A stretch of 64,000 nucleotides of DNA from Duganella sp. CF402 (GCF_900109645.1 NZ_FOBG01000001.1:1426001-1490000); one strand, 5' to 3'. Positions 1 to 64,000 are shown, counted from the stretch's first letter. Notes: generated from the sequence alone by a model not told the origin. Numbers and translations: made by a program.

Positions 1-564
1 AGCCTGTTTGTGGCCGTCCTGCTCCAGCGGCGCGGCCAGCCAGTCCTGCGCATACTGCACCTGCACCACGCGGATGGTGCCCAATGCGCCTTCCCGCACC
101 ATTTGCTGCGCATGGCGCACCAGCGGATAGGCCGAGTAGTTGTGCGTGACGGCGAACAACAGTCCGCGTTCCTCGGCCAGCGCTTGCAGCGCTAGCGCGT
201 CGGCGCTGGTGGTCGTCACCGGCTTATCGCAGATGACGTTGATGCCCGCCTCGAGGAAGGCGCGTGCCACTGGCGAATGCATGTGGTTCGGCGTGACGAT
301 GACCACCGCCTCGATGCCATCTTCGCGCGCCGCTTCGGCTTGCGCCATTTGCTTGTAATCGTTGTAGATGCGTTCCGGGTCCAGGCCCAGCGCGCGGCCC
401 GAGCGCTGCGAGGCGTCGGCGCTGGACGATAGCGCACCAGCCAGCAGTTCATAGCGATCATCAAAGCGCGCCGCGTGGCGGTGCACGGCGCCGATGAAGG
501 CGCCCTCGCCGCCGCCCACCATGCCCAGCCGGATGCGGCCGGGGAAAATCTTCGGTTGTTCCAT
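1..564 (-). CDS. Gfo/Idh/MocA family oxidoreductase, partial (C-terminus beyond window)
   Basis: The first 188 residues are present and the frame is still open at position 1. The N-terminus has a Rossmann dinucleotide-binding loop (RLGMVGGGEGAFIG, about residues 10-23), and the middle carries the family signature around CDKPVTT with the EKP-type lysine as DKP. The start at 564 has a good Shine-Dalgarno (GGAGAG, 4 nt before ATG) and lies 8 nt after the preceding TIM-barrel gene, so it is the last visible gene of the operon running down from 4261. Members of this family oxidise sugar hydroxyls with bound NAD(P); in known C-glycoside pathways (DgpA) and in E. coli YcjS they make or reduce 3-keto glycosides. 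That role here is inferred from the neighbouring deglycosidase pair. The catalytic C-terminal domain cannot be inspected. Confidence 0.85.
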   Translation of the reverse strand, partial: MEQPKIFPGRIRLGMVGGGEGAFIGAVHRHAARFDDRYELLAGALSSSADASQRSGRALGLDPERIYNDYKQMAQAEAAREDGIEAVVIVTPNHMHSPVARAFLEAGINVICDKPVTTTSADALALQALAEERGLLFAVTHNYSAYPLVRHAQQMVREGALGTIRVVQVQYAQDWLAAPLEQDGHKQA

Positions 565-572
565 TTACTCTC

Positions 573-1631
573 CTAAGCGATGCCCAGCATGCGCAGGTTG
601 CGCTGCGGGTCGGCCGCGCTGCCGGCAAAATCGTCGAAGGCTTTATCGGTCACGCGGATGATGTGGTCCCGGATGAAGGATACACCCTCGGCCGCGCCCT
701 GCTCCGGGTGCTTCAGGCAGCACTCCCACTCCAGCACCGCCCAGCCTTTGAAGCCATACTGCGCGAACTTGGAGAAGATGGCCTTGAAGTCGACCTGCCC
801 ATCCCCGAGCGAGCGGAAACGACCGGCGCGGTCCACCCACGGCTGGTAGCCGGAGTACACACCCTGGCGCGCGTCGGGACGGAACTCGGCATCCTTGACG
901 TGCATGACCTTGATGCGGTCGTGATAGCGATCGATGAAGCCGAGGTAGTCCAGCTGCTGCAGCAGGAAGTGCGACGGATCGTAGGCAATCGACAAACGTG
1001 GATGATGGTCGACGCGCTCCAACAGCATTTCAAACGTGGCGCCGTCGAACAGGTCCTCGCCCGGATGCAGCTCGAATGCCAGGTCCACGCCCGCCGCATC
1101 GTAAGCGTCGAGAATCGGCAGCCAGCGGCGCGCCAGTTCATCGAAGGCAGATTCGATGAGGCCCGCAGGACGCTGCGGCCACGGATACACAAACGGCCAC
1201 GCCAGCGAACCGGGGAAGCTGATCGACGCATCCAGCCCGAGGTTGGCGGAAGCCCTGGCAGCCAGCAGCATCTGCTGCACCGCCCACGCCTGCCGCGCCT
1301 TGGGATTGCCGCGCAAGGCGGCCGGCGCGAAACCGTCGAAGGCTTCGTCGTAGGCCGGATGCACGGCCACCAGCTGGCCTTGCAGGTGCGTGCTCAGTTC
1401 CGTGATCTCGACGCCGTTGCGGCGCGCCACACCTTGCAGCTCGTCGCAATAGGTCTTGCTCTCCGCCGCCAGCGCCAGGTCGAACAGGCGCGCATCGTTG
1501 GATGGCACCTGTACACCTTTGTAGCCAAGCTCCCCGGCCCAGCGCGTGATCGCATCCCAGCTGTTGAACGGCGCCGCGTCGCCCGCGAACTGCGCCAGGA
1601 AGATAGCCGGTCCCTTGATGGTGGTCGCCAT
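573..1631 (-). CDS. Sugar phosphate isomerase/epimerase (xylose isomerase-like TIM barrel)
   Basis: A 352-residue TIM-barrel protein. The metal tetrad typical of the family is visible in order: Glu in AFELHPGED, Asp in IAYDPSHF, His in VMHVKDAE and Glu in VLEWECC. The frame extends upstream to 1688, but MATTIKG at 1631 is the natural start, just inside the end of the previous gene's coupling distance. It lies between the DUF6379 gene and the Gfo/Idh/MocA gene in one leftward operon. The family includes YcjR-type 3-keto-glucoside epimerases and hydroxypyruvate isomerases. Here it most likely isomerises or hydrates the 3-keto sugar released by the deglycosidase; this is inference. No signal peptide, so cytoplasmic. 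Confidence 0.85.
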   Translation of the reverse strand: MATTIKGPAIFLAQFAGDAAPFNSWDAITRWAGELGYKGVQVPSNDARLFDLALAAESKTYCDELQGVARRNGVEITELSTHLQGQLVAVHPAYDEAFDGFAPAALRGNPKARQAWAVQQMLLAARASANLGLDASISFPGSLAWPFVYPWPQRPAGLIESAFDELARRWLPILDAYDAAGVDLAFELHPGEDLFDGATFEMLLERVDHHPRLSIAYDPSHFLLQQLDYLGFIDRYHDRIKVMHVKDAEFRPDARQGVYSGYQPWVDRAGRFRSLGDGQVDFKAIFSKFAQYGFKGWAVLEWECCLKHPEQGAAEGVSFIRDHIIRVTDKAFDDFAGSAADPQRNLRMLGIA

Positions 1632-1639
1632 GAGTGTCC

Positions 1640-2017
1640 TCAGCCTGCGATGTTGGCGGTAACGGTGCAGCTGGTGACCGGGCTCCACGGCAGGTAGGAA
1701 ATACGCAGTTGCACCGCCGCCGTCACCGTATGCTCGCCGGCCGGCAGGCCGCCCGGTTGCAGCACCGAGATCTCGGCCACTTCACCGAACTCCCAGCGTT
1801 CATCGTAAGTGGTTTCCACTTCGTCCAGGGTGCGGGTCACGCCGCGCACCGTGAAGCGCACGTTCTCGCGCGGCACCGGAACACCGTCCACCGTCAGCGC
1901 AACGTCTTCCACCGCCGACAGGATCTGGCCGCGATAGTAAGGCAGGCGCGCGCCCAGGCGCCAGCCGCCTTCGATGTTCTCAACGCTGCCCGGATAAATA
2001 ATGTGTTTGTCGTACAT
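1640..2017 (-). CDS. DUF6379 protein, probable C-glycoside deglycosidase beta subunit
   Basis: A 125-residue all-beta small protein with the look of the DUF6379/CGD-beta family: an N-terminal MYDKHIIYPGSVENI segment, a central GVPVPRENVRF stretch and a C-terminal HTVTAAVQLRISYLPW segment. The start at 2017 has a strong AAGGGG ribosome binding site, and the gene begins 13 nt after the TIM-barrel alpha-subunit candidate at 2031-3020. In characterised C-glycoside deglycosidases (DgpB/DgpC, CarB/CarC and the CGD enzymes of Arthrobacter and relatives) a DUF6379 subunit pairs with a sugar-phosphate-isomerase-like subunit to break the C-C bond of 3-oxo-C-glycosides. The identical gene pairing is the main support. 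The recognition is from memory of the family and needs a profile search. Confidence 0.75.
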   Translation of the reverse strand: MYDKHIIYPGSVENIEGGWRLGARLPYYRGQILSAVEDVALTVDGVPVPRENVRFTVRGVTRTLDEVETTYDERWEFGEVAEISVLQPGGLPAGEHTVTAAVQLRISYLPWSPVTSCTVTANIAG

Positions 2018-2030
2018 GCTCTGGTTCCCC

Positions 2031-3020
2031 TTAAACTTCGCCCAACAGGCGCTTGAACATCTCTTGCTGGCGGCGTACCTGCTCGGCGCCATCCACTTCG
2101 AAGGCGTCCTCGATGTGGCGCTGGCCTTCGTACTCGCTCGACAGGTGGCCGTCGTAGCCGCCCTCGATCAGCACCGGAATGATTTCCTCGTATGGAATCG
2201 CCGGCTCCTTGCCGCCGTCGTCGATCTCGTAGAACTTGGCGTGGATGTTGAAGATCCACGGCATGAATTCCAGCATGCGGCGCGGATTGCTCCAGATGTT
2301 GTGGCGGATGGTCTCGGCCATTTGCAGGTCGACCGGGTTACCGCCCATCTTGCGCACATCCATCAGCACATAGTCGGCCAGCACGCGCGCCTTGTGCGCT
2401 TCGAGGATGAACTCCACAATCTTCGGCGTGGCGCCATTGCGCAGGAAGCGGTCGCGGAACACCGGCGGGTAGTTTTTGGTGTACATGCCCATGTCCGGCA
2501 CATAGCCCACGTGGTCGGAGCCGGTGGCGCGCGTCAGTTCGGTGTAGCGTAGGATCCACGGATGGTCGAAGTGGAACGGCGAGTGCACCTCGATCCCCAT
2601 GCGCACGTCCAGCTGTTCGGCCAGCGGCACGCAGGCCACCACCACTTCCGGCGGCGTGTTGACGATCACGCGCACATTGCGGCAGCCGATCTTCTTGGCG
2701 AAGTGCAGATCGCGCTTGAGCGACGCCACCATCTCCTCGAAATTCAGTTTGCGGTCCTTGTACAGCTTCACGTCCAGGAACATGTCGTGGCACTGGGCAT
2801 AGGCGCCGTGGCGTTCCAGCGATGCGAACCAGCCGTCGATCTGCGCCTGCGGCACGTTGGGGAAGCCGGTGAACGACTGTTCGCTGACTACTTCGATGCC
2901 CTTGGCGCCAAGGCTGGCGGCATGGGCGATGCAGTCGTCAAGGGTCATCTTGCGCAGGAAGGTCTCGTATTGGTAGCTGTAGAGCGAGACGCCGCGCTTG
3001 ATGCTGTGCTGAGTTTTCAT
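2031..3020 (-). CDS. TIM-barrel protein, probable C-glycoside deglycosidase alpha subunit
   Basis: A 329-residue xylose-isomerase-like barrel. Candidate divalent metal ligands are E144 (GIEVHSP), D176 (YVPDMGMY), H260 (FNIHAKF) and E296 or E298 (SSEYEGQ); H146 is a plausible acid/base. The frame continues to 3278, but that part lies antisense inside the MFS gene; MKTQHS at 3020 follows an AGAGG ribosome binding site. It is immediately followed by the DUF6379 gene, the arrangement known for alpha/beta C-glycoside deglycosidases. The enzyme would split a 3-oxo-glycoside into aglycone and keto-sugar in the cytoplasm. A plain 3-keto sugar isomerase is the alternative, but the adjacent beta-subunit-like gene favours the deglycosidase reading. 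Confidence 0.78.
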   Translation of the reverse strand: MKTQHSIKRGVSLYSYQYETFLRKMTLDDCIAHAASLGAKGIEVVSEQSFTGFPNVPQAQIDGWFASLERHGAYAQCHDMFLDVKLYKDRKLNFEEMVASLKRDLHFAKKIGCRNVRVIVNTPPEVVVACVPLAEQLDVRMGIEVHSPFHFDHPWILRYTELTRATGSDHVGYVPDMGMYTKNYPPVFRDRFLRNGATPKIVEFILEAHKARVLADYVLMDVRKMGGNPVDLQMAETIRHNIWSNPRRMLEFMPWIFNIHAKFYEIDDGGKEPAIPYEEIIPVLIEGGYDGHLSSEYEGQRHIEDAFEVDGAEQVRRQQEMFKRLLGEV

Positions 3021-3043
3021 ACTATAAACCTCTGGTTGAGTTA

Positions 3044-4261
3044 TTAGAGTGCGACGCTGGAAGGCGACGCCGGTGCCCGCAAGCGCAGCACGCAAGCCAG
3101 CAGTGCGCAGACGGCGGCGATCACGCCGAAGGCGACAAATGCGCCCTGCAGGTTGCCGACCGCGCCGCGCATCAAGTTGACCACGGCCGGCGACAGGAAC
3201 TGCGCCACGAAGAAGGAACTGGCCCACCAGCCCATGCCGCGACCACGGTGTTCGAACGAGAATTTGCTTTGTGCCCAAGCGATCAGCGCCGGCACGATCA
3301 GGCCATTGGCCAGCTGCTGTACAAAGGCGAAGGCCAGCGCCACCTTGTAGTCCGGCGCCATGCCGATGCCGCCCAGGCCTATCGCGTAGCCGACGAACAC
3401 CAGGAAGATCTGGGTGCCCGAGCCGTAGCGCGTGGTCAGCTTGAACAGCACCGCGCCGATCGGCACTCCGATGCTGGGAATCGCCATGCTCAAGCCGATC
3501 GATTTCGGATCGCCCACGCCCAGCTCTTTCAGCAGCAGCGAGAAGTTAATCACCTGGACGTAGTAAATGGTCGACAGGATCACGGTCACACCGCACACCA
3601 CCAGCCCCGCAAGATAAGGGAATGGGGTCGACTGCACTGGCGCCACGCCCGCTGCGGCATTGCGCTTGCTGCGGGATTCCGGCTCGAACAGGAAGGCCAG
3701 GCTGGCCACCAGGATCGGAATCGCCACCGCGTACACCAGGAAGGGATACTGCCAGCCCTGCGCCGCCAGGAAGCCCGAGCTGGCGATGGTCACCGTGCCC
3801 AGCACCGAGCCAACCACGCCCTGTATCATCAGCCAGCGGTGGCGTTCCTGCTCTTCGTAGTAGTCGGCCAGCAGAGTGTTCACCACTGTCAGCACGCCGG
3901 CCTCGCCGATGCCGATCACCACCCGGCCGGCCACCACCGCCCAGAAGTTATCGATCACGAACGGCATCAGGCCACCACCGCCATAAAACGCCATCGCCCA
4001 TAACAGCAGGCGGCGACGCCCAAAGCGATCGGCGATCACGCCGGCGGCCGGCGCGAACAAGGCGATGCAGGCGCTGGGCGCGGTAATCAACAGCGGCACC
4101 ATTAATTTGGCGTTGGGCACATCATGGAAGTGCGCCAGCAGCGTGGGCAGGGTCGGCGCCAGCGCGATAATCGCCATCACCGGCAGGAAGCCGGAAAACA
4201 CCAGGATCCAGCCCTGGCGCCAATCAGCCTTCCGGGGCGCCGGAAAATCAGAACTTTGCAT
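3044..4261 (-). CDS. MFS transporter (12 TM), probable glycoside importer
   Basis: A 405-residue major facilitator with about 12 hydrophobic segments and the loop 2-3 signature ADRFGRRRLLL near residue 80. The start at 4261 (MQSSDFP) is chosen because an AAAGGAG site lies 7 nt upstream; an open extension to 4462 would cover the promoter region. It is the first gene of the leftward operon with the deglycosidase pair and is divergent from the LacI gene. It resembles the MFS gene at 9559-10791 along its length (shared LVP-L-IT-PS and GIGEA/VVGLAEA-type segments), so the two are probably paralogues serving two related cassettes. The likely cargo is a glycoside or its sugar; the direction and cargo are inferred. 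Confidence 0.87.
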   Translation of the reverse strand: MQSSDFPAPRKADWRQGWILVFSGFLPVMAIIALAPTLPTLLAHFHDVPNAKLMVPLLITAPSACIALFAPAAGVIADRFGRRRLLLWAMAFYGGGGLMPFVIDNFWAVVAGRVVIGIGEAGVLTVVNTLLADYYEEQERHRWLMIQGVVGSVLGTVTIASSGFLAAQGWQYPFLVYAVAIPILVASLAFLFEPESRSKRNAAAGVAPVQSTPFPYLAGLVVCGVTVILSTIYYVQVINFSLLLKELGVGDPKSIGLSMAIPSIGVPIGAVLFKLTTRYGSGTQIFLVFVGYAIGLGGIGMAPDYKVALAFAFVQQLANGLIVPALIAWAQSKFSFEHRGRGMGWWASSFFVAQFLSPAVVNLMRGAVGNLQGAFVAFGVIAAVCALLACVLRLRAPASPSSVAL

Positions 4262-4281
4262 TACTTGTCTCCTTTGTTGTC

Positions 4282-4306
4282 GTTTTGCCTGTACATGCAG
4301 GAAAAC
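4282..4306. promoter_or_regulatory. Imperfect inverted repeat upstream of the deglycosidase operon
   Basis: GTTTT-g-CCTG, a 6-nt centre, then CAGG-AAAAC form an inverted repeat with one-base asymmetry. It lies 21 nt upstream of the MFS start at 4261, where a repressor or leader structure could act. No terminator-like T run follows. Function is unknown. Confidence 0.3.
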
Positions 4307-4321
4307 CTGGTCACGGAAAAA

Positions 4322-4335
4322 TGATAGCGCTTTCC
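4322..4335. promoter_or_regulatory. Candidate LacI-family operator
   Basis: TGATAGCGCTTTCC matches 12 of 14 positions of the generic palindrome TGAAAGCGCTTTCA bound by many LacI/GalR proteins. It lies in the 204-nt gap between the divergent MFS/deglycosidase operon and the LacI gene, 61 nt upstream of the MFS start. The natural partner is the LacI protein encoded at 4466. Confidence 0.5.
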
Positions 4336-4436
4336 CGGCCTGCGCTCCACCGATAAATGCGCTTGTACAAGGCTTTTTATCGATATGTCGTATTGATATC
4401 TTGGATACCTGAAAAGGGCGGTTTTTACGGTATATT

Positions 4437-4452
4437 AGGAAAAACTTTTCCT
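4437..4452. promoter_or_regulatory. Palindrome in front of lacI-type gene, candidate autoregulatory site
   Basis: AGGAAAA-AC-TTTTCCT has perfect 7-bp arms around 2 nt. It follows TATATT (4431-4436), which could be a -10 element for the LacI gene starting at 4466, so protein bound here would block transcription or translation initiation. No convincing -35 hexamer was found. Confidence 0.35.
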
Positions 4453-4465
4453 GATTTATCACACA

Positions 4466-5491
4466 ATGCCATCATCAGCCATCAAGATCCGAAACAAACC
4501 CGCCGCCACCGCCTCCATTTCGGCAGTGGCCGAGCGCGCGGGCGTGTCCATCGCCACCGTATCGCGGGTACTGAACGGCACCAAGGCGGTCAATGCCGAT
4601 ACCCGCGAGCGGGTCGAAAGCGCGGTCGCCGAACTGGGTTACCGCGCCAACGCGCTGGCCCGTAGCCTGATGCGCGGCGAAACCCGCTTGTTATTAGTAC
4701 TGGTGCCGGACTTCGCCAACCCCTACTTTGCCGAAATCGTCAAAGGCGTGGAGTCGGTCACGCGCGCCAATGGCTATGGGCTGGTGATCGCCGACGCTTC
4801 GCAAACGCTGTCGCGCGACAGCGCGGCGCTCGATTCACTGTACAACCGGCTGGCCGATGGCGTCATCAGCCTGGCGCGCTTCGCCGACCTGAAGCCGCTG
4901 TTGCAGGAGATTCCCGATCTGCCGTGGGTGGCTTGCTCGGAATTCGTCGAAGACAGCGATGTACCAAGCGTCAGCATCGATCATCGCCAGGCCGCCATCG
5001 ATGCGGTGCAGTACCTGCTCAATCGCGGCCACAAACGGATTGCCCTGTTGAGCGCCAGCGAGGACTATCGCTGGGCGCGGCAACGCCACGAGGGCTATGA
5101 ATATGCACTGCAGCGCGCCGGCATCGCGGTCGAACCGCAGCTGGTGCGGGTGGCGCGCGGCACCGATTACATCCACGGCATGGAAGCCGCCGGCACGCTG
5201 CTGGCGATGGAGCATCCGCCGACCGCCGTCTTCGCGGTGGCCGACACCCTGGCCATCGGCGCCATCAAGGCCTTCCGCCGCGTCGGCCGCCGCGTGCCGG
5301 AGGACGTGGCGGTGCTGGGCTTTGACGATATCCCGGTGGCGCAGGTGTTCGAGCCGGCGCTGACCACCATCGCGCAGCCGGTGCGCGAACTTGGCGCGGC
5401 GGCGGCGGAGCTGCTGCTCAAGCGCCTGGCCGGCGGCGCCGCCGAATCGCGCACGCTGGATCATGCACTGATTGTGCGCCAGTCGGCATAA
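4466..5491 (+). CDS. LacI family transcriptional regulator
   Basis: A 341-residue repressor with an N-terminal helix-turn-helix and hinge (about residues 17-70; key segments SISAVAERAGVSIATVSRVLNG and RANALARSLM), followed by a periplasmic-binding-protein-like sensor domain (LLLVLVPDFANPYF through VAVLGFDDIPVAQ). The VSRVLNG and GFDDIP segments are typical. It is divergent from the deglycosidase operon and 16 nt ahead of the LysR gene. Candidate operators lie at 4322-4335 and 4437-4452. The probable ligand is a sugar or keto-sugar from the glycoside pathway. Confidence 0.93.
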   Translation: MPSSAIKIRNKPAATASISAVAERAGVSIATVSRVLNGTKAVNADTRERVESAVAELGYRANALARSLMRGETRLLLVLVPDFANPYFAEIVKGVESVTRANGYGLVIADASQTLSRDSAALDSLYNRLADGVISLARFADLKPLLQEIPDLPWVACSEFVEDSDVPSVSIDHRQAAIDAVQYLLNRGHKRIALLSASEDYRWARQRHEGYEYALQRAGIAVEPQLVRVARGTDYIHGMEAAGTLLAMEHPPTAVFAVADTLAIGAIKAFRRVGRRVPEDVAVLGFDDIPVAQVFEPALTTIAQPVRELGAAAAELLLKRLAGGAAESRTLDHALIVRQSA

Positions 5492-5507
5492 CGCTTGTGG
5501 AGCAGCC

Positions 5508-6422
5508 ATGCGTTTCAACAAACTCGATTTGAACCTGCTGGTGGCGCTCAATGCGCTGCTGGCCGAGCGCAATATCAGCCGCGCAGCGGAAAAACTTTAC
5601 CTGAGCCAGCCCGCCACCAGCGGCGCGCTCTCCCGCCTGCGCGCCTACTTCAACGACGAGCTGCTGGTGCCCTCGGGCCGTCAACTGCTGCTGACGCCCC
5701 GCGCCAAGGAGTTGGTGGAGCCGGTGCGCGAAGTGCTGATGCGGATCGGCACCACCATCGCCGCCCAGCCGCAGTTCGATCCGGCCGCCGAAACACGCGT
5801 GTTTACGCTGCTGGTGTCGGACTACACCACGGCGGTGCTGATCCCGCCGCTGCTGGCGGCGCTGTATCGCGAAGCGCCCAACCTGCGCATCCGCCTGCGC
5901 GACCAGTCCGACCGCGCCAGCGAGCTGCTGGAACAGGGCGAGGCCGACTTCCTCGTGATTCCGTCGCAGTACACGGCCAAGGACCATCCGTCCGCCGCGC
6001 TGTTTGAAGAGGACTACCTGTGCGTGACCTGGGAGGGCAACACCCGCGTACGCGAAGGCCTGACGTTTGACGACTACCTGGCGTGCGGCCACGTCATCGC
6101 CACCTTTGCCAATCACGGCACATCGTCGCTACCGACATTTGACGGCTGGTTCATGGAGAGCTTCGACGTCAAGCGCCGGGTGGAAGTGACGGCGCCCACC
6201 ATGACCGCCCTGCCCTCGCTGGTGATCGGCACCGACCGCATCGCCACCGTGCATCGCCGCATTGCGCTGCATGCGCTGGAGACCCTGCCGGTCAAAGTGT
6301 GGGAACCGCCGCCGCGCATACCGCGCCTGGTACAGATGCTGCAATGGCATAAGCACCGCAGCAACGATTCAGCCCTGAGCTGGATCCGCGACAAAATCAT
6401 CCAGACCGCCGCCGGCGTCTGA
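5508..6422 (+). CDS. LysR family regulator, NodD/FdeR-like
   Basis: A 304-residue LysR protein with the winged helix at residues 1-62 (NISRAAEKLYLSQPATSGALSRLR) and a two-lobed effector domain. The start at 5508 is chosen because MRFNKLDLNLLVAL aligns exactly with the start of the second LysR in this window (24219); the open frame extends 36 nt further into the LacI gene. NodD, NahR and FdeR-type regulators begin this way and respond to flavonoids or other phenolics, which fits the island; the ligand here is inferred. It is followed 19 nt later by the DHA2 MFS gene, its probable target or operon partner. Confidence 0.9.
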   Translation: MRFNKLDLNLLVALNALLAERNISRAAEKLYLSQPATSGALSRLRAYFNDELLVPSGRQLLLTPRAKELVEPVREVLMRIGTTIAAQPQFDPAAETRVFTLLVSDYTTAVLIPPLLAALYREAPNLRIRLRDQSDRASELLEQGEADFLVIPSQYTAKDHPSAALFEEDYLCVTWEGNTRVREGLTFDDYLACGHVIATFANHGTSSLPTFDGWFMESFDVKRRVEVTAPTMTALPSLVIGTDRIATVHRRIALHALETLPVKVWEPPPRIPRLVQMLQWHKHRSNDSALSWIRDKIIQTAAGV

Positions 6423-6441
6423 CTTCAATCAAAGGAAAACT

Positions 6442-7920
6442 ATGCATCAAGCCGTTCCCGGAGCGGAGGGCAGCGCTTACGCTGCCGCCGCCGCATTCAC
6501 GCCCCGCCGCCGCCTTTTGGCCCTCGTCGCCGTGGCACTGGCGTTCGTGATGGACCTGCTCGACACCACCATCGTGAACGTCGCCATTCCATCGATAGGC
6601 TCCACCATCGGCGCCAGCAAGGCCGCGCTGGAATGGATCATCGCCGGCTATGCGACCGCGTTCGCGGTGCTGCTGATCGTCGGCGGCCGGCTGGGCGACA
6701 GCCACGGCTACCGCCGCATGTTCCTGCTCGGGATAACGCTGTTCACCGCCACCTCGATGGCTTGCGGCCTGGCGCCGGACGCGCTGTCTCTGCAAATCGC
6801 CCGCGTACTGCAAGGCGCCAGCGCGGCGCTGATGGTGCCGCAGGTGATGGCGCTGGTGCAGGTGATGTATCCGCCAGAGCAGCGCTACAAGGTCTACACC
6901 GTGTTCGGCTTCCTTGGCGGCTTCTCGGCGGCGCTTGGCCCCATCATCGGCGGCCTGCTGATCGACGCCAACTGGTTCGGCCTTGGCTGGCGCCTGACCT
7001 TCCTCATCAACCTGCCGATCGGTTTATTCAGCCTGCTGGCCGGCGCGCGCCTGCTGCCGGCGGGCCGTGGCGTCAATGCGGTGCCGGTCGACGTGCGTGG
7101 CGCCGCGCTGTCGGTGCTGCTGCTGTTCGCGCTGCTGGCGCCACTGATCGAAGGCCCGTCGCGCGGCTGGCCGCCGGCCTTGATCGTGGTGCTCGCGGCA
7201 AGCGTTCCCCTGGCGTGGGCCACCGTGCGCTATCTGGCGTGGCGCCAGGCGGCGCGTGGCGATGCGCTGGTGCCGCTGTCGCTGTTCAAATTGAAGAAGG
7301 TCGCTCTCGGCCTGCTGTGCACCCTGACCATCAATCCCATCCTGCCCGGCTACCTGCTGGTGATGACCTTCGTGCTGCAAGCCGGCATCGGCCTGGGCGC
7401 CTCGCAGATGGCCTATGCCTGCGCGCCGATCGCTCTCGGTGCGATGGGCGGCATCACCATGATCGGCCCGCGCCTGTTCAAGCTACTCGGCGTGCGCGTG
7501 ATGATGATCGGGCTGACGGTTACCACCATCAGCTTGTGCCTCGCCGGATGGTCAGTGCATGGCGGCGTGCTGCAATACTGGCCGCTGCTGGCAGCGCAAT
7601 TTGGCATGGGCTTGGGCATGGGATTGTGCGGCCCGCAGCTGTCCAACGCCACCTTGCAGGATGTGCCGATGTCGGACGCCGGCGTGGCGGCTGGCTTGCT
7701 GACGGCGGTGCAGCAAGTCGCTGCCGCCCTGGGTGTGGCGCTGGCCGGGCTGGTGTTCTTCCATGACCAGCCGGCTGCGTCGGCGGCTGCGGCGCACTAC
7801 GCACAAGCTTACCTGCAAGTGCTGCCGCTATTCGCCGCACTGGTGATGGTCGCCATGACAGGCGCCCATCACCTGGCCAGAGTGATGCCGCTGGTGCCGC
7901 GCGCTAGCGGCCTTCGATAA
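6442..7920 (+). CDS. MFS transporter, DHA2 (EmrB/QacA-like, 14 TM) family
   Basis: A 492-residue protein with about 14 hydrophobic segments. The DHA2 motif LDTTIVNVAIPSIG is at residues 33-46 and loop 2-3 carries GGRLGDSHGYRRMF. An AAAGGAAAA site lies before the ATG. Members export aromatic or toxic compounds by proton antiport. Placed behind a phenolic-type LysR gene, it probably exports an aglycone or phenolic intermediate (inference). Its 3' end overlaps the convergent Tat-exported isomerase gene by 17 nt. Confidence 0.9.
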   Translation: MHQAVPGAEGSAYAAAAAFTPRRRLLALVAVALAFVMDLLDTTIVNVAIPSIGSTIGASKAALEWIIAGYATAFAVLLIVGGRLGDSHGYRRMFLLGITLFTATSMACGLAPDALSLQIARVLQGASAALMVPQVMALVQVMYPPEQRYKVYTVFGFLGGFSAALGPIIGGLLIDANWFGLGWRLTFLINLPIGLFSLLAGARLLPAGRGVNAVPVDVRGAALSVLLLFALLAPLIEGPSRGWPPALIVVLAASVPLAWATVRYLAWRQAARGDALVPLSLFKLKKVALGLLCTLTINPILPGYLLVMTFVLQAGIGLGASQMAYACAPIALGAMGGITMIGPRLFKLLGVRVMMIGLTVTTISLCLAGWSVHGGVLQYWPLLAAQFGMGLGMGLCGPQLSNATLQDVPMSDAGVAAGLLTAVQQVAAALGVALAGLVFFHDQPAASAAAAHYAQAYLQVLPLFAALVMVAMTGAHHLARVMPLVPRASGLR

Positions 7921-8809
7921 TGCCGATACATTTACGCAACAACGCCACCTTGTCCTGAGCGGCGGATGGCGTCCATTCATGGCTGACAAAACCTCGATAG
8001 CCCAGGTCCGAGATGGTCCTGGCGAGATGGCGGTAATTCAGTTCCTGCGTTTCGTCTATCTCATTCCGGTTCGGCACACCGCCGGTATGGAAATGGCCGA
8101 TCAGGTGAATATGCTTGCGCAGGAAATTGGTGATATTCCCATCCATGAGCTGTGCATGATAGAGATCGACCAGCAATTTCACGCGCGGCGAGTTCACTTG
8201 CGTGACCACGTCCAGCCCCCACGGCAAATGGTCGAACATGCTGCCCGGCGGTTCGGGAGGACCGCCGGCATGGCCCGAGTTGATGTTTTCCATCACGATG
8301 GTGACGCCGCGCTGCTCCGCTTGCGCACGTAAGCGCTCCAGAAAGCCGATCGCATTGCGTTTCCCGGCTTCGTAGCCTACCTCGCCCCTTGCCCCGCAGG
8401 TCACCAGGATGTTGGGAATCCCGTTCGCAGCAGCGGCATCGATACGGTCCCTGAACGCGGCTTCGAACAGGCCATCCCGATCGGGTGTTCCGATCGCGTT
8501 CCAGCCGGGAGGACCGGCCGGCGCGCGGGCCAGGGTGGATATGCCACCGCCATAGTCGACCCTTAGCACCGACATAACCAGGCCATATTTTTTCAGCAGC
8601 GGCCAGTCCAGGGGATTGCTAACGAAGTCCAGCGCCTGTATGCCCAGCGATACCGCCATCTTGCATGTGTCTTCAAGATCGGCATTGAACAGGTGTGGCG
8701 TCAGTCCTTGCCGCAATCGCTCGCGCGACATGGCGGAAGGACTGGCTGCGTAAGCGCCTGCCAATGCAAGCGCGGATAGAAAACGCCGGCGGTTAAATGC
8801 CGAGCGCAT
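7904..8809 (-). CDS. Tat-exported TIM-barrel isomerase/epimerase (hydroxypyruvate isomerase family)
   Basis: A 301-residue protein starting MRSAFNRRRFLS: a twin-arginine motif at residues 6-12, then a hydrophobic ALALAGAYAA core and an Ala-rich cleavage zone near residue 26. The mature part is a TIM barrel with a metal tetrad: Glu in VMENINS, Asp in LVDLYHAQ, His in GHFHTGG and Glu in SHEWTPS. The start at 8809 places the signal correctly and overlaps the end of the upstream gene by 17 nt. It is the last gene of the leftward run from 12704. Tat export of an isomerase of this fold suggests it acts in the periplasm, perhaps on the product of the Tat-linked GMC dehydrogenase upstream; that link is inference. 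Confidence 0.82.
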   Translation of the reverse strand: MRSAFNRRRFLSALALAGAYAASPSAMSRERLRQGLTPHLFNADLEDTCKMAVSLGIQALDFVSNPLDWPLLKKYGLVMSVLRVDYGGGISTLARAPAGPPGWNAIGTPDRDGLFEAAFRDRIDAAAANGIPNILVTCGARGEVGYEAGKRNAIGFLERLRAQAEQRGVTIVMENINSGHAGGPPEPPGSMFDHLPWGLDVVTQVNSPRVKLLVDLYHAQLMDGNITNFLRKHIHLIGHFHTGGVPNRNEIDETQELNYRHLARTISDLGYRGFVSHEWTPSAAQDKVALLRKCIGIIEGR

Positions 8810-9557
8810 GGCGGGATCTTTCCAACGACGCGCCGTCAGCCGCAGTCGGGAAATACTCAAGCCCGATAACGCCCTGATAGCCTTTTTGGCGCAGCGCCGC
8901 CATGATGTCTCCCCAGCCGATATCGCCGGTGCCCGGTTCGTGGCGGCCGTTGGTGTCGGCTACCTGCACGTGGGCGATCAGCGCCATGCGGTTGCCGATG
9001 GCGGCGACGAAGTCCTCTTGCGTTTGGGCGGAGTGGTAGGCGTCGGCCAGCAGGCGCAGCGCCGGGCTGTCCACCGCCGCGACGATGTCCAGTCCACGGC
9101 CCACAGTGTCGACGAACATGCGCTGGCCGTTCACCACCATGTAGACCGGTTCCAGCCACAGCACCACGCCAGCCTGCTGCGCCAGCGCGGCTGCGCGTTT
9201 CAGCACACGGACGGCGGCGTCGAACTGTTCGCCCTCGGCCACATCCGGTCGGGTGAAACCGGAGGCCAGGATCATGGCGCTGTTGAAGCGCTGCGCCACC
9301 GGGACGGCGTCGGCGACTGCTGCCAGCACGGCCTCGTGGTCGGCAGGATCGACCAGGCTGCGGCGCGGCTCGACGCAGAAGCTAAGCAGTTGCGAGCCGG
9401 TCTCCTTCAGTGCCGCCTCGATGGCGTCGAGCGGCTTCTCGCGCCACAGGTGGAACTCCACGGCTTTCACACCGGCCGCGCTGGCGGCGCGGATGCGCGC
9501 GGCCAGGTCCTCGCCGGCATCGGCGAACATCCATTCAATACAAGCTGCGATTTGCAT
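8793..9557 (-). CDS. Hydroxypyruvate isomerase-like TIM-barrel protein
   Basis: A 254-residue protein of the Hyi/sugar isomerase family, close to the usual 255-260 length. Ligand motifs are WLEPVYM (Glu), LADAYHSAQ (Asp), HVQVADT (His) and GLEYFPT (Glu). It has no signal peptide. The start is 1 nt after the MFS stop (TGA-T-ATG), so translation is probably coupled. With three other barrel genes in the same operon it likely handles a keto-sugar or a small fragment of it. The exact substrate cannot be read from sequence. Confidence 0.83.
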   Translation of the reverse strand: MQIAACIEWMFADAGEDLAARIRAASAAGVKAVEFHLWREKPLDAIEAALKETGSQLLSFCVEPRRSLVDPADHEAVLAAVADAVPVAQRFNSAMILASGFTRPDVAEGEQFDAAVRVLKRAAALAQQAGVVLWLEPVYMVVNGQRMFVDTVGRGLDIVAAVDSPALRLLADAYHSAQTQEDFVAAIGNRMALIAHVQVADTNGRHEPGTGDIGWGDIMAALRQKGYQGVIGLEYFPTAADGASLERSRHALGI

Positions 9558-9558
9558 A

Positions 9559-10791
9559 TCATTGTTCTTTCTGAGTGAGAGTCATCACGATGGCTGCGAC
9601 AATGCATACACCGCCGATCACGGCCACGCTGCCAAGGAAGCTGAAGCCCGCGCTGCCGATCAGCGTGACCAGCGGTGGACTAAGGAATTGACCGAGGAAG
9701 AATGCGCCGCCCCACAGGCCCATGCCGCGTCCGCGATGTTCAAAGCTGTACTTTTGCAGCGCCCAGGTCACCAGCACCGGCAGCATCAAGCCGCCGCCGA
9801 CCTGGCCCAGCGCGTCCAGCGGCAGGCCGATGGCGAGACTGGGCGCCCATGCGACGCCGAGATAGCTGGCGCCGTAGAAGGCCAGGATCACCGCCATCCA
9901 GCGCGCCACCGTCGTCTTGCCGTAACGTTTGAACAGGTAGCCGCCAACCACAGTGCCCAGGCTTGCGATGGTCGCCAGCACGCTGATGCGCTCGGGCGAC
10001 GCCACGCCCATGTCGCCGAAGATGCGGCCGTGCTGCACCGCCTGCACGAAGAACACCAGCGAGAACAGCACCGTCACGCCGCCCACCAGCAGCGCAACGC
10101 GCCACGGGAACGGCGCGGCAGCCACCGGCTGGCCGGCGTGCGCTTGGACATGGCGGCCAGGCTCCCAGCACACCAGCCACACCAACGCCAGCACGGCAAA
10201 GCCGCTCAGGTACAGCAGGAAGGGATAGCGCCAGTGCAGGCCAGCCAGGAAGCCGCCGGACAGCAAAATCGCGGAGCCGATCAGCGGCGCGAACATGTTC
10301 TGGTAGCCGAGCCACTTCTGGCGTTGTTCGCCTTCGAAGTAGTCGCCCATCAGCGCGTTGCCGACGGTGAGGATGGCCGCTTCGGCCAGCCCCACCACCA
10401 CCCGGCTGGCGACGATCAACAGCAGGCTGTCGAACATCAGCGGCGCGTGGCCGAGCAGCGCGAAGGCGAACAGCGCCGCCAGCAGCAGCTTGCGCCGCCC
10501 CCAGCGGTCCGCGATGGCGCCCATCACGCCGGAGAACAGCGCAACGCACAGCGACGGCACGGTGATAATCATCGGCACCAGCAACTGGAAATTCGGCACC
10601 GAAGAGAATTGCTGGAACAGCTGCGGCAAGCTGGGAACCAGCGCCGCCAATGCCAGCGTGGGCATGGCAAGGATAGCCATCAGCGCGATGCCTTGTGCCG
10701 CTCCGGCGCGACGTCCGCCGGCAGCCGGCGGGGCAGCATCGGCCACGTGGGCTGTGGCGGTGGACGCCACGGGTGGCTGGAGCGGATTCAT
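9559..10791 (-). CDS. MFS transporter (12 TM), paralogue of the 3044-4261 transporter
   Basis: A 410-residue major facilitator with ADRWGRRKLLL in loop 2-3 and about 12 hydrophobic helices after a roughly 35-residue polar Ala-rich N-terminus. The start overlaps the stop of the upstream TIM-barrel gene (ATGA at 10788-10791). Segment by segment it parallels the transporter in the deglycosidase operon, so each TIM-barrel cassette carries its own copy. Probable role: uptake of a glycoside, oxidised sugar or aglycone across the inner membrane. Confidence 0.87.
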   Translation of the reverse strand: MNPLQPPVASTATAHVADAAPPAAGGRRAGAAQGIALMAILAMPTLALAALVPSLPQLFQQFSSVPNFQLLVPMIITVPSLCVALFSGVMGAIADRWGRRKLLLAALFAFALLGHAPLMFDSLLLIVASRVVVGLAEAAILTVGNALMGDYFEGEQRQKWLGYQNMFAPLIGSAILLSGGFLAGLHWRYPFLLYLSGFAVLALVWLVCWEPGRHVQAHAGQPVAAAPFPWRVALLVGGVTVLFSLVFFVQAVQHGRIFGDMGVASPERISVLATIASLGTVVGGYLFKRYGKTTVARWMAVILAFYGASYLGVAWAPSLAIGLPLDALGQVGGGLMLPVLVTWALQKYSFEHRGRGMGLWGGAFFLGQFLSPPLVTLIGSAGFSFLGSVAVIGGVCIVAAIVMTLTQKEQ

Positions 10792-11744
10792 GACAGCCGT
10801 TCCAGCACGTTCTGCCGGTACCAGCTATTGAGCATCATGCCGGTGGCGATGGGCTCGGGGCCTTTGTCGCTTTCGACGATGATCCAGCCCGCGTAGCGCT
10901 GCTCGCGCATGGCCGCCAGCAGCGCCGGGAAGTCCACCAGCCCGGTGCCCATCTCGCCAAACCAGCGCTGGATTTCACGCTCGCCGCCCGCCGCAATCAG
11001 CGCCCGCTCCGCGTTGGGCAGCTGGTACTCGCCCAGCGTGTCCACCGCCAGCGCATCCTTGAAGTGGAAGTGCAGCACGCGCGCATGGAAGCGCCGGTAC
11101 AGCGCCACCACGTCATGCCCGGCGATGGTCAGTTCCGCCGTGTCGAACGCCAGGCCGACCGTATCGGCATCGCACAATGCCAGCAGCTGTTCCAGCTCGT
11201 CGGCCGTGCGCAGCGCCGACAGCGCATCGATATGCAGCGCCACCTTCAAGCCCAGCGACGCCGCCATCGCGCCCACCGCATTCCAGCAATCGGCCGCCGC
11301 CTGCAGATGCTCCGCATTCAGCGCCCCCTCCTTCCAGAACGACGGAAACGGCCGCACCACCAGCAATTCCCCGCCCAGCTCCGACAGCATTTCCGCATGA
11401 ATGCGCGCCTGCGCCACAATGCGCGCATGGTCCGCCGGCTGGGTGCTCATCAAGCCGAAGTGCAGCTCTTCAAAACTCATCACCGTCGGGTCGAAGAAGG
11501 TGCTGGCCACACGATTGATGCCCAGCTCTTTCAGCTTCAGCCTGAAATGCGCCGCCGAGCCGTAATTGATCGCGACATTTTCTGGCCGCCCGATCGGATC
11601 CCAGCGCCCGCTGCCCGCGTTCAGCTCCACCGCATCGAAGCCGCAAGCCGCCGTCACCTTGAGCGCGCGCTCGATCTCTTCCAACCGCGCGAAACTGGTG
11701 AAGCCGGCCTTCCATTGATTAACGCCATATCCCCATTTGATCAT
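10788..11744 (-). CDS. Sugar phosphate isomerase/epimerase family protein
   Basis: A 318-residue TIM-barrel protein beginning MIKWGYGVNQWK. Metal-site motifs are VALHIDAL (His where most relatives have Glu), LAFDTAEL (Asp), HFHFKDAL (His) and IIVESDKGP (Glu). The His substitution gives an H-D-H-E set and may mark a distinct activity, for example an IolE-like dehydratase or lyase rather than an isomerase. It lies 9 nt after the 11754 gene and overlaps the MFS gene by 4 nt. No export signal. Confidence 0.83.
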   Translation of the reverse strand: MIKWGYGVNQWKAGFTSFARLEEIERALKVTAACGFDAVELNAGSGRWDPIGRPENVAINYGSAAHFRLKLKELGINRVASTFFDPTVMSFEELHFGLMSTQPADHARIVAQARIHAEMLSELGGELLVVRPFPSFWKEGALNAEHLQAAADCWNAVGAMAASLGLKVALHIDALSALRTADELEQLLALCDADTVGLAFDTAELTIAGHDVVALYRRFHARVLHFHFKDALAVDTLGEYQLPNAERALIAAGGEREIQRWFGEMGTGLVDFPALLAAMREQRYAGWIIVESDKGPEPIATGMMLNSWYRQNVLERLS

Positions 11745-11753
11745 TTGTTCACC

Positions 11754-12704
11754 TCACGCGTAGATTTTTTTCAGGACGTGCTGGATATACCAGGCCGACA
11801 ATGCCGTGCTTTCCGGGTAGTTGCCGCCGCCGACATCGGCCTTGTCGTGCTCGACGCCGACCCAGCCCTCGTAGCCGCACTCCTTCATCGCCTGCATCAT
11901 CGCGGGGAAGTCCACCAGGCCGCCCTCTACGCCCATCTCGTGGAACCAGCGCGGCGTGGTCGGCGCCATCACCTCGGCGTCCGGCTTGCGGCGATAATCG
12001 CCGGTCAGATCAACGTGTTTGGTGTCTTTCATATGGAAGCCGCCGCAACGATCATGCAGCTTCAGATACAAGTCCACCGGATCGACGCCCGCGATCACGT
12101 GCTGCGCCGTGTCGCAGTAGAAGAACACATAGCGCGGATCGGTCCATTCGTAGAACTTGCGCAGCTGTTCGGCGCTGCGGATACCGCAGAAGAACTCATG
12201 GTGGCAGCAGGTCTTGACACCATATTCCAGCGTCATCTTGCCGACCCGGCTCCACAACTCCGCGCAGGCGCGCAGCTTGTCGTCGGTGACCGGCTCCACG
12301 TCGTAGTACAAACCGGCCGGCATCACGATGAAATTCTCCACGCCCAGGCCGGCGCTGGAACGCATGATGTGCTGCGCATAGTTGAAGATGTGGTCATGCG
12401 TCGAACGCACGTGCGGCGCGCTCTGGCGCTCGTCGTACATCACCGCATGGAACAGGCTAAGCACCTTGTCGATGCCGCGTTCCTGCATGAAGGCGCGCGC
12501 ATTTTCCAGCGAGCCGAATAGCTCGCGCAGCGGGCCAAGGTGAAAGTCAAACGTCTCGATCGCCTCGTAACCGATGGCCGAGATCTGTTTGAGAAACGCG
12601 TCGAAACGCTTCACCGAGGTGTATTGTGAGAGTTGCCCTTGCGGGGTGTCGATGCGCCAATGGTCCATGTAGGCCCAGCGCAGTTTGCGTGCGGGTGCAG
12701 TCAT
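11754..12704 (-). CDS. Sugar phosphate isomerase/epimerase family protein (IolE-like)
   Basis: A 316-residue TIM-barrel protein. Motifs include a cluster KTCCHHEFFCG (His-His-Glu), FYCDTAQHV (Asp), GFHMKDTKH (His) and GVEHDKAD (Glu), fitting the metal tetrad of IolE/xylose-isomerase-like enzymes. A strong GGAAAGGGAAAG ribosome binding site precedes the ATG. It starts 82 nt after the TetR gene and may begin its own transcript or be read through from the GMC operon. The C-terminal STALSAWYIQHVL resembles the end of the 10788 protein (TGMMLNSWYRQNVL), so the two are probably diverged duplicates. Confidence 0.83.
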   Translation of the reverse strand: MTAPARKLRWAYMDHWRIDTPQGQLSQYTSVKRFDAFLKQISAIGYEAIETFDFHLGPLRELFGSLENARAFMQERGIDKVLSLFHAVMYDERQSAPHVRSTHDHIFNYAQHIMRSSAGLGVENFIVMPAGLYYDVEPVTDDKLRACAELWSRVGKMTLEYGVKTCCHHEFFCGIRSAEQLRKFYEWTDPRYVFFYCDTAQHVIAGVDPVDLYLKLHDRCGGFHMKDTKHVDLTGDYRRKPDAEVMAPTTPRWFHEMGVEGGLVDFPAMMQAMKECGYEGWVGVEHDKADVGGGNYPESTALSAWYIQHVLKKIYA

Positions 12705-12786
12705 GCCTTTCCCTTTCCGGAATCAGAATGTTGATTAGGTTTTTGTGCGCAACCTGGAACGCGGAGGACCCGCGCCCCACGCCTGG

Positions 12787-13461
12787 TCAGCGCTTGGGAG
12801 GCGTAAACAACAGGAATGCCAGCATCATGTCACTCAAGTCTTGCAACAACTCGTTCCACTTGCTGGCTTCACCCTGCCCGCCGACGCTATCGAGTCCGAG
12901 GAAGCGGGCCTGGGTGGCATAAATCAGCAGCATTGATGTATCGATCGCGCGCTCCGGCTGCGGATGGCGGATCTCTTTGGAGCAGGCCTTCAACAAGGCG
13001 ATGAACTTGCCGTGGTTCTCAATAAACGACTTCTTGCCGGCAGCCTCGATGGCGGCGTCGGTGGCGCTGCGCAGCATGAAGGAACGCAGCACGCTGGCGT
13101 TGTCCTTCAAAATATTACCGAGTCCCGCCACCACGGCCGGCACTACCTGCGCCAGGCCGCGCGCATTCTTGGCGATGTGTTCGGACTCCTTGTTGAACTG
13201 CTCGGCCATCCGTTCCAGGAACAGCACCTGCACCGCGCGCAGCAATTCATCCTTGCCAGCCACGCGTCCATACAGCGAACCTGTGGAGACGCCAGACCGT
13301 TCGCAAATCTCGGCCAGCGTAATCTGGTCGTAGGAACGCTCACGCAGCAATTCGATCGTGCCTTCGATGATGCGTTCGAAGGATTGACGGCTGCGGCCTT
13401 GTTTCGGCGCGCGTGCATGAGCGGTGATGGCTGGCATAGGTTCTTTGCTGTATCGGGACAT
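12787..13461 (-). CDS. TetR/AcrR family transcriptional regulator
   Basis: A TetR-type regulator of 224 residues from this start. The helix-turn-helix is at about residues 24-70 (ITLAEICERSGVSTGSLYGRV) and is followed by an all-helical ligand domain. Two starts are possible: MSRYSK at 13461, only 4 nt after the GMC stop and thus likely coupled, or MPAITA at 13437. It lies inside the TonB receptor/dehydrogenase operon, so it may sense a pathway intermediate. The shared promoter motif at 18073-18092 and 22273-22292 is a candidate target, without direct evidence. Confidence 0.88.
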   Translation of the reverse strand: MSRYSKEPMPAITAHARAPKQGRSRQSFERIIEGTIELLRERSYDQITLAEICERSGVSTGSLYGRVAGKDELLRAVQVLFLERMAEQFNKESEHIAKNARGLAQVVPAVVAGLGNILKDNASVLRSFMLRSATDAAIEAAGKKSFIENHGKFIALLKACSKEIRHPQPERAIDTSMLLIYATQARFLGLDSVGGQGEASKWNELLQDLSDMMLAFLLFTPPKR

Positions 13462-13465
13462 GGGA

Positions 13466-15160
13466 TTATAGACGACCCGCCTTGAACTCGGCCACGGCAA
13501 AGTCCACCGCCCGCGCCGTCAGCGCCATGTAGGTCAGCGACGGGTTGACCGTGCCGCTGGACGCCATCGCCGCGCCGTCGGTAACGAACAGGTTGGGCAC
13601 GCCGTGCACCTGGTTGTGCGCGTTCAGCACCGACTCCGCCGGGTTGTGGCCCATGCGCGCGCCGCCCATCTCGTGGATCGACACTCCGGGAATCGCCCGC
13701 GACGGGATCAGCTGCACACGCTCTGCGCCGGCGGCCTTCAGCATCATCTCCGCCTGCTTGCCCGCGTCGACCGCCATCTTGCGCTCGTTCTCGCCGTAGG
13801 CCACGTCGAAGCTCAGCTGCGGCAAGCCGTAGTTGCCCAGCTTTTTGTCGTTGAGCGTGACGCGGTTATGCGCCTGCGGCAGCTGTTCGCCGAACGCGCC
13901 GAGGAAGGCCACCCACTTGCCGGGCCGCGCGATATTGTGCTTCATGCCCGCGCCGAAATCGTCGGTCAGCGCGGCGGTGTTGGTCCAGTCGTCGCGCATG
14001 GCGCCGCCCTGGAAGCCGTAGCCGCGAGTGAAGTCGGCATCGGCATCCTGCCCGCCGATGTTGCGGAAGCGCGGCACCAGGATACCGGTGGCGCGGCGGC
14101 CCTTGTAGTTGCGGTCTTCGAAGCCCTTGATCTCGCCGAAGGCTGCCACGCCGTGGTGGTCGATCAGGTAGCGACCCAATACATCGCTATGGTTGCCGAT
14201 GCCATTCGGGTGCGCGGCACTGCGCGACTGCAGCAACACTTGCAGCGTGCCGTAGGTCGAGGCGCACAGAAAGATCACACGCGCCTTGAAGGCCATGCGC
14301 TTGCCGCTCCTGGCGTCGACCACGCGCACGCCGCTGGCCTTGCCAGTTTTCGGATCGACATCGATGGCTTCCACCACGCTGTCGGTGCGGACCGTGAGGC
14401 GGCCGGTTTTCTGCGCCGCTGGCAGGGTCGAGCTCAGGGAACTGAAATACGCGCCGAACGAGCAGCCGCGATTGCAGATATTCCGGTTCTGGCACTGGCC
14501 GCGCCCATTGTGCGGCACCGTCAGGTTGGCCACGCGGCCGATGGTGACGCGGCGATCGGTCCACTTGGCCTCGATGCGCTGCTTCAGCGCCGCTTCCAGC
14601 GCGGTCATCTCCATCGGCGGCAGGTAGTGGCCGTCCGGAAAATGCTCCAGCCCTTCCGGCTGGCCGCTCACGCCGATGAATTTCTCCACGTGCGAGTACC
14701 ACGGTTCCAGGTCGGCGTAGCGGATCGGCCAGTCGTTGCCGTGGCCATCGCGCGCGTTGGCGAGGAAGTCGTCATTACCCCAGCGGTAGGACTGGCGGCC
14801 CCACGTCAGCGAGCGGCCGCCCAGCACATTGGTGCGGTGCCAGCGAAATGGCTTGATTTGTTCGTACGGATTTTCACGGTCATTGATCCAGTAATGGCGG
14901 TTGGCCCAGCTGAAGGCACCGCGTTCGATCTTGCTCTGGATTTCGTAGTCGCGCGCATACAGCTCGCGTTCCGGCAGGCCGTGGTTGGGCGCCTGCCACG
15001 GCGGCGTGAATTCGTGGATGTAGCCCTTCTGGTGTTCAAGATTGGCGCCCCGTTCCAGCACCAGCACTTTCAGGCCCTTCTCGGTCAGTTCCTTGGCGGC
15101 CCAGCCGCCGGTGATGCCGGAGCCGATCACGATGGCGTCAAATTGCGTAGTTTTGCTCAT
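13466..15160 (-). CDS. GMC family FAD-dependent dehydrogenase, probable glucoside 3-dehydrogenase large subunit
   Basis: A 564-residue glucose-methanol-choline family flavoprotein. The FAD-binding GSGITGG is at residues 13-19; the C-terminal active-site region has HEMGGARMG (H496) and NPSLT (N539), the usual His/Asn pair. A Cys-containing segment CQNRNICNRGC lies mid-protein. It has no signal of its own, but the gene 9 nt upstream encodes a Tat-signalled small subunit, matching the hitch-hiker export of gluconate 2-dehydrogenase and glucoside 3-dehydrogenase complexes. It probably oxidises a glycoside at sugar C3 in the periplasm, passing electrons to a cytochrome; no cytochrome gene is adjacent. 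A C-glycoside 3-oxidase (CarA-like) function is the alternative. Confidence 0.85.
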   Translation of the reverse strand: MSKTTQFDAIVIGSGITGGWAAKELTEKGLKVLVLERGANLEHQKGYIHEFTPPWQAPNHGLPERELYARDYEIQSKIERGAFSWANRHYWINDRENPYEQIKPFRWHRTNVLGGRSLTWGRQSYRWGNDDFLANARDGHGNDWPIRYADLEPWYSHVEKFIGVSGQPEGLEHFPDGHYLPPMEMTALEAALKQRIEAKWTDRRVTIGRVANLTVPHNGRGQCQNRNICNRGCSFGAYFSSLSSTLPAAQKTGRLTVRTDSVVEAIDVDPKTGKASGVRVVDARSGKRMAFKARVIFLCASTYGTLQVLLQSRSAAHPNGIGNHSDVLGRYLIDHHGVAAFGEIKGFEDRNYKGRRATGILVPRFRNIGGQDADADFTRGYGFQGGAMRDDWTNTAALTDDFGAGMKHNIARPGKWVAFLGAFGEQLPQAHNRVTLNDKKLGNYGLPQLSFDVAYGENERKMAVDAGKQAEMMLKAAGAERVQLIPSRAIPGVSIHEMGGARMGHNPAESVLNAHNQVHGVPNLFVTDGAAMASSGTVNPSLTYMALTARAVDFAVAEFKAGRL

Positions 15161-15169
15161 GCTCGATCC

Positions 15170-15826
15170 TTAGATGACGACCTGGTACGGCCAGTCCTTG
15201 ATATCCACATTCGATTCAAACTTGCCGGGCACCGGCATGTAGCGCAGCTCCTGGTTGCTGCCCGCTTCAGAGGTGAAGTAGCCCAGCACCACCAGGTCCC
15301 GCAGGCGCAGGTAGAACGGCGCTTTTGGATCGAGAATGCGGTCGGTCAGCGAGAAGGTGCGGCCGCCGTATGGGCTGGACGCGCGCAGCGCCTGCAGCAC
15401 TTCCGCGCCCTGCTCCGGTGAGCAGGCGGCAAAGCCGAGCTGGTAGCGCTCGCGGGCGCTGGCATCGAGGCCGGCGAGGCCTTTGCGGAACAACGCCGCC
15501 TCGTCGTCAGTCATCCAGCCGGTGAACAGCGCACCGACAAACTGCGGCACGCCGGCCTCTTTTGCGCCCGGTGTGTCGGTGGCCGGCACGATGACTTGCG
15601 CCGCCGCCGACAAGATCGCCATCTCTTCGGCGCCCAATGCGGGGCGCAGCACCGCTGGCGCACCGGCCTTCTTCAGCGCCGCAGCGGCGGCCGGAGCGCT
15701 CCAGGTTGCGGCAATCGCGCCGCCTGCCAGCAGCGCGGCCAGCACGTCGCGCCGCGACACGCCACCGGGCGCCGCGCCGGACGCGAAGCCCACCGTCTTG
15801 GCAAATTCCATTTTACTGATCTTCAT
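15170..15826 (-). CDS. Gluconate 2-dehydrogenase subunit 3 family protein (Tat-signalled)
   Basis: A 218-residue protein with an N-terminal twin-arginine signal (SRRDVL at residues 24-29, then a hydrophobic ALLAGGAIAA stretch and AAAAA cleavage zone). The rest matches the small subunit of membrane-associated GMC dehydrogenases (AQVIVPATDTPGAKEAGVP and the end segment DLVVLGYFTSEAG). The ATG follows the TonB receptor stop-side gap by 14 nt, with an AAGGTGATGC site. It exports and stabilises the GMC subunit encoded next. Confidence 0.88.
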   Translation of the reverse strand: MKISKMEFAKTVGFASGAAPGGVSRRDVLAALLAGGAIAATWSAPAAAAALKKAGAPAVLRPALGAEEMAILSAAAQVIVPATDTPGAKEAGVPQFVGALFTGWMTDDEAALFRKGLAGLDASARERYQLGFAACSPEQGAEVLQALRASSPYGGRTFSLTDRILDPKAPFYLRLRDLVVLGYFTSEAGSNQELRYMPVPGKFESNVDIKDWPYQVVI

Positions 15827-15840
15827 GCATCACCTTTCTG

Positions 15841-18000
15841 TCAGAACTGCGTGCCTGCGCGCAGGCCAATGGTGCGCGGTGCGCCGATGCCGAAACCGCC
15901 CGGCAGCAAGCTATCCAGCGTCACCGAGTTTTCGAGATTGCGTGCATAGGCCTGCACGTAGTGGCGCTGGTCGGCCGAGGTGTAGGTTACGCCGATGTCG
16001 CTCTTGCGGTAGGCCGGCTGGCGGTAACGAATCGCTGCCGCCGAATCGCTGAGGAAGTAAGCGCCGTTCAAGCGCGTGCCGATACGGGCCGCGATGGTGG
16101 CGCCGCTGTCCAGCGCAAAGGAGTGGGTGTAGCTCAGGCTCCCGTTGTAGGCCGGTGCGCGGTCGATCTGCTGGCCGGACCAGTCGGCGGTGTCGTTCGG
16201 ATGGTACTTCTGGAACTTGCCGTCCGACGTCGCCAGCGAGAAGTTGATGCGGTCGTCCGCCGTGACGTTGTAGCTGCCCTCCACTTCCACGCCCTTGATT
16301 CTGGCGTTGGAGGCGTTGGTGGTCAGCGCGCCGCAATTGGCCGCCGTGCCGGCGCCGGTGCAGACCACGGACGTCAGCTGCATGTCCTTGTAATCGTAGT
16401 GGAAGGCCGCAGCGCTCAGGCGCAGCTTGTTGCCGAAGAAGCGGCCCTTGATACCGCCTTCCACCGAGGTGATATTCTCCGGCAGGTATTCCTTGCCGCT
16501 GGTGTCGTTAAAGCCGCCCGCCTTGTAGCCGGTGGACAGGCTGCCGTACACCATGACGGCCGGCGCCACGTCGTAATCCGCAGCGAGGCGGAAGTTGGAC
16601 TTGGAGCTTTCCACGTGCGCGGTGTAGCCAGGCCCGGTGGTGCTGCCGCTCAGCGCATCACGGCCGGACTTTTCATCGCGCGTGGTGCGGGCGCCGAAAG
16701 TCACCCGCAGCTTTTTGTCGAAGCGGTAGGTCAGCTGGCCAAAGGCGGCCTTGGAACGGCTCTCGATACTCGGCGCGAACGGCACCACGATCAGCGGTCC
16801 CGGCGTCACCGTGTTGTAGCTCGATGCGCGGAAGATGTCCTCGTTGAAGTGGTACACGCCGGCCACCCAGCTCAGGGCCGAATCGCCTGCGGAATTCAGG
16901 CGCACTTCATGCGTGCGCTGGGTCGAGCCGCCGGTGACGTAGTTATACATCGGGAAGCCGAAGTAGGTACCGTTGTTCAGCTGATCGACTTCCGCACGCA
17001 GACGGGCAAACTGGTAGGTCAGGTCGGCCGCGCCGCCAAGGCTGGTCTTGAATTCGGAACGCAGCGACGTCGCCACATCGGCCTTGTGCGAGCCGATATC
17101 CGCATACTGCGCGGCGGCAGTCAGCTGGGTGCCTGCGCCACGGTCGACGTACTGCGGATTGGCGAGATTGTTCCCGCCGGCGATTGGCGTGCCGGTGAAG
17201 AAGTTCGTCAGCGGCACCACGCTGGAACCATTGCCGCCGGACTTGCTGCGTTCCGCGGTCAGCAACCACGAAGTCTGCGGCGTGAAGGTGAGCAGCGCAT
17301 GCAGGCGGCCGGCGTTGTCGTCCTGGTCTTCCAGTCCGATCTTGTTCGGGCCCGGATTCTGGTAGGTGTCGTGGCTGACCTTCACCGCCGCCGCGCGCAG
17401 CGCCAGCGTGCTGTTGACCGGGATATTCACCACGCCTTCCAACCGGCGTGCATTATAGTCGCCGATTTCCACATCGACGCGGCCTTCCAGCTTGTTGGTC
17501 GGCTTATTGGTAATCAGGTTGATGGCGCCGGCGGTGGCATTGCGGCCATACAGCGTGCCTTGCGGGCCGCGCAGCACTTCGATCCGTTCCAGATCGAGGA
17601 AGGCGCCAAGCTGCGCCTCGGTACGGCCGATGTAGGCGCCGTCGACGTTGAAGGCTGTCGAGGAGTCGCCCTTCTCGCTGGTGTCCAGACTCACCACGCC
17701 GCGTATCGCAACTTGCAGCTTGCCGTTGTCGGTGGAGATTTGCACGTTCGGCGCCAGCTCGGTCAGGGCCACCGCGTTGGTGGCGCCGGCCTGGCGCAAA
17801 TCGTCGCCGCCCAGCACCGACAGGGCCAGCGGCGTTTTCGATGCGGGTTGCGCGGTCTTCTGCGCGGTGACGATGACTTCCTGAATCTGGCCGTCCTGGG
17901 CGGCGGCGCTGGCGGCGCACAGGCCAGCGAGGATGAGGGTCGATTGCGGCCGAACGAGCATGGCGCGCAACCGCTGTTGAATCACGGTTTGCTTAAGCAC
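15841..18000 (-). CDS. TonB-dependent receptor, probable glycoside uptake
   Basis: Outer-membrane receptor of 719 residues with a signal peptide ending near SAAAQ, a plug domain beginning IQEVIVTAQK (TonB-box-like) and a 22-strand barrel ending in LRAGTQF with the terminal Phe. I chose the GTG at 18000 because GGAGAC lies 7 nt upstream; an ATG at 17961 and a GTG at 18030 are also in frame. It heads a leftward operon with the Tat-linked dehydrogenase. The promoter carries a motif shared with the 22251 operon. Cargo is inferred to be the glycoside oxidised next. Confidence 0.9.
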   Translation of the reverse strand: MLKQTVIQQRLRAMLVRPQSTLILAGLCAASAAAQDGQIQEVIVTAQKTAQPASKTPLALSVLGGDDLRQAGATNAVALTELAPNVQISTDNGKLQVAIRGVVSLDTSEKGDSSTAFNVDGAYIGRTEAQLGAFLDLERIEVLRGPQGTLYGRNATAGAINLITNKPTNKLEGRVDVEIGDYNARRLEGVVNIPVNSTLALRAAAVKVSHDTYQNPGPNKIGLEDQDDNAGRLHALLTFTPQTSWLLTAERSKSGGNGSSVVPLTNFFTGTPIAGGNNLANPQYVDRGAGTQLTAAAQYADIGSHKADVATSLRSEFKTSLGGAADLTYQFARLRAEVDQLNNGTYFGFPMYNYVTGGSTQRTHEVRLNSAGDSALSWVAGVYHFNEDIFRASSYNTVTPGPLIVVPFAPSIESRSKAAFGQLTYRFDKKLRVTFGARTTRDEKSGRDALSGSTTGPGYTAHVESSKSNFRLAADYDVAPAVMVYGSLSTGYKAGGFNDTSGKEYLPENITSVEGGIKGRFFGNKLRLSAAAFHYDYKDMQLTSVVCTGAGTAANCGALTTNASNARIKGVEVEGSYNVTADDRINFSLATSDGKFQKYHPNDTADWSGQQIDRAPAYNGSLSYTHSFALDSGATIAARIGTRLNGAYFLSDSAAAIRYRQPAYRKSDIGVTYTSADQRHYVQAYARNLENSVTLDSLLPGGFGIGAPRTIGLRAGTQF

Positions 18001-18072
18001 AGTTGTCTCCGATGTTCTTGTAGTCCGCACGCGCCTGTTATCGTTCAGACGTCATGTGCGGACCAGAATAGC

Positions 18073-18092
18073 ATAAATTAGAATACGAATTC
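18073..18092 (-). promoter_or_regulatory. Shared promoter motif, copy 1 (TonB receptor/dehydrogenase operon)
   Basis: Read on the minus strand this 20-mer is GAATTCGTATTCTAATTTAT, identical at 16 of 20 positions to the copy at 22273-22292. It lies 73 nt upstream of the TonB receptor start. A possible extended -10 (TGCTATTCT) follows directly downstream. It is probably an operator or activator site common to both leftward operons. Confidence 0.5.
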
Positions 18093-18101
18093 CAGTTTTA
18101 T

Positions 18102-18707
18102 TTAACTCGCCGACGACGGGCTGCGGACGCCCACCACCTGCTCCGCCAGCATACGCAAGCTGCTGCTGACTTGCGCATCGGTGCACTGGCCATCGGCGTC
18201 GAACAGCTTGACGCCGGCGGTGTTGAGGGTGACGCCCAACGGCGTCGGCCAGCCGCGCAGCGCGTGCACGATGGAGCGCATCGCGCCCAGCGTGGTGTTG
18301 CAGCCTTGCCACCCGGCGGCGGTGACGATGCAGCCGACTGGCATGCCGTCGAGGTACACACGTTCATCGGCGCGCAGGTCTTCCAGCAGGTCGATGGCGT
18401 TTTTCACCAGGCCCGATACGCCGCCGTGGTAGCCGGGCGAAGCGAAGATCACTGCATCGGCGCGACGCACGGCTTCCACCAGTGCGGCCTGGCCTTCGGT
18501 GCGTTCTTTCTCTTCGGGCGAGTAGCCTGGCAGCGAGGCCAGTGCTTCGCCGCCAAACAACTGGGTCACGGCGCCCAATTCTTCGGCGTGGCGCAGCGCG
18601 GCTTGCAACGCGCTCTCGGTGCTGGAACCGGGGCGCGTGGTGCCGCCGATGCCGACGATGAAGGGCGCGCGGCCGTTGGCGCGGGCGTTGTTGGTGTATT
18701 TGTTCAT
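18102..18707 (-). CDS. NADPH-dependent FMN reductase
   Basis: A 201-residue flavodoxin-fold reductase. The FMN phosphate loop GGTTRPGSSTE is at residues 21-31, and the ASPGYHGGVSG motif of the SsuE/MsuE class is near residue 90. It is the last gene of the leftward unit 22251-18102, 19 nt after the GH3 gene. With the luciferase-like protein at 21157-22251 it would form a two-component flavin monooxygenase, the reductase supplying FMNH2. Confidence 0.88.
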   Translation of the reverse strand: MNKYTNNARANGRAPFIVGIGGTTRPGSSTESALQAALRHAEELGAVTQLFGGEALASLPGYSPEEKERTEGQAALVEAVRRADAVIFASPGYHGGVSGLVKNAIDLLEDLRADERVYLDGMPVGCIVTAAGWQGCNTTLGAMRSIVHALRGWPTPLGVTLNTAGVKLFDADGQCTDAQVSSSLRMLAEQVVGVRSPSSAS

Positions 18708-18726
18708 GATGTGTCTCCTGTATTGA

Positions 18727-21147
18727 TTACTGCTTGATCTGCACCGACAGCGGCAAGTCGGCGCTGGAACGGCCGACCAGCAGATCGATAGTGCCGGGCA
18801 GCGTGATCCAGGCGCCGTTCCATGTTTGGAGGCGGCGCGCGGCGATGACGACGCGCACTTCCTGTTGCTGCCCTGGTTCCAGCCATACTTTCGTGTAGCC
18901 GACCAGCGTCAGTTCGGGCACGGTACGGTACGCCTGCACCACTTCCGCGCCGGCGCGGCTGCCGGTGTTGCGCAGTTGGACCGTGAGCTCCCAGCCACCG
19001 TTGCCGACACTGCGTACCTGCGCGTCGCTGATGCTGAAGGTGGTGTAGCCAAAGCCCGCGCCGAACGGCTGGCGCGGCGCGATGCCACGTGCGGCCAGGC
19101 CGCGATAGCCGAAGCGCACGCCGTCGCTGTAATGCAGGTCGCCGTTGGCGTCCGGCTGAAGCGACAGGGCTGGATAATCCTTGTCCTCGCGCGCGATGGT
19201 GACCGGCATGCGGCCGCCCGGTTCGCGGTCACCGGCCAGCACCTGCGCCAACGCCGCGCCGAACTCCTGGCCGGGATACCAGCAATGCAGCACTGCCCTT
19301 GTCTGCTGCTCCCAGCGCACGTCGAAGGCATGGCCGACGTTGGTGACGATGACGGTGTTCGGATTGGCCGCGCAAATGCGTTCGATCAGCGCAAGCTGCT
19401 CCGGCGGCAGTAAAGTGTCTGCGCGGTCTTTGCTTTCCACGCTGGCGTCCGAGGTTTCGCCGACTATCAGGATCACGGCGTCGGCTTGCTGTGCGGCTTG
19501 CACAGCGTCGACCATCATTTGTTCGGCGCTGCCGGGGCCACGGATGCCATACCACAAGCCTTGGCAGCGTGCCGGCGTGTAGCGCAGTTCCACTACTACT
19601 TCCACAGCGATGCCCTGTTCCAGCGGGATGGTGATGCAGTCGGCGTCGCCGCTTTTCAGGCGACCCATCACATCGCCTGGCGCCAGTTGTTCGTCACGGC
19701 GGAAGTATTCTTTGCCATCGACCAGCAGGCGCAATGCACCGGTGCCGCCGACGTAGAACTGGTGCTCGCCGCTTTCCGTGGCACGGAACCAGCCGCTGGC
19801 ACGGGTGCCGGCATTGGCTTGCAGCGCGCCGGCTTCGTGCACGCCGTGGAACCAGGTCAGCGAATTGGTGTCGCGCGTTTCGCTCAACAGCGGTCTGCCA
19901 GACAGGTCGGCGCTATCGAAGTAATCTAGCGTCATCCCCTTGATGCAGCCGTCGCCGAGATCGCGGCGTGGACGTGCGGCCATGCGCGGCAGCTTCGGTT
20001 GCGGATCGACGCCGGGCGCGTAGTCCACAATGGCGTCGCCAAAGCGCGCGCGCAGGGCATCGATAGGCAGCACCGCATCCGGCTTGACGGCGATCTTGGC
20101 GAAGGTGCCGCCCTGGAAGCAAGGCGCACTGGCATTCGGCCCGATCACAGCGATGCGCGGCCAGCGCGCCGGGTCGAGCGGCAGCATGCTCCGCTCATTG
20201 CGCACCAGCGTAAAACCACCGGCCGCCGCCTCGATCAACAGTTCAGCCGCCACCTCATCCGCCAGCGGCATGCCCTTGCTGCCACCAGCCGATGCCGCGC
20301 CGCCGGCGGCCGGGATGCTACGACCGAAGCGGCGGGCGGCGGTGGCGACGCGGTGGGCGGCATCGCGCAGACGTTCCGGCGACACCTGGCCTTCCGCCAC
20401 GGCGACGGCGCTGCGGGCGCCGAGGTGGCGCGCCGGGCCGGGCATCTCCAGATCCAGTCCACCATTCAGCGAACCAACCGTCGAATGTGTACCGAACCAA
20501 TCGCTCATGAACACGCCGGGGAAGCACCATTCATCCTTCACCACACGCTGCACCACCGGCCCGGCCTCCGCGCACCAGTCGCCATTGACCTTGTTATAAG
20601 CCGTGAGCATGCCCGCGCACCCTGCCTCCGTCGCCATCTCGAACGGCAGCAGATACACCTCGCGCAAAGTACGCTCATCGACCACCGCATTCATCTGGTC
20701 ACGCGCCGTCTCGCTGTCATTGCAGACCAGGTGTTTGGCAATCGCACCAGTACCCATCGACTGGCACCCTTGCACCCACGCCGCGCCCAAGGTACCGCAC
20801 AACAGCGGATCCTCGGAAAAATACTCAAACGCCCGCCCGGACAAAGGGCTGCGCGCCATGTTCAGGTTCGGCGCCAGCATCAGGTCAACGCCGCGCCGTA
20901 TCGCCTCGCCGCCAACCAGCCGCCCAACCTTCTGCACCAGCGCCGGATCCCAGCTCGCGCCCAGCGCCAATGGCGATGGCGTCAGTAAGGAGATATCGCG
21001 TTCATCGATCTTCGACCCCGCCACCCCCATCGGACCATCCGCCATCGACAGCGACGGAATGTCGGCATCGGGAATCGCAGGCGTGGTCCACATGGTGGCG
21101 CCGGCGGTCAGCATCGCCATCTCCGCCGTGCTTAACTCTCTTGTCAT
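18727..21147 (-). CDS. Glycoside hydrolase family 3 beta-glucosidase with PA14 insert
   Basis: An 806-residue GH3 enzyme. The N-terminal barrel contains KHLVCND (K138-H139) and the nucleophile motif MSDWFGTH with D216. The second alpha/beta domain starts near residue 310 and is interrupted by a PA14-type beta domain (about 385-520, DYFDSADLSG through GTGALRLLVDG). A fibronectin-III-like end follows. No signal peptide is seen, so it probably acts in the cytoplasm on small imported glucosides. It sits between the monooxygenase and FMN reductase genes, so it likely serves O-glycosides that need no 3-oxidation (inference). Confidence 0.92.
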   Translation of the reverse strand: MTRELSTAEMAMLTAGATMWTTPAIPDADIPSLSMADGPMGVAGSKIDERDISLLTPSPLALGASWDPALVQKVGRLVGGEAIRRGVDLMLAPNLNMARSPLSGRAFEYFSEDPLLCGTLGAAWVQGCQSMGTGAIAKHLVCNDSETARDQMNAVVDERTLREVYLLPFEMATEAGCAGMLTAYNKVNGDWCAEAGPVVQRVVKDEWCFPGVFMSDWFGTHSTVGSLNGGLDLEMPGPARHLGARSAVAVAEGQVSPERLRDAAHRVATAARRFGRSIPAAGGAASAGGSKGMPLADEVAAELLIEAAAGGFTLVRNERSMLPLDPARWPRIAVIGPNASAPCFQGGTFAKIAVKPDAVLPIDALRARFGDAIVDYAPGVDPQPKLPRMAARPRRDLGDGCIKGMTLDYFDSADLSGRPLLSETRDTNSLTWFHGVHEAGALQANAGTRASGWFRATESGEHQFYVGGTGALRLLVDGKEYFRRDEQLAPGDVMGRLKSGDADCITIPLEQGIAVEVVVELRYTPARCQGLWYGIRGPGSAEQMMVDAVQAAQQADAVILIVGETSDASVESKDRADTLLPPEQLALIERICAANPNTVIVTNVGHAFDVRWEQQTRAVLHCWYPGQEFGAALAQVLAGDREPGGRMPVTIAREDKDYPALSLQPDANGDLHYSDGVRFGYRGLAARGIAPRQPFGAGFGYTTFSISDAQVRSVGNGGWELTVQLRNTGSRAGAEVVQAYRTVPELTLVGYTKVWLEPGQQQEVRVVIAARRLQTWNGAWITLPGTIDLLVGRSSADLPLSVQIKQ

Positions 21148-21156
21148 GTCGGTCTC

Positions 21157-22251
21157 TTATTTGAAGGCTGGCAGCACGCGCTTGGCCAGCAATTCCAGGG
21201 TCTGATTCGCATAGGCCAAACGCTTCTCGGTCAGCGGGCCCGTGGTGGTGCCGCACAGGATATTGCCGATGCCGACTTCCTCATACGCGCGCAGCTTCTT
21301 GATGACCGTTTCCGGGCTGCCGTGCAGGCACCACGTCGCCATCCATTCCTCGGTCAGCGCGCCGCCGGTGCGGTCGGTCTTCTTGTTGGCCTCATCCGAT
21401 TCGGCCTTGGCGTTGAATTCCGCTTCACGGTCGACAGCTTCCTGATAGGAGGTCAGGATTTCCAGCACTTCCTTGTGCGCCTGCTCGTCGGTCTCGGCGA
21501 GGTGCACGCACTGGTAGCTGTGGGTGGTCCACGACAGCGCATCGGCCACCACTTCATCCGGATGACCCGCCGCCAGCAGCTGCGTGTGATAGTTGCCGAA
21601 GTATTTCTTCACGTGGCTCAGTGGATCGGTGCCGCCGATCTGCGGCGGCGTGAAGGCCGGGATGAAGGCCGGCCAGCCATTGACGGCGGCGCGCGTGGCG
21701 CTGCTTTCCTTCATCGCCACCGGCATCAGGCGCGCCTGCTTCTGGCCATACGGCGCCGGTGCGATACGCTGCAGCACGCGGCCCTGGTGGAAGCCATGCA
21801 GCTCGATCGGCGCATCGGTGATCTTCTTGTTCCACAGCGCCGCTGCGGCCTGCAGGTTTTCTTCGGCGATGCGGCCGGCGTCCTTGTAGTTCACGCCGAA
21901 GCCGATCATCTCCTCCGGCGTGGTGCCCGAGCCGATACCGACCAGCAGCTTGCCCTTGGTCAGGTGGTCGAGGATGTTGATGCGCTCAACGAAGCGCACC
22001 GGATGGTGCAGCGGCACCGAGGTCACCGAAAAACCGAAGTGCATGTCCGGCAGCTTGGCCGCCAGGTAGGACGCGAACATATAGCTGTCGCTGGCCACCG
22101 GCATGTAGCCGTTGAAGTGGTGATCCGGCAGGAAGATGGCGTCAAAGCCGAGTTTTCCGGCCAACAGCGCGTGCTGCTCCAGGTCGACGATCAGCTGTTT
22201 ATCGGCATCCGCGCTCATAGTGCGGGCATTGAGGAAGACGGAGAAGCGCAT
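21157..22251 (-). CDS. LLM class flavin-dependent oxidoreductase (bacterial luciferase-like)
   Basis: A 364-residue luciferase-like monooxygenase: N-terminal MRFSVFLNART strand, LPDHHFNGY and FGFSVTSVPLHHPVRFVERI segments, and GIGSGTTPEEMIGFG, the family's flavin-binding loop. The start has an AAGGGATAT site. It heads the operon with the GH3 glucosidase and FMN reductase, so the pair can work as a reduced-flavin monooxygenase on an aromatic or ketone intermediate. The substrate is not evident. Confidence 0.88.
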   Translation of the reverse strand: MRFSVFLNARTMSADADKQLIVDLEQHALLAGKLGFDAIFLPDHHFNGYMPVASDSYMFASYLAAKLPDMHFGFSVTSVPLHHPVRFVERINILDHLTKGKLLVGIGSGTTPEEMIGFGVNYKDAGRIAEENLQAAAALWNKKITDAPIELHGFHQGRVLQRIAPAPYGQKQARLMPVAMKESSATRAAVNGWPAFIPAFTPPQIGGTDPLSHVKKYFGNYHTQLLAAGHPDEVVADALSWTTHSYQCVHLAETDEQAHKEVLEILTSYQEAVDREAEFNAKAESDEANKKTDRTGGALTEEWMATWCLHGSPETVIKKLRAYEEVGIGNILCGTTTGPLTEKRLAYANQTLELLAKRVLPAFK

Positions 22252-22272
22252 GGTATATCCCTTGTGGTGGCG

Positions 22273-22302
22273 TTAAATCATAATCCGAATTCTAATTATG
22301 AT
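22273..22302 (-). promoter_or_regulatory. Shared promoter motif, copy 2, with long palindrome
   Basis: Positions 22277-22302 form an inverted repeat with perfect 8-bp arms (ATCATAAT / ATTATGAT) around a 10-nt centre containing GAATTC. On the minus strand, 22273-22292 reads GAATTCGGATTATGATTTAA, 16/20 identical to the copy before the TonB receptor. TATGAT inside it could be the -10 box of the 22251 operon, so a bound regulator would cover the promoter, ending 22 nt before the start codon. Confidence 0.55.
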
Positions 22303-22391
22303 ATTTGGCCGGATTTTGGAAGTCAACGAAAATCACAGTGCTGGGGTATGGATACTCTGGATACCGGCTATCGGCCGGACAAATAGGACAG

Positions 22392-22412
22392 CCGCCGGGC
22401 GAGCGCCGGCGG
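22392..22412 (-). terminator. Possible hairpin terminator after the cyclase gene
   Basis: CCGCCGG and CCGGCGG arms (7 bp, 7-nt loop) lie 10 nt past the cyclase gene stop on the minus strand. There is no clear T run, so this may be only a weak terminator or an RNA-stabilising hairpin. Confidence 0.35.
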
Positions 22413-22421
22413 CCGGGGAAA

Positions 22422-23213
22422 TCAGGCGTCTTCGAAGATGGCGACGGCACGGGTCCAGCCGGCGGAGGCGCCGCGGATTTTGTGCGGGAAGCAGCTGATG
22501 GTGAAGCCGGTCGGCGGCAGCGCTTCGAGGTTGTGCATCTTCTCGAGGTGACAGTAGCCGATATCGCGGCCGGCCTTGTGGCCTTCCCAGATCAGGCTCA
22601 CATCGCCGGTTTCCTGGATTTTTTTGGCGGTGTAGCTGAACGGCGCGTCCCAGCTCCACGCATCGGTGCCGGTCAGGCGCACGCCGCGTTCCAGCAGGTA
22701 CATGGTGGCCTCGTACCCCATGCCGCAACCGCAGTTGACGTAGTCCGGCTGGCCGTAGCGCGAACCGGCGCGCGTGTTCACCACCACGATTTCCAGCGGC
22801 GACAAGGCGTGGCCGATGCGCTTCAACTCCGCCTCCACCTCCGCCGCGCTGACCACATGGCCGTCCGGCAGATGGCGGAAGTCCAGCTTCACGCCCGGCT
22901 GGAAGCACCATTCCAACGGCACTTCATCGATGGTGATGGAGCGCTCCGCCTCGCCCAGCTTGCGGTTCATGGTCGAGTGGAAGTGGTACGGCGCGTCGAG
23001 GTGGGTGCCGCTGTGGGTGGTCAGGCGCACCCACTCGGCGGCGGCGGCTTCGCCGTCCGGGAAGTCGTTGGCCGTGGTCCCAGGCAGCATGTGCATGAAC
23101 TCACCCAGCGTCTCCTTGTGGGTCTGGTACTCGATCTTCGGCGCCAGAATCGGCGGGTCGGACAGGACTTCGTTTTCGAGATAAATCGACAGGTCGACAA
23201 AACGGCGTGGCAT
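22422..23213 (-). CDS. Cyclase family metal-dependent hydrolase (kynurenine formamidase-like)
   Basis: A 263-residue protein of the cyclase/KynB superfamily. The metal-binding signature HSGTHLDAPYHFH is at residues 67-79. Members hydrolyse amide, ester or cyclic bonds in small molecules. It lies between the second LysR gene and the monooxygenase operon, all on the minus strand. In a flavonoid-type pathway it could open a lactone or hydrolyse an ester, but that is a guess. It is not kynB by context: no tryptophan catabolic genes are near. Confidence 0.85.
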   Translation of the reverse strand: MPRRFVDLSIYLENEVLSDPPILAPKIEYQTHKETLGEFMHMLPGTTANDFPDGEAAAAEWVRLTTHSGTHLDAPYHFHSTMNRKLGEAERSITIDEVPLEWCFQPGVKLDFRHLPDGHVVSAAEVEAELKRIGHALSPLEIVVVNTRAGSRYGQPDYVNCGCGMGYEATMYLLERGVRLTGTDAWSWDAPFSYTAKKIQETGDVSLIWEGHKAGRDIGYCHLEKMHNLEALPPTGFTISCFPHKIRGASAGWTRAVAIFEDA

Positions 23214-23280
23214 GGTGATTCCTTTCCTCGTATGAATCCGCGCATGCTATGCGCGCCACGCCGCTTGCGACCAATGCTTT

Positions 23281-24219
23281 TTATCGATGCGAGCTATCGG
23301 TGCGGCCGATATCTGCATCCATCCTCACCACCGCCTGTTTCAGCAAGCCGCGCAACCACAGCAAACCCGGATCCTGCGTGCGGTATTTGTGCCACTGCAT
23401 GGACTGCGTCATGCGCGTCATCGGCATCGGCAGCGGCAGGATTTTCAGCGGCAGGCCGCGCGACACCTGCAACGCGAGGCGCCGGTGCACGGTGGCGATG
23501 CGCTCCGTGCCCAGCACCAGATAGGCCGCCGCCAGGAAGCTGTAGGTGTTGACCTCCACCTTGCGCGCAATGCCCGTCTCCTGCATGAAGCGGTGTTCAA
23601 ACGAGCGGTCCATGCCCGGCGGCTGCATCACCACGTGGCCTGCTTCCGCGTAGGATTCCATCGTCAGGCCATTGCGGGCGATGCGGCTCTGGTCCCATAC
23701 CACGCAGCAGAACTCTTCCTCGAACAGTCTTTCGTCGGGATGATCGGGCGAGCAGTAATCGTGCGGCACCACCAGCAGGTCGCCGTCGCCCTGCTCCAGC
23801 GTGCGTTGCGGCTGGCGCGTTTGCGGCATCAGGTGGAAGCGCACGGTGCTGCCCTGCTCCTGCGCCAGCGCCAGGAAGTGCGGCATCAGCACCGCCATCG
23901 TGAAGTCCGACACGAAGATGCGGAACTCGCGGTCCGACTGCGTGGCGTCGAAGCTCGGCATGGCGGTGATGGTGGTGTCGACCCGCACCAGCACATCGCG
24001 CACCGCTTCGCGCAGCACTTCGGCGCGCGGCGTCAGCTCCATCTGGCGGCCGACCTGCACCAGCAGCTCGTCGTCGAAGTATTCACGCAGCCGCGCCAGC
24101 GAACTACTGAGCGCCGATTGGCTCATGTGTAGCTGTTCGGCCGCGCGGCTCACGCTGCGCAGGCGGAACAAGGCATCCAGCGCAACCAGCAGGTTGAGGT
24201 CCAGTTTATTGAAGCGCAT
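23281..24219 (-). CDS. LysR family regulator, NodD/FdeR-like
   Basis: A 312-residue LysR protein with a helix-turn-helix (SVSRAAEQLHMSQSALSSSLARLR, about residues 22-45) and an effector domain with FRIFVSDFTMAVLMPHF. A good AAAGGAGA site precedes the start. It shares its first 14 residues with the LysR at 5508. It is divergent from the 24347-39697 operon, as fdeR is from the naringenin fde operon of Herbaspirillum seropedicae, and a nod-box-like palindrome lies between. It probably activates the operon in response to a flavonoid or related phenolic (inference). Confidence 0.92.
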   Translation of the reverse strand: MRFNKLDLNLLVALDALFRLRSVSRAAEQLHMSQSALSSSLARLREYFDDELLVQVGRQMELTPRAEVLREAVRDVLVRVDTTITAMPSFDATQSDREFRIFVSDFTMAVLMPHFLALAQEQGSTVRFHLMPQTRQPQRTLEQGDGDLLVVPHDYCSPDHPDERLFEEEFCCVVWDQSRIARNGLTMESYAEAGHVVMQPPGMDRSFEHRFMQETGIARKVEVNTYSFLAAAYLVLGTERIATVHRRLALQVSRGLPLKILPLPMPMTRMTQSMQWHKYRTQDPGLLWLRGLLKQAVVRMDADIGRTDSSHR

Positions 24220-24240
24220 TCTGTCTCCTTTGGTTTTTAT

Positions 24241-24259
24241 GTATCGACAGGATCGATAC
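24241..24259 (+). promoter_or_regulatory. LysR (nod-box-like) binding site
   Basis: GTATCG-ACAGGAT-CGATAC is a perfect inverted repeat (6-bp arms, 7-nt centre). It contains ATC-N9-GAT (24243-24257), the core of NodD nod boxes, and the T-N11-A signature of LysR sites. It lies 21 nt upstream of the LysR start and 87 nt before the operon start at 24347, ideal for divergent control. Confidence 0.6.
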
Positions 24260-24346
24260 TACGAATGCATGCAATCAATTTTACACATATAAGCGCTGGC
24301 GGCAAACTGCGATCTCCAATTACAAAAAATTTTAATGGAGACGCAA

Positions 24347-25993
24347 ATGAGAGTATTGCACCTCACTTGGGCGGCGACGGCCCTGCTGATGGCGGGCTAC
24401 GCGCACGCAACGGAACTGGAGCTCGACAACCCCGATTGGAGCCTGCGCTTCGATAACACCATCAAAGCCAGCACGCTGTATCGCCTGCACGACGCCGACG
24501 CCACGCTGGTCGACAGCACGCGCCTGCTGGTGCCGGGCGTGCCAGCATCGGCCTTCCCTCAGGCGCTGAACTTCAACGCCGGCAACGACAACTTCCGCAA
24601 CAAGGGCATCGTGTCCAAGCGCGTCGATCTGCTGAGCGAGTTCGATGCGGTGTACCGCAAGGACTACGGCCTCCGTGTCAGCGGCGCCGCATGGTACGAC
24701 TTTTCCTACGACGGCGCGACCGACGCCGCCGATGCGCTCAACGGCCAGCAGCCCTACAACGCTTTCCCGAGCGGCACCCGCAAACTGGCCGGCCGCAAGG
24801 CTGAACTGCTGGATGCCTTTATCTTCGGCGGCTGGCAGATCGGCGAAAGCCAGAAGCTGACCGCGCGCCTCGGCCAGCACGCGCTGGTGTACGGCGAGAC
24901 CCTGTTCTTCGGCGATAACGGCGTCGCCCGCGCCCAAGGCCCTATCGATGTGTGGAAGTTGCAGTCATCGCCAAACGCGCAGTTCAAGGAAATCATCCGT
25001 CCAGTGCCACAGCTCTCCGGCCAGCTGCAATTGAGCCAGGATGTGATGCTCGGCGCCTACTACCAGTTCCATTGGGAGGCCGACCGCATAGCGCCGGCCG
25101 GCAGCTACTTCAGCAACGCCAACGCCATCTGGGGCGGTTCGCAGATGCCGGAAGTGATTACCACCAGCGTGCTGCTGCCGGGCGGCGACCGCAAGCCGTC
25201 CGACAGCGGCCAGTTCGGCGCGCAGCTCAAGTGGCGGCTGGACGAGACCGACCTCGGTTTCTACGCGGCGCGCTATCACGACAAATCCGGCGTGCTGTAT
25301 TCGAAGCTGAATGTCACCAGCGCGGCGCCAGGCAGCTGGTACTACGTGTTCCCGGATGCGGTGACCACGGCCGGCGTCAGCGCCACGCATTCCATCGGCA
25401 GCACTAACTTGTCGGTGGAAGCCTCGGTACGCAACAACATGCCGCTGACGAATGCGAATATCGTGTATCCGAACGTGCAGGCCGCGCCGCGCTACGCCAC
25501 CGGCCGCACCGCGCACGTCAACCTCTCGTGGCTGAGCAATCTCGATCCGAACTTCCTGTCGCGCGAATCGTCACTGGTGGGCGAACTGGCGTGGAACCGC
25601 GCGCTGTCCAAGGATGATCCGGACCACATGCTGGATGATCTGCGTACGCGCGACGCCACAGCGCTGCAGGTTATCTTTACGCCGTCGTATCGCCAGGTGC
25701 TGCCGGGCCTCGACATCAATGTGCCAGTCGGCCTGCGCTACATCGTCGATGGTTATTCGTCGATCACCGGCCTGGCCTGGGGCGCGAAGCATACCGGCAC
25801 TGCCACGCTGGGCATCGACGGCGTCTATCAAGGTGTCTGGCAGTTCAGCATCAACTACAACAAATACCTCGGCGGCTCCGAGCCCTTCCTCGACTACCGC
25901 CCGCTGCTGACTGGCGGCCACGCGACTTACACGCGCGGCAATCCGCTGGCTGACCGCGACTACGTAGCACTGACCGTGCGCCGCACCTTCTGA
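24347..25993 (+). CDS. DUF1302 family outer-membrane protein
   Basis: A 548-residue beta-rich protein with a signal peptide cut after AHA (near residue 22) and a C-terminal aromatic residue (TVRRTF), as for outer-membrane barrels. The ATG at 24347 is preferred over 24335 because GGAGA lies 6 nt before it. DUF1302 proteins regularly accompany DUF1329, Ycf48-like and MMPL/RND genes in operons for hydrophobic or aromatic substrates. It is the first gene of the long rightward operon and probably a porin-like channel for the aglycone. Confidence 0.88.
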   Translation: MRVLHLTWAATALLMAGYAHATELELDNPDWSLRFDNTIKASTLYRLHDADATLVDSTRLLVPGVPASAFPQALNFNAGNDNFRNKGIVSKRVDLLSEFDAVYRKDYGLRVSGAAWYDFSYDGATDAADALNGQQPYNAFPSGTRKLAGRKAELLDAFIFGGWQIGESQKLTARLGQHALVYGETLFFGDNGVARAQGPIDVWKLQSSPNAQFKEIIRPVPQLSGQLQLSQDVMLGAYYQFHWEADRIAPAGSYFSNANAIWGGSQMPEVITTSVLLPGGDRKPSDSGQFGAQLKWRLDETDLGFYAARYHDKSGVLYSKLNVTSAAPGSWYYVFPDAVTTAGVSATHSIGSTNLSVEASVRNNMPLTNANIVYPNVQAAPRYATGRTAHVNLSWLSNLDPNFLSRESSLVGELAWNRALSKDDPDHMLDDLRTRDATALQVIFTPSYRQVLPGLDINVPVGLRYIVDGYSSITGLAWGAKHTGTATLGIDGVYQGVWQFSINYNKYLGGSEPFLDYRPLLTGGHATYTRGNPLADRDYVALTVRRTF

Positions 25994-26004
25994 GGAGACA
26001 AGAC

Positions 26005-27348
26005 ATGAACAAACATATGACTGTACTGGCCGCGCTGATGGCCGCCCTGCCTGCCTTTGCCGCCGTCACGCCGGAGGAAGCAGCGAAACTGAAATCGGAA
26101 CTGACGCCGCTGGGCGGTGAAAAGGCGGGTAATAAGGATGGCAGCATTCCTGCATGGACCGGCGGCTATACCACCGCCATCGCCGGCGACAAGGCCGGCG
26201 GCCGTCGCGGCGATCCGTTCAAGGATGAAAAGCCGCTGTACGTCGTCACCGCGAAGAACGCCGACCAGTATGCGGCGCTGCTGACCGATGGTACCAAGGC
26301 GCTGCTGAAGAAATATCCAGAGTTCCGTCTCGATGTGTATCCAACGCACCGTACGGCGGCCGCACCGGCGTGGGTGTATGAGAACACCTTCAAGAACGCC
26401 ACCCGCGCCAGGCTGAATGGCGATATCCCGTCCGGTGCTTACGGCGGCATTCCGTTCCCACTGCCGAAGACCGGCGCGGAAGTTATGTGGAATCACATGC
26501 TGCGCTGGCGCGGCACATCGTGGCAGTTCCAGGTCAATCAGTATCAGTTGACGGCGGACGGCAAGGCGGTGCTGACCACCAGCGGCATCGGCGACCAGCA
26601 AATGCCTTACTACCTGCAGGACGGCACGCCGGAGCAGTTTGCGAAGTCGAATGAGTTCTGGCTTCTGCGTTTGATTAATTCCGGTCCGCCGATCCGCGCC
26701 GGTGAGGCGATTGTGGGCCGTACCAATATCGACACCAGCAAGGATCAGGCCTGGGTATACCTGACCGGCCAGCGCCGCGTGCGCAAGCTGCCGAATCCTT
26801 GCTGCGACACGCCGACGCCTTCCACGGCGGGCGTGATGAGCTTCGATGAGATCGAGACGTGGAACGGCCGCACGGATCGTTTTGACTGGAAGCTGATCGG
26901 CAAGCAGGAGATGCTTATTCCGTACAACGGTAACAAGCTGCTGCAGCCGAAGACTGATGCGGAGGTGTTGGGCAAGGCTTATTTGAATCCTGACCATGTG
27001 CGCTGGGAGCGTCACCGCGTTTGGGTGGTGGAAGCTACGCTGCGCGCGGGCCAGCGCCATCAGGCGCCGAAGAGCCGCTACTATTGTGATGAAGATACCT
27101 GGAACTGCGTGCTCGGCGACCGTTGGGATGCCAATGGCCAGTTGTGGAAGACTCTGTGGTCGCAGACTTTCGTTGCGCCGGATTTGCCGGGGACTGTGAT
27201 TGGTGCGTTTGGTTTTGCAGATTTGATTTCGGGGACTGGATTTGTCGGCAACCTGTATAACGCCAAGGCGGCGCAATATCCGCTGAAACCGCGCTATCAG
27301 GATAGTGTGTTTACGCCGGATGCTATGGCCGGGGAAGGTGCACGCTGA
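26005..27348 (+). CDS. DUF1329 family periplasmic/outer-membrane protein
   Basis: A 447-residue protein with an N-terminal signal (TVLAALMAALPAFA, cut near residue 20) and typical DUF1329 text: PEEAAKLKSELTPLGGEKAGN at the start and QMPYYLQDG, RRVRKLPN and YYCDEDTW later. The family has a LolB-like fold and is proposed to shuttle hydrophobic molecules between RND pumps and the outer membrane. It starts 11 nt after the DUF1302 gene and ends overlapping the Ycf48-like gene by 1 nt. Confidence 0.9.
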   Translation: MNKHMTVLAALMAALPAFAAVTPEEAAKLKSELTPLGGEKAGNKDGSIPAWTGGYTTAIAGDKAGGRRGDPFKDEKPLYVVTAKNADQYAALLTDGTKALLKKYPEFRLDVYPTHRTAAAPAWVYENTFKNATRARLNGDIPSGAYGGIPFPLPKTGAEVMWNHMLRWRGTSWQFQVNQYQLTADGKAVLTTSGIGDQQMPYYLQDGTPEQFAKSNEFWLLRLINSGPPIRAGEAIVGRTNIDTSKDQAWVYLTGQRRVRKLPNPCCDTPTPSTAGVMSFDEIETWNGRTDRFDWKLIGKQEMLIPYNGNKLLQPKTDAEVLGKAYLNPDHVRWERHRVWVVEATLRAGQRHQAPKSRYYCDEDTWNCVLGDRWDANGQLWKTLWSQTFVAPDLPGTVIGAFGFADLISGTGFVGNLYNAKAAQYPLKPRYQDSVFTPDAMAGEGAR

Positions 27349-28574
27349 TGTCGCAGTCGAAGAACTTCAGCAGGCTGTCGGCCAGCCTGCTCTACACCGC
27401 GCTGGCAGCCGCGCTGCTGCCGGCGGCCACCAACGCAGCGGCGAGTGGCGCAGCGGCGGCTGCGGCCACCGGTGGCGCTGTGACGGTCGCGCCGGCGTCC
27501 GGCGCAGTGGTGGCGGCGCAGTTGCGGCCTGCTGTGATGTCGCGGCAGGCGGCGCAGTCGGTGATGCTGGGCGCGGTGCGGGCTGGCTCGCGCATCGTCG
27601 CCGTCGGTGAGCGCGGCATTATTCTGTTCAGCGATGACAACGGCCAGCGCTGGCAGCAGGCGGACGCTCCGGTGAGCGTCACGCTGACCGCCGTGCGCTT
27701 CGCCGACGCCCGCAACGGCGTCGCCGTCGGCCATGCCGGCGTGGTGCTGACCACCGCAGACGGCGGCGCGCACTGGCAGCGCGTGCTGGACGGCCAACAC
27801 CTGGCCGCCCTCGCCCTGCAAGCCGCCAAAGCCGCCGCCGGCTTCGGCCCGGCTGCCGGCGCAGGACCGCGCAAGGCAACGGCCACTCGCGCTGGCGCGG
27901 ACACCGCCGCAGGCGCAGGTGCAAGTGCAGCCACGAGTGCCTCCGCGCTGCGCGATGCCGAACGCCTCGTCGCCGATGGCGCGGACAAGCCACTGCTGGA
28001 CGTCTGCCTGCTCGGCACCAACCGCATCCTCGCGGTCGGCGCCTACGGCCTGGCCTTCGCCAGCGAAGACGGCGGCCGCACCTGGACGCCGTGGATGAAC
28101 CGCATCGACAATCCCAAAGGCCTGCACCTGAACACCGTGCGCGCCAGCGGCGACACCATCCTGATCGCCGGAGAGCGCGGCTACGCCCAACTCTCCACCG
28201 ACGCCGGCCGCAGCTTTAAACCGCTGAACGTGCCATACAACGGTAGCTTCTTCACCGCAGAACTGAGCGGCGAAAAAGAAATCCTGCTGGCCGGCCTGCG
28301 CGGCAACGCCTGGCGCTCCGCCGACGCGGGCAAGAGCTGGCAGCAAATCGCCAGCCCCGCGCCCGTCACCATTACCGCCTCCACCACCCGCAGCGACGGC
28401 ACACAAATACTGGCCAACCAGGCCGGCATGCTGCTCGCCGTGCGCGATCAGGCATTGGTCCCCATCAGCGCCAAGCCGCTGCCGCCGCTCAACGCGGTGC
28501 TGGACCTGAACAACGGCGGCCTGCTCACCCTGAGCATCCAGGGCATCGTGCCGGTCGCAGGAGACAAACAATGA
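27348..28574 (+). CDS. Ycf48/BNR-repeat beta-propeller periplasmic protein
   Basis: A 408-residue protein with an Ala-rich signal-like N-terminus and at least five Asp-box-type repeats (FSDDNGQRW, TADGGAHW, SEDGGRTW, STDAGRSF, SADAGKSW), the hallmark of Ycf48/HCF136-like seven-bladed propellers. A low-complexity Ala/Gly insert occurs around residues 165-205. Its start overlaps the DUF1329 stop and its end overlaps the RND gene by 4 nt. In these operons it likely assists assembly or coupling of the RND transport complex, not photosynthesis. Confidence 0.85.
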   Translation: MSQSKNFSRLSASLLYTALAAALLPAATNAAASGAAAAAATGGAVTVAPASGAVVAAQLRPAVMSRQAAQSVMLGAVRAGSRIVAVGERGIILFSDDNGQRWQQADAPVSVTLTAVRFADARNGVAVGHAGVVLTTADGGAHWQRVLDGQHLAALALQAAKAAAGFGPAAGAGPRKATATRAGADTAAGAGASAATSASALRDAERLVADGADKPLLDVCLLGTNRILAVGAYGLAFASEDGGRTWTPWMNRIDNPKGLHLNTVRASGDTILIAGERGYAQLSTDAGRSFKPLNVPYNGSFFTAELSGEKEILLAGLRGNAWRSADAGKSWQQIASPAPVTITASTTRSDGTQILANQAGMLLAVRDQALVPISAKPLPPLNAVLDLNNGGLLTLSIQGIVPVAGDKQ

Positions 28575-30934
28575 ATCTGCACGACGTAACACCCGGCGAA
28601 CTGTCGCAATTCGACACCAGATCCGGCTCCCTGATCGAACGCCTGCTGTTCAATCACCGCCTGCTGGTGGTCATCGCTTGTACTTTGCTGACCATCCTGC
28701 TCGGATGGCAAGCGACGAAACTGACCATCAACGCCAGCTTCGAAAAAACCATCCCAACCAACCATCCGTACATCGCCAACTACCTGCAATACCAGAACGA
28801 GTTGACGGGCCTGGGCAACGCCGTCCGCATCGCTGTCGACAACCCTAAAGGCAGCATCTACGAAGCCGCCTACCTCGAAACCCTGCGCAAGCTGAGCGAA
28901 GAAGTCTTCCTCGTCCCGGGCGTGGCGCGCAACCAGATGAAGTCCCTGTGGACGCCGACCACGCGCTGGGTCGGCGTCACCGAAGACGGTCTGGAAGGCG
29001 GCCCGGTCATCCCGGACGGCTACGACGGCAGCGCGGCCAGCCTCGCGCAACTGCAAGCCAACATCGCCCGCTCCGGCGAAATCGGCCAGTTGGTCGCCTT
29101 CAACGGCAGCTCCAGCGCGATTTACGTACCGCTGCTGGCCAAGGACAGCGACGGCAAAGCCCTCGACTACGGCCAGTTCTCGCAAAGGCTCGAAGCCCTG
29201 CGCGTCAAATACGAACAACAAGGCGTCACCATCCACATCACCGGCTTCGCCAAGCTGGTGGGAGACCTGATCGACGGTGTACGCGCGGTGCTGCTGTTCT
29301 TTGCCATCGCCGTCGCCATCGCCACCGCAATGGTCTACTGGTACACCCGCTGCATGCGCTCCACCGCGCTGGTGGTACTTGCCTCGCTGGTGGCCGTGGT
29401 GTGGGAGCTGGGCGTGCTGCCACTGCTCGGCTACGCGCTCGATCCCTACTCCATCCTGGTTCCCTTTTTGGTGTTCGCCATCGGCATGAGCCACGGCGCG
29501 CAGAAAATGAACGGCATCATGCAGGATGTGGGACGCGGCATGCACAAGCTGGTGGCGGCGCGCGTCACCTTCCGCCGCCTGTTCCTGGCCGGCCTGACCG
29601 CGCTGCTGGCCGACGCCGTCGGCTTCGCGGTGCTGTCCACCATCGACATCGCCGTCATCCGCGAACTGGCGATTGCCGCCTCGCTGGGCGTGGCCATGCT
29701 GATCTTCACCAACCTGATCCTGCTGCCGATCATGTTGAGCTACACCGGCGTTTCCGCCGCAGCCGCCGCACGCAGCCTGCAAGCGGAAGCCGCCGATGCC
29801 GCCGGCCAGAAACGCGCAGTGTTGTGGGCGTTGCTCGATCGCTTCACCGGCCGCCGCTGGGCCACCGGCGCCACCATCGCCGCCTTACTGCTGGCCGCAG
29901 GCGCGTATGCCCTGAGCACCCAGCTGAAAATCGGCGACCTCGATCCCGGCGCACCGGAACTGCGTGCCGACAGCCGCTATAACCGCGACGTGGCAGCCCT
30001 CAGCGCAGCCTACGGCGCATCGAGCGACGTCCTCGCCATCATGGTGAGAACGCCGGACGGCGCCTGCTCGCAGTACGATACGCTGAACAAGATCGACGCA
30101 CTGGAATGGCAATTGCGCCAGATCGACGGCGTGGAGACCACCAACAGCCTGTCGCTGCTGAACCGCCGCGTGCTGGCTGGCCTCAACGAAGGCAATCCGA
30201 AGTGGTATGAGTTCCTGCCGAATCAGGACATGCTCAACACCGTCACCGCCGGTGCGCCGCGCGGCTTGTACAACGACAGCTGCAACCTGCTCACCGTCTA
30301 CGTCTACCTGCGCGACCACAAGGCCGACACGCTGGCCCGCGTGACCGCTCACGTGGAAGCCTTCGCCGCTGCCAACAACACCAAGGACACCCAGTTCCTG
30401 CTGGCCGCCGGTTCCGCCGGTATCGAAGCCGCCACCAACATCGTGGTGCGCGAAGCCTGGCGCAGCATGCTGTTGATGGTCTACGGCGCGGTGATCCTGC
30501 TGTGCTTCGTCACCTTCCGCTCGTGGCGCGCAGTGGTTGTCGCCGTGCTGCCGCTGATGCTGACCTCCGTCATGGCGGAAGCGCTGATGGTGGTCTTCGG
30601 CATGGGCGTCAAGGTCGCCACGCTGCCGGTGATCGCGCTCGGCGTCGGCATCGGCGTGGACTACGCACTGTACATCCTGAGTATCACGCTGGCGCAGCTG
30701 CGTTCCGGCGCAACCCTGTCGGCGGCCTACTACCGCGCCCTGCTCTTCACCGGCAAGGTGGTGATGCTGACCGGCGTCACGCTGGCTATCGGCGTCATCA
30801 CCTGGGTCGCCAGCCCGATCAAGTTCCAGGCCGATATGGGTCTGCTGCTGGCCTTCATGTTCATCTGGAACATGCTGGGCGCGCTGATCCTCGTGCCGGC
30901 GCTGGGCCACTTCCTGTTCAAGAAAACGAATTAA
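28571..30934 (+). CDS. RND/MMPL family transporter
   Basis: A 787-residue pump with two repeats, each an N-proximal TM helix, a large periplasmic loop and a cluster of five to six TM helices (residues about 235-390 and 635-780). Motifs include FLVFAIGMSHGAQKMNG in the first half and LGVGIGVDYALYI in the second, the latter carrying the Asp-Tyr of MMPL proton relays. It completes the DUF1302/DUF1329/Ycf48/RND set. The direction of transport is unsettled for this family; uptake or retention of a hydrophobic aromatic is suggested by the downstream catabolic genes. Confidence 0.92.
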   Translation: MNLHDVTPGELSQFDTRSGSLIERLLFNHRLLVVIACTLLTILLGWQATKLTINASFEKTIPTNHPYIANYLQYQNELTGLGNAVRIAVDNPKGSIYEAAYLETLRKLSEEVFLVPGVARNQMKSLWTPTTRWVGVTEDGLEGGPVIPDGYDGSAASLAQLQANIARSGEIGQLVAFNGSSSAIYVPLLAKDSDGKALDYGQFSQRLEALRVKYEQQGVTIHITGFAKLVGDLIDGVRAVLLFFAIAVAIATAMVYWYTRCMRSTALVVLASLVAVVWELGVLPLLGYALDPYSILVPFLVFAIGMSHGAQKMNGIMQDVGRGMHKLVAARVTFRRLFLAGLTALLADAVGFAVLSTIDIAVIRELAIAASLGVAMLIFTNLILLPIMLSYTGVSAAAAARSLQAEAADAAGQKRAVLWALLDRFTGRRWATGATIAALLLAAGAYALSTQLKIGDLDPGAPELRADSRYNRDVAALSAAYGASSDVLAIMVRTPDGACSQYDTLNKIDALEWQLRQIDGVETTNSLSLLNRRVLAGLNEGNPKWYEFLPNQDMLNTVTAGAPRGLYNDSCNLLTVYVYLRDHKADTLARVTAHVEAFAAANNTKDTQFLLAAGSAGIEAATNIVVREAWRSMLLMVYGAVILLCFVTFRSWRAVVVAVLPLMLTSVMAEALMVVFGMGVKVATLPVIALGVGIGVDYALYILSITLAQLRSGATLSAAYYRALLFTGKVVMLTGVTLAIGVITWVASPIKFQADMGLLLAFMFIWNMLGALILVPALGHFLFKKTN

Positions 30935-30950
30935 CCACCAAGGAGCATCC

Positions 30951-32111
30951 ATGTTTCGCTACTTCCCTACCAACTACGTCTGGGACCTCTCTGTCAACCT
31001 GGCCATCGAAATGGGCGCCAAGATGGGCGAGATCCAGGAGATGTGCGCGCCGCTGCAGGACGCAGCCAAGCAGCCCGACGCCGCCGGCACCAAAGCCTTC
31101 CGCGAAACCTGGGCGCGCATGGCCGACAAGCTGTGCGAACTGGCTGCAGAAGACGAAGCCAAAGGCCGTCTGATCTCGGCCGGCGATAAGTACGGCCGCG
31201 CCGCCACCTATTACCTGACCGCCGAGCGCTTGCAAGCGCATGGCGCGGAGGGCCGCATGGCGCTGTACAAGCGCTTCCAGGAAGTCTTCAACAAGGGCAT
31301 CAAGCTGGCGGGCGAAAACTGCGAGCGCGTCGAAATCCCTTACGGTGACGCCCACATCTCCGGCCTGCTGGTACGCGCCGAAGGCGTGAGCGGCCGCGCG
31401 CCGATACTGGTGCAGGTCAACGGCCTCGATTCGACCAAGGAGATGAAATACCGCGTCGGCCTGCCACGCTGGCTGGCGCAGCGCGGCGTGTCCTCGCTCA
31501 TCATCGACCAGCCGGGTACCGGCGAGGCGCTGCGCCTGCACGGCCTTACCGCCGTCTACAACAGCGAAATCTGGGCCAGCAAAGTGGTCGACTGGCTGGA
31601 ACAGCGCGACGACATCGACGCCAAACGTATCGGCCTGGAAGGCGTGTCTCTGGGCGGCTACTACTGCCCGCGCGCGGTCGCCTTCGAACCGCGCTTCGCT
31701 TGCGGCGTGGTGTGGGGCGCCAACCATGACTGGCGCGACGTGCAGAAAAAGCGCCTGCTCAAGGAAGGCAGCTTCCCGGTGCCGCACTACTGGGAGCACG
31801 TGCGCTGGGTCTGGGGCGCCAAGGACATGGACGACTTCATGAAGATCGCCGAAAACGTCCATCTCGACGGCGTGGTCGAGAAAATCAAAGTGCCATTCCT
31901 GGTCACCCACGGCGAGAAGGACTCGCAAATCCCGCTGCACTGGGCGCAGCGCACCTACGACCAACTGGTCAACAGCCCTGAGCGCGAACTGAAGATCTTC
32001 ACCGAGCGCGAAGGCGGCGTGCAGCACTCCAGCTTCGACAACTCGGCCAACGCCGGCGCCTACATCGCCGACTGGGTCGCGGAAACCCTGGGCGGCCGCA
32101 CCGCCCTGTGA
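30951..32111 (+). CDS. Alpha/beta hydrolase, probable C-C bond hydrolase (DHPON hydrolase/FdeB-like)
   Basis: A 386-residue alpha/beta hydrolase with a long helical N-terminal cap (residues 1-120). The triad is readable: nucleophile S233 in EGVSLGGYY, D324 in THGEKDSQIP and H359 in GVQHSSFD. It resembles 2,6-dihydroxypseudooxynicotine hydrolase, which cleaves an aryl-ketone C-C bond. Next to an extradiol dioxygenase it likely hydrolyses the ring-fission product, or a diketone in the flavonoid C ring. It starts 16 nt after the RND gene behind a CAAGGAG site. Confidence 0.85.
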   Translation: MFRYFPTNYVWDLSVNLAIEMGAKMGEIQEMCAPLQDAAKQPDAAGTKAFRETWARMADKLCELAAEDEAKGRLISAGDKYGRAATYYLTAERLQAHGAEGRMALYKRFQEVFNKGIKLAGENCERVEIPYGDAHISGLLVRAEGVSGRAPILVQVNGLDSTKEMKYRVGLPRWLAQRGVSSLIIDQPGTGEALRLHGLTAVYNSEIWASKVVDWLEQRDDIDAKRIGLEGVSLGGYYCPRAVAFEPRFACGVVWGANHDWRDVQKKRLLKEGSFPVPHYWEHVRWVWGAKDMDDFMKIAENVHLDGVVEKIKVPFLVTHGEKDSQIPLHWAQRTYDQLVNSPERELKIFTEREGGVQHSSFDNSANAGAYIADWVAETLGGRTAL

Positions 32112-32128
32112 ACCATCAAGGAATCAAC

Positions 32129-33076
32129 ATGAACATTATCGGACCAGATGCACTGATTTTCGGCGTAGACGATGTCGCCGCCTGCACCCAATACCTGATC
32201 GACTACGGCCTGAAGCCGGTCGACGTCACCGCATCCGGCGGCCGCTTTGAGGCGCTGGATGGCACCGCCATCGTCATCGCCCACCAGAGCGACGCCGCGC
32301 TGCCAGCGCCGCTGCCGACCAAGACCATGCTGCGCAAGACCGTCTACGGCGTGGCCGATGCCGCCACGCTGGGCGCCATCGCCGAAGAACTGGGCAAGGA
32401 CCGCGAAGTGCGCCGCCTGCCGGACGGCTCGATCGAAGCCCGCGACGACATGGGCTTTGTACTGGGCTTCCAGGTGACGGTACGCCGCGCCATCAGCATC
32501 GCCGGCGAAACCATCAACGCGCCCGGTGCACCGGCGCAGCGCGCGCCCAACGTGGTGGCGGTCAGCGAAAACGCCGTCATCGTGCCGCGCACCCTGTCTC
32601 ACGTGGTCTACTTCGTGCCGGACGGCGCCAAGGCCGAAGCCTTCTACGTCGAACGCCTGGGCTTCCGCTGCACCGACCGATTGGCAGGCGCCGGGCCATT
32701 CCTGCAGCCTGCCGGCACACTGGACCACCACACCCTGTTCCTGATTCAAACGCCGCCATTCATGCAAGGCTGCGAACACTTCACCTTCCACCTCGGCGGC
32801 CCGACGGAACTGATGCAGGCCGGCACCCGCTTCGTCAACAAGGGCTATCAATCGTTCTGGGGACCGGGGCGCCACAAGTTCGGCTCCAACTGGTTCTGGT
32901 ACTTCAACAGCCCGCTGGGCTGCCACGTCGAATACGACGCCGACATGGACCTGCACGACGCCGAATGGACTGCCCGTACCGTGCCGATGAGCGCCGATGC
33001 TTCGCAGCTGTTCCTGTTCCAGTCGCGCGAGAAGTGGGCGCCGGCAGGCGGCCCGCCACCGGGCGCTAAACCGTAA
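32129..33076 (+). CDS. Type I extradiol (VOC fold) ring-cleavage dioxygenase, FdeC-like
   Basis: A 315-residue two-domain vicinal-oxygen-chelate protein. By alignment of spacing with BphC, the iron ligands are H158 (LSHVVYF), H217 (CEHFTFHLG) and E268 (CHVEYD), and H201 (LDHHTLF) matches the catalytic His. All are in the C-terminal module, as in class I extradiol enzymes. The ATG at 32129 has an AAGGAA site; the frame also opens 21 nt earlier inside the hydrolase gene. It probably cleaves the hydroxylated aromatic ring made by the FAD monooxygenase encoded at 34072. Confidence 0.88.
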   Translation: MNIIGPDALIFGVDDVAACTQYLIDYGLKPVDVTASGGRFEALDGTAIVIAHQSDAALPAPLPTKTMLRKTVYGVADAATLGAIAEELGKDREVRRLPDGSIEARDDMGFVLGFQVTVRRAISIAGETINAPGAPAQRAPNVVAVSENAVIVPRTLSHVVYFVPDGAKAEAFYVERLGFRCTDRLAGAGPFLQPAGTLDHHTLFLIQTPPFMQGCEHFTFHLGGPTELMQAGTRFVNKGYQSFWGPGRHKFGSNWFWYFNSPLGCHVEYDADMDLHDAEWTARTVPMSADASQLFLFQSREKWAPAGGPPPGAKP

Positions 33077-33085
33077 GGACGCGGC

Positions 33086-34045
33086 ATGCCGGCTCCCACC
33101 TATCTGTGCCGCATGGCCGATCTGCCCGACGGCGATTCGCGCGGCTTCGATCCCGAAGGCAGCGGCCAGGATAGCCTGTTCGTGGTGCGCCAAGGCGGCC
33201 GTCTGTTCGGCTACCGCGACCAGTGCCCGCACTATGGCGACACCCCGATGGCGTGGCGCCGGCATGCCTACCTGAACGCGGACGGCAGCCGCATCGTCTG
33301 CGCCGCGCATGGGGCGCTGTTCCAGGTGGAGGACGGCGCGTGCGTTCAAGGTCCCTGCCTCGGCCAGTCGCTGACGCCAGTGCCGGTCACCATCAACGGC
33401 GACGGCGAAGTGCACCTGATGCGCGCCAGCGGCCGTCCGCGCGCGGACGAAGTGGAGCAGCGCACGCGCGACCTGATACAGGTGGCGGCGGAGCTGTTCA
33501 TAGCGCAGGGCTACGCCCACGTCAGCCTGCGCACCATCGCGGCGGAAGCGCGGGTGGCGGCACGCACTATTTACGCCAAGTTCGGCGGCAAGCTTGGCTT
33601 GTTCGAAGCGGTGATCGCCTGTGAACGCGACCGCCTGCTGACCAACCTGGACGAACAAACGCCGGGCAAGCGCGCACTGCCCGACCTGCTGGAAGACTTC
33701 TGCGGCCGCTACCTCGCGCTGGTGAACACGCCGCGCGCCATCGCCATCCAGCGCATGGTGATCGCGGAAGCGGCGCAGAACCCGCAACTGGGCCGGGTGT
33801 TCTACGACGCCGGCCCCGGCGCGCTGCGGGCCCGTCTTACCGGACTGTTCGCGCATCCGCAGTCGCAAGGCGCGTTCCGTACCGGCCTCAGTCCGGAACA
33901 ACTGACCAACTTCCTGCTCTCATGCCTGCTCGGCGACAGCACGCAACGGCTGCTGCGCCACCCGGAGCCGGCGCAGGGCAACCAGTCGCACACCGTACAA
34001 GCCGCACTGGCCGCGTTCTTCGCGGTCGCCGGCAAGACGGCATAA
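33086..34045 (+). CDS. Rieske [2Fe-2S] domain fused to TetR-type regulator
   Basis: One uninterrupted 319-residue protein. Residues 1-112 form a Rieske ferredoxin-like domain with C47-P-H49 and C72-A-A-H75 as cluster ligands (22 residues between H49 and C72, slightly long). Residues 125-170 are a TetR helix-turn-helix (VSLRTIAAEARVAARTIYAKF), followed by the usual helical C-terminal domain. In the related naringenin operon a free-standing Rieske ferredoxin (FdeD) occupies this place. The fusion could make a redox- or oxygen-sensing regulator, or a ferredoxin tethered to DNA. It starts 9 nt after the dioxygenase gene. No in-frame break separates the halves, and the join lies in a short Arg/Ala-rich linker. 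Confidence 0.88.
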   Translation: MPAPTYLCRMADLPDGDSRGFDPEGSGQDSLFVVRQGGRLFGYRDQCPHYGDTPMAWRRHAYLNADGSRIVCAAHGALFQVEDGACVQGPCLGQSLTPVPVTINGDGEVHLMRASGRPRADEVEQRTRDLIQVAAELFIAQGYAHVSLRTIAAEARVAARTIYAKFGGKLGLFEAVIACERDRLLTNLDEQTPGKRALPDLLEDFCGRYLALVNTPRAIAIQRMVIAEAAQNPQLGRVFYDAGPGALRARLTGLFAHPQSQGAFRTGLSPEQLTNFLLSCLLGDSTQRLLRHPEPAQGNQSHTVQAALAAFFAVAGKTA

Positions 34046-34071
34046 ACAACACATCTTCAACGGAGACAAAC

Positions 34072-35202
34072 ATGACCTCACCAGCAAAAAAAATCCTCAT
34101 CATTGGCGGCGGCTTTTCCGGCATGGCGGCAGCCATCCAGCTGCGCAAGCAAGCGCTGGAAGTCGACGTGGTGGAAATCGATCCGGGCTGGCGCTCGTAC
34201 GGCGCCGGCATCAGCCTGGGCGGCGCCACCCTGCGCGCGTTCAAGACGCTGGGCATCCTGCCGCAATTCCTTGAGCGCGGCGCGGCCGACGACGGCGTGG
34301 ATATCTTCCTGCCGCACGGCCCCAAGGTCGCCACCCTGCCGACACCGCGCATCGCCGGTGCGGACGTGCCGGGCGGCGGCGCCATCATGCGCCCGGTGCT
34401 GGCCAAGATCCTGGCCGAAGCCACCGTCGCCAGCGGCGCCAATGTACGGCTGGGCTGCACCTTCACGGCGCTGCGCCAGCATGGCGATGGCGTGGAGGCG
34501 ACCTTCACTGACGGCAGCACCGTCAACTACGACTTGGTGATCGGCGCGGACGGCCTTTACTCCAAGACCCGCGCCGCCATCATGCCGGAAGCGCCGCAGC
34601 CGCAGTACTGCGGCCAGGCGGTATGGCGTGCAGTGCTGCCGCGTAAACCGGGCATGGACCGCGCCAGCATGTGGCTCGGCCCCAAGATCAAGACGGGGCT
34701 CAATCCGGTATCGAAGGACGAGATGTACCTGTTCGTCACCGAAGACCGCGAAGAAAACGTGATGATCGATCCGAAGGACTTCGCGCCCATGCTGTCGGCA
34801 CTGCTGGCGCCGTTCCAGGCGCCGGAGATGCAGCAATGCCGCGAGCAGATCAACGATCATGCGCAAATCGTCTACCGTCCGCTGGAATCGCTGCTGGTGC
34901 CGCAGCCGTGGCATCGCGGCCGCGTGGTGCTGATTGGCGACACCGTGCACGCCACCACGCCGCACCTGGCCTCGGGCGCCTGCATCGGCATCGAGGACGC
35001 GCTGGTACTGGCGGAGGAACTGGAAAAGGCCGACGACGTTGAACAGGCGCTGGCCAGCTTCGGCGCGCGGCGCTGGGAGCGTTGCCGCATGGTGGTGGAA
35101 AACTCGGGCCGCCTCGGCGAGATCGAGATCACCGGCGGCGACAAGGCCGAACACGCGCAGATCATGCGCGAGACGCTGGCCGCGCTGGCCGCACCGATCT
35201 GA
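34072..35202 (+). CDS. FAD-dependent aromatic monooxygenase (FdeE-like)
   Basis: A 376-residue group A flavin hydroxylase with the FAD fingerprint GGGFSG (residues 12-17), the DG motif GADGLYSKTR and the GD motif VVLIGDTVHATTPHLASGA. The start at 34072 has a CGGAGAC site. It would hydroxylate a phenolic ring using NAD(P)H and oxygen, preparing it for the extradiol dioxygenase. In Herbaspirillum, FdeE hydroxylates naringenin at C8; similarity of operon order makes a flavonoid A-ring substrate the leading guess. Confidence 0.9.
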   Translation: MTSPAKKILIIGGGFSGMAAAIQLRKQALEVDVVEIDPGWRSYGAGISLGGATLRAFKTLGILPQFLERGAADDGVDIFLPHGPKVATLPTPRIAGADVPGGGAIMRPVLAKILAEATVASGANVRLGCTFTALRQHGDGVEATFTDGSTVNYDLVIGADGLYSKTRAAIMPEAPQPQYCGQAVWRAVLPRKPGMDRASMWLGPKIKTGLNPVSKDEMYLFVTEDREENVMIDPKDFAPMLSALLAPFQAPEMQQCREQINDHAQIVYRPLESLLVPQPWHRGRVVLIGDTVHATTPHLASGACIGIEDALVLAEELEKADDVEQALASFGARRWERCRMVVENSGRLGEIEITGGDKAEHAQIMRETLAALAAPI

Positions 35203-35217
35203 TCGCGGGAGCACGCC

Positions 35218-36384
35218 ATGCGCAATCACGATTCCAGTAGCGAGAACTGGCGCGGCCGCACCGCGCTGATGGTGGCCCACTGCGCCGGCATGGTCGACTT
35301 GGTGGCGCTACCGGTGTGGATCGGCGCACTGATCGCGCGCTACCATCTGCAACCGCAGCAGGCCGGCATGCTGCTGACGCTCTTCCTGCTGGGTGCAGTC
35401 GGCGCCAGCCTGTTTTGCGCGCCGCGCTTCCAGCGGCTGCCGACCCGCCTGGTGGCGGTGGGCGGCTTTGCCGGCGCAGCGCTGGCTTTCCTCGGCGTTG
35501 CGGCCAGCACCGGGTATGCGCAGATGGCCGGCCTGCACCTGCTGGCCGGCGTGGCGGCGGGCAGCGCGCTCAGTGTCACGCATGGCACGGCGGGCCTGAG
35601 CATCAATCCGCATCGCATGTTTGCCTTGTGCGGCATGGCGCTGGGCGTATTCGCCATCGGCTTCCTCGGCGCCATGCCTGGCATCGTGGCGGACAACGGC
35701 GGCTCGGCCCTGTTTGTCGCACTGGCCATCGTCATGCTGGTCGCCACAGCCGTCAGTGCCCTGCTGTTCCCGCATCGCACAGTGGTGGTGCAAGCCGACG
35801 AGCGCGGGCCGCGCGGCACGCTGCCGCCGATCAGCAGCGCGGTGTGGTTCGCGGCGTTCGGTATCGGCTGCATGGGCCTCGTACAAGCCATGATGTTCAG
35901 CTTCCTCGAACGCATCGGTGCGGACCGTGGCTACAGCGCCAGCGCCGTCACCGGCGTCCTGATCGCGCTTGGCGTCGTCAACCTGTTCCCGGCGCCGCTG
36001 GCGGCATTGCTGGAAAAGCGCTGGCCTGCCCGCCACGTGGTGCTGGCCGGCCCGGTGGTACAAGCCGCCGTGGCCCTGACCATCGCCCACAGCACCAGCT
36101 ACGCCGGCTATGCCGCCGCCGGCGCCGTATTCGCCGCCGTGATGATCTTCACCCACACCTTCGCCTTCGGCCTGATCGCGCAACTCGATCCCGCCGGCCG
36201 CGCCCTGAGCGCCACACCGGCCATGCTGATGATCGGTGCGGCCATCGGCCCTATCCTCGGCGGCACGCTGGTGCAGCAGGCCGGCTACGGCTCGCTGGGC
36301 GTCGCCGCCGTACTGATCGCCACCATCGCCGTGCTGTGCTTCGCGCGCGCCGGCCATCGCTATACCTTAAGGAGCACCCAATGA
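35218..36384 (+). CDS. MFS transporter
   Basis: A 388-residue protein with about 12 hydrophobic helices and no large loops. The polar N-terminus (MRNHDSSSENWRG) is followed at once by TM1. The loop 2-3 signature is weak (FCAPRFQRLPTRLVAVGG), so the subfamily is unclear. It lies between the monooxygenase and cupin genes and overlaps the cupin start by 4 nt; probably an aromatic acid or aglycone carrier. Confidence 0.85.
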   Translation: MRNHDSSSENWRGRTALMVAHCAGMVDLVALPVWIGALIARYHLQPQQAGMLLTLFLLGAVGASLFCAPRFQRLPTRLVAVGGFAGAALAFLGVAASTGYAQMAGLHLLAGVAAGSALSVTHGTAGLSINPHRMFALCGMALGVFAIGFLGAMPGIVADNGGSALFVALAIVMLVATAVSALLFPHRTVVVQADERGPRGTLPPISSAVWFAAFGIGCMGLVQAMMFSFLERIGADRGYSASAVTGVLIALGVVNLFPAPLAALLEKRWPARHVVLAGPVVQAAVALTIAHSTSYAGYAAAGAVFAAVMIFTHTFAFGLIAQLDPAGRALSATPAMLMIGAAIGPILGGTLVQQAGYGSLGVAAVLIATIAVLCFARAGHRYTLRSTQ

Positions 36385-36962
36385 GTTTCCCTCCCATCCA
36401 CCGCGTCGTCACCGGCCATGATGCCGACGGCAAAGCCATCGTCACCTCCGAAGGCGCGCTGCCGACAGTGATCGAGCTGGCGGCGATTCCCGGCACCGTG
36501 TTCCATGAAGTGTGGAGCACCGCCGCAACGCCGGCTGGCGTCGATAACGGTGCCGATCCAAGCACCGGCCCACTGGTACTGCCGCCACCGAAGCACGGCA
36601 CCCGGCTGCGCTTCGTCGATATCCCGCCTGACACCGAGGAGTACCTGGCGCACGGCGCGGCCCGCATGCAGGACGCCTTCAGCGAAATCGGCGACGCCGC
36701 CGCCTCCACCGTGAAGGCCAACTCGCCGCACCCGCTGATGCACCGTACCGAGTCGATCGACTACGGCATCGTCATCGCGGGCGAGCTGACGCTGGTGCTG
36801 GACGATTCCGAAGTCCAGCTGAAACCCGGCAGCGTAGTGATCCAGCGCGGCACCAACCACGCCTGGGCCAATCGCTCGCAAGCGCCATGCCGCATGCTGT
36901 TCGTGCTGATCGACGGCGCCTACGATCCGGCCATCGCCAGCGCATTGAAGCAGCGCGTATGA
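36381..36962 (+). CDS. Cupin domain protein
   Basis: A 193-residue protein with a C-terminal cupin barrel: ESIDYGIVIAGELTLVLDD and LKPGSVVIQRGTNHAWAN correspond to motifs 1 and 2, with fewer metal ligands than classical cupins. AAGGAG precedes the ATG, and both ends overlap neighbours by 4 nt (MFS upstream, SDR downstream). It may be an isomerase or decarboxylase-type helper on the ring-cleavage product, or a small-ligand sensor. Confidence 0.85.
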   Translation: MSFPPIHRVVTGHDADGKAIVTSEGALPTVIELAAIPGTVFHEVWSTAATPAGVDNGADPSTGPLVLPPPKHGTRLRFVDIPPDTEEYLAHGAARMQDAFSEIGDAAASTVKANSPHPLMHRTESIDYGIVIAGELTLVLDDSEVQLKPGSVVIQRGTNHAWANRSQAPCRMLFVLIDGAYDPAIASALKQRV

Positions 36963-37753
36963 CCGAGCCGCTGTCCAACTGGTCCGACCTGTTCGACTTA
37001 CGCGGCCGCGTGCTGCTGCTGACCGGCGCCACCGGCGGCTTGGGCATGGCGCTGGCGCAGGCAATGGCGGCGCATGGCGCCACGCTGCTGCTGTCCGACC
37101 ACAACGCCGCTCAATGCGAAGCAATGGCGCAGCAGCTACGCACCGACGGCCACCAGGCCAGCGCATTGCCATGCGACCTGTCGCAACACGATCAGGTGCG
37201 GCACCTCGCCGCTGCCGCGATGGAAGTGCATGGCCGTGTCGACGTCCTGGTCTGCAACGCAGGCATACAAGGCCCGGCCGGGCCGCTGGCCGCGGTCGAT
37301 GCGCAGCAATGGGACGCCGTCATGGACGTCAACCTGCACAGCGCCGTCACCCTCACCTCCCTGCTAATCCCCACGATGGCGGAGCGTGGCGGCGGCAGCG
37401 TGATCCTCATGTCGAGCATCGCCGCCCTGCGTGGCAATAAATCCATCGGCTTGTACGGCCTGTCAAAGGCGGCGCTGGCGCAACTGGCGCGCAACCTTGC
37501 AGTTGAATGGGGACCACGCAACGTGCGCGTCAACGCCATCGCGCCCGGCCTGATACGCACACCGCTGGCGGCGGGTCTGCTGGCCGATCATGGCTTCATG
37601 ACGCGGCGCATGGCGCAAACCCCGCTGCGCCGTCCCGGCGAGCCGCACGAAATCGCCGGCGTCGCCGTGATGCTGGCCAGCGCCGCCGGCGCTTTCTTCA
37701 CCGGACAGACGCTGGTCGTCGACGGCGGCACCACCATCAGCGACGGCAACTGA
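36959..37753 (+). CDS. Short-chain dehydrogenase/reductase (SDR)
   Basis: A 264-residue classical SDR. Features are the TGATGGLG cofactor loop (residues 22-29), CNAGIQGP, the catalytic Ser in MSSIAA, and YGLSK with the Tyr/Lys pair; the end VDGGTTISDGN is typical of FabG-like members. The ATG overlaps the cupin stop (ATGA). It probably reduces or oxidises a keto or hydroxy intermediate of the aromatic pathway. Confidence 0.9.
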   Translation: MTEPLSNWSDLFDLRGRVLLLTGATGGLGMALAQAMAAHGATLLLSDHNAAQCEAMAQQLRTDGHQASALPCDLSQHDQVRHLAAAAMEVHGRVDVLVCNAGIQGPAGPLAAVDAQQWDAVMDVNLHSAVTLTSLLIPTMAERGGGSVILMSSIAALRGNKSIGLYGLSKAALAQLARNLAVEWGPRNVRVNAIAPGLIRTPLAAGLLADHGFMTRRMAQTPLRRPGEPHEIAGVAVMLASAAGAFFTGQTLVVDGGTTISDGN

Positions 37754-37775
37754 CAACACCAAACGAAAGCACACC

Positions 37776-38753
37776 ATGAAATTCGCCACCCTCAAAGACC
37801 ATACCATCGACGGCCGCCTGCTGGTCGTCTCACGCGATCTGGCGCGCTGCGTCGATGCTAGCGCCATCGCACCTTCGCTGCTGCATGCCGTTCAGAATTG
37901 GAGCAGCGTCGAAGCCGCACTGCGCCAGTTGTACGACACTCTGAACAACGACGCCAGCGCCGGCCAGCCATTCGACCCGCGCCTGTGCGCCGCACCGCTG
38001 CCGCGCAGCCCCCAGTGGTGCGACGGCTCTGCATTCCTCAACCACGCCAACCTGATGGAACAGGCCTTCAAAACGCCGCCCATCCCGGACCTGGACACGA
38101 TTCCGCTGATGTACCAAGGTGCCAGCGACGACTTCCTCGGCCCGCACGACAGCGTGTCACTACCCAGTGAAGCCGACGGCATCGACTTCGAAGGCGAATT
38201 CGGGGTCATCCTCGATAGAGTCGCCATGAGCAGCACGCCGGATCAAGCTTTGCAGCGGGTGCGCCTGCTGGTACAGCTCAACGACTGGAGTCTGCGCGCG
38301 ATGGGGCCGCGCGAAATGCGCACCGGTTTCGGCTTCCTGCAAGCCAAGCCATCGACCAGCTTCGCGCCGGTCGCCGTCACGCCCGATGAACTGGGCGATG
38401 CGTGGCGCGACGGCCGCGTGCACCTTGAACTGCACGTGGAATGGAACGGCGCCCACTTCGGCCATCCAAACGGCGGACAAATGAGCTTCGGCTTTGGCGA
38501 CTTGATCGCCCACGCAGCGCGTACCCGCAAACTGTCGGCCGGCACCATCATCGGGACGGGCACTGTGTCCAACACCAGCCGCGAAGTAGGATCCGCCTGC
38601 ATCGCCGAACGCCGCGTGATCGAAGTGATCGATCATGGCGAACCACACACTGGATTCATGCGCTTCGGCGACCGCTTGCGCATGCAAGCGCGCGTGCCTG
38701 GCACCGAGGTTGGACCGTTCGGCGTCATCGAGCAGCAGGTAATAAAGGCATGA
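37776..38753 (+). CDS. Fumarylacetoacetate hydrolase family protein
   Basis: A 325-residue FAH-superfamily enzyme. The metal-site segment IDFEGEFGVILDR supplies two acidic ligands, QLNDWSLRAMGPRE contains a third (Asp) and the GTGTVSN segment closes the site. Such enzymes cleave C-C bonds in acylpyruvates or hydrate/decarboxylate meta-cleavage products. It follows the SDR gene by 22 nt and overlaps the DenD-like gene by 4 nt. It likely finishes degradation of the ring-cleavage chain. Confidence 0.9.
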   Translation: MKFATLKDHTIDGRLLVVSRDLARCVDASAIAPSLLHAVQNWSSVEAALRQLYDTLNNDASAGQPFDPRLCAAPLPRSPQWCDGSAFLNHANLMEQAFKTPPIPDLDTIPLMYQGASDDFLGPHDSVSLPSEADGIDFEGEFGVILDRVAMSSTPDQALQRVRLLVQLNDWSLRAMGPREMRTGFGFLQAKPSTSFAPVAVTPDELGDAWRDGRVHLELHVEWNGAHFGHPNGGQMSFGFGDLIAHAARTRKLSAGTIIGTGTVSNTSREVGSACIAERRVIEVIDHGEPHTGFMRFGDRLRMQARVPGTEVGPFGVIEQQVIKA

Positions 38754-39697
38754 GCCACATCCTTATCACCGGAGCCAATGGCTTTGTCGGCCGAGGTCTG
38801 GTCAAGCGCCTGCTGGCACAGGGCGGCCACACGCTTACGCTGATCGACCGCAGCTTCGACGATGTGCTGCCGGAGGGCGCGCCGGCGCCGGCGCAAGTGC
38901 GGCGCATCACAGGCTCCTTCGGCGACGCGGCAGTGCTGGATGCGGCGCTCAAATCGCCAGTCGATATCGTCTTTCACCTGGCCAGCATGCCCGGCGCGCT
39001 GGCCGAGCGCGAGCCGGCGCTGGGCTATCAAGTCAACTTGCAGGCGACGCTAACGCTGGCGCACCGGCTGGCCGCCCGGCCGCGCCCTGTGCGCTTCGTG
39101 TTTGCCAGCTCGGTGGCCGTGTACGGCGCGCTGGGACCGGACCATGTGCACGAAAATCAGCCGGCCCGCCCTGCCCTGAGCTACGGCGCGCACAAGCTGA
39201 TGGCAGAAATCGAATTGGCGGACCTGAGCCGGCGCGGCACGCTGGATGCGGTGAGTTTGCGCCTGCCCGGCATCGTCGCGCGGCCGCCCTCCGAGTCTGG
39301 TCACGGCTCGGCCTTCATGAGCCTCGTAATGCACAAGATCGCCACCGGCCAGCCCTATGTGTGCCCGGTCGGCCCGAAGGCCACCGCGTGGTGGATGTCG
39401 CTGCACTGCTGCATCGACAACCTGCTGCACGCCGCCGCCATGCCGACCGCCGGCGCACCGGCGAGCCGCGTGTGGCAGCTGCCGGTCCTGCACCTGAGCA
39501 TGCGCGAAGTGCTGGACGCGCTGATCTGGCGCTACGGCCCGCAGCGCCGCGAGTTAATCAGCTTCGCACCGGACGAGCGCATCGAAGCCCTGTTCGGCCG
39601 CATGCCGCCGCTGCATACGCCGGCAGCACTAGCCGCGGGCTTCCGCCACGACGAGGATGCCGACCAGTTGATCGTGGCAGCTTTGCAAGCGCAGTGA
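38750..39697 (+). CDS. NAD-dependent epimerase/dehydratase family protein, DenD-like
   Basis: A 315-residue extended SDR with TGANGFVGRG at residues 7-16, the active-site YGAHK (Tyr/Lys) near 145 and LRLPGIVARP, the motif of D-erythronate dehydrogenase (DenD) relatives. It is the last gene of the rightward operon. DenD acts on four-carbon sugar acids; a sugar-acid step would connect sugar and aglycone branches, but the substrate here is not proven. Confidence 0.85.
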   Translation: MSHILITGANGFVGRGLVKRLLAQGGHTLTLIDRSFDDVLPEGAPAPAQVRRITGSFGDAAVLDAALKSPVDIVFHLASMPGALAEREPALGYQVNLQATLTLAHRLAARPRPVRFVFASSVAVYGALGPDHVHENQPARPALSYGAHKLMAEIELADLSRRGTLDAVSLRLPGIVARPPSESGHGSAFMSLVMHKIATGQPYVCPVGPKATAWWMSLHCCIDNLLHAAAMPTAGAPASRVWQLPVLHLSMREVLDALIWRYGPQRRELISFAPDERIEALFGRMPPLHTPAALAAGFRHDEDADQLIVAALQAQ

Positions 39698-39755
39698 TGA
39701 TGGCAGGGCAGCCTGGCTAGCGTCGCCGCAAGCTCAAACTGCGGATGGCTCAGGG

Positions 39756-40778
39756 CTACAGCAAAGCATCGCGCAACAAGCGCGGCGCCAGGCCGGTCCA
39801 GCGCTTGAAGGAACGGCGGAAGTTGGTGGCATCGTGGAAACCGAGGTATTGGGCCACCGCTTCGTTGTCGTAGCCACGCATCTGGAACAGGTGCATGGAG
39901 ACGTGGGCGCGCACTTGATCCAGCTCGGCCTGGAAATGGCTGCCGTGGCGGGCCAGGTGGCGTTTCAGCGTCGCCGGGCTGATGCCGAAGGCGACGGCGC
40001 TGCCTTCCAGTGTCGGGCCAAGCCGGATATTCTCCAGCAGATAATCGTACAACGCCGTCAGCAGGCCTGGCGTCAGCGCTTGTACTTCAGCCGCTGCGCC
40101 TTGCAGCGCCACCGAGGCCGCCATTGCGTTACCGCGCGGCCAGGGCTGGTCCAGCCACGCCGGATCAATCAGCATGGCGTCGAGATGGCAGTTGAAGCGC
40201 AGGTCGCTGCCGAGGTGGACTTCGTGCTGCTCCACATGCGACGGCGCGCTGCGATTGATGCAGTAGCGCCACGGCAGATGCTCTCCGCCCAGCCAGCGGC
40301 ACATGGCCGTTACCGCCGTCATGTGCATTTCCACCAGCGCCGGCAGCTGGCTCGGCGCGCCGAAGCTGTCGGTCCAGTACAGCACGGCCAAACCGCCCTC
40401 CTCACGCCAGCGCGGCGTCAGCAACGGACACAGTCGCGCATGGCCGGCGCACAGGATGTCCAACGCCTGCCGCAGGTTTTGCGCTTGCAGCAGCGCGTGA
40501 CTCAAGGCGCCGTAATGGCCGGGCAGCATTTGCTGGCCGAGCAGGAAGCTGGCGTCCGGGCTGTCCAGCGCGCGCATCACGTTCGATAGCAGTTGCAGGT
40601 ATTCGGCCGGCGTCAGCGTGCAGTCTGCGGACGGCATTTGCCAGCCTTGCAAGCCGGTGCCGCGCAGCAGCTGATGACCATCGCGGTGCAACTCCTGGCT
40701 GCAGGCGTAGTCGAGCACCAGCGCCGCATGGTGCTGGGCCGGGATGAAGCGGTCGGTGATCTGTCGGTAGGCAATCAC
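39756..40778 (-). CDS. AraC family transcriptional regulator
   Basis: A 340-residue regulator with an arabinose-binding-like N-terminal domain and two C-terminal helix-turn-helices (VAFGISPATLKRHLARHG and VAQYLGFHDATNFRRSFKRW). I chose the GTG at 40778, which overlaps the stop of the upstream GGDEF gene as GTGA and gives the normal family length; no ATG lies earlier without running deep into that gene. Convergent with the aromatic operon. Its target is unknown. Confidence 0.87.
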   Translation of the reverse strand: MIAYRQITDRFIPAQHHAALVLDYACSQELHRDGHQLLRGTGLQGWQMPSADCTLTPAEYLQLLSNVMRALDSPDASFLLGQQMLPGHYGALSHALLQAQNLRQALDILCAGHARLCPLLTPRWREEGGLAVLYWTDSFGAPSQLPALVEMHMTAVTAMCRWLGGEHLPWRYCINRSAPSHVEQHEVHLGSDLRFNCHLDAMLIDPAWLDQPWPRGNAMAASVALQGAAAEVQALTPGLLTALYDYLLENIRLGPTLEGSAVAFGISPATLKRHLARHGSHFQAELDQVRAHVSMHLFQMRGYDNEAVAQYLGFHDATNFRRSFKRWTGLAPRLLRDALL

Positions 40779-41671
40779 GCGCTGGCCGTCCCGGCCGATT
40801 TCGCCTCGGCTTGCAGCGCCAGTTCGCGGCCCAGCTGGGCCAGCAGCACATCCGGCGCCTGATCCGCACTGGCGCTGGCGTGGCGCAACGTGATGTGGAC
40901 GCGGCCATCCTTGGCGTGGTGGCGCATCTGGCCGACCATCGCGCTCAGGTGGCGGGCCAGCGCATCGGCTTCGGCGGCGCTGGTTTCCGGCATCAGCAAG
41001 GCGAAGCGGTCGCCGGCGTAGCGGCACAGCAGGTCGTCGTTGCGCAGGTTCAGCAGCAGCATGTGCCCGACCGCTTGCAGCACGCGGTCGCCCTCGCGCT
41101 GGCCGTGGGCGCGGTTGATCAGGTGGAAGCCGTCGATATCGAGCAGCACCAGCGCGCACTGGCGGCCGGGGCGCAACGACTGTTCGTGGCGGATCTGGCG
41201 CCGCAGGTAATCGGCGTTGGCCAATTGCGTGATGCGGTCGAAGGCGCGGTGGTCGCGGAACAGGCGCTCGCGCTTTTGCAGGTGCTCGTTGAGGCGGAAC
41301 TGTTCGTGGCGCCAGTAGTACATGCCGCAGGTGACGCACAGCATGCCGAGCGGGACCAGCGCTTCCAGCCAGTGATCCCAGCGCGCGGTTTTGCTGATGA
41401 CGAAGAATTCATCGAGGCAGTCGGCGAAGGAGCCGATCATGATCATGGCCAGGCCGCCGGCCAGCAGGCGCGTGACCAGGCCGCCGGGGCGGCTGCTCAA
41501 GGTGAACAGCACCCAGACGCCGGCCATCACGGCGGTGCCGCCTTCGCTGACGATGTCGGTCCATTTCCAGATGGCGAAGGGCTTGGCTACGCCGAGCGAT
41601 GCGTACAGGCAGACGCAGGCCACCAGGGCCAGGGCGGCGGCGATCAGGGTGAGGCGGTGGAGTTGCAGCAT
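40775..41671 (-). CDS. Membrane protein with degenerate GGDEF domain
   Basis: A 298-residue protein with about five N-terminal TM helices (residues 6-130), then a GGDEF-type domain. The signature reads AGDRF (in RYAGDRFALL) instead of GGDEF: Arg replaces the catalytic Glu, so cyclase activity is doubtful, although IDGFHLINRAHG is preserved. The start MLQLHRL at 41671 opens directly on TM1. Its stop overlaps the AraC start, suggesting a coupled two-gene signalling unit. Confidence 0.85.
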   Translation of the reverse strand: MLQLHRLTLIAAALALVACVCLYASLGVAKPFAIWKWTDIVSEGGTAVMAGVWVLFTLSSRPGGLVTRLLAGGLAMIMIGSFADCLDEFFVISKTARWDHWLEALVPLGMLCVTCGMYYWRHEQFRLNEHLQKRERLFRDHRAFDRITQLANADYLRRQIRHEQSLRPGRQCALVLLDIDGFHLINRAHGQREGDRVLQAVGHMLLLNLRNDDLLCRYAGDRFALLMPETSAAEADALARHLSAMVGQMRHHAKDGRVHITLRHASASADQAPDVLLAQLGRELALQAEAKSAGTASA

Positions 41672-42049
41672 AGGTTGTCGTTGGGCGTGATGGGTGCGGG
41701 CGCAGCTTAGCGGGGCTTTGTGACCAGCGTGTGACAAGCGGGGCGATGGGTAAATTTGCCACACCTGCGGCCAGACAGGTCAAAACAGCTCACAGCGCGT
41801 CATTCCCCCCATTGGGGGAAATGACTTCCGGCGAAGGCGGACGGTCCGCCGCTGCGGCCCATAGGCCGCCTCCCGTCACGCTCAGCATGGGTTCCGGCCT
41901 TCGCCGGAACGACGAGCGGGCGCAGGTCATTCAAGCTCATTTCTCACGCTAGAGCGCTATTTCGCACCTGCCGCGCCCTCGCCTGTCACGTAACTGAAAC
42001 ATTGCCCGCCTATCATCCGCCCCGTTCTCCCTTCCACCAACGGACACCA
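41672..42049. other. Gene-free region (378 nt) between GGDEF and TonB receptor genes
   Basis: No plausible gene is seen. It holds the divergent promoters for 41671 (minus) and 42050 (plus) and, in the middle, a cluster of four hairpins described separately. No clear Shine-Dalgarno precedes the receptor start (upstream CGGACACCA only). Confidence 0.7.
41800..41911. repeat. Cluster of four hairpins, REP-like intergenic repeat
   Basis: Four inverted repeats follow one another: 41800-41824 (C-rich and G-rich arms, one mismatch), 41836-41850 (GGCGGAC/GTCCGCC), 41854-41869 (GCGGCC/GGCCGC) and 41891-41910 (GTTCCGGC/GCCGGAAC). The flanking GTCATTCC and GGAACGACG text is typical of dispersed REP-type repeats in Oxalobacteraceae-like genomes. 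It may be a mobile non-coding repeat copied by a RAYT enzyme; no second copy is in this window. Confidence 0.6.
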
Positions 42050-44590
42050 ATGAATACGACTGCACACTACACCACCGCACCGCGCCTGTCGGCCCTGACC
42101 ATCGGCGTGCTGGCCATGCTGGCCGGCCACGCCTACGCCGGCGAAGCGGCCGACACCGCCGAACTGGCCGCCGCCGCCAACAGCGTGGTCGTCAGCGGCC
42201 AGCGCGCCAGCCTGCGCAACGCCATCGCCGCGCAAGAAAAAGCCGACAACATCGTCAGCGTCATCAGCAGCGACGACATCGGCGGCCTGCCGGACAAGAA
42301 CGCCGCCGAAGCCCTGGCCCGCCTGCCGGGCGTGGCCGTCCAGCGCGATCAGGGCGAAGGCCGCTACGTCAGCGTGCGCGGCCTCGGCCCGGACTTGAAC
42401 GCCGTCACCATCAACGGTGCGCTGGTGCCGTCGCCGGAATCGGGCCGCCGCGCGGTGGCGCTGGACGTGCTGCCGGCCGGCCTGATCCGCTCGCTGGAAG
42501 TCAGCAAGACCCTCACGCCCGACCACGACGCCAACTCGCTGGGCGGCACGGTGGAAGTCAAAACTCTGACCGGCTTCGACCTGCCGAACAAACTGCTGTC
42601 AGCCACCATCGGCGCCAGCCGCGACCAGAACATCGGCAAGACCAGCCCGAGCGGCAGCGTGCTGTTCGCCGATCGCTTCCTCGACGGCAAACTGGGCGTG
42701 GCCGGCGGCATCAGCTACGAGAAGCGCGAGTTCGGTTCGGACAACGTGGAAACTGGCGGCGCCTGGAACAACGGCAAGCTGGAAGGCGTGGAATTCCGCG
42801 ACTACCTGCCAACCCGCGAACGCCGCGCCGCCGCCCTCAATCTGGACTACCACCCGGACAACGCCAGCAAATACTTCCTGCGCAGCTTCATCAGCGACTT
42901 CAGCGACGATGAAGTCCGTGACCGCCTGACCATCAGCAACATCGCCGGCGGCAGCGTGGCCGAAGGCCAGACCGCCAGCGCACGCGGCGAGCGTCGCCTG
43001 CGCCAGCGCAAGTACACCCAGACCATCAAATCGCTGGTGCTGGGCACCGAGCAGAAATGGAACCAGTGGAAGCTGGACCTGAACGGCGGCGTTAGCCGTT
43101 CCAGCGACGACGCGCCGGAATCGATCAACGATGCGCGCTTCCGTGGCAGCAAGGACTTCGCCGGTGTCGGCTTCAGCAACACCGAGACGCCACACCTGAT
43201 CGCGCCGGACGCGATCTACAGCGCCGCCAACTACAAGCTCAACTCGATCGCCCTCAAGCAAAGCTATGCCGAGGACAAGGAACACCACCTGCAATTCGAC
43301 CTGGCTCGCAAGTTCGAGCTGGCCGACGGCAGCGCCACGCTGAAATTCGGCGCCAAGACCAGCCGACGCGAAAAGACCAACGACACCGAAGCCTGGTCCT
43401 ACAGCAGCAAGCAGATCGGCAGCGCCAGCACCGCGATGAGCGACTACGTCACCGCCGACCAGCTCGACTACAAACTGGGCCGCATCGGCAACGCCATCAA
43501 CCCGGCTGCGATCCGGGCACTGGTGGCGGGCCTGAGCCGCGCCAACGCCCGCGTGCTGGCCGATTCCACCATCGACGACTACCGCCTGAAAGAGGACATC
43601 GACGCCGGCTATGTGCAGCACAGCATCGACCTCGACACCTGGCACGTGCTGGCTGGCGTGCGCGCCGAACGCACCCGCTTCGATGCGGCCGGTTCGCGCG
43701 TCGATGAAGAGGCCAGCACCATCAGCGCCGTCAAGCGCGACCGCTCCTACACCAACTGGCTGCCGGCCCTGCAAACCCGCTACGACGTGGACGGCAAGAC
43801 CAGCGTGCGTGCCGCGTGGACGCACTCGGTGGTGCGCGCCAACTTCGACCAGCTGGCGCCGGGCATCAGCCAGGCCAGCGATACCGAAGCCACCATCGGC
43901 AATCCGGACCTGGCGCCGCTGAAGTCGACCAACCTGGACCTCGGCATCGAGCGCATCCTCGGCGACGACGGCGCGGTCTCGGCCTACGTGTTCCACAAAG
44001 ACATCAAGAACTTCACCTACACCACCAACCTGGCCGGCAGCGGACAGTGGGCCAACTACACCTCGGCCATCACCTACGCCAATGGCGACAAGGCCAGCGT
44101 GAAAGGCATCGAGCTGTCGTACAACCAGCCGCTGCGCATGCTGCCATCGCCGTTCAACCGCCTGATCTTCGGCGCCAACGGCAGCCTGACCCGTTCGGAC
44201 GCCAACGTCGCCCGTTACGATACCGACGCCAAGCGCATGCGCTCCCGCAGCATCAAGCTGCCGGGCCAGTCGGACCAGGTGCTGAACCTGATGCTGGGCT
44301 ACGAGCAAGGTCCGCTCAGCGCGCGCGTGGCGGTCAACTATAAGTCGGAATACCTGCTCGAAATGGGCGACGATATTCTGGACGCCAAGCAGGATCGCAT
44401 CGTCGATGCGCAAAAGCAGGTGGACTTCTCGGCCTCCTACCAGTTGAGCAAGCAGGTGCAGCTGAACTTTGAAGCGGCCAACCTGAACAACGAGAAATAC
44501 TACGTCTACCTCGGCAGCAAGGCCTACAACGCGCAATACGAGCAGTATGGCCGGACCTACAAACTCAGCCTGAAAGTGAGCCTGTTCTGA
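42050..44590 (+). CDS. TonB-dependent receptor (Xanthomonas/Caulobacter type), phytase-linked
   Basis: An 846-residue outer-membrane receptor with a signal peptide cut after AYA (near residue 27), a plug starting [11 protein letters not shown] and containing the SVRGLGPDLNAVTING motif, and a barrel ending KLSLKVSLF with terminal Phe. The start at 42050 gives the signal peptide. It abuts the phytase gene (stop 44590 overlaps its first base), so the cargo may be inositol phosphates or a phosphate-rich ligand. Confidence 0.9.
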   Translation: MNTTAHYTTAPRLSALTIGVLAMLAGHAYAGEAADTAELAAAANSVVVSGQRASLRNAIAAQEKADNIVSVISSDDIGGLPDKNAAEALARLPGVAVQRDQGEGRYVSVRGLGPDLNAVTINGALVPSPESGRRAVALDVLPAGLIRSLEVSKTLTPDHDANSLGGTVEVKTLTGFDLPNKLLSATIGASRDQNIGKTSPSGSVLFADRFLDGKLGVAGGISYEKREFGSDNVETGGAWNNGKLEGVEFRDYLPTRERRAAALNLDYHPDNASKYFLRSFISDFSDDEVRDRLTISNIAGGSVAEGQTASARGERRLRQRKYTQTIKSLVLGTEQKWNQWKLDLNGGVSRSSDDAPESINDARFRGSKDFAGVGFSNTETPHLIAPDAIYSAANYKLNSIALKQSYAEDKEHHLQFDLARKFELADGSATLKFGAKTSRREKTNDTEAWSYSSKQIGSASTAMSDYVTADQLDYKLGRIGNAINPAAIRALVAGLSRANARVLADSTIDDYRLKEDIDAGYVQHSIDLDTWHVLAGVRAERTRFDAAGSRVDEEASTISAVKRDRSYTNWLPALQTRYDVDGKTSVRAAWTHSVVRANFDQLAPGISQASDTEATIGNPDLAPLKSTNLDLGIERILGDDGAVSAYVFHKDIKNFTYTTNLAGSGQWANYTSAITYANGDKASVKGIELSYNQPLRMLPSPFNRLIFGANGSLTRSDANVARYDTDAKRMRSRSIKLPGQSDQVLNLMLGYEQGPLSARVAVNYKSEYLLEMGDDILDAKQDRIVDAQKQVDFSASYQLSKQVQLNFEAANLNNEKYYVYLGSKAYNAQYEQYGRTYKLSLKVSLF

Positions 44591-46242
44591 TGCGCGCGCT
44601 GAATAGTATTCTGCTGGCTGCACTGGCCTCCTGCGCAGCGCTGGCCCACGCCGCCACCGCGCTGCCGGGTCTGGCCGCCAAGGCCAGCGAACTGGCCGCG
44701 CTGCCGGATGGCGGCTGGCTCAGCGTCGACAAGCAAGGCCTGCATCTGCTGGATGCGGGCGGCAAGGAACGCGCTCGATTGAAGGTGCGCGCCAAGCATC
44801 TGGACCTGCGGGCGCAAGGCAGCGGTGCGCTGGCGGTGGTGATGGACGCCAATGCCGAGCAAGTGCTGCCGGTGTTGGTGGATTGGCAGGCCGGCACACT
44901 GGCCACCCAAGCGCCCTTCCCGGCGCCGCCGTTCGGCATCGAGAGCACTTGCCTGTACCGCGACGCACAGCAGATCGATCACCTGTTCGTGATCGGCAAG
45001 GATGGCCAGGCCGAGCAATGGCTGATGCATGGCGACCAGCGCCAGCTGGTGCGCAAGCTGGCGCTGCCGCCGCACACCAAGCACTGCCGCGCCGACGATG
45101 CGGCGCATCAGTTGCTGGTCAACGAGAATTCGGTCGGCCTGTGGGCGTACAACGCCGAGGCCGAAGGCGCCCCCGAGCGCAAGCTGCTGAAACGCGGCGG
45201 CACCGAGCGCAAAGGTGAAGTCGTGGTGCGGCCGTGGCCGGCCCCGGCTTCGGCCCGCACGTCGGCTGCCGACAGCGCCAAAGCCATCGTCGTGCCTCGC
45301 GGCCAGACCGAGCCGGTGGCGCGCACAGGCGATGCCGCTGACGATCCCGCCATCTGGCGCAATCCTTCCGATCCGGCGGGCGCGCGCATCCTCGGCACCA
45401 ACAAGAAGCAAGGCCTGCTGGTCTACAACCTGGACGGCAAGGAATTGCAGCTGCTGGAAGTCGGCCGCCTCAACAACGTCGACGTACGGCAGGACGTGAC
45501 AGTTGGCGGCAACAAGCTGGACCTGGCCGTGGCCACCCAGCGCGACGACAACAGCGTGATGCTGTTCACCATCGCCGCCAATGGCGTGGTCACACCAGCC
45601 GGCGCCTTCGCCACCGGCCTGGATAACATCTACGGCATGTGTCTGTACCGCCCAGCGGACGGCGGCCTGGAAGCCTTCATCAACGACAAGGACGGCAGCT
45701 TCCTGCAATACCGCATCGAAGGCAGTGCCGAGGCCATGACCGGCAAGTTGCTGCGCCGCTTCAAGGTCGGCAGCCAGCCGGAAGGCTGCGTGGTGGACGA
45801 CCGCAACCAGCGCCTGTTCCTTGGCGAAGAAAAGCGCGGCGTGTGGACCGTATCGGCACGCGGCGACGCCCCGGCCAGGCTGACGATGGTGATGCCAGTC
45901 GGCCCGCAACTGGTGGCCGACGTCGAAGGCATGGGCCTGTACCAAGGCGCCAAGGCCAGCTATCTGGTGGTGTCCAGCCAGGGCGATAACAGCTACCTGG
46001 TGCTGGACGCGCAAGCGCCCTACCGCGTGCGCGGCAGCTTCCGGGTCGGCTACAACCTGGCCGCCGGCATTGACGGCACCTCGGAGACTGACGGCCTGGA
46101 AGTCAGCTCCGCCAACTTCGGCGGCGCCTATGCGAAGGGCATGCTGGTCATCCAGGACGGCTACAAACGCCTCCCAGACGGCCCGCAAAACTTCAAGTAT
46201 GTGGCCTGGGAAGACGTCGCCAAAGCGCTCAATCTTGACTGA
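44590..46242 (+). CDS. Secreted double beta-propeller phytase
   Basis: A 550-residue protein with a signal peptide cut near AHA (residue 21). Residues about 25-215 resemble a degenerate propeller. Residues 240-550 carry the BPP motifs DDPAIW (251-256), GRLNNVDVR (292-300), YGMCLY and GSQPEGCVVDD. Tandem-domain BPPs with an incomplete first domain are known and hydrolyse phytate with calcium. Its operon partner is the TonB receptor just upstream. The stop codon shares the palindrome TGATCA with the stop of the convergent gene. Confidence 0.88.
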   Translation: MRALNSILLAALASCAALAHAATALPGLAAKASELAALPDGGWLSVDKQGLHLLDAGGKERARLKVRAKHLDLRAQGSGALAVVMDANAEQVLPVLVDWQAGTLATQAPFPAPPFGIESTCLYRDAQQIDHLFVIGKDGQAEQWLMHGDQRQLVRKLALPPHTKHCRADDAAHQLLVNENSVGLWAYNAEAEGAPERKLLKRGGTERKGEVVVRPWPAPASARTSAADSAKAIVVPRGQTEPVARTGDAADDPAIWRNPSDPAGARILGTNKKQGLLVYNLDGKELQLLEVGRLNNVDVRQDVTVGGNKLDLAVATQRDDNSVMLFTIAANGVVTPAGAFATGLDNIYGMCLYRPADGGLEAFINDKDGSFLQYRIEGSAEAMTGKLLRRFKVGSQPEGCVVDDRNQRLFLGEEKRGVWTVSARGDAPARLTMVMPVGPQLVADVEGMGLYQGAKASYLVVSSQGDNSYLVLDAQAPYRVRGSFRVGYNLAAGIDGTSETDGLEVSSANFGGAYAKGMLVIQDGYKRLPDGPQNFKYVAWEDVAKALNLD

Positions 46243-46590
46243 TCAGGTCTTCGGTACAAGGGGGCATTTATGCTGACTTGTACCGGAGATATCAATCAAG
46301 CGCACCGCTGGCACGTTCCCATTTGGATACTGAACGAATTCAAGCCTTACGTCCCCAGATTTAGTCACGAACGCTGCGGAGCCGATTGCCACAATTTCGG
46401 CTTCAGCTTGATTCTCCAATTGCATAATGAGCCGATGGCCACGTTGTGTGATCTTTAGCGAGCAGCCGCCGGCCAAGTCGTATTGACCTTTAAAATCCTG
46501 TAAGTCGGTAGTGAGCATTTGCCGGTCGGATGCGATGGCGGCGGTGAATACGCAGCAGCCCAATAACGCTGCAAAGAATTTGGTTCGCAT
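46243..46590 (-). CDS. Small secreted protein, function unknown
   Basis: A 115-residue protein with a clear signal peptide (KFFAALLGCCVFTAAIAS, cut near residue 21). The mature part is beta-rich with two Cys residues (C43 and near the C-terminus C109), which may form a disulfide. The text DLAGGCSLKITQRGHRLIMQL recalls small periplasmic beta proteins, but I cannot assign a family. It is convergent with the phytase gene; lower GC than the neighbours is apparent, suggesting separate acquisition. Confidence 0.7.
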   Translation of the reverse strand: MRTKFFAALLGCCVFTAAIASDRQMLTTDLQDFKGQYDLAGGCSLKITQRGHRLIMQLENQAEAEIVAIGSAAFVTKSGDVRLEFVQYPNGNVPAVRLIDISGTSQHKCPLVPKT

Positions 46591-46836
46591 GATATATCCT
46601 CAGTAAGTGTCGCCATCTTCTATGCGATGGCAATATGCTTACTTTAGAGCCGCAGCATTGGCATTCGGCAGGCTATCCGACCAATGGCGATTTATCATGG
46701 ACGAATGGCGGCTAGATGGTGGCGAATGAAATCCACAGCGAATTTTCTGGCCTCTCGCGGTCGCTATAGAACAGCATTGCCGAAATCTGACAGTATTATT
46801 GTTGCGGTCGGCTGATGTTCATTGCACAATGTCGGG

Positions 46837-48822
46837 ATGAGTGATTTCCGATCCATTCGCCGGGCAGTTTTGCTTGTTTGTGCGCTGGCTGCCGCTGGGC
46901 AGGCTGGCGCGCAGTCGTTTGCGCCGGAATACTTCAACCAGTTTCAGTCCAACAGCGCAATGGATATGGTCAACCGCCTGCCCGGCTTCGTCTTCGAAGG
47001 CGGGAATGTGGGCCGCGGCCAGCCGGGAAATGTCCTCATCAACGGCAAGCGCCCTGCTTCCAAGACCGAATCGCTGTCGGATGTGCTGGGCCGGATTCCG
47101 GTCGTCGGCGTCGAACGCATTGAAGTCATCAACGGTGGCGCGCCTGGCATCGACATGCAGGGCTATCCGACCATCGCCAATGTCACGCTCAAGCCGATCG
47201 ACCTGGTGGCCGCGTCCACCACGGTGTCCAGCACGGTGATGCCGGATGGCAGCCTGGAGCCCACGTTCGACGGTAATTACAGCCTGAAGCGCGGCGACAA
47301 GAGCATCAACGTCACGGTCGGCTGGCGCCGCGCGCCCGATACCGGCCAAGGCACCGGCTCGCGCATCACCGAATATGCCAACGGCTCGCCGGCGACGGAG
47401 GTGACCGTTTCGGGCAGCGGCATCAATGAAAGCAAGTCGGTCCGGGTCAACTACGGGCAGGACCTGCTGGACGGCCAGTTGACCGTCAACGGCGCGGTCA
47501 ATCCGTGGGCTTATCAATCGCAGATCCGCTTCGACGGCACAAATCCGTCTGTGAACCTGAACGACAACGCCGGCCGCACAGTGGAACAAGGCCTGGCTTA
47601 CACCCGCGACCTGTCGCCCAGCACCAGCATGGATCTCAAGCTGGTCCATCGCAGTTCCGAAGTTGATTCGGACTGGGGCAATGCCACCAGCAGCGGCACC
47701 GCGCACTCGGTCACCAACACCTCGGCCAGCGAGCAAGTCGTGGCCGGCCAGCTGACCTGGCAGGCGCGCGATGGCATCACGATCCGCACCGGCATCGAAC
47801 ACACGGTCAACGCCAACGATTCCACCAACACCTGGCAGCCCAACGCGCAGTCGCCGGCCACGCCCGGCGTCGGCGCGTGGATCCAGGAATCGCGCACCGA
47901 AGGCCAGCTGTCGTCGGCCTGGCAGCTGGATCGCTCGCTCAATGCCGAAGCCGGCCTGCGCATCGAACATTCCAGCCTGAGCACCAGCGCCGGCCAGCAG
48001 GATGGCAAGTCCTACGTGTATCAGAAGCCGCGCCTGCGCCTGTCGCTGTCGCCTTCGCAGGCATTGCAGCTGCGCTTGCGCCTGGAACGCGAAGTCAGCC
48101 AGTTCGGTTTCTACGACAATGCTGGCTACTTCGGCATGGCCGACAAGACGCTGCGCGCCAATCTGCCCGATCTGGTGCCGGCCAAGACCTGGCTGTGCGA
48201 AAGCGCGGTCGAGTACCGTTTCTGGGAGCGCGGCGCGGCCACGCTGAGCTACACGCAGGCGCACATCAGCGATGTGATCGACCGCATGCCGATCCGCACC
48301 GCCACCGCCACCTACGACACGGCCGGCAATATCGGCGATGCCAATACCGACGCCGTCACCGGCATGCTGAACCTGCCGACCGACGGCTGGGCGCTGCCAC
48401 AAGGTTTGCTCAAGCTGTCGACCACCTGGCGCTCGTCGTCGGTGAACGATCCGGCCACGCAGACCGGCCGCCGCCTGTCCGGCGAGCAGCCGCTGGCGTG
48501 GCGGGTCGAGTTCTCGCAGGACTTGCCGCAGCAGCGCGCCAACTGGGGCTTCTCGCTCGACAACGGCTGGAACAGCGACAACTGGCAAGTGGCCGAGCGC
48601 GACACCAGCAGCGGCAGCGGCTGGGCCCGCGCTTACATCAACTACCGCCCTGCCGCCAACATGACGCTGACGCTGGAGTTGAACAACCTCGCCAGCCGCA
48701 CCGTCACCTACGACCGCGCGCATTACAGCGGCAATGACCGCTACGCCAGCCTCGATTTCACCGAGCACAACATCACCCGCACCCAGCCGTTCGCCATGCT
48801 ACGTCTGCGTACCGACTGGTAA
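46837..48822 (+). CDS. TonB-dependent receptor-like outer-membrane protein
   Basis: A 661-residue protein with a signal peptide cut after AGAQ (near residue 26), a short plug-like domain (SAMDMVNRLPGFVFEGG, VLINGKRPASK, RIEVINGGAPGIDM) and a barrel ending in FAMLRLRTDW with terminal Trp. No TonB box or STN domain is obvious. The ATG at 46837 is preferred over an upstream TTG at 46822. The 246 nt upstream (46591-46836) is AT-rich with no gene seen. Cargo unknown. Confidence 0.82.
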   Translation: MSDFRSIRRAVLLVCALAAAGQAGAQSFAPEYFNQFQSNSAMDMVNRLPGFVFEGGNVGRGQPGNVLINGKRPASKTESLSDVLGRIPVVGVERIEVINGGAPGIDMQGYPTIANVTLKPIDLVAASTTVSSTVMPDGSLEPTFDGNYSLKRGDKSINVTVGWRRAPDTGQGTGSRITEYANGSPATEVTVSGSGINESKSVRVNYGQDLLDGQLTVNGAVNPWAYQSQIRFDGTNPSVNLNDNAGRTVEQGLAYTRDLSPSTSMDLKLVHRSSEVDSDWGNATSSGTAHSVTNTSASEQVVAGQLTWQARDGITIRTGIEHTVNANDSTNTWQPNAQSPATPGVGAWIQESRTEGQLSSAWQLDRSLNAEAGLRIEHSSLSTSAGQQDGKSYVYQKPRLRLSLSPSQALQLRLRLEREVSQFGFYDNAGYFGMADKTLRANLPDLVPAKTWLCESAVEYRFWERGAATLSYTQAHISDVIDRMPIRTATATYDTAGNIGDANTDAVTGMLNLPTDGWALPQGLLKLSTTWRSSSVNDPATQTGRRLSGEQPLAWRVEFSQDLPQQRANWGFSLDNGWNSDNWQVAERDTSSGSGWARAYINYRPAANMTLTLELNNLASRTVTYDRAHYSGNDRYASLDFTEHNITRTQPFAMLRLRTDW

Positions 48823-48927
48823 TTGTTGTTCAGCTGTTGTTCCTATGCAAAAAACATACTTCACGGAATTAGTTGACATTTAAATCTGTTAGTATGCAAG
48901 CCACATTTCATTTGCATAGGACAGTAC

Positions 48928-50574
48928 ATGCACGGCCACGAAACCGTTCTTGAAGACGGCAAGCCCATCGTCACCACCACTGACTTGAAGGGCCGCCTTA
49001 CCTACGTCAACTCCACCTTCACGGCGGCCAGCGGTTACACTGATCAGGAACTGACCGGCAAACTACAAAGCACGCTCTACCATTCCGACATGCCGCCCGA
49101 AGTCGACGCCGACATGTGGCGCACGGTGCAGTCGGGCGAACCGTGGCGCGGGCTGGTCAAGTACAGCGGCAAGGACGGCGGCTATTTCTGGTGCATCGCC
49201 AACGTCACGCCGGTGATGGAAGGCGGCAAGAACACCGGCTTCATGTCCGTTTGCACCAAACCCAAGCGTGAGCAGATCGAGCAGGCGGCGCAGCTGTACC
49301 GCACGCTCAAGGGCAACAATCCGGATGGCGTGCGCATCGTGCGTGGCGCCGAAGCGGCGCGCGGCTGGGGCAAGCTCCGCAACGCGCTGCGCGACATCAC
49401 GCTGGCGCAGCGGCTGGCGCTGAGCTTTGGCAGCATGGCGCTGCTGGCGCTGGCGATCGCCAGCCATGCGCTGTTCGATTTTGCCGACAGCACGCTGATC
49501 GGCATGGCACTGCTGGTCGCCGCACTGGCCCTGTACAGCTGGCGCAACCTGCATGTGGCCATCGTCGAGCCGATCAAGTCCAGCATCAGCGCCACCCGCA
49601 TTTTGGCCGGCGGCGATCTGACCACCCGCATGGCGGTCGACCGTCACGATGAACTGGGCCAGCTGCAAGCGTTTGTGCGCCAGCTGAACCTGAACCTGGC
49701 GTCGATCCTGGTCGATATCCGCAGCAACTTCAGCCTGACCCGCAGCACCACCACGCAAGTGGGCGCGGCCAATAGCGAGCTGTCGGCGCGCACCGAAGCG
49801 CAGGCCGCCAACCTCGAGCAGACCTCGGCCCACATGGGCCAGATCACCGGCATGGTCGGCCAGACCGCCGACAACGTCAACACCGCCAGCGGCGTGGCCA
49901 GCGAGGCGACGGCGCTGGCCGAACGCACCGGCGTGGCCGTGACGCAGGTGGTGGCGGCGATGAACGACATCAGCCAGTCTTCGCGCAAGATTGTTGACAT
50001 CATCAGCCTGATCGACGGCATCGCGTTCCAGACCAACATCCTGTCGCTGAACGCGGCGGTGGAAGCGGCGCGCGCCGGCGAAAGCGGCCGTGGCTTTGCG
50101 GTGGTGGCCAGCGAGGTGCGCAACCTGGCCCAGCGCAGCGCAGCGGCGGCCAAGGAGATCAAGGCGCTGATCGATACCTCGGCCGGCAAGATCGAGATCG
50201 GCGCGGGCATGGCCAGCGCGGCCGGCGAGGACATGCAGGCGGTGATCGCAGCCATCGGCCGGGTGGCGTCCATCATGGGCGACATCAGCGGCTCCACCCG
50301 CGAGCAGAACAACGGCGTGCATCAGGTGCAGGACGCCATCATGCAGCTGGATGAAGTTACGCGCCAGAACGCGCAGATGGTGGAAGAAGCCGCCGTCGCC
50401 ACCGGCGTGCTGGACATGCAGACACAGGCCGTGGCCAAGGCACTGGAAGTGTTCAAGCTGCCGCCGCAAGGCGGCGCCAAGGGCAAGCCAGGCGCCAGCC
50501 TGGTGCTGAAAAAATCGCAGGCCATCGAGCCGGCCGGCCACAGCGAAGAACGCCAGGCGGCACGCCGCGCCTGA
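48928..50574 (+). CDS. Methyl-accepting chemotaxis protein with PAS sensor (Aer-like)
   Basis: A 548-residue chemoreceptor: PAS domain (residues about 10-120, with [20 protein letters not shown] and [16 protein letters not shown]), two close TM helices (about 165-210), HAMP, then the MCP signalling domain with the conserved hairpin tip [27 protein letters not shown]. No periplasmic domain lies between the TMs, as in Aer, so it senses an intracellular redox or energy signal. AT-rich promoter sequence at 48823-48927 precedes it. Confidence 0.92.
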
Positions 50575-50583
50575 CGCCAGCCA

Positions 50584-51414
50584 ATGCGCCGCCTCCTCCC
50601 CGTGCTGCTGTTGCTGGCCATGCCGCTAGCAGCGGCGCAGGCGGAGCTGAACGTGGCCACCTACAATCTCCGCCTGGATACCCCGAAGGACGGCAAGAAT
50701 ACGTGGAGCGAACGGCGCGATGCAGTGCGTGCGCTGGTGCGCTATCACGGCTTCGATCTGTGGGGCACGCAGGAAGCGCTGGCCAATCAGTTGACCGATC
50801 TGGAAGCGCTGGACGAATACGCCCACGTCGGCGCCGGCCGCGACGACGGCAAGCAAGCCGGCGAACACGCCGCCATTTTTTACCGGCATGCGCGCTTCGC
50901 ATTGGAAGCTCATGGCGACTTCTGGCTCAGCGAAACTCCCGGCACGCCATCAAAAGGCTGGGACGGCCGCTGCTGCAAGCGTATCGCCAGCTGGGCGCGC
51001 CTGCGCGACAAAACCAGCGGTCAAGCGTTCTTGGCGCTGAACGCGCATTTCGATCATGAAGGCGTGGTGGCGCGGCGCGAATCGGCGCGTTTGCTGCTGG
51101 CGCGCGGACGCTCACTGGCCGGACCGCTGCCGCTGATCGTGATGGGCGATTTCAACAGCACGCCGGACAGCGAGGCCGTCGCCATCATCAGCGCCGCGTT
51201 GCACGACGCCCGCGCCGTCAGCCAGCAGCCGCCCTACGGCCCGGAAGCGACCTTCAACGCGTTCGACACCAGCCGTCCTGCGCAGGAACGCATCGACTAC
51301 ATCTTCCTCAGCCCGCAGTGGCAGGTGCTGCGCTACGCGGTACTGAGCGATTCCATCGACGCCCGCTATCCGTCCGATCACTTTCCGGTGCTGGCGCGTG
51401 TTCGCCTCCCCTAG
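50584..51414 (+). CDS. Secreted endonuclease/exonuclease/phosphatase family protein
   Basis: A 276-residue protein with a signal peptide (LLPVLLLLAMPLAAAQA, cut near 20). EEP-fold motifs are ATYNLRLD (Asn), GTQEA (Glu), LNAHFDHEG, MGDFNSTPDS (Asp/Asn) and SDHFPV (Asp/His). Family members are phosphodiesterases or nucleases; the substrate here could be nucleic acid or a phospholipid-like molecule. It follows the MCP gene by 9 nt. Confidence 0.88.
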   Translation: MRRLLPVLLLLAMPLAAAQAELNVATYNLRLDTPKDGKNTWSERRDAVRALVRYHGFDLWGTQEALANQLTDLEALDEYAHVGAGRDDGKQAGEHAAIFYRHARFALEAHGDFWLSETPGTPSKGWDGRCCKRIASWARLRDKTSGQAFLALNAHFDHEGVVARRESARLLLARGRSLAGPLPLIVMGDFNSTPDSEAVAIISAALHDARAVSQQPPYGPEATFNAFDTSRPAQERIDYIFLSPQWQVLRYAVLSDSIDARYPSDHFPVLARVRLP

Positions 51415-51519
51415 CGGAGAATTAACATAGAGCAATAGACGTTGCATTCTAGAGATTTCACATTGACAATTCAGTTTCCATTGTTGTAAGCTGCAAGAAT
51501 ACTAACGATAGGTGCCGAA

Positions 51520-52215
51520 ATGAAAACTCTGGGGATGTTGCTTGCAAGTGCTGCGCTGTGTGGTTCGGCCCAGGCCACCGTTTTTGAATATGACTTCACC
51601 GTCACCATCCAGGAAATGCTGGAGTTCTCGCCCGTCACCGGCACCGGCGGCATGGTCAACTCCAGCACGCTGGCGGGCGATGCCCTGTCGGTCGGCGATG
51701 TGGTGTACGGCCATTTCAGCTACGACACCGAAACCGCGCAGTTCGGCAACTTCGGCGTTGGCCCGGTGTATGCCGCCAGCGGCGCCAGCAATTCCCTGAG
51801 CGCAGGCACCTTCAGCCACAACCTGGCCCTGCACGACGCCACCGCCAACAACACGATGGTGCAAGTGTCCAACAACGCGGCCCTCCTGGGCGGCGGCGAT
51901 AGCCTGGCGATCGGCAATACCTCGGAAAATGCGGCGGCCACGCAACTGATGGCGGTGGATTTCTTCGACCGCACCGGCACCGCGCTTTCGAGCGACGCGA
52001 TTCCCGGCGCGATCGACGCCAGCGCCTTCAACCAAACCAGTTTTTACTACCTGTACACGGCCAAGGACAGCCACACCATGCTCGGCGCCAACGGCGCGCT
52101 GACCTCGCTGACGCTGGTGTCCTCGGTGCCGGAACCGCAAACCTACGCGATGCTGTTCAGCGGCCTGGGCATGCTCGCCGGCCTGGCGCGCCGCCGGAGC
52201 AAAGCAAGCAAGTAA
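51520..52215 (+). CDS. PEP-CTERM sorting domain protein
   Basis: A 231-residue exported protein: signal peptide cut near AQA (residue 20), a beta-rich Gly/Ser/Ala/Thr body and a C-terminal VPEPQTYAMLFSGLGMLAGLARRR tail, that is Pro-Glu-Pro, hydrophobic helix and Arg cluster. Such proteins are processed by exosortase and linked to exopolysaccharide; no exosortase gene is in the window. The last codons lie inside a tetranucleotide repeat. Confidence 0.93.
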   Translation: MKTLGMLLASAALCGSAQATVFEYDFTVTIQEMLEFSPVTGTGGMVNSSTLAGDALSVGDVVYGHFSYDTETAQFGNFGVGPVYAASGASNSLSAGTFSHNLALHDATANNTMVQVSNNAALLGGGDSLAIGNTSENAAATQLMAVDFFDRTGTALSSDAIPGAIDASAFNQTSFYYLYTAKDSHTMLGANGALTSLTLVSSVPEPQTYAMLFSGLGMLAGLARRRSKASK

Positions 52216-52229
52216 GTAAGCAAGTAAGT
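52202..52229 (+). repeat. AAGY tetranucleotide repeat across a stop codon
   Basis: Seven successive AAGC or AAGT units run through the end of the PEP-CTERM gene; the TAA stop (52213-52215) is made from the repeat. Slippage by one unit would change only the last residues and the stop. Confidence 0.7.
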
Positions 52230-52349
52230 CATTAATCGGTTATCGTGGCGGTGTATGCAGGTGGCTTGATCCAAGTCACTTGAGGCCGCCATCCGTTCCG
52301 TATATGCTAAGCATTCGGACGCCAGCACACACCACCGGGAGTGCTTAAG

Positions 52350-52718
52350 ATGACTGAAACATTAAAGCCTGAACAAGAGCATCCAGCGCAGGAGCCAGCC
52401 GCCCTGCCGTTCCGCACCCTGCTGTACCGCTTCCTCTTCTTCGACTGGCTGTTCCGCGATGTCAGCGCGGCGCGCAACCTGTTCGAACGCCACGCCGCGC
52501 TCCAGCACAACATCTACATGTCCCGCTACCTGCCGATTTACATGCGACGCTGGAGCGTGCTGGCCACCTTCGACTTCGGGCTGGGCTTCCTGTGCGAACG
52601 CGGCTTGCAGGCTACCGTGCTGTCGGCCTGCTTTTTCACCTGGTCGTGCATGACCATCGCCGGCATCGTGGTGATTGTGGTGGCATGGATCTTCCTCACG
52701 TTCGGCCGATTCTTGTGA
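52350..52718 (+). CDS. Small membrane protein, function unknown
   Basis: A 122-residue protein with a polar N-terminus (MTETLKPEQEHPAQEP), an amphipathic middle rich in Arg/Phe, and hydrophobic segments at about residues 68-85 and 92-120, so one or two TM helices. A GGGAG site lies 8 nt before the ATG. It is 3 nt from the next gene, suggesting a two-gene operon. I do not recognise the family. Confidence 0.65.
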   Translation: MTETLKPEQEHPAQEPAALPFRTLLYRFLFFDWLFRDVSAARNLFERHAALQHNIYMSRYLPIYMRRWSVLATFDFGLGFLCERGLQATVLSACFFTWSCMTIAGIVVIVVAWIFLTFGRFL

Positions 52719-52721
52719 CGC

Positions 52722-53276
52722 ATGGGGAAATGGCGCTCCGGCGCGGCTGGCTGCGCCTTCCTGATCGCCTGCTCTCCGGTGATGGCAGCCGCGCTGGCCG
52801 TGAGCCTGCCGCCGGCGCAGGCGCAGCAAGCGGTGCTGCGCGCAGTCCAGCAGATCGCGCCACACAATGAGTTGCGGCGGCGCTACCGCATGGCCCTGCC
52901 CTTCGGCAGTCAGCTGTTTCCACCCGACGCCGACCTGGCCCTGCCGCCTGCCGCGCCGGACTTGCGCGCGTGGCTGGCCCTGCCCGCCGCACAACGCCGG
53001 CACGACCTGCTGGTCACGCCCGACATCGATTACTTCTGGCCTGCCGAGGACCGGCAATACAGCTGCCAGTTCCTGATCCACATCACCGCGCACGGACCGG
53101 GCGCGCAACTGGCAGTGTTGCAGCTGCGGCCCACCGAATACGCCGGCAAGGAATTCAAGCTGCTGGGCCGCACCGGCCCGGGCCGCTACATGAAGCTGCT
53201 GCCGGCCAGCCCGTCAGCCGAGTCCGATGCTGGCATGCGCGCCTTCCTGGCGGCGGCGCTGTCGGGCCAGCAGTAG
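52722..53276 (+). CDS. Secreted protein, function unknown
   Basis: A 184-residue protein with an N-terminal signal-like stretch (GCAFLIACSPVMAAALA). The mature part is mixed, with a YFWPAEDRQYSC segment. It follows the small membrane protein gene by 3 nt and its end overlaps the convergent PEP-CTERM gene by 63 nt, which makes the extreme C-terminus or the other gene's end less certain. No family recognised. Confidence 0.6.
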   Translation: MGKWRSGAAGCAFLIACSPVMAAALAVSLPPAQAQQAVLRAVQQIAPHNELRRRYRMALPFGSQLFPPDADLALPPAAPDLRAWLALPAAQRRHDLLVTPDIDYFWPAEDRQYSCQFLIHITAHGPGAQLAVLQLRPTEYAGKEFKLLGRTGPGRYMKLLPASPSAESDAGMRAFLAAALSGQQ

Positions 53277-53801
53277 CGCGGCGCCCAGCGCCAGCAACGG
53301 CAAGCTGCCCGGCAGCGGCAAGGCTGCCGCCGCCACCGTCAACGAGTAGGCGGCCTGCACGCCATCGGCCGCTTGCAGGAAGATGCCGCCGGCCAGCGGG
53401 TCGCCACTCCACCATTCTCCTGACACGGTAAACAGGCCGCTGTCGCTCTGCCCCGCCAGCGCGAACGGGAAGATCTGCACTCCATACAGGCCGGTGTGCA
53501 ACAGCGCGTCGAAGGCGGCGTCGACGCTGGCGCCCGGTGCGAGGATGGGGAAGTCGAAGTAACTGGCGTCCGGCACCCCAAGACTGAACGACGAAACATT
53601 CAGCTGGGTCGGCACAAACCAGTTGCTGCTGTCGGTGTTGACCAGCTGGTAGCCCCAGCCGACGGTCTGGCCGGGCAGTCCGCTGACCGCGCCGCCGGCC
53701 GGACCGGCAGCGAACGTGAAGGTGAACGGCAGCGCGTGCGCGCCCAGCGACAGCATGCTCAATAACAGGACCAGCAGGGTCCGCAAGTATCGGTGTTTCA
53801 T
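53214..53801 (-). CDS. PEP-CTERM-type exported protein
   Basis: A 195-residue protein with a signal peptide (LLVLLLSMLSLGAHA, cut near 23), a beta-rich body, and a C-terminal LPLPGSLPLLALGAALLLARQRRR tail of the VPLPGS variant of PEP-CTERM signals. The ATG at 53801 has GGAG 8 nt upstream; an ATG 15 nt earlier overlaps the end of the upstream gene. About 20 residues follow the Arg cluster, longer than usual. Confidence 0.82.
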   Translation of the reverse strand: MKHRYLRTLLVLLLSMLSLGAHALPFTFTFAAGPAGGAVSGLPGQTVGWGYQLVNTDSSNWFVPTQLNVSSFSLGVPDASYFDFPILAPGASVDAAFDALLHTGLYGVQIFPFALAGQSDSGLFTVSGEWWSGDPLAGGIFLQAADGVQAAYSLTVAAAALPLPGSLPLLALGAALLLARQRRRQEGAHASIGLG

Positions 53802-53812
53802 GATGGGGCTCC

Positions 53813-56506
53813 TCATTTCGGTATCACGGATTGGGCTTGCGAGTAGGCGTAGCTGACGCCGGCCAGGTCGGTCACACTGCCGTTCTCGCTGACGCTGAAG
53901 CGCTTGACGGTGGTCGGCAGGTTGAACGTCAGCCGCACAGTGAAGAAGCTGCCCACGTCCACATTCGGCGTCACGAACGGCAGCGCCGGCGACAGCGCGG
54001 TGTTGAGCGTGACCACACCGGTGCCTGCCAGCGTGCGCAGCGTCAGCGAACCGAGGCGCATATCGCGCGCCGTGCCGATGCCGGTATTGGTGAAGCGCAC
54101 GTCCAGCCCGATCACGCCGGGCGCCACGCTCTCCTGACCGATGATGTCGGCGATCAGGTCCGGCCGCCCCGGCGCTTGCGCCACGCCGCTCACCAGCACG
54201 GTCAGCGAGGCGCTGTTGTGCAGCGAGGCCACGCTGGTGCTTTGCGCGCTGACGGTCAGGCTGTCCGCACTGCCGATGACGGCGCCCGGTGGCGGCGTCA
54301 GCGTGACGGTGACATTGGCGCTGGCGCCGCTCGCCAGTGTCAGCGTGGTCGGCGACACGGAAGTGATGTAATGCCGGTCGTCAGTGGCGCTGATGGTGAA
54401 GGTGTCGGCCGGACCGTCATTGCGCACCTGGTACACCAGCGTGGTGCTGACGCCGGGCCGCAAGTCCTGCCGCGACGGCGCAATGACCGCCACGGTTTGC
54501 GGCGTCACCATCACGCTCACCAGCCGCTGGTACGGGTAGCCCGAGCTGTCGTTGCCGGTGGCGTAGACCACGAACGGCTCGTTGGGAATGGTCAGCGCAC
54601 CAAAGTATTTGCCGTTGTCGGTCTGGTCCTGCTCCAGCGCCAGCGGCCCCAATGCGCTGAGGTTCTTGCGGCGCAGCTGGAACTGCGGCGCGCTGGCGAT
54701 GCCGCTCAGCGCCGCGATCGCATACAGCGGCTGGCCCGGACCCGGCTCGCCGTCAATGGTCATCAAGCCCTGGTGCGGCGGCATGGCGCCGAAGCGCGCC
54801 AGCTTGAAGGAGTTGAAGGCCAGGTCGGCGACGCCGTTCACGTTCACATAGGTCTGGTCGCTGGAGCCGCTGACCGACAGCGTCCACGCGCCGCGCAACG
54901 GACTGTCGACCGAGATGATGACGCCGCTCGACAGGCTCAGGTACTTGGTGGCGGTGGCCGCCGTGACCACCACGCCATCGGGCCGCGTCAGCGTGACGAC
55001 CGGCCGCACGCCGGCCTGGGTGCCGCTGACCGACACCGTCAGGCGGGTCAGGCTGGTGTCGACCGGCACCGTGTAGCTCTTGGCGCTGCTGTAGGTGTCG
55101 ACCACCGACAGGATCTGCACCACGTTGTTGCGCGCCACCAGATCGGCCAGCTCGGTAACCGTGCCGGCCTCGCCGCCGAACAGGAAGAACACCTGTCCGC
55201 CAGTCTCGGCCGCCGCTTGCAGAAAGCCCGGCGTCAGCGGCGAGCAGCTGCCGAACAGGATCGGATAAATCTTGATGTCCTTGCTCTTGGCCAGGCTGAT
55301 CACCGCGCCCGCCAGTCCGGCGTCCTTGGCGGTGGCGTCGGTGTACATGAACAGGTCGCCGCCGGGATCGGCCAGCGACAGGCCGTTGTACATGCCGGTC
55401 ATCGCCAGTTCGGGGCAATCGCCGCCGCCCGTGGCGAACAGGCCGCCGATGAAGGACTTGAACAACCCGGCGTCGTTGGTGGCCGTGGTCGGCCCGGTGC
55501 CGGGGTCGTTGAACGGCGCCAGCACGTATTGCAGCGGTTCCTCGTCCGTGCCCAGCCGCGCGTCGACGATGCTGGTGGCCGAAGCGCGCACGCCGGCAAT
55601 GATGCCGCCCATGCTGCCGGTGGTGTCGATGGCAAACGCCAGCGTCGGCCCGGCGCCCAGCAGCGCCTTCAGCTGGGCCGGCGTGATCTCGGCCTTGATG
55701 TCTTCGACGAATTGCTGGGTGCCGGCGATGGCGGCGGCCGCCGCCGTGCTGTGGAAGCTGCTGTGCGGCGAAATGTCGCAGTACAGCGTGTCCTTGTTGA
55801 TGCCTTCACGGAAGTAGCCGACCGGATCGCTGGACGGCGAACTCTTGTCCAGCGGCCCGCCGTGGCTGCACTTGAAGGCGCCCGGCTTGACGCGGTCTTC
55901 GCCGCCGTAGTAGCCGCTGGTCAGCAGCGAGCCGACCAGGTTGGACGAATTGGCGCAGGTCAGCCCGGTGTCGGTGAAGCCCGAGCAGGTCGGCGTGGTA
56001 GGGCCGGCGAAGGCCAGCGCACCGGGCCGGCCCACGCCCGGATGGGCGCTGCTATTGCCCTGCTCCACCCAGTTGCTGTGCGAATAAAAGTCCTGGATGG
56101 TGTGCAGCGCGCTCCCGAGGTTGTCACGCGCGCCGGTGGCGTTGATCGGGTCGCTGCGCAAGGCATCGAGGATGTTTTGCTTGAGCGTAGCCAGCCGCAG
56201 CTGCGCGCCGGCGGCGTTCTCGCCGTCGAAGTGCTTGGCCGAGCTGGTCTGGTCTTCGTCGACCTTGGCGTCGGCCTCGATGATCTGGTCGAGCGCTTTT
56301 TGCATCGACGCGGTCAGCTTGGGCACGGCGAAGTAGCGCTTGTCGAGTTCCTCGATGCCGCGCTGGGTGATGTCCTGGTGGGTCAGGCTGCCGGCCGACT
56401 TGGACGTGATGAAACAAACGAAACCGTTCTTGGGGCAGAAGGCGTTGCTCGGTAGGCTGACGGCCAGCAGCAGCGACGCCAGCAGCAACGATAGGAAAAT
56501 GCGCAT
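53813..56506 (-). CDS. Large secreted Het-C/VWA7-like protein with VWA domain
   Basis: An 897-residue exported protein (signal cut near NAF, residue 22). Residues about 40-270 resemble the Het-C/VWA7 N-terminal domain: LTHQDIT (H43) and LHTIQDFYSHSNWVE (H135, D139, H143, E148), metal-site-like residues also found in zinc phospholipase C-type folds. A von Willebrand A domain follows from about 288, with a MIDAS start DTTGS (D294-S298). The rest is beta-sandwich repeats, the last containing RPDLIADI and FTNTGIGTA of the CARDB type. It shares 4 nt or so of spacing with the PEP-CTERM gene. Its role may be adhesion or membrane targeting; this is inference. Confidence 0.8.
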   Translation of the reverse strand: MRIFLSLLLASLLLAVSLPSNAFCPKNGFVCFITSKSAGSLTHQDITQRGIEELDKRYFAVPKLTASMQKALDQIIEADAKVDEDQTSSAKHFDGENAAGAQLRLATLKQNILDALRSDPINATGARDNLGSALHTIQDFYSHSNWVEQGNSSAHPGVGRPGALAFAGPTTPTCSGFTDTGLTCANSSNLVGSLLTSGYYGGEDRVKPGAFKCSHGGPLDKSSPSSDPVGYFREGINKDTLYCDISPHSSFHSTAAAAAIAGTQQFVEDIKAEITPAQLKALLGAGPTLAFAIDTTGSMGGIIAGVRASATSIVDARLGTDEEPLQYVLAPFNDPGTGPTTATNDAGLFKSFIGGLFATGGGDCPELAMTGMYNGLSLADPGGDLFMYTDATAKDAGLAGAVISLAKSKDIKIYPILFGSCSPLTPGFLQAAAETGGQVFFLFGGEAGTVTELADLVARNNVVQILSVVDTYSSAKSYTVPVDTSLTRLTVSVSGTQAGVRPVVTLTRPDGVVVTAATATKYLSLSSGVIISVDSPLRGAWTLSVSGSSDQTYVNVNGVADLAFNSFKLARFGAMPPHQGLMTIDGEPGPGQPLYAIAALSGIASAPQFQLRRKNLSALGPLALEQDQTDNGKYFGALTIPNEPFVVYATGNDSSGYPYQRLVSVMVTPQTVAVIAPSRQDLRPGVSTTLVYQVRNDGPADTFTISATDDRHYITSVSPTTLTLASGASANVTVTLTPPPGAVIGSADSLTVSAQSTSVASLHNSASLTVLVSGVAQAPGRPDLIADIIGQESVAPGVIGLDVRFTNTGIGTARDMRLGSLTLRTLAGTGVVTLNTALSPALPFVTPNVDVGSFFTVRLTFNLPTTVKRFSVSENGSVTDLAGVSYAYSQAQSVIPK

Positions 56507-56600
56507 ACGATATCCTTTCTCAACGAACAGGAATCCGCACAGGGCAGATACGCGACGGCCTGTCGCATCTCTCGTGCCATGTGCTGCGCTTGCTTTGAAA

Positions 56601-58856
56601 TCAGTGGCTTGGCGCGAGCTGCGCCGGCAAGCGGCGCGCCAGTGTCAAATTTGCCGACACGCCGTGGCGGGCCAGCAGCCCGGCCAGCTCCGTCGGCCGC
56701 CCGGACAGATAGCCTTGCACCTGAGTGCAGTCGAACTGCCGCAGGAAGCCCAGTTGCGCATCGCATTCCACGCCCTCCGCGATGATGCGCAACTGCATGT
56801 TGAGGCCCAGGTCGATGATGGTGCGGACGATGGCGCAGTCGTTGCGGTTGTGCGGCACGCCCTGCAGGAACACGCGGTCGATCTTGATCGAACTGATCGG
56901 CAGGGTCTTCAGCAGCGACAGCGAGGAATAGCCCATGCCGAAATCGTCGAGGCTGATTTCAAAGCCCAGCCGCACCAGCTCGCGCATGATGGGCAGGGTC
57001 TTGTCGATGCGGCGCATGATCACGCCTTCGGTCAGTTCGAGGCAGATCCGCGCCGGATCGACGCCGGCCGCATCGACGATGGCCATCAGCTCGTGCGGCA
57101 AATCGTCGTCGAGGAATTCCGGCGCGGCCATGTTGACGTGCACCTGAACGTCCGGCAGGCCGGCCGCCTGCAGCAGCGGCAGATCGCGGCACACCTGCTC
57201 GATCACCCAGCGGCCGATGTAGACGATCAGCCGGCTCTGCTCGGCCACCGGGACGAACTGGTCCGGCGGCACGATGCTGCCGTCGGCCCTGCGCCAGCGG
57301 ATCAGCGCTTCCAGCCCCACCACGCGGTCGCTTTGCAGGTCGCGGATCGGCTGGTACTCGACAAAGAACTCGTTGCGCTGCAAGGCGTCCTGCAAGGCCG
57401 ACAGCATCAGCAATTGCGCCGCGACCACGCGCTGCTGGCTGTCGCTCTCGTTGCCGAAATAGCTGGCCAGGTTGCGGCCGTTGCGCTTGCTCTGGTACAT
57501 GGCGGCGTCGGCCGCATGCAGCAGCTGGGCGGTATCGGCGCCGTGCAGCGGGAACAGGCTGACGCCAATGCTGGCCGATACCGACAAATCATGTCCGAGA
57601 TAGTTGAAGCGCGCGCGGGCGGCATCGAGGATGGCGGCGGCCAGCGCGTCAAGCGACTGCTGGTCGGCGCCGGGCGGCGTCATCAACGCGAATTCATCGC
57701 CGCCGAGGCGCGCCACGCTGGCGCCGGCCGGCGCCAGCTGCCGCAAACGCTCGGCAAACTGGCACAGCACCAGATTGCCGGCCGCATGGCCAAAGCCGTC
57801 ATTGATGGGCTTGAACTGATCGAGGTCGATGTACAGCAGGCCGAAGCGTTCGCCGCGCGCGCAGGCCGCGTCCAGCAGCGCGTGGAAATGGGCGCGGTTG
57901 TACAGGCCGGTCATCTCGTCGGTCTGGGCCAGCACCCGCACGCGTTCCTGCTGCACCATGCGCTGGCCGGCTTGCGCGATCAGCGCGCTGATCGATTCGG
58001 CCAGGCCGGGCAACTGCGCCTCGCGCTGGCGCGGCTCGGCGCTGAAGAATTCCAGCACGCCCACGCTGTGCAGGCGGCCGTCGGCGCCGACATAGGTCAC
58101 CGGGAAGAAGAACCCCGACTGCAGGCCGCAGTGGGCCGCCGCCCGCACCCGCGCGACATCGCTCGCGGCGGCGCTGGCGTCGACCCAGAGCGACTGGCCG
58201 CTGCGCCAGGTCTGGCCCACCACACCCTGGCCCGGCTCCACCACCAGCATGGCGGCGGCGCTGCGCAGCGGCGCATAGTCGCGGTCGGGCTTGTGCCAGA
58301 TGTGTCGGCAGCGCAGCACGTCGGCCTCGCCGCTGCGGTCCAGCGCCCAGAACGCGCCCCACTCCCAGCCCAACTCCTCGCACACCAGATGGATGATCTT
58401 GTAGACCGCCTCGTCCAGCGTATCGGTGCCGATCAGGTACTGGGTCAAGGCGAAATTGAAACGCTCGCGCAGCGCGGCGCGCTTGAGCATGGTGATATCG
58501 GTCAGCATGCCATGCACCACCGGCTGCCGACCGGCCGCCACTGACTGCAGGCGCAGCCAGCGCACGCCCTGCTCGCGCTCCACCAGCCGGAACTCGCAGC
58601 TGACCGCCGCCTCGCTGCCGTCCAGCGCCGCCAGCGCCGTATCCACCGCCTGCCGGTCTTCGGGCACCACCCGCTCGCTCCACGGCCCCGCGTCGCCCGG
58701 CTCCATACCCAGCAGGCGCATGGCCGTGGCCGACAAGCACAAGTGCCGCGCGCCGCGCGCCAGCGACCAGCGCCCCAGCCCGGCCAGGGAGTCGATGGCG
58801 TCGTGCTGCACGGCGGTGGCACACTGCGGGCACAAATTGCCCTGGTCATTCTGCAT
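56601..58856 (-). CDS. PAS-GAF-GGDEF-EAL c-di-GMP signalling protein
   Basis: A 751-residue protein with an N-terminal CPQC pair, a PAS-like domain (about 20-120), a GAF-like domain (about 125-285), a GGDEF domain with intact RLGGDEFAL and an EAL domain with GLEALIRW. Both catalytic signatures look intact, so it may make or break cyclic di-GMP. The ATG at 58856 is used; an in-frame TTG lies 12 nt earlier. No TM helix, so cytoplasmic. Confidence 0.92.
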   Translation of the reverse strand: MQNDQGNLCPQCATAVQHDAIDSLAGLGRWSLARGARHLCLSATAMRLLGMEPGDAGPWSERVVPEDRQAVDTALAALDGSEAAVSCEFRLVEREQGVRWLRLQSVAAGRQPVVHGMLTDITMLKRAALRERFNFALTQYLIGTDTLDEAVYKIIHLVCEELGWEWGAFWALDRSGEADVLRCRHIWHKPDRDYAPLRSAAAMLVVEPGQGVVGQTWRSGQSLWVDASAAASDVARVRAAAHCGLQSGFFFPVTYVGADGRLHSVGVLEFFSAEPRQREAQLPGLAESISALIAQAGQRMVQQERVRVLAQTDEMTGLYNRAHFHALLDAACARGERFGLLYIDLDQFKPINDGFGHAAGNLVLCQFAERLRQLAPAGASVARLGGDEFALMTPPGADQQSLDALAAAILDAARARFNYLGHDLSVSASIGVSLFPLHGADTAQLLHAADAAMYQSKRNGRNLASYFGNESDSQQRVVAAQLLMLSALQDALQRNEFFVEYQPIRDLQSDRVVGLEALIRWRRADGSIVPPDQFVPVAEQSRLIVYIGRWVIEQVCRDLPLLQAAGLPDVQVHVNMAAPEFLDDDLPHELMAIVDAAGVDPARICLELTEGVIMRRIDKTLPIMRELVRLGFEISLDDFGMGYSSLSLLKTLPISSIKIDRVFLQGVPHNRNDCAIVRTIIDLGLNMQLRIIAEGVECDAQLGFLRQFDCTQVQGYLSGRPTELAGLLARHGVSANLTLARRLPAQLAPSH

Positions 58857-59064
58857 TAGCGGGTCCAAAGTTGGTCAAATAGGCGGCCAGCCGCACCAAA
58901 GCGGGGCCTGCAGGCCGGTCCGTGCCTTGCAAAGCAGTATTCATGCCAGTTAAAATGTTGCGAATTTGCCAATCCACTGTTTAGCTTTTGCGGTTAAACA
59001 GCGACATTTGCAAAAGAATTATTTGTTCGGTGCTCGCATTAATGATAATTTTGCGATTACCGAC

Positions 59065-59082
59065 ACCAGTTGATACCAGTTG
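59065..59082 (+). promoter_or_regulatory. Direct repeat upstream of halogenase gene
   Basis: ACCAGTTG occurs twice with a 10-nt period (59065-59072 and 59075-59082), one helical turn apart on the same face, 35 nt before the TTG start. A TATAAA (59090-59095) follows. It may be an activator site; the rest of the 260-nt gap (58857-59116) shows no gene. Confidence 0.35.
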
Positions 59083-59116
59083 CCGGACATATAAAAAATA
59101 CGCGGGAGACAAGTAA

Positions 59117-60670
59117 TTGAACAATGAAACGCATGGCGGTGGGATCCGCAGGATAGTTATCGTCGGTGGCGGCACGGCCGGCTGGATGACGGCGGCCCCG
59201 CTGGCCCAGCGCCTGGCGCGCCATCCGACCCAACCGTGCGAGATCACCCTGATCGAATCGCCCGAGATCGGCACCATTGGCGTCGGCGAGGCGACCCTGC
59301 CCACTATCCGCGTCTACAACAAGGCGCTGGGACTTGATGGCGCCGACTTCGTCGCCAAGACCCAGGCCAGCTTCAAGCTCGGTATCGAATTCAAGGATTG
59401 GGGCCACCTCGGCAACCGCTTCTTCCATCAGTTCGGCGATTTCGGTCCGCCGCTGGCCGGTATTAGCGCGCACCACCACTGGCTGCGCCTGGCCAAGGAA
59501 TTCAATCAGATGCCGGAGATCGAGAACTGGTCGCTGGCCTCGGTCATGGCGCGCGAGAACAAGTTCGTGCCGCCCAACGAAGACACGCCCGGCATGACTG
59601 ACGCCTATTCCTACGGTTTCCATTTCGACGCCAGCCTGTACGCCCACTATCTGCGTGATTATGCGGTAGCGCGCGGCGTCAACCGCATCGAGGGCATGAT
59701 CGTCGATGTCGAGCAGCATCCTGAAAACGGTTTCGTCCGCGCCGTGAAGCTGCGCGACGGCCGCCGCGTCGAAGGCGACCTGTTCGTCGATTGCTCGGGC
59801 TTCCGCGGCCTGCTGATCGAAGGCGCGCTGAAAGCCGGCTACGAGGACTGGAGCAACTACCTGCCGTGCAACAGCGCGCTGGCCGTGCCATGCGCCTCGG
59901 CGCCGCAGCTGACGCCGTTCACCCGCTCGACCGCGCAGGAAGCCGGCTGGACCTGGCGCATTCCGCTGCAGCACCGCACCGGCAACGGCTACGTCTACAG
60001 CAACAACTTCACCAGCGACGCGCGCGCGCGCGACGTGCTGCTGGGCGCGCTCGACGGCGAAGCGCTCGACGAGCCGCGCCAGATCCGCTTCGTCACCGGC
60101 CGCCGCCGCAAATCGTGGGACAAGAACGTGGTGGCGATCGGCCTGTCGGCCGGCTTCGTCGAACCGCTGGAATCGACCAGCATCAACCTGATCGAAACGG
60201 CGGTCGGCAAGCTGCTGGAACTGTTCCCGGACCGCGACTGCAGCCCGCACCTGGCCGATGAATTCAACCGTTTCATGGGCATCCGTTATGAATCGGTGCG
60301 CGACTTCATCGTGCTGCACTACAAGCTGACCCGGCGCGACGACACCGAATTCTGGCGCCATTGCGCCCACATGGCGATCCCCGACTCGCTGCAGCACCAG
60401 ATCGAGCTGTTCCGCGCCACCGGACGGGTGGCCATCCTCGACCGCGCCGGCTTCGCCGAGCCGTCCTTCGTCGCCATGATGATGGGCCTGGGCGTGACGC
60501 CGAAACGCTACGACCCGCTGGCCGACCGCGTCGATATCCGCGCGGTGCACGGCCACTTTGCCGAACTGCGCGACATGATCGCCAAGGCCGCAGCGCGGAT
60601 GCCGGACCACGGGGTCTTTGTCGCCAACCAGGCCGCAGCGGCCAAGGCCGCATCCCGGGCCGCCGCCTGA
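59117..60670 (+). CDS. Flavin-dependent tryptophan halogenase family protein
   Basis: A 517-residue flavin-dependent halogenase. It has the FAD loop GGGTAGW (residues 17-23), a catalytic Lys at about K87 (ASFKLGIEF), the halogenase signature WTWRIP (278-283) and Glu at E352 (PLESTSI). It starts with TTG, preceded by GGGAG 8 nt upstream; no in-frame ATG exists near the N-terminus. Relatives next to TonB receptors occur in Xanthomonas, Caulobacter and Sphingomonas, where the natural substrate is often unknown. It forms a unit with the receptor 105 nt downstream. Confidence 0.92.
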   Translation: MNNETHGGGIRRIVIVGGGTAGWMTAAPLAQRLARHPTQPCEITLIESPEIGTIGVGEATLPTIRVYNKALGLDGADFVAKTQASFKLGIEFKDWGHLGNRFFHQFGDFGPPLAGISAHHHWLRLAKEFNQMPEIENWSLASVMARENKFVPPNEDTPGMTDAYSYGFHFDASLYAHYLRDYAVARGVNRIEGMIVDVEQHPENGFVRAVKLRDGRRVEGDLFVDCSGFRGLLIEGALKAGYEDWSNYLPCNSALAVPCASAPQLTPFTRSTAQEAGWTWRIPLQHRTGNGYVYSNNFTSDARARDVLLGALDGEALDEPRQIRFVTGRRRKSWDKNVVAIGLSAGFVEPLESTSINLIETAVGKLLELFPDRDCSPHLADEFNRFMGIRYESVRDFIVLHYKLTRRDDTEFWRHCAHMAIPDSLQHQIELFRATGRVAILDRAGFAEPSFVAMMMGLGVTPKRYDPLADRVDIRAVHGHFAELRDMIAKAAARMPDHGVFVANQAAAAKAASRAAA

Positions 60671-60726
60671 CACCAATTACCTGATTAAAAAACTGATGGA
60701 GGCAAAAACGATTCGACAAGCGCTTA

Positions 60727-60740
60727 TGAAAACGTTATCA
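60727..60740. promoter_or_regulatory. Candidate LacI-family operator before the TonB receptor
   Basis: TGAAAACGTTATCA is a near-perfect 14-bp palindrome (12 symmetric positions) with the AACGTT core typical of LacI/GalR sites. It lies 36 nt upstream of the receptor TTG start. It suggests carbohydrate-linked control of the receptor, by a regulator not encoded in the neighbouring 15 kb. Confidence 0.5.
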
Positions 60741-60775
60741 GCAGTAAAAGAAAACACCTTTAGGGGGGAGACAAA

Positions 60776-63700
60776 TTGAGCAAGTTACAAAAAACAGCAA
60801 TCGCCGCAGCGGTTGCACAAATTGTCGTGCTGCACGCCAGCCCGGCCTGGGCCCAGACCACTGATACTACTGCCACCGGACCGGTGGTGGTGGTGAGCGG
60901 CCAGCGCGCCGCGCTGCAATCCGCACAAAAACTGAAACAAGACGCCGATGAAGTGGTCGACTCGATCGTCGCCGAAGACATCGGCAAGCTGCCGGACCGC
61001 TCGGTGACCGAGGTGCTGCAGCGTATCGCCGGCGTCACCATCGACCGCAATATGGCGGGCGACCCGAACCGCCAGTCGGTCGAAGGCTCCGGCGTCTCGG
61101 TGCGCGGCCTGACCTATGTGCGTTCCGAAATCAACGGCCGCGATGCGTTCTCGGCCGGTGGCGGCCGCTCGCTCGGCTTCGCCGACGTGGCGCCTGAGCT
61201 GATGGCCGGTGTCGACGTCTACAAGAATCCGTCCGCCGAACAGGTGGAAGGCGCGGTGGCCGCGCTGGTCAACCTGCGCACCGCCCTGCCGTTCGACTAC
61301 AAGGGCTTCAAGGGCGTGATGGGCGTATCGGAATCGTATTCCACCCTGCGCAAGGGCAAGCCTTCGCCGACCGGCACCATCCTGCTGTCGAACCGCTGGG
61401 CCACCGACCTCGGCGAGTTCGGCGCCCTGATCGATATCGCCCACGCCAAGAGCCCGAGCCGCTCCGACGGCGTCGGCGTCGATCCGTACTTCCCGCACGT
61501 GAACTCGACCGACCCGGCCCTGTACGACCGCTCCAAGACTCAGTGGATTCCGCTCGGCGTCGGCTATCGCTCGCAGGACTTCGACCGTACCCGCCGCGGC
61601 GACTACGCCGCCTTCCAGTGGCGTCCGAACAAGGACCTGACCGCGTCGCTGACCTACTTCAAGACCAAGTACAAGGAAGACCTCGACGAGCACGTGGTGG
61701 CCTCGTCCGAAGACAAGTGGTACCAGCAGGTGGCCAGCTCCAACGCGGTGTTCGACAAGAATGGCGCGTTCCAGAGCGGCACCATCTCGAACCCGACCTA
61801 TGGCGGCTCGCCGTTCAACAGCTCGCAGCGCATCAACACCCGTGAATCCGGCACCCGCGACCTGTCGCTGAACGTGCAATGGCGCGTGTCGCCGTCCCTG
61901 ACCTGGACCAATGACTTCCAGCACGTGCGCTCGACCACCGAGGGCTTCGACGCCGACGTCTCGACCGGCTTCATCCTGCCGAACCAGACGATGGACATGA
62001 CCGGCAGCGTGCCGCAGATCAGCCTCGGTTCGGCGGCCTACATGGCCGATGCGAAAAACTACTACTGGGCCTACACCCAGGAAGCACTGGACCGCGCCAA
62101 GGCCACCCAGAAGGCGTGGAAGTCGGACTTCAAGTACTCGTTCGACGATCCGGTGCTGCGCGACGTCCGCTTTGGCGTGCGCTTCACCGACCGCGAAGGC
62201 GTCAACAACAAGGCCCAGAAGTTCTACAACTGGCAGGGCATTACCTTCCCGTGGATGGAAGGCTGGCAGATCCCGCACGTGGCACGCCTGAACGATCCGC
62301 GCTTCGCCGGCGGCGCTTCGCTGCAGACCATCGACAACTTCTTCGGCGGTAAATACAACCTGCCACCGATGCTGTTTGCCGACGAGGCCACCGTGCGCGG
62401 CTTCCCGGACCAGTGGAGCAAGATCCACGCTTACCACGACGTGCTGTGCGCGGAGCAGTCGGCCGCCCAGGGCTGGGGCACCTGCGATACGTGGAAGCCG
62501 GCGACCTTCAACGATCCGGCTGCCACCAACAAGCAGAACGAGCGTACCCATGCGGCCTACGGCCAACTGCGCTTCGGCTGGGATGACCTCAAGTATCCGG
62601 TCGACGGCAACGTCGGCCTGCGCTACGTGAAGACCAACGGCTCGGGCAGCGGCTACGTCTCGTTCACGCCGCCGACCACGCCGACCATTCCGGCCGGCGC
62701 CGCCGTGACCGGCCAGGACAAGCTGATCAACATTGCCGGCTTTGCCGAAGCGCAGTCGTACAAGAACTCCTACGACAACTGGCTGCCGAGCCTGAACCTG
62801 CGCCTGAAGGCCACCGACCAGCTGCAGTTCCGCTTTGCCGTGGCCCGTGGCATGTCGCGTCCGGACTTCAACCAGCTGCAGGTGCAAACCACGCTGAGCG
62901 CCCAGCACCTGCAGACGGTCACCAAGGATGCGGCCGGCAACACCACCGGCGTGCGCTTCGACGGCACCAGCCTGACCGGCACCAGCGACGGCAACCCGCT
63001 GCTGAAGCCGACCATGTCGACCAACGTCGACCTGACCGCCGAATGGTACTTTGCCAAGGCCGGTTCGCTGACCTTCTCGGCGTTCAACAAGGACCTCAAA
63101 GACATCATCATGACGCAGAATTATTCGTACACTGCGAAAGATGTCGCCGGCAAGCCGCAAACCTTCGTGGTCACCGGCCCGGTCAATGGCGCCAACGGCT
63201 ACGCCCGCGGTTTCGAGATCGCTCACCAGCAGTACTACGACTTCGTGCCGGACTGGCTGCGCGGTATCGGCACCCAGGCCAGCTGGACCTACGTGGATAG
63301 CGAGCGCACCCTGAAGAAACCGGTGTTCGAAGCATGGTGCTCGGGTAACGACGCCTCGTCCAACTTCAACCTGAGCATCAATGGCTGCGATACCGACGGC
63401 CGCGCGTTCGGCAAGACCCCGCTGCAGGGCCTGTCGCGCAACACCGTCAACTTCGCGATCATGTACGAGCAGCACGGCCTGTCGATGCGCCTGGCCTACA
63501 ACTGGCGCTCGCGCTACCTGCTGGGCGTGAACCAGTGGGGCAGCCGGGGCAACAACGGCCTGAACACCAATCCGGACTCCGGTGCGGGCCGCTTCCTGAT
63601 CCCGACCACCAACAACGACCAGGCCTTCGGCCTGCCGCTGTACCAGGCTGCGTATGGCCAGGTGGATGCGTCGATCTTCTACGACTTCACGGACAAGTTC

Positions 63701-63835
63701 CGTGTCGGCCTGGAAGGCACCAACCTGACCAACTCGTACACGCGCCAGATCATGCAACAGCACTCGGGTGAGTTCACCCGCCAGGTGTTCATGAGCGGTC
63801 CGCGCTACACCCTGCTGGCACAGTACTCGTTCTAA
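60776..63835 (+). CDS. TonB-dependent receptor (Xanthomonas/Caulobacter type)
   Basis: A 1019-residue receptor with a signal peptide cut after AWA (near residue 26), plug domain from [15 protein letters not shown] with [18 protein letters not shown] and [17 protein letters not shown], and a barrel ending LLAQYSF with terminal Phe. It begins with TTG behind a GGGGGAGAC site almost identical to the one before the halogenase. The plug type is common for carbohydrate-linked receptors. A strong terminator follows. Confidence 0.93.
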
Positions 63836-63848
63836 GCTGTAACACCCC

Positions 63849-63888
63849 CGCCGCCGCCGTGGCCCGCAAAGCCCCGGCGGCGTTTTTT
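63849..63888 (+). terminator. Rho-independent terminator
   Basis: Arms CGCCGCCG (63849-63856) and CGGCGGCG (63875-63882) are followed at once by six T residues (63883-63888), 13 nt after the receptor stop. The 165 nt to the window end hold no complete gene; an AGAAGAG purine run near 63988 may be the ribosome site of a gene starting just outside. Confidence 0.85.
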
Positions 63889-64000
63889 ATTACGAAATTA
63901 AACAAACCCGGCAATGATTCTCGCGAAGCTGCGCTGGCACGGTGATTCCTGCGCGATAATGCCAGCCGCAACCTTTATTCCGAGATAGAAGAGACACTAT

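Follow-up and report, generated by a model that had tools for sequence, protein, structure and literature searches.

C-glycoside deglycosidase genes adjoin an fde-type operon in a Duganella-like bacterium: a predicted catabolic island for plant flavonoid glucosides

Gene content of the locus

The window, a 64,000-nucleotide stretch of DNA, comes from a Duganella-like soil bacterium in which predicted deglycosylation and ring-cleavage genes adjoin. In the left half of this locus (1-22.3 kb) are genes for a C-glycoside deglycosidase (CGD), a hydratase, a Gfo protein, a GMC protein with its small subunit, a GH3 enzyme and a flavin monooxygenase/reductase; the right half (24.3-39.7 kb) consists of an fde-type operon for flavonoid A-ring cleavage. 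In a preliminary description an island was proposed to span 1..39697; its genes and families are confirmed by profile searches, and a cupin, an SDR, a cyclase-family gene, a luciferase-like monooxygenase and an FMN reductase are added to its members. The gene content of this span stands, but its left boundary is artificial, as the window cuts the C-glycoside operon. This minus-strand unit continues for 4 kb left of base 1 with Gfo, TonB2 and second VOC genes, the last being an FdeC-like dioxygenase. Beyond the leftward unit are genes for an AraC-type regulator, pobA, pcaCD, pcaB, pcaG, pcaH and pcaR (the pcaG match, outside the window, has 105.8 bits and is under its 126-bit cut-off).

The C-glycoside unit at the left end consists of the following genes:

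1..564 (-), Gfo/Idh/MocA oxidoreductase, proposed 3-keto-glucose reductase (PF01408; PDB 3v5n, 465 bits)
573..1631 (-), 2-hydroxy-3-keto-glucal hydratase, HYD (PDB 8ro4, 547 bits, residues 4-351)
1640..2017 (-), CGD β subunit, DUF6379 (PF19906, 114.7 bits, cut-off 27.6)
2031..3020 (-), CGD α subunit (PDB 8qvc_A, 426 bits; 7bvr_A, the DgpB partner, 135 bits)
3044..4261 (-), MFS transporter, first in the unit (PF07690)

The putative CGD α/β pair of the preliminary description consists of true family members, with the PF19906 gene adjoining the TIM-barrel α gene, and the two proteins match both chains of one solved entry, 8qvc (for β, 79.8 bits with 8qvc_B, and also a match with 7bvr_B, DgpB). 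We take 8qvc to belong to the deglycosylation cluster of Deinococcus aerius, a gene cluster for C-glucosyl flavonoid/xanthonoid deglycosylation that was reportedly described by Furlanetto et al. (2024, J Mol Biol). When the AgCGD2 residues are placed via motif and HMMER alignment to 8qvc and 7bvr, the metal ligands (E144, D176, H260, K262, E296) and the catalytic residues (H146, E298) of CGD α are all present. Judged from its sequence, the pair is a C-glycoside deglycosidase, for which cleavage of 3''-keto C-glycosides is predicted. The TIM barrel at 573..1631 was considered as a second deglycosidase and rejected, as it matches the solved hydratase 8ro4 (AtHYD type) over its full length. The C-terminal part of the Gfo gene is outside the window (whole gene, genome C2:1425407-1426564).

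Between this unit and LysR2, the other genes apart from regulators are:

6442..7920 (+), MFS transporter, labelled DHA2-like by eye (PF07690)
7904..8809 (-), TIM-barrel sugar isomerase-like protein (PF01261)
8793..9557 (-), TIM-barrel hydroxypyruvate isomerase-like protein (PF01261; TIGR03234, 129.5 bits, below cut-off)
9559..10791 (-), MFS transporter (PF07690)
10788..11744 (-), TIM-barrel IolE-like protein (PF01261; TIGR04379, 85.5 bits, below cut-off; PDB 3cny)
11754..12704 (-), TIM-barrel IolE-like protein (PF01261)
13466..15160 (-), GMC flavin dehydrogenase, proposed glycoside C3-dehydrogenase, GlycDH-like (PF00732/PF05199)
15170..15826 (-), Gluconate_2-dh3 subunit, presumed GMC partner (PF13618; Tat-like signal)
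15841..17961 (-), TonB-dependent receptor (PF00593/PF07715)
18102..18707 (-), NADPH-dependent FMN reductase (PF03358)
18727..21147 (-), GH3 β-glucosidase-like enzyme (PF00933/PF01915/PA14)
21157..22251 (-), luciferase-like flavin monooxygenase (PF00296)
22422..23213 (-), cyclase-family metal hydrolase (PF04199)

The GMC gene adjoins the gene of the Gluconate_2-dh3 subunit with its Tat-like signal, in agreement with the Tat-linked sugar dehydrogenase described earlier, and by this gene pairing (GMC flavoprotein and Tat-signal small subunit) the two are candidates for the GlycDH type. The nearest PDB match of the GMC protein is the large subunit of fructose dehydrogenase (155 bits), and pyranose oxidases match its C-terminal part only (at most 48 bits in the PDB, 55 bits in NCBIfam). 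Outer-membrane uptake and a GH3 glucosidase, also described before, are represented by the TonB receptor and by a GH3 family gene (511 bits with NF052330, under its 1300-bit cut-off). The six TIM barrels correspond to six PF01261 genes when CGD α and the hydratase are counted; in the protein at 11754..12704, E170, D198, H224 and E285 are invariant across 28 aligned proteins. The 7904..8809 protein is hydroxypyruvate/2-oxo-tetronate isomerase-like, below cut-off. By eye, this protein may have a twin-arginine signal, which was not flagged by the signal pattern search.

The fde-type operon of the right half is composed of:

24335..25993 (+), DUF1302 protein (PF06980)
26005..27348 (+), DUF1329 protein (PF07044)
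27348..28574 (+), YCF48/BNR-repeat protein (PF14870)
28571..30934 (+), MMPL/RND transporter (PF03176)
30951..32111 (+), α/β hydrolase, proposed C-C hydrolase (PF00326)
32129..33076 (+), FdeC/IfcB-like extradiol ring-cleavage dioxygenase, VOC (PF00903)
33086..34045 (+), FdeD-like Rieske ferredoxin fused in frame to a TetR regulator (PF00355 + PF00440/PF14246)
34072..35202 (+), FAD hydroxylase, FdeE-like (PF01494; NF005313, 537 bits)
35218..36384 (+), MFS transporter (PF07690)
36381..36962 (+), cupin protein (PF07883, 44.5 bits, cut-off 27.2)
36959..37753 (+), SDR dehydrogenase (PF13561)
37776..38753 (+), fumarylacetoacetate hydrolase-family enzyme, FAH (PF01557)
38750..39697 (+), NAD-dependent epimerase/D-erythronate dehydrogenase-like protein (PF01370; NF043036, 213 bits, below cut-off)

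The α/β hydrolase, VOC dioxygenase, FAD hydroxylase and FAH of the aromatic operon seen earlier are all found by profile; the hydrolase matches PDB 2jbw (2,6-dihydroxypseudooxynicotine hydrolase) with 66 bits. The FdeC-like dioxygenase, FdeD Rieske protein and FdeE hydroxylase occur together, as in Herbaspirillum sp. Sphag64 (L061). The gene order hydrolase-FdeC-Rieske-FdeE is also that of this relative, which served as the fde reference.

Regulators and common promoter sites

The regulators and candidate operator sites are:

4390..4408, GTAT-N11-ATAC site, promoter of the C-glycoside unit
4466..5491 (+), LacI-family regulator, divergent from the C-glycoside unit (PF00356/PF13377)
5508..6422 (+), LysR-type regulator 1 (PF00126/PF03466)
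12787..13461 (-), TetR-family regulator (PF00440)
22346..22364, GTAT-N11-ATAC site, promoter of the monooxygenase/GH3 unit
23281..24219 (-), LysR-type regulator 2, in the position of an FdeR (PF00126/PF03466)
24241..24259, GTAT-N11-ATAC palindrome between LysR2 and the fde operon

Both LysR genes of the preliminary description are present, with a mutual identity of 47%; the nearest NCBIfam models for both are BsrA/LeuO, below cut-off. LysR2 is divergent from the fde operon, and the palindrome between them is conserved. The three GTAT-N11-ATAC sites in the window compare with 0.04 expected, a post hoc figure because the motif was first found in the window itself. Genome-wide there is no enrichment (18 sites, 14 for the reversed pattern), and three of the 18 fall here, one in each promoter of the three units. 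When the 250-bp regions upstream of these units are compared, the motif is present in 22 of 62, from relatives that are not independent (19 of 57 with the own genome left out), and absent from 40; in the same 62 regions, the reversed pattern is found in none and shuffles give a mean of 0.09 and a maximum of 1. As the LysR-type site is common to the three promoters, co-induction of these units is predicted.

Occurrence in other genomes

Among the genus genomes, with CGD-positive ones defined by CGD β, the FdeC-like dioxygenase is present in 12/12 CGD-positive and 7/62 CGD-negative genomes (Fisher 2e-9, without kinship correction), the GMC gene at at least 59% in 12/12 and 0/62, and the luciferase-like monooxygenase gene in 11/12 and 0/62, respectively. 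In the CGD-positive genomes an MFS gene precedes CGD α (12/12), GMC is 1.7-23.4 kb from CGD (12/12) and GH3 belongs to the conserved cassette (11/12); in 4/12, neither hydratase nor Gfo was found in the 40-kb stretch surrounding CGD that was read. The dioxygenase is at most 6 kb from CGD, on the same strand, in 7/12, and in the other five the nearest one is 34, 62 or 146 kb or 1.3 Mb off or on a different contig. The window-like spacing of 30-41 kb is seen in only 4/12, and the window's own genome has dioxygenases at both spacings.

Independence of the halves in most relatives, named earlier as evidence against a joint locus, is found in part. Of 19 VOC-positive genomes in the genus, 7 have fde but no CGD, as do 12 of the 13 in a draw from the family; all 12 CGD-positive genus genomes have the dioxygenase. 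As the fde half is often without CGD and the spacing varies, the two halves are modules that can be parted, and it is CGD that seems to depend on fde, not fde on CGD.

Among the best 80 loci matching the window dioxygenase (70-94% identity), 12 have CGD genes no more than 10 kb from the dioxygenase, 60 have a cyclase-family gene, and 72 have an FAD hydroxylase at least 45% identical to that of the window. In nine of the 12 loci with CGD and VOC, from other species, the hydrolase, dioxygenase, hydroxylase, cyclase and FAH genes and CGD are within ~21 kb. In Massilia (L038), the order on a single strand is MFS-CGDA-CGDB-HYD-Gdh3-GMC-Gfo-hydrolase-dioxygenase-Rieske-hydroxylase-cyclase-FAH, and in Ramlibacter a glucokinase gene adjoins CGD β.

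In plasmid records the hydratase is found in 310 and CGD α in 13; being far commoner, the hydratase marks general 3-keto-sugar use. Of these 13 plasmids, picked by CGD α alone, four have ring-cleavage genes near CGD, one being from Deinococcus, and in nine a tblastn search of the sequence read found no ring-cleavage set (for one of them this sequence was truncated). GH3 is close to CGD on several of them. The predicted pairing of CGD with flavonoid ring cleavage recurs in unrelated bacteria.

Comparison with known systems

The sugar-removal and aglycone modules are each already known, and no paper joining them was found in literature searches. The fde genes of Herbaspirillum seropedicae SmR1 (naringenin) likewise include an FdeC-like dioxygenase, a Rieske protein, an FdeE-like hydroxylase and a divergent LysR gene. 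In the available excerpts SmR1 fde is described for the aglycone only, whereas the window fde operon stands with deglycosylation genes and adds the DUF1302, DUF1329, BNR and MMPL genes and the Rieske-TetR fusion. FdeE with FdeD is reported to hydroxylate naringenin at C8 (PMC8552027, excerpt). With the isoflavone ifc cluster of Variovorax sp. V35 the window has an IfcB-like dioxygenase, a cupin and an α/β hydrolase in common (PMC11069340, excerpt). Two dioxygenase loci from Variovorax (L045, L062) have an FAD hydroxylase that is just 34-35% identical to that of the window; we treat these two hydroxylases as IfcA-like only by analogy, since the published identity between IfcA and FdeE is 36%.

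The CGD α/β pair and its residues are common to the window and the Dgp (strain PUE), Dfg, CarABC and PurABC systems, whose literature, in the excerpts available, concerns sugar removal. The oxidation differs, being predicted for GMC and Gluconate_2-dh3 in the window and carried out by DgpA or CarA/PurA oxidases in the others. The GlycDH-OGE-HYD-Gfo operon of A. tumefaciens has the GMC protein with Tat subunit and the same hydratase-Gfo pairing, but in the window CGD α/β stands in for the eliminase and genes of a predicted aglycone pathway are added. A series of oxidation, elimination, hydration and reduction has been proposed for both A. tumefaciens and strain PUE, with elimination shown and preliminary support for hydration; vitexin, orientin, isovitexin and puerarin are all oxidised by GlycDH (all PMC10628242, excerpt).

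Proposed route and alternative explanations

It is predicted, with a probability of roughly three in four, that the island is catabolic and serves plant flavonoid glucosides, C-glucosides among them; flavonoid O-glucosides are probably further substrates. In our reading, LysR proteins would coordinate a route that leads from flavonoid C-glucosides to central metabolism. The profile and synteny searches favour this combined route, and one locus for glycoside and aglycone breakdown, as first suggested, is supported by a real CGD and a gene for each sugar step. Gene families, catalytic residues, joint inheritance and the common promoter sites are observed; substrates, step order and regulation are proposed. 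In the proposed order, glycosides would enter via TonB receptors and MFS permeases, the sugar would be oxidised at C3 by the GMC/Gluconate_2-dh3 pair, and the 3-keto sugar would be removed through β-elimination by CGD α/β. The released 2-hydroxy-3-keto-glucal would be converted into 3-keto-glucose by the hydratase, and this into glucose by Gfo reduction; simple O-glucosides would be hydrolysed by GH3. Hydroxylation of the aglycone would fall to the FdeE-like enzyme with the Rieske protein, and A-ring cleavage to the FdeC-like dioxygenase; the fragments would be finished by the hydrolase, cyclase, cupin, SDR and FAH, and the B-ring fragment may pass to the pobA and pca enzymes encoded just outside the window. 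The LysR regulators would bind GTAT-N11-ATAC at the three promoters, jointly switching the units on.

The true substrates could instead be flavonoid O-glucosides, served by GH3 and the 3-keto route, with C-glycoside cleavage being incidental. GH3 belongs to the conserved cassette and is near CGD on several plasmids, the gut CGD enzyme eliminates 3-keto O-glucosides too (PMC10628242, excerpt) and PurA oxidises some O-glycosides (PMC12724307, excerpt). This is nevertheless unlikely, as O-glycosides need no two-subunit CGD, the gut CGD is weaker on them than an unrelated O-glycoside eliminase (PMC10628242, excerpt), and gut C-glycoside enzymes are among the solved relatives of the window CGD. Less probable again is that the C-glycosides belong to other polyphenol classes (xanthones, anthraquinones, chromones), with the fde operon serving flavonoid aglycones separately; the halves are apart in some genomes, but the dioxygenase accompanies CGD throughout the CGD-positive genus genomes, in most of them closely and on the same strand. 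The right half is often alone, as would fit the chance adjacency of two unrelated catabolic islands, one for 3-keto sugars in general and one an fde operon; this is very improbable when the genus association, the joint loci repeated in several gene orders and the promoter sites common to the units are considered.

C-glycosyl flavonoids are plentiful in grasses and resistant to ordinary glycosidases, and sugar removal and aglycone destruction have been studied apart, in different organisms. If the combined route is correct, the joint locus would let one bacterium use sugar and aglycone as carbon. It would also supply a genetic hypothesis for the flavone enrichment of Oxalobacteraceae on maize roots, where plant flavones are said to enrich this family (Yu et al. 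2021). Two predictions follow: a single type of LysR site would serve the three units, and C-glycoside cleavage would be linked to a flavin monooxygenase that is uncharacterised.

A luciferase-like gene is near CGD on four of the 13 plasmids, including that of Deinococcus (60% identity). Such a gene is also found with the fde core at a third locus of the window's genome and in Paraburkholderia metrosideri, and no FdeE-like gene was found in the stretch read at these two loci. A cross-phylum 'C-glycosyl flavonoid catabolon' is tentatively suggested, with somewhat less than even confidence, in which CGD would be tied to a two-component monooxygenase (luciferase-like protein and FMN reductase), acting as an alternative flavonoid hydroxylase or on C-glycosyl aglycones poorly handled by FdeE.

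Layout and extent of the island

The preliminary description, in which this region was read as a single island for the breakdown of flavonoid-type C-glycosides, is borne out in substance, and the most telling support for it is comparative. The gene content stands, the island is wider than it was drawn (about -10.7 kb to 39.7 kb in window coordinates, when the pca genes are counted), and its two halves are separable. The function, substrates and regulation are predictions from sequence, according to which the island would encode a LysR-coordinated route from flavonoid C-glucosides, and probably O-glucosides, to central metabolism.

Main features of the island (window coordinates)
from 564 leftward, minus strand: Gfo protein
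573-1631, minus strand: 2-hydroxy-3-keto-glucal hydratase
1640-2017, minus strand: C-glycoside deglycosidase (CGD) beta
2031-3020, minus strand: CGD alpha
3044-4261, minus strand: MFS transporter (MFSa)
5508-6422: LysR1
10788-12704: two IolE-like TIM barrels
23281-24219: LysR2
32129-33076, plus strand: FdeC-like VOC dioxygenase
33086-34045: Rieske-TetR protein

The first five genes, separated by gaps of 8-23 bp, form a C-glycoside unit that overruns the left end of the window and there goes on to include another TonB receptor and another FdeC-like dioxygenase (78% identity to the window dioxygenase). Beyond these lie an AraC-type regulator, PobA (599 bits, NF006091), PcaCD (739 bits, NF051487), PcaB, PcaG (below its cut-off), PcaH and PcaR; as a general rule this pob/pca adjacency is weak, PobA and PcaCD each occurring in 3/80 dioxygenase loci, plus the genus genome G594. 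The central part of the window carries genes for TIM barrels, an MFS transporter, a TetR regulator, a GMC protein with its Gluconate_2-dh3 partner (Gdh3) and a TonB receptor, followed by an FMN reductase, a GH3 protein and a luciferase-like monooxygenase. The right operon, divergent from LysR2, encodes DUF1302, DUF1329, a YCF48/BNR protein, an MMPL transporter, an alpha/beta hydrolase, the VOC dioxygenase and the Rieske-TetR protein, and then the FAD hydroxylase, an MFS transporter, a cupin, an SDR, FAH and an epimerase/dehydrogenase; its core order is that of a Herbaspirillum species (L061). The window occupies G000:C2:1426001-1490000 of the host genome, which comprises 6.24 Mb in 14 contigs and gave no match to Ldh_2 (PF02615). 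The nearest named relative by the dioxygenase, among the best 80 matches listed, is Duganella flavida (94%), and in a genome presumed to be of this species (G591) order and spacing are identical over the 40 kb compared.

Predicted enzymes of the pathway

CGD alpha and CGD beta match the two chains of the solved complex 8qvc with 426 and 79.8 bits, respectively. The metal-binding and catalytic residues are defined for AgCGD2 in the available text of PMC8563793, and their counterparts in CGD alpha, located through their motifs and the printed alignments with 8qvc and 7bvr, are E144, D176, H260, K262, E296, H146 and E298. That the gene at 573-1631 encodes a second deglycosidase is ruled out by its match (547 bits) to a solved 2-hydroxy-3-keto-glucal hydratase. 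The Gfo protein was also considered as a DgpA-like oxidase and set aside, as its best PDB matches are named only 'Oxidoreductase'; because DgpA entries score only 33-45 bits, and by analogy with the Agrobacterium operon, the role of a putative reductase is favoured, with a provisional reaction direction. For that operon, the available text of PMC10628242 proposes the sequence oxidation, elimination, hydration and reduction, and describes the oxidation of vitexin, orientin, isovitexin and puerarin by a GMC enzyme whose partner bears a Tat signal. Judged by sequence, a candidate gene for each of these four steps is present in the Duganella genome.

As far as the accessible text of PMC8552027 describes it, naringenin is hydroxylated at C8 by FdeE together with the Rieske protein FdeD, ahead of A-ring fission. 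In the window, a Rieske ferredoxin domain and a TetR regulator are joined in one reading frame; both parts are matched also in D. flavida (L001) and in L006, and for most of the other loci up to L033 the match is confined to the Rieske part. The product may act as a redox-coupled regulator, or the two genes may simply have become fused. The two IolE-like TIM barrels (30% identity to each other) are kept with the GMC gene in 11/12 CGD-positive genus genomes; sequence searches, together with 28 aligned proteins (the window protein and 27 picked from 120 listed matches), revealed conserved metal-type residues and no function.

Association of deglycosidase and ring-cleavage genes

A scan of GTDB species genomes gave 433 relatives of the dioxygenase, and in 12 of the best 80 loci the genes for both CGD subunits are found no further than 10 kb from it (11 at 40% identity or more, L043 being the weakest). 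CGD beta is confirmed by Pfam in all 12 genomes, and 10 of them have a window-type GMC gene (E 1e-50), each with a copy on the CGD contig. In nine of these loci, about 21 kb hold the hydrolase, dioxygenase, FAD hydroxylase, cyclase and FAH together with CGD (in one of them the hydroxylase is on the opposite strand); the remaining three (L029, L032, L059) have no hydroxylase within the locus of about 21 kb, but have it elsewhere in the genome, so that it is found in 13/13 genomes (the 12 and the host's own). The full set is on a single strand in Massilia phosphatilytica (L038), and other gene orders are seen in Paraburkholderia and Caballeronia (L028, L046, L070) and in Ideonella (L065). In Ramlibacter albus a glucokinase gene (L043:14225-15235; PF02685, 337 bits) adjoins CGD beta, which fits glucose as the sugar product.

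The genus sample consists of the same 74 genomes for all genes, with CGD beta in 12 and the dioxygenase (E <=1e-100) in 19. With Fisher values uncorrected for kinship, the dioxygenase is present in 12/12 CGD-positive versus 7/62 CGD-negative genomes (2e-9), the luciferase-like enzyme in 11/12 versus 0/62 (3e-12) and the GMC protein at 59% identity or more in 12/12 versus 0/62 (5e-14), this cut having been chosen after the list was seen, with remoter paralogues (51-54%) in other genomes, nine of them CGD-negative. All 12 genomes have the GMC gene at a distance of 1.7-23.4 kb from CGD. Seven have their nearest dioxygenase no more than 6 kb from CGD; in the remaining five it is 34 kb (G594, where 29 kb would refer to a second, weak CGD-beta match), 62 kb, 146 kb or 1.3 Mb away, or on another contig. 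A core of MFS, CGD alpha/beta, TIMc, MFSb, TIMd, TIMe, GMC, Gdh3, FMN reductase, GH3 and luciferase-like genes is shared by 11/12, around which LacI, LysR1, DHA2, TIMb and the first TonB receptor vary; the arrangement in G594 differs from the others. The hydratase and Gfo genes were not found in the 40 kb around CGD in four of the 12. Three CGD-positive genomes are apparently the same assemblies as L029, L032 and L059, so that the genus and dioxygenase-locus tests overlap.

Broader samples speak against the reading of a joint island. In a family draw of 175 genomes the dioxygenase (at least 68%) occurs in 13 and CGD beta solely in the host's own genome, and in an order draw of 399 genomes CGD beta was again found there alone; thus, the fde genes frequently occur without CGD, and CGD itself is uncommon. 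Within the genus sample, no CGD-bearing genome is without the dioxygenase, and 7/19 dioxygenase-bearing genomes are without CGD.

Among plasmids, CGD alpha is matched in 13 records (E 1e-40), and all 13 regions were compared by tblastn with flanks of 10-20 kb (one shorter). The hydrolase (55-69%) and FAH, with cyclase, cupin, VOC or FAD hydroxylase, are found in four: Deinococcus aetherius, Sphingobium sp. TomTYG65, Croceicoccus marinus E4A9 and Novosphingobium sp. P6W; the set was not found in the stretch compared in the other nine. In D. aetherius, the 9 kb upstream of CGD contain a luciferase-like gene (60%), an FMN reductase (68%) and a GH3 gene (48%), and a VOC gene is annotated, but no similarity to the window VOC was detected at E 1e-6. 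In TomTYG65, E4A9 and P6W, the VOC genes reach no more than 32-34% similarity to the window dioxygenase, whose type (E 1e-60) is present in 24 plasmid records that include none of the 13. Since the gene orders differ and the parts are partly unrelated, this suggests that the same gene set was assembled more than once. An Agrobacterium plasmid region (L136), left out of these comparisons, has a hydratase beside a Gfo gene and ABC transporters, with no CGD annotated.

A shared promoter motif

The palindrome GTAT-N11-ATAC occurs three times in the window, where 0.04 are expected and three were reached in 0/100 shuffles.

GTAT-N11-ATAC sites in the window
4390: promoter of the C-glycoside unit
22346: promoter of the luciferase-like/GH3 unit
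24241: promoter of LysR2-fde

It was spotted by eye in promoters of the window and of relatives, which makes the figures post hoc; nor are the relatives independent of one another. In distinct 250-bp upstream regions it is found for MFSa in 6/17, the luciferase-like gene in 5/10 and LysR2 in 11/35, that is, in 22/62 pooled (19/57 without the host genome), compared with 0/62 for the reversed pattern and a mean of 0.09 (maximum 1) in 300 dinucleotide shuffles of the same regions. Upstream of the TonB, TonB2, VOC, cyclase, FMN reductase, TIMe, GMC and CGD alpha genes, many of whose starts are operon-internal, the count is 0/225; it is 1/20 for LysR1 and 3/76 for the hydrolase. Genome-wide there is no enrichment (18 sites versus 14 for the reversed pattern). 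Being 47% identical, LysR1 and LysR2 could both read the site.

A NodD-like ATC-N9-GAT box, considered as the shared site, was dropped in favour of GTAT-N11-ATAC, as its 31 matches are scattered over 104 kb. By eye, a second shared element like AATTAGAATTCGGATTCTGATT is seen at 22252-22421 and 17962-18101, in front of the luciferase-like unit and of the TonB/GMC unit; some relatives have it upstream of the MFS-CGD unit. It is possibly the TetR site.

Published work and other loci

In a literature search with most subscription journals outside its scope, no paper was found, in the text available, that joins CGD genes with flavonoid ring cleavage. A deglycosylation gene cluster of Deinococcus aerius has reportedly been published, and that paper would be the likeliest to hold a related remark. 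According to the available text of PMC12724307, several phyla have homologues of the puerarin genes.

A third flavonoid-type locus of the host genome (G000:C2:3761001-3791000; L096, L097) contains GH3 (68%), FAH, cyclase, dioxygenase (78%), hydrolase (85%), LysR, TonB, FMN reductase (85%) and luciferase-like (86%) genes; the FAD hydroxylase was not found in its 30 kb. Two more GTAT-N11-ATAC sites near this locus were discarded, one being intergenic, away from flavonoid genes, and one inside an ORF. Within the window, a TonB receptor and phytase pair at 42002-46242 seems unrelated to the island, and a tRNA-Ala called by ARAGORN at 43492-43579, inside the TonB receptor gene on the opposite strand, is probably false. 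At 59117-63835, a Tryptophan-halogenase-family flavoprotein gene (PF04820, 604 bits) adjoins a large TonB receptor gene.
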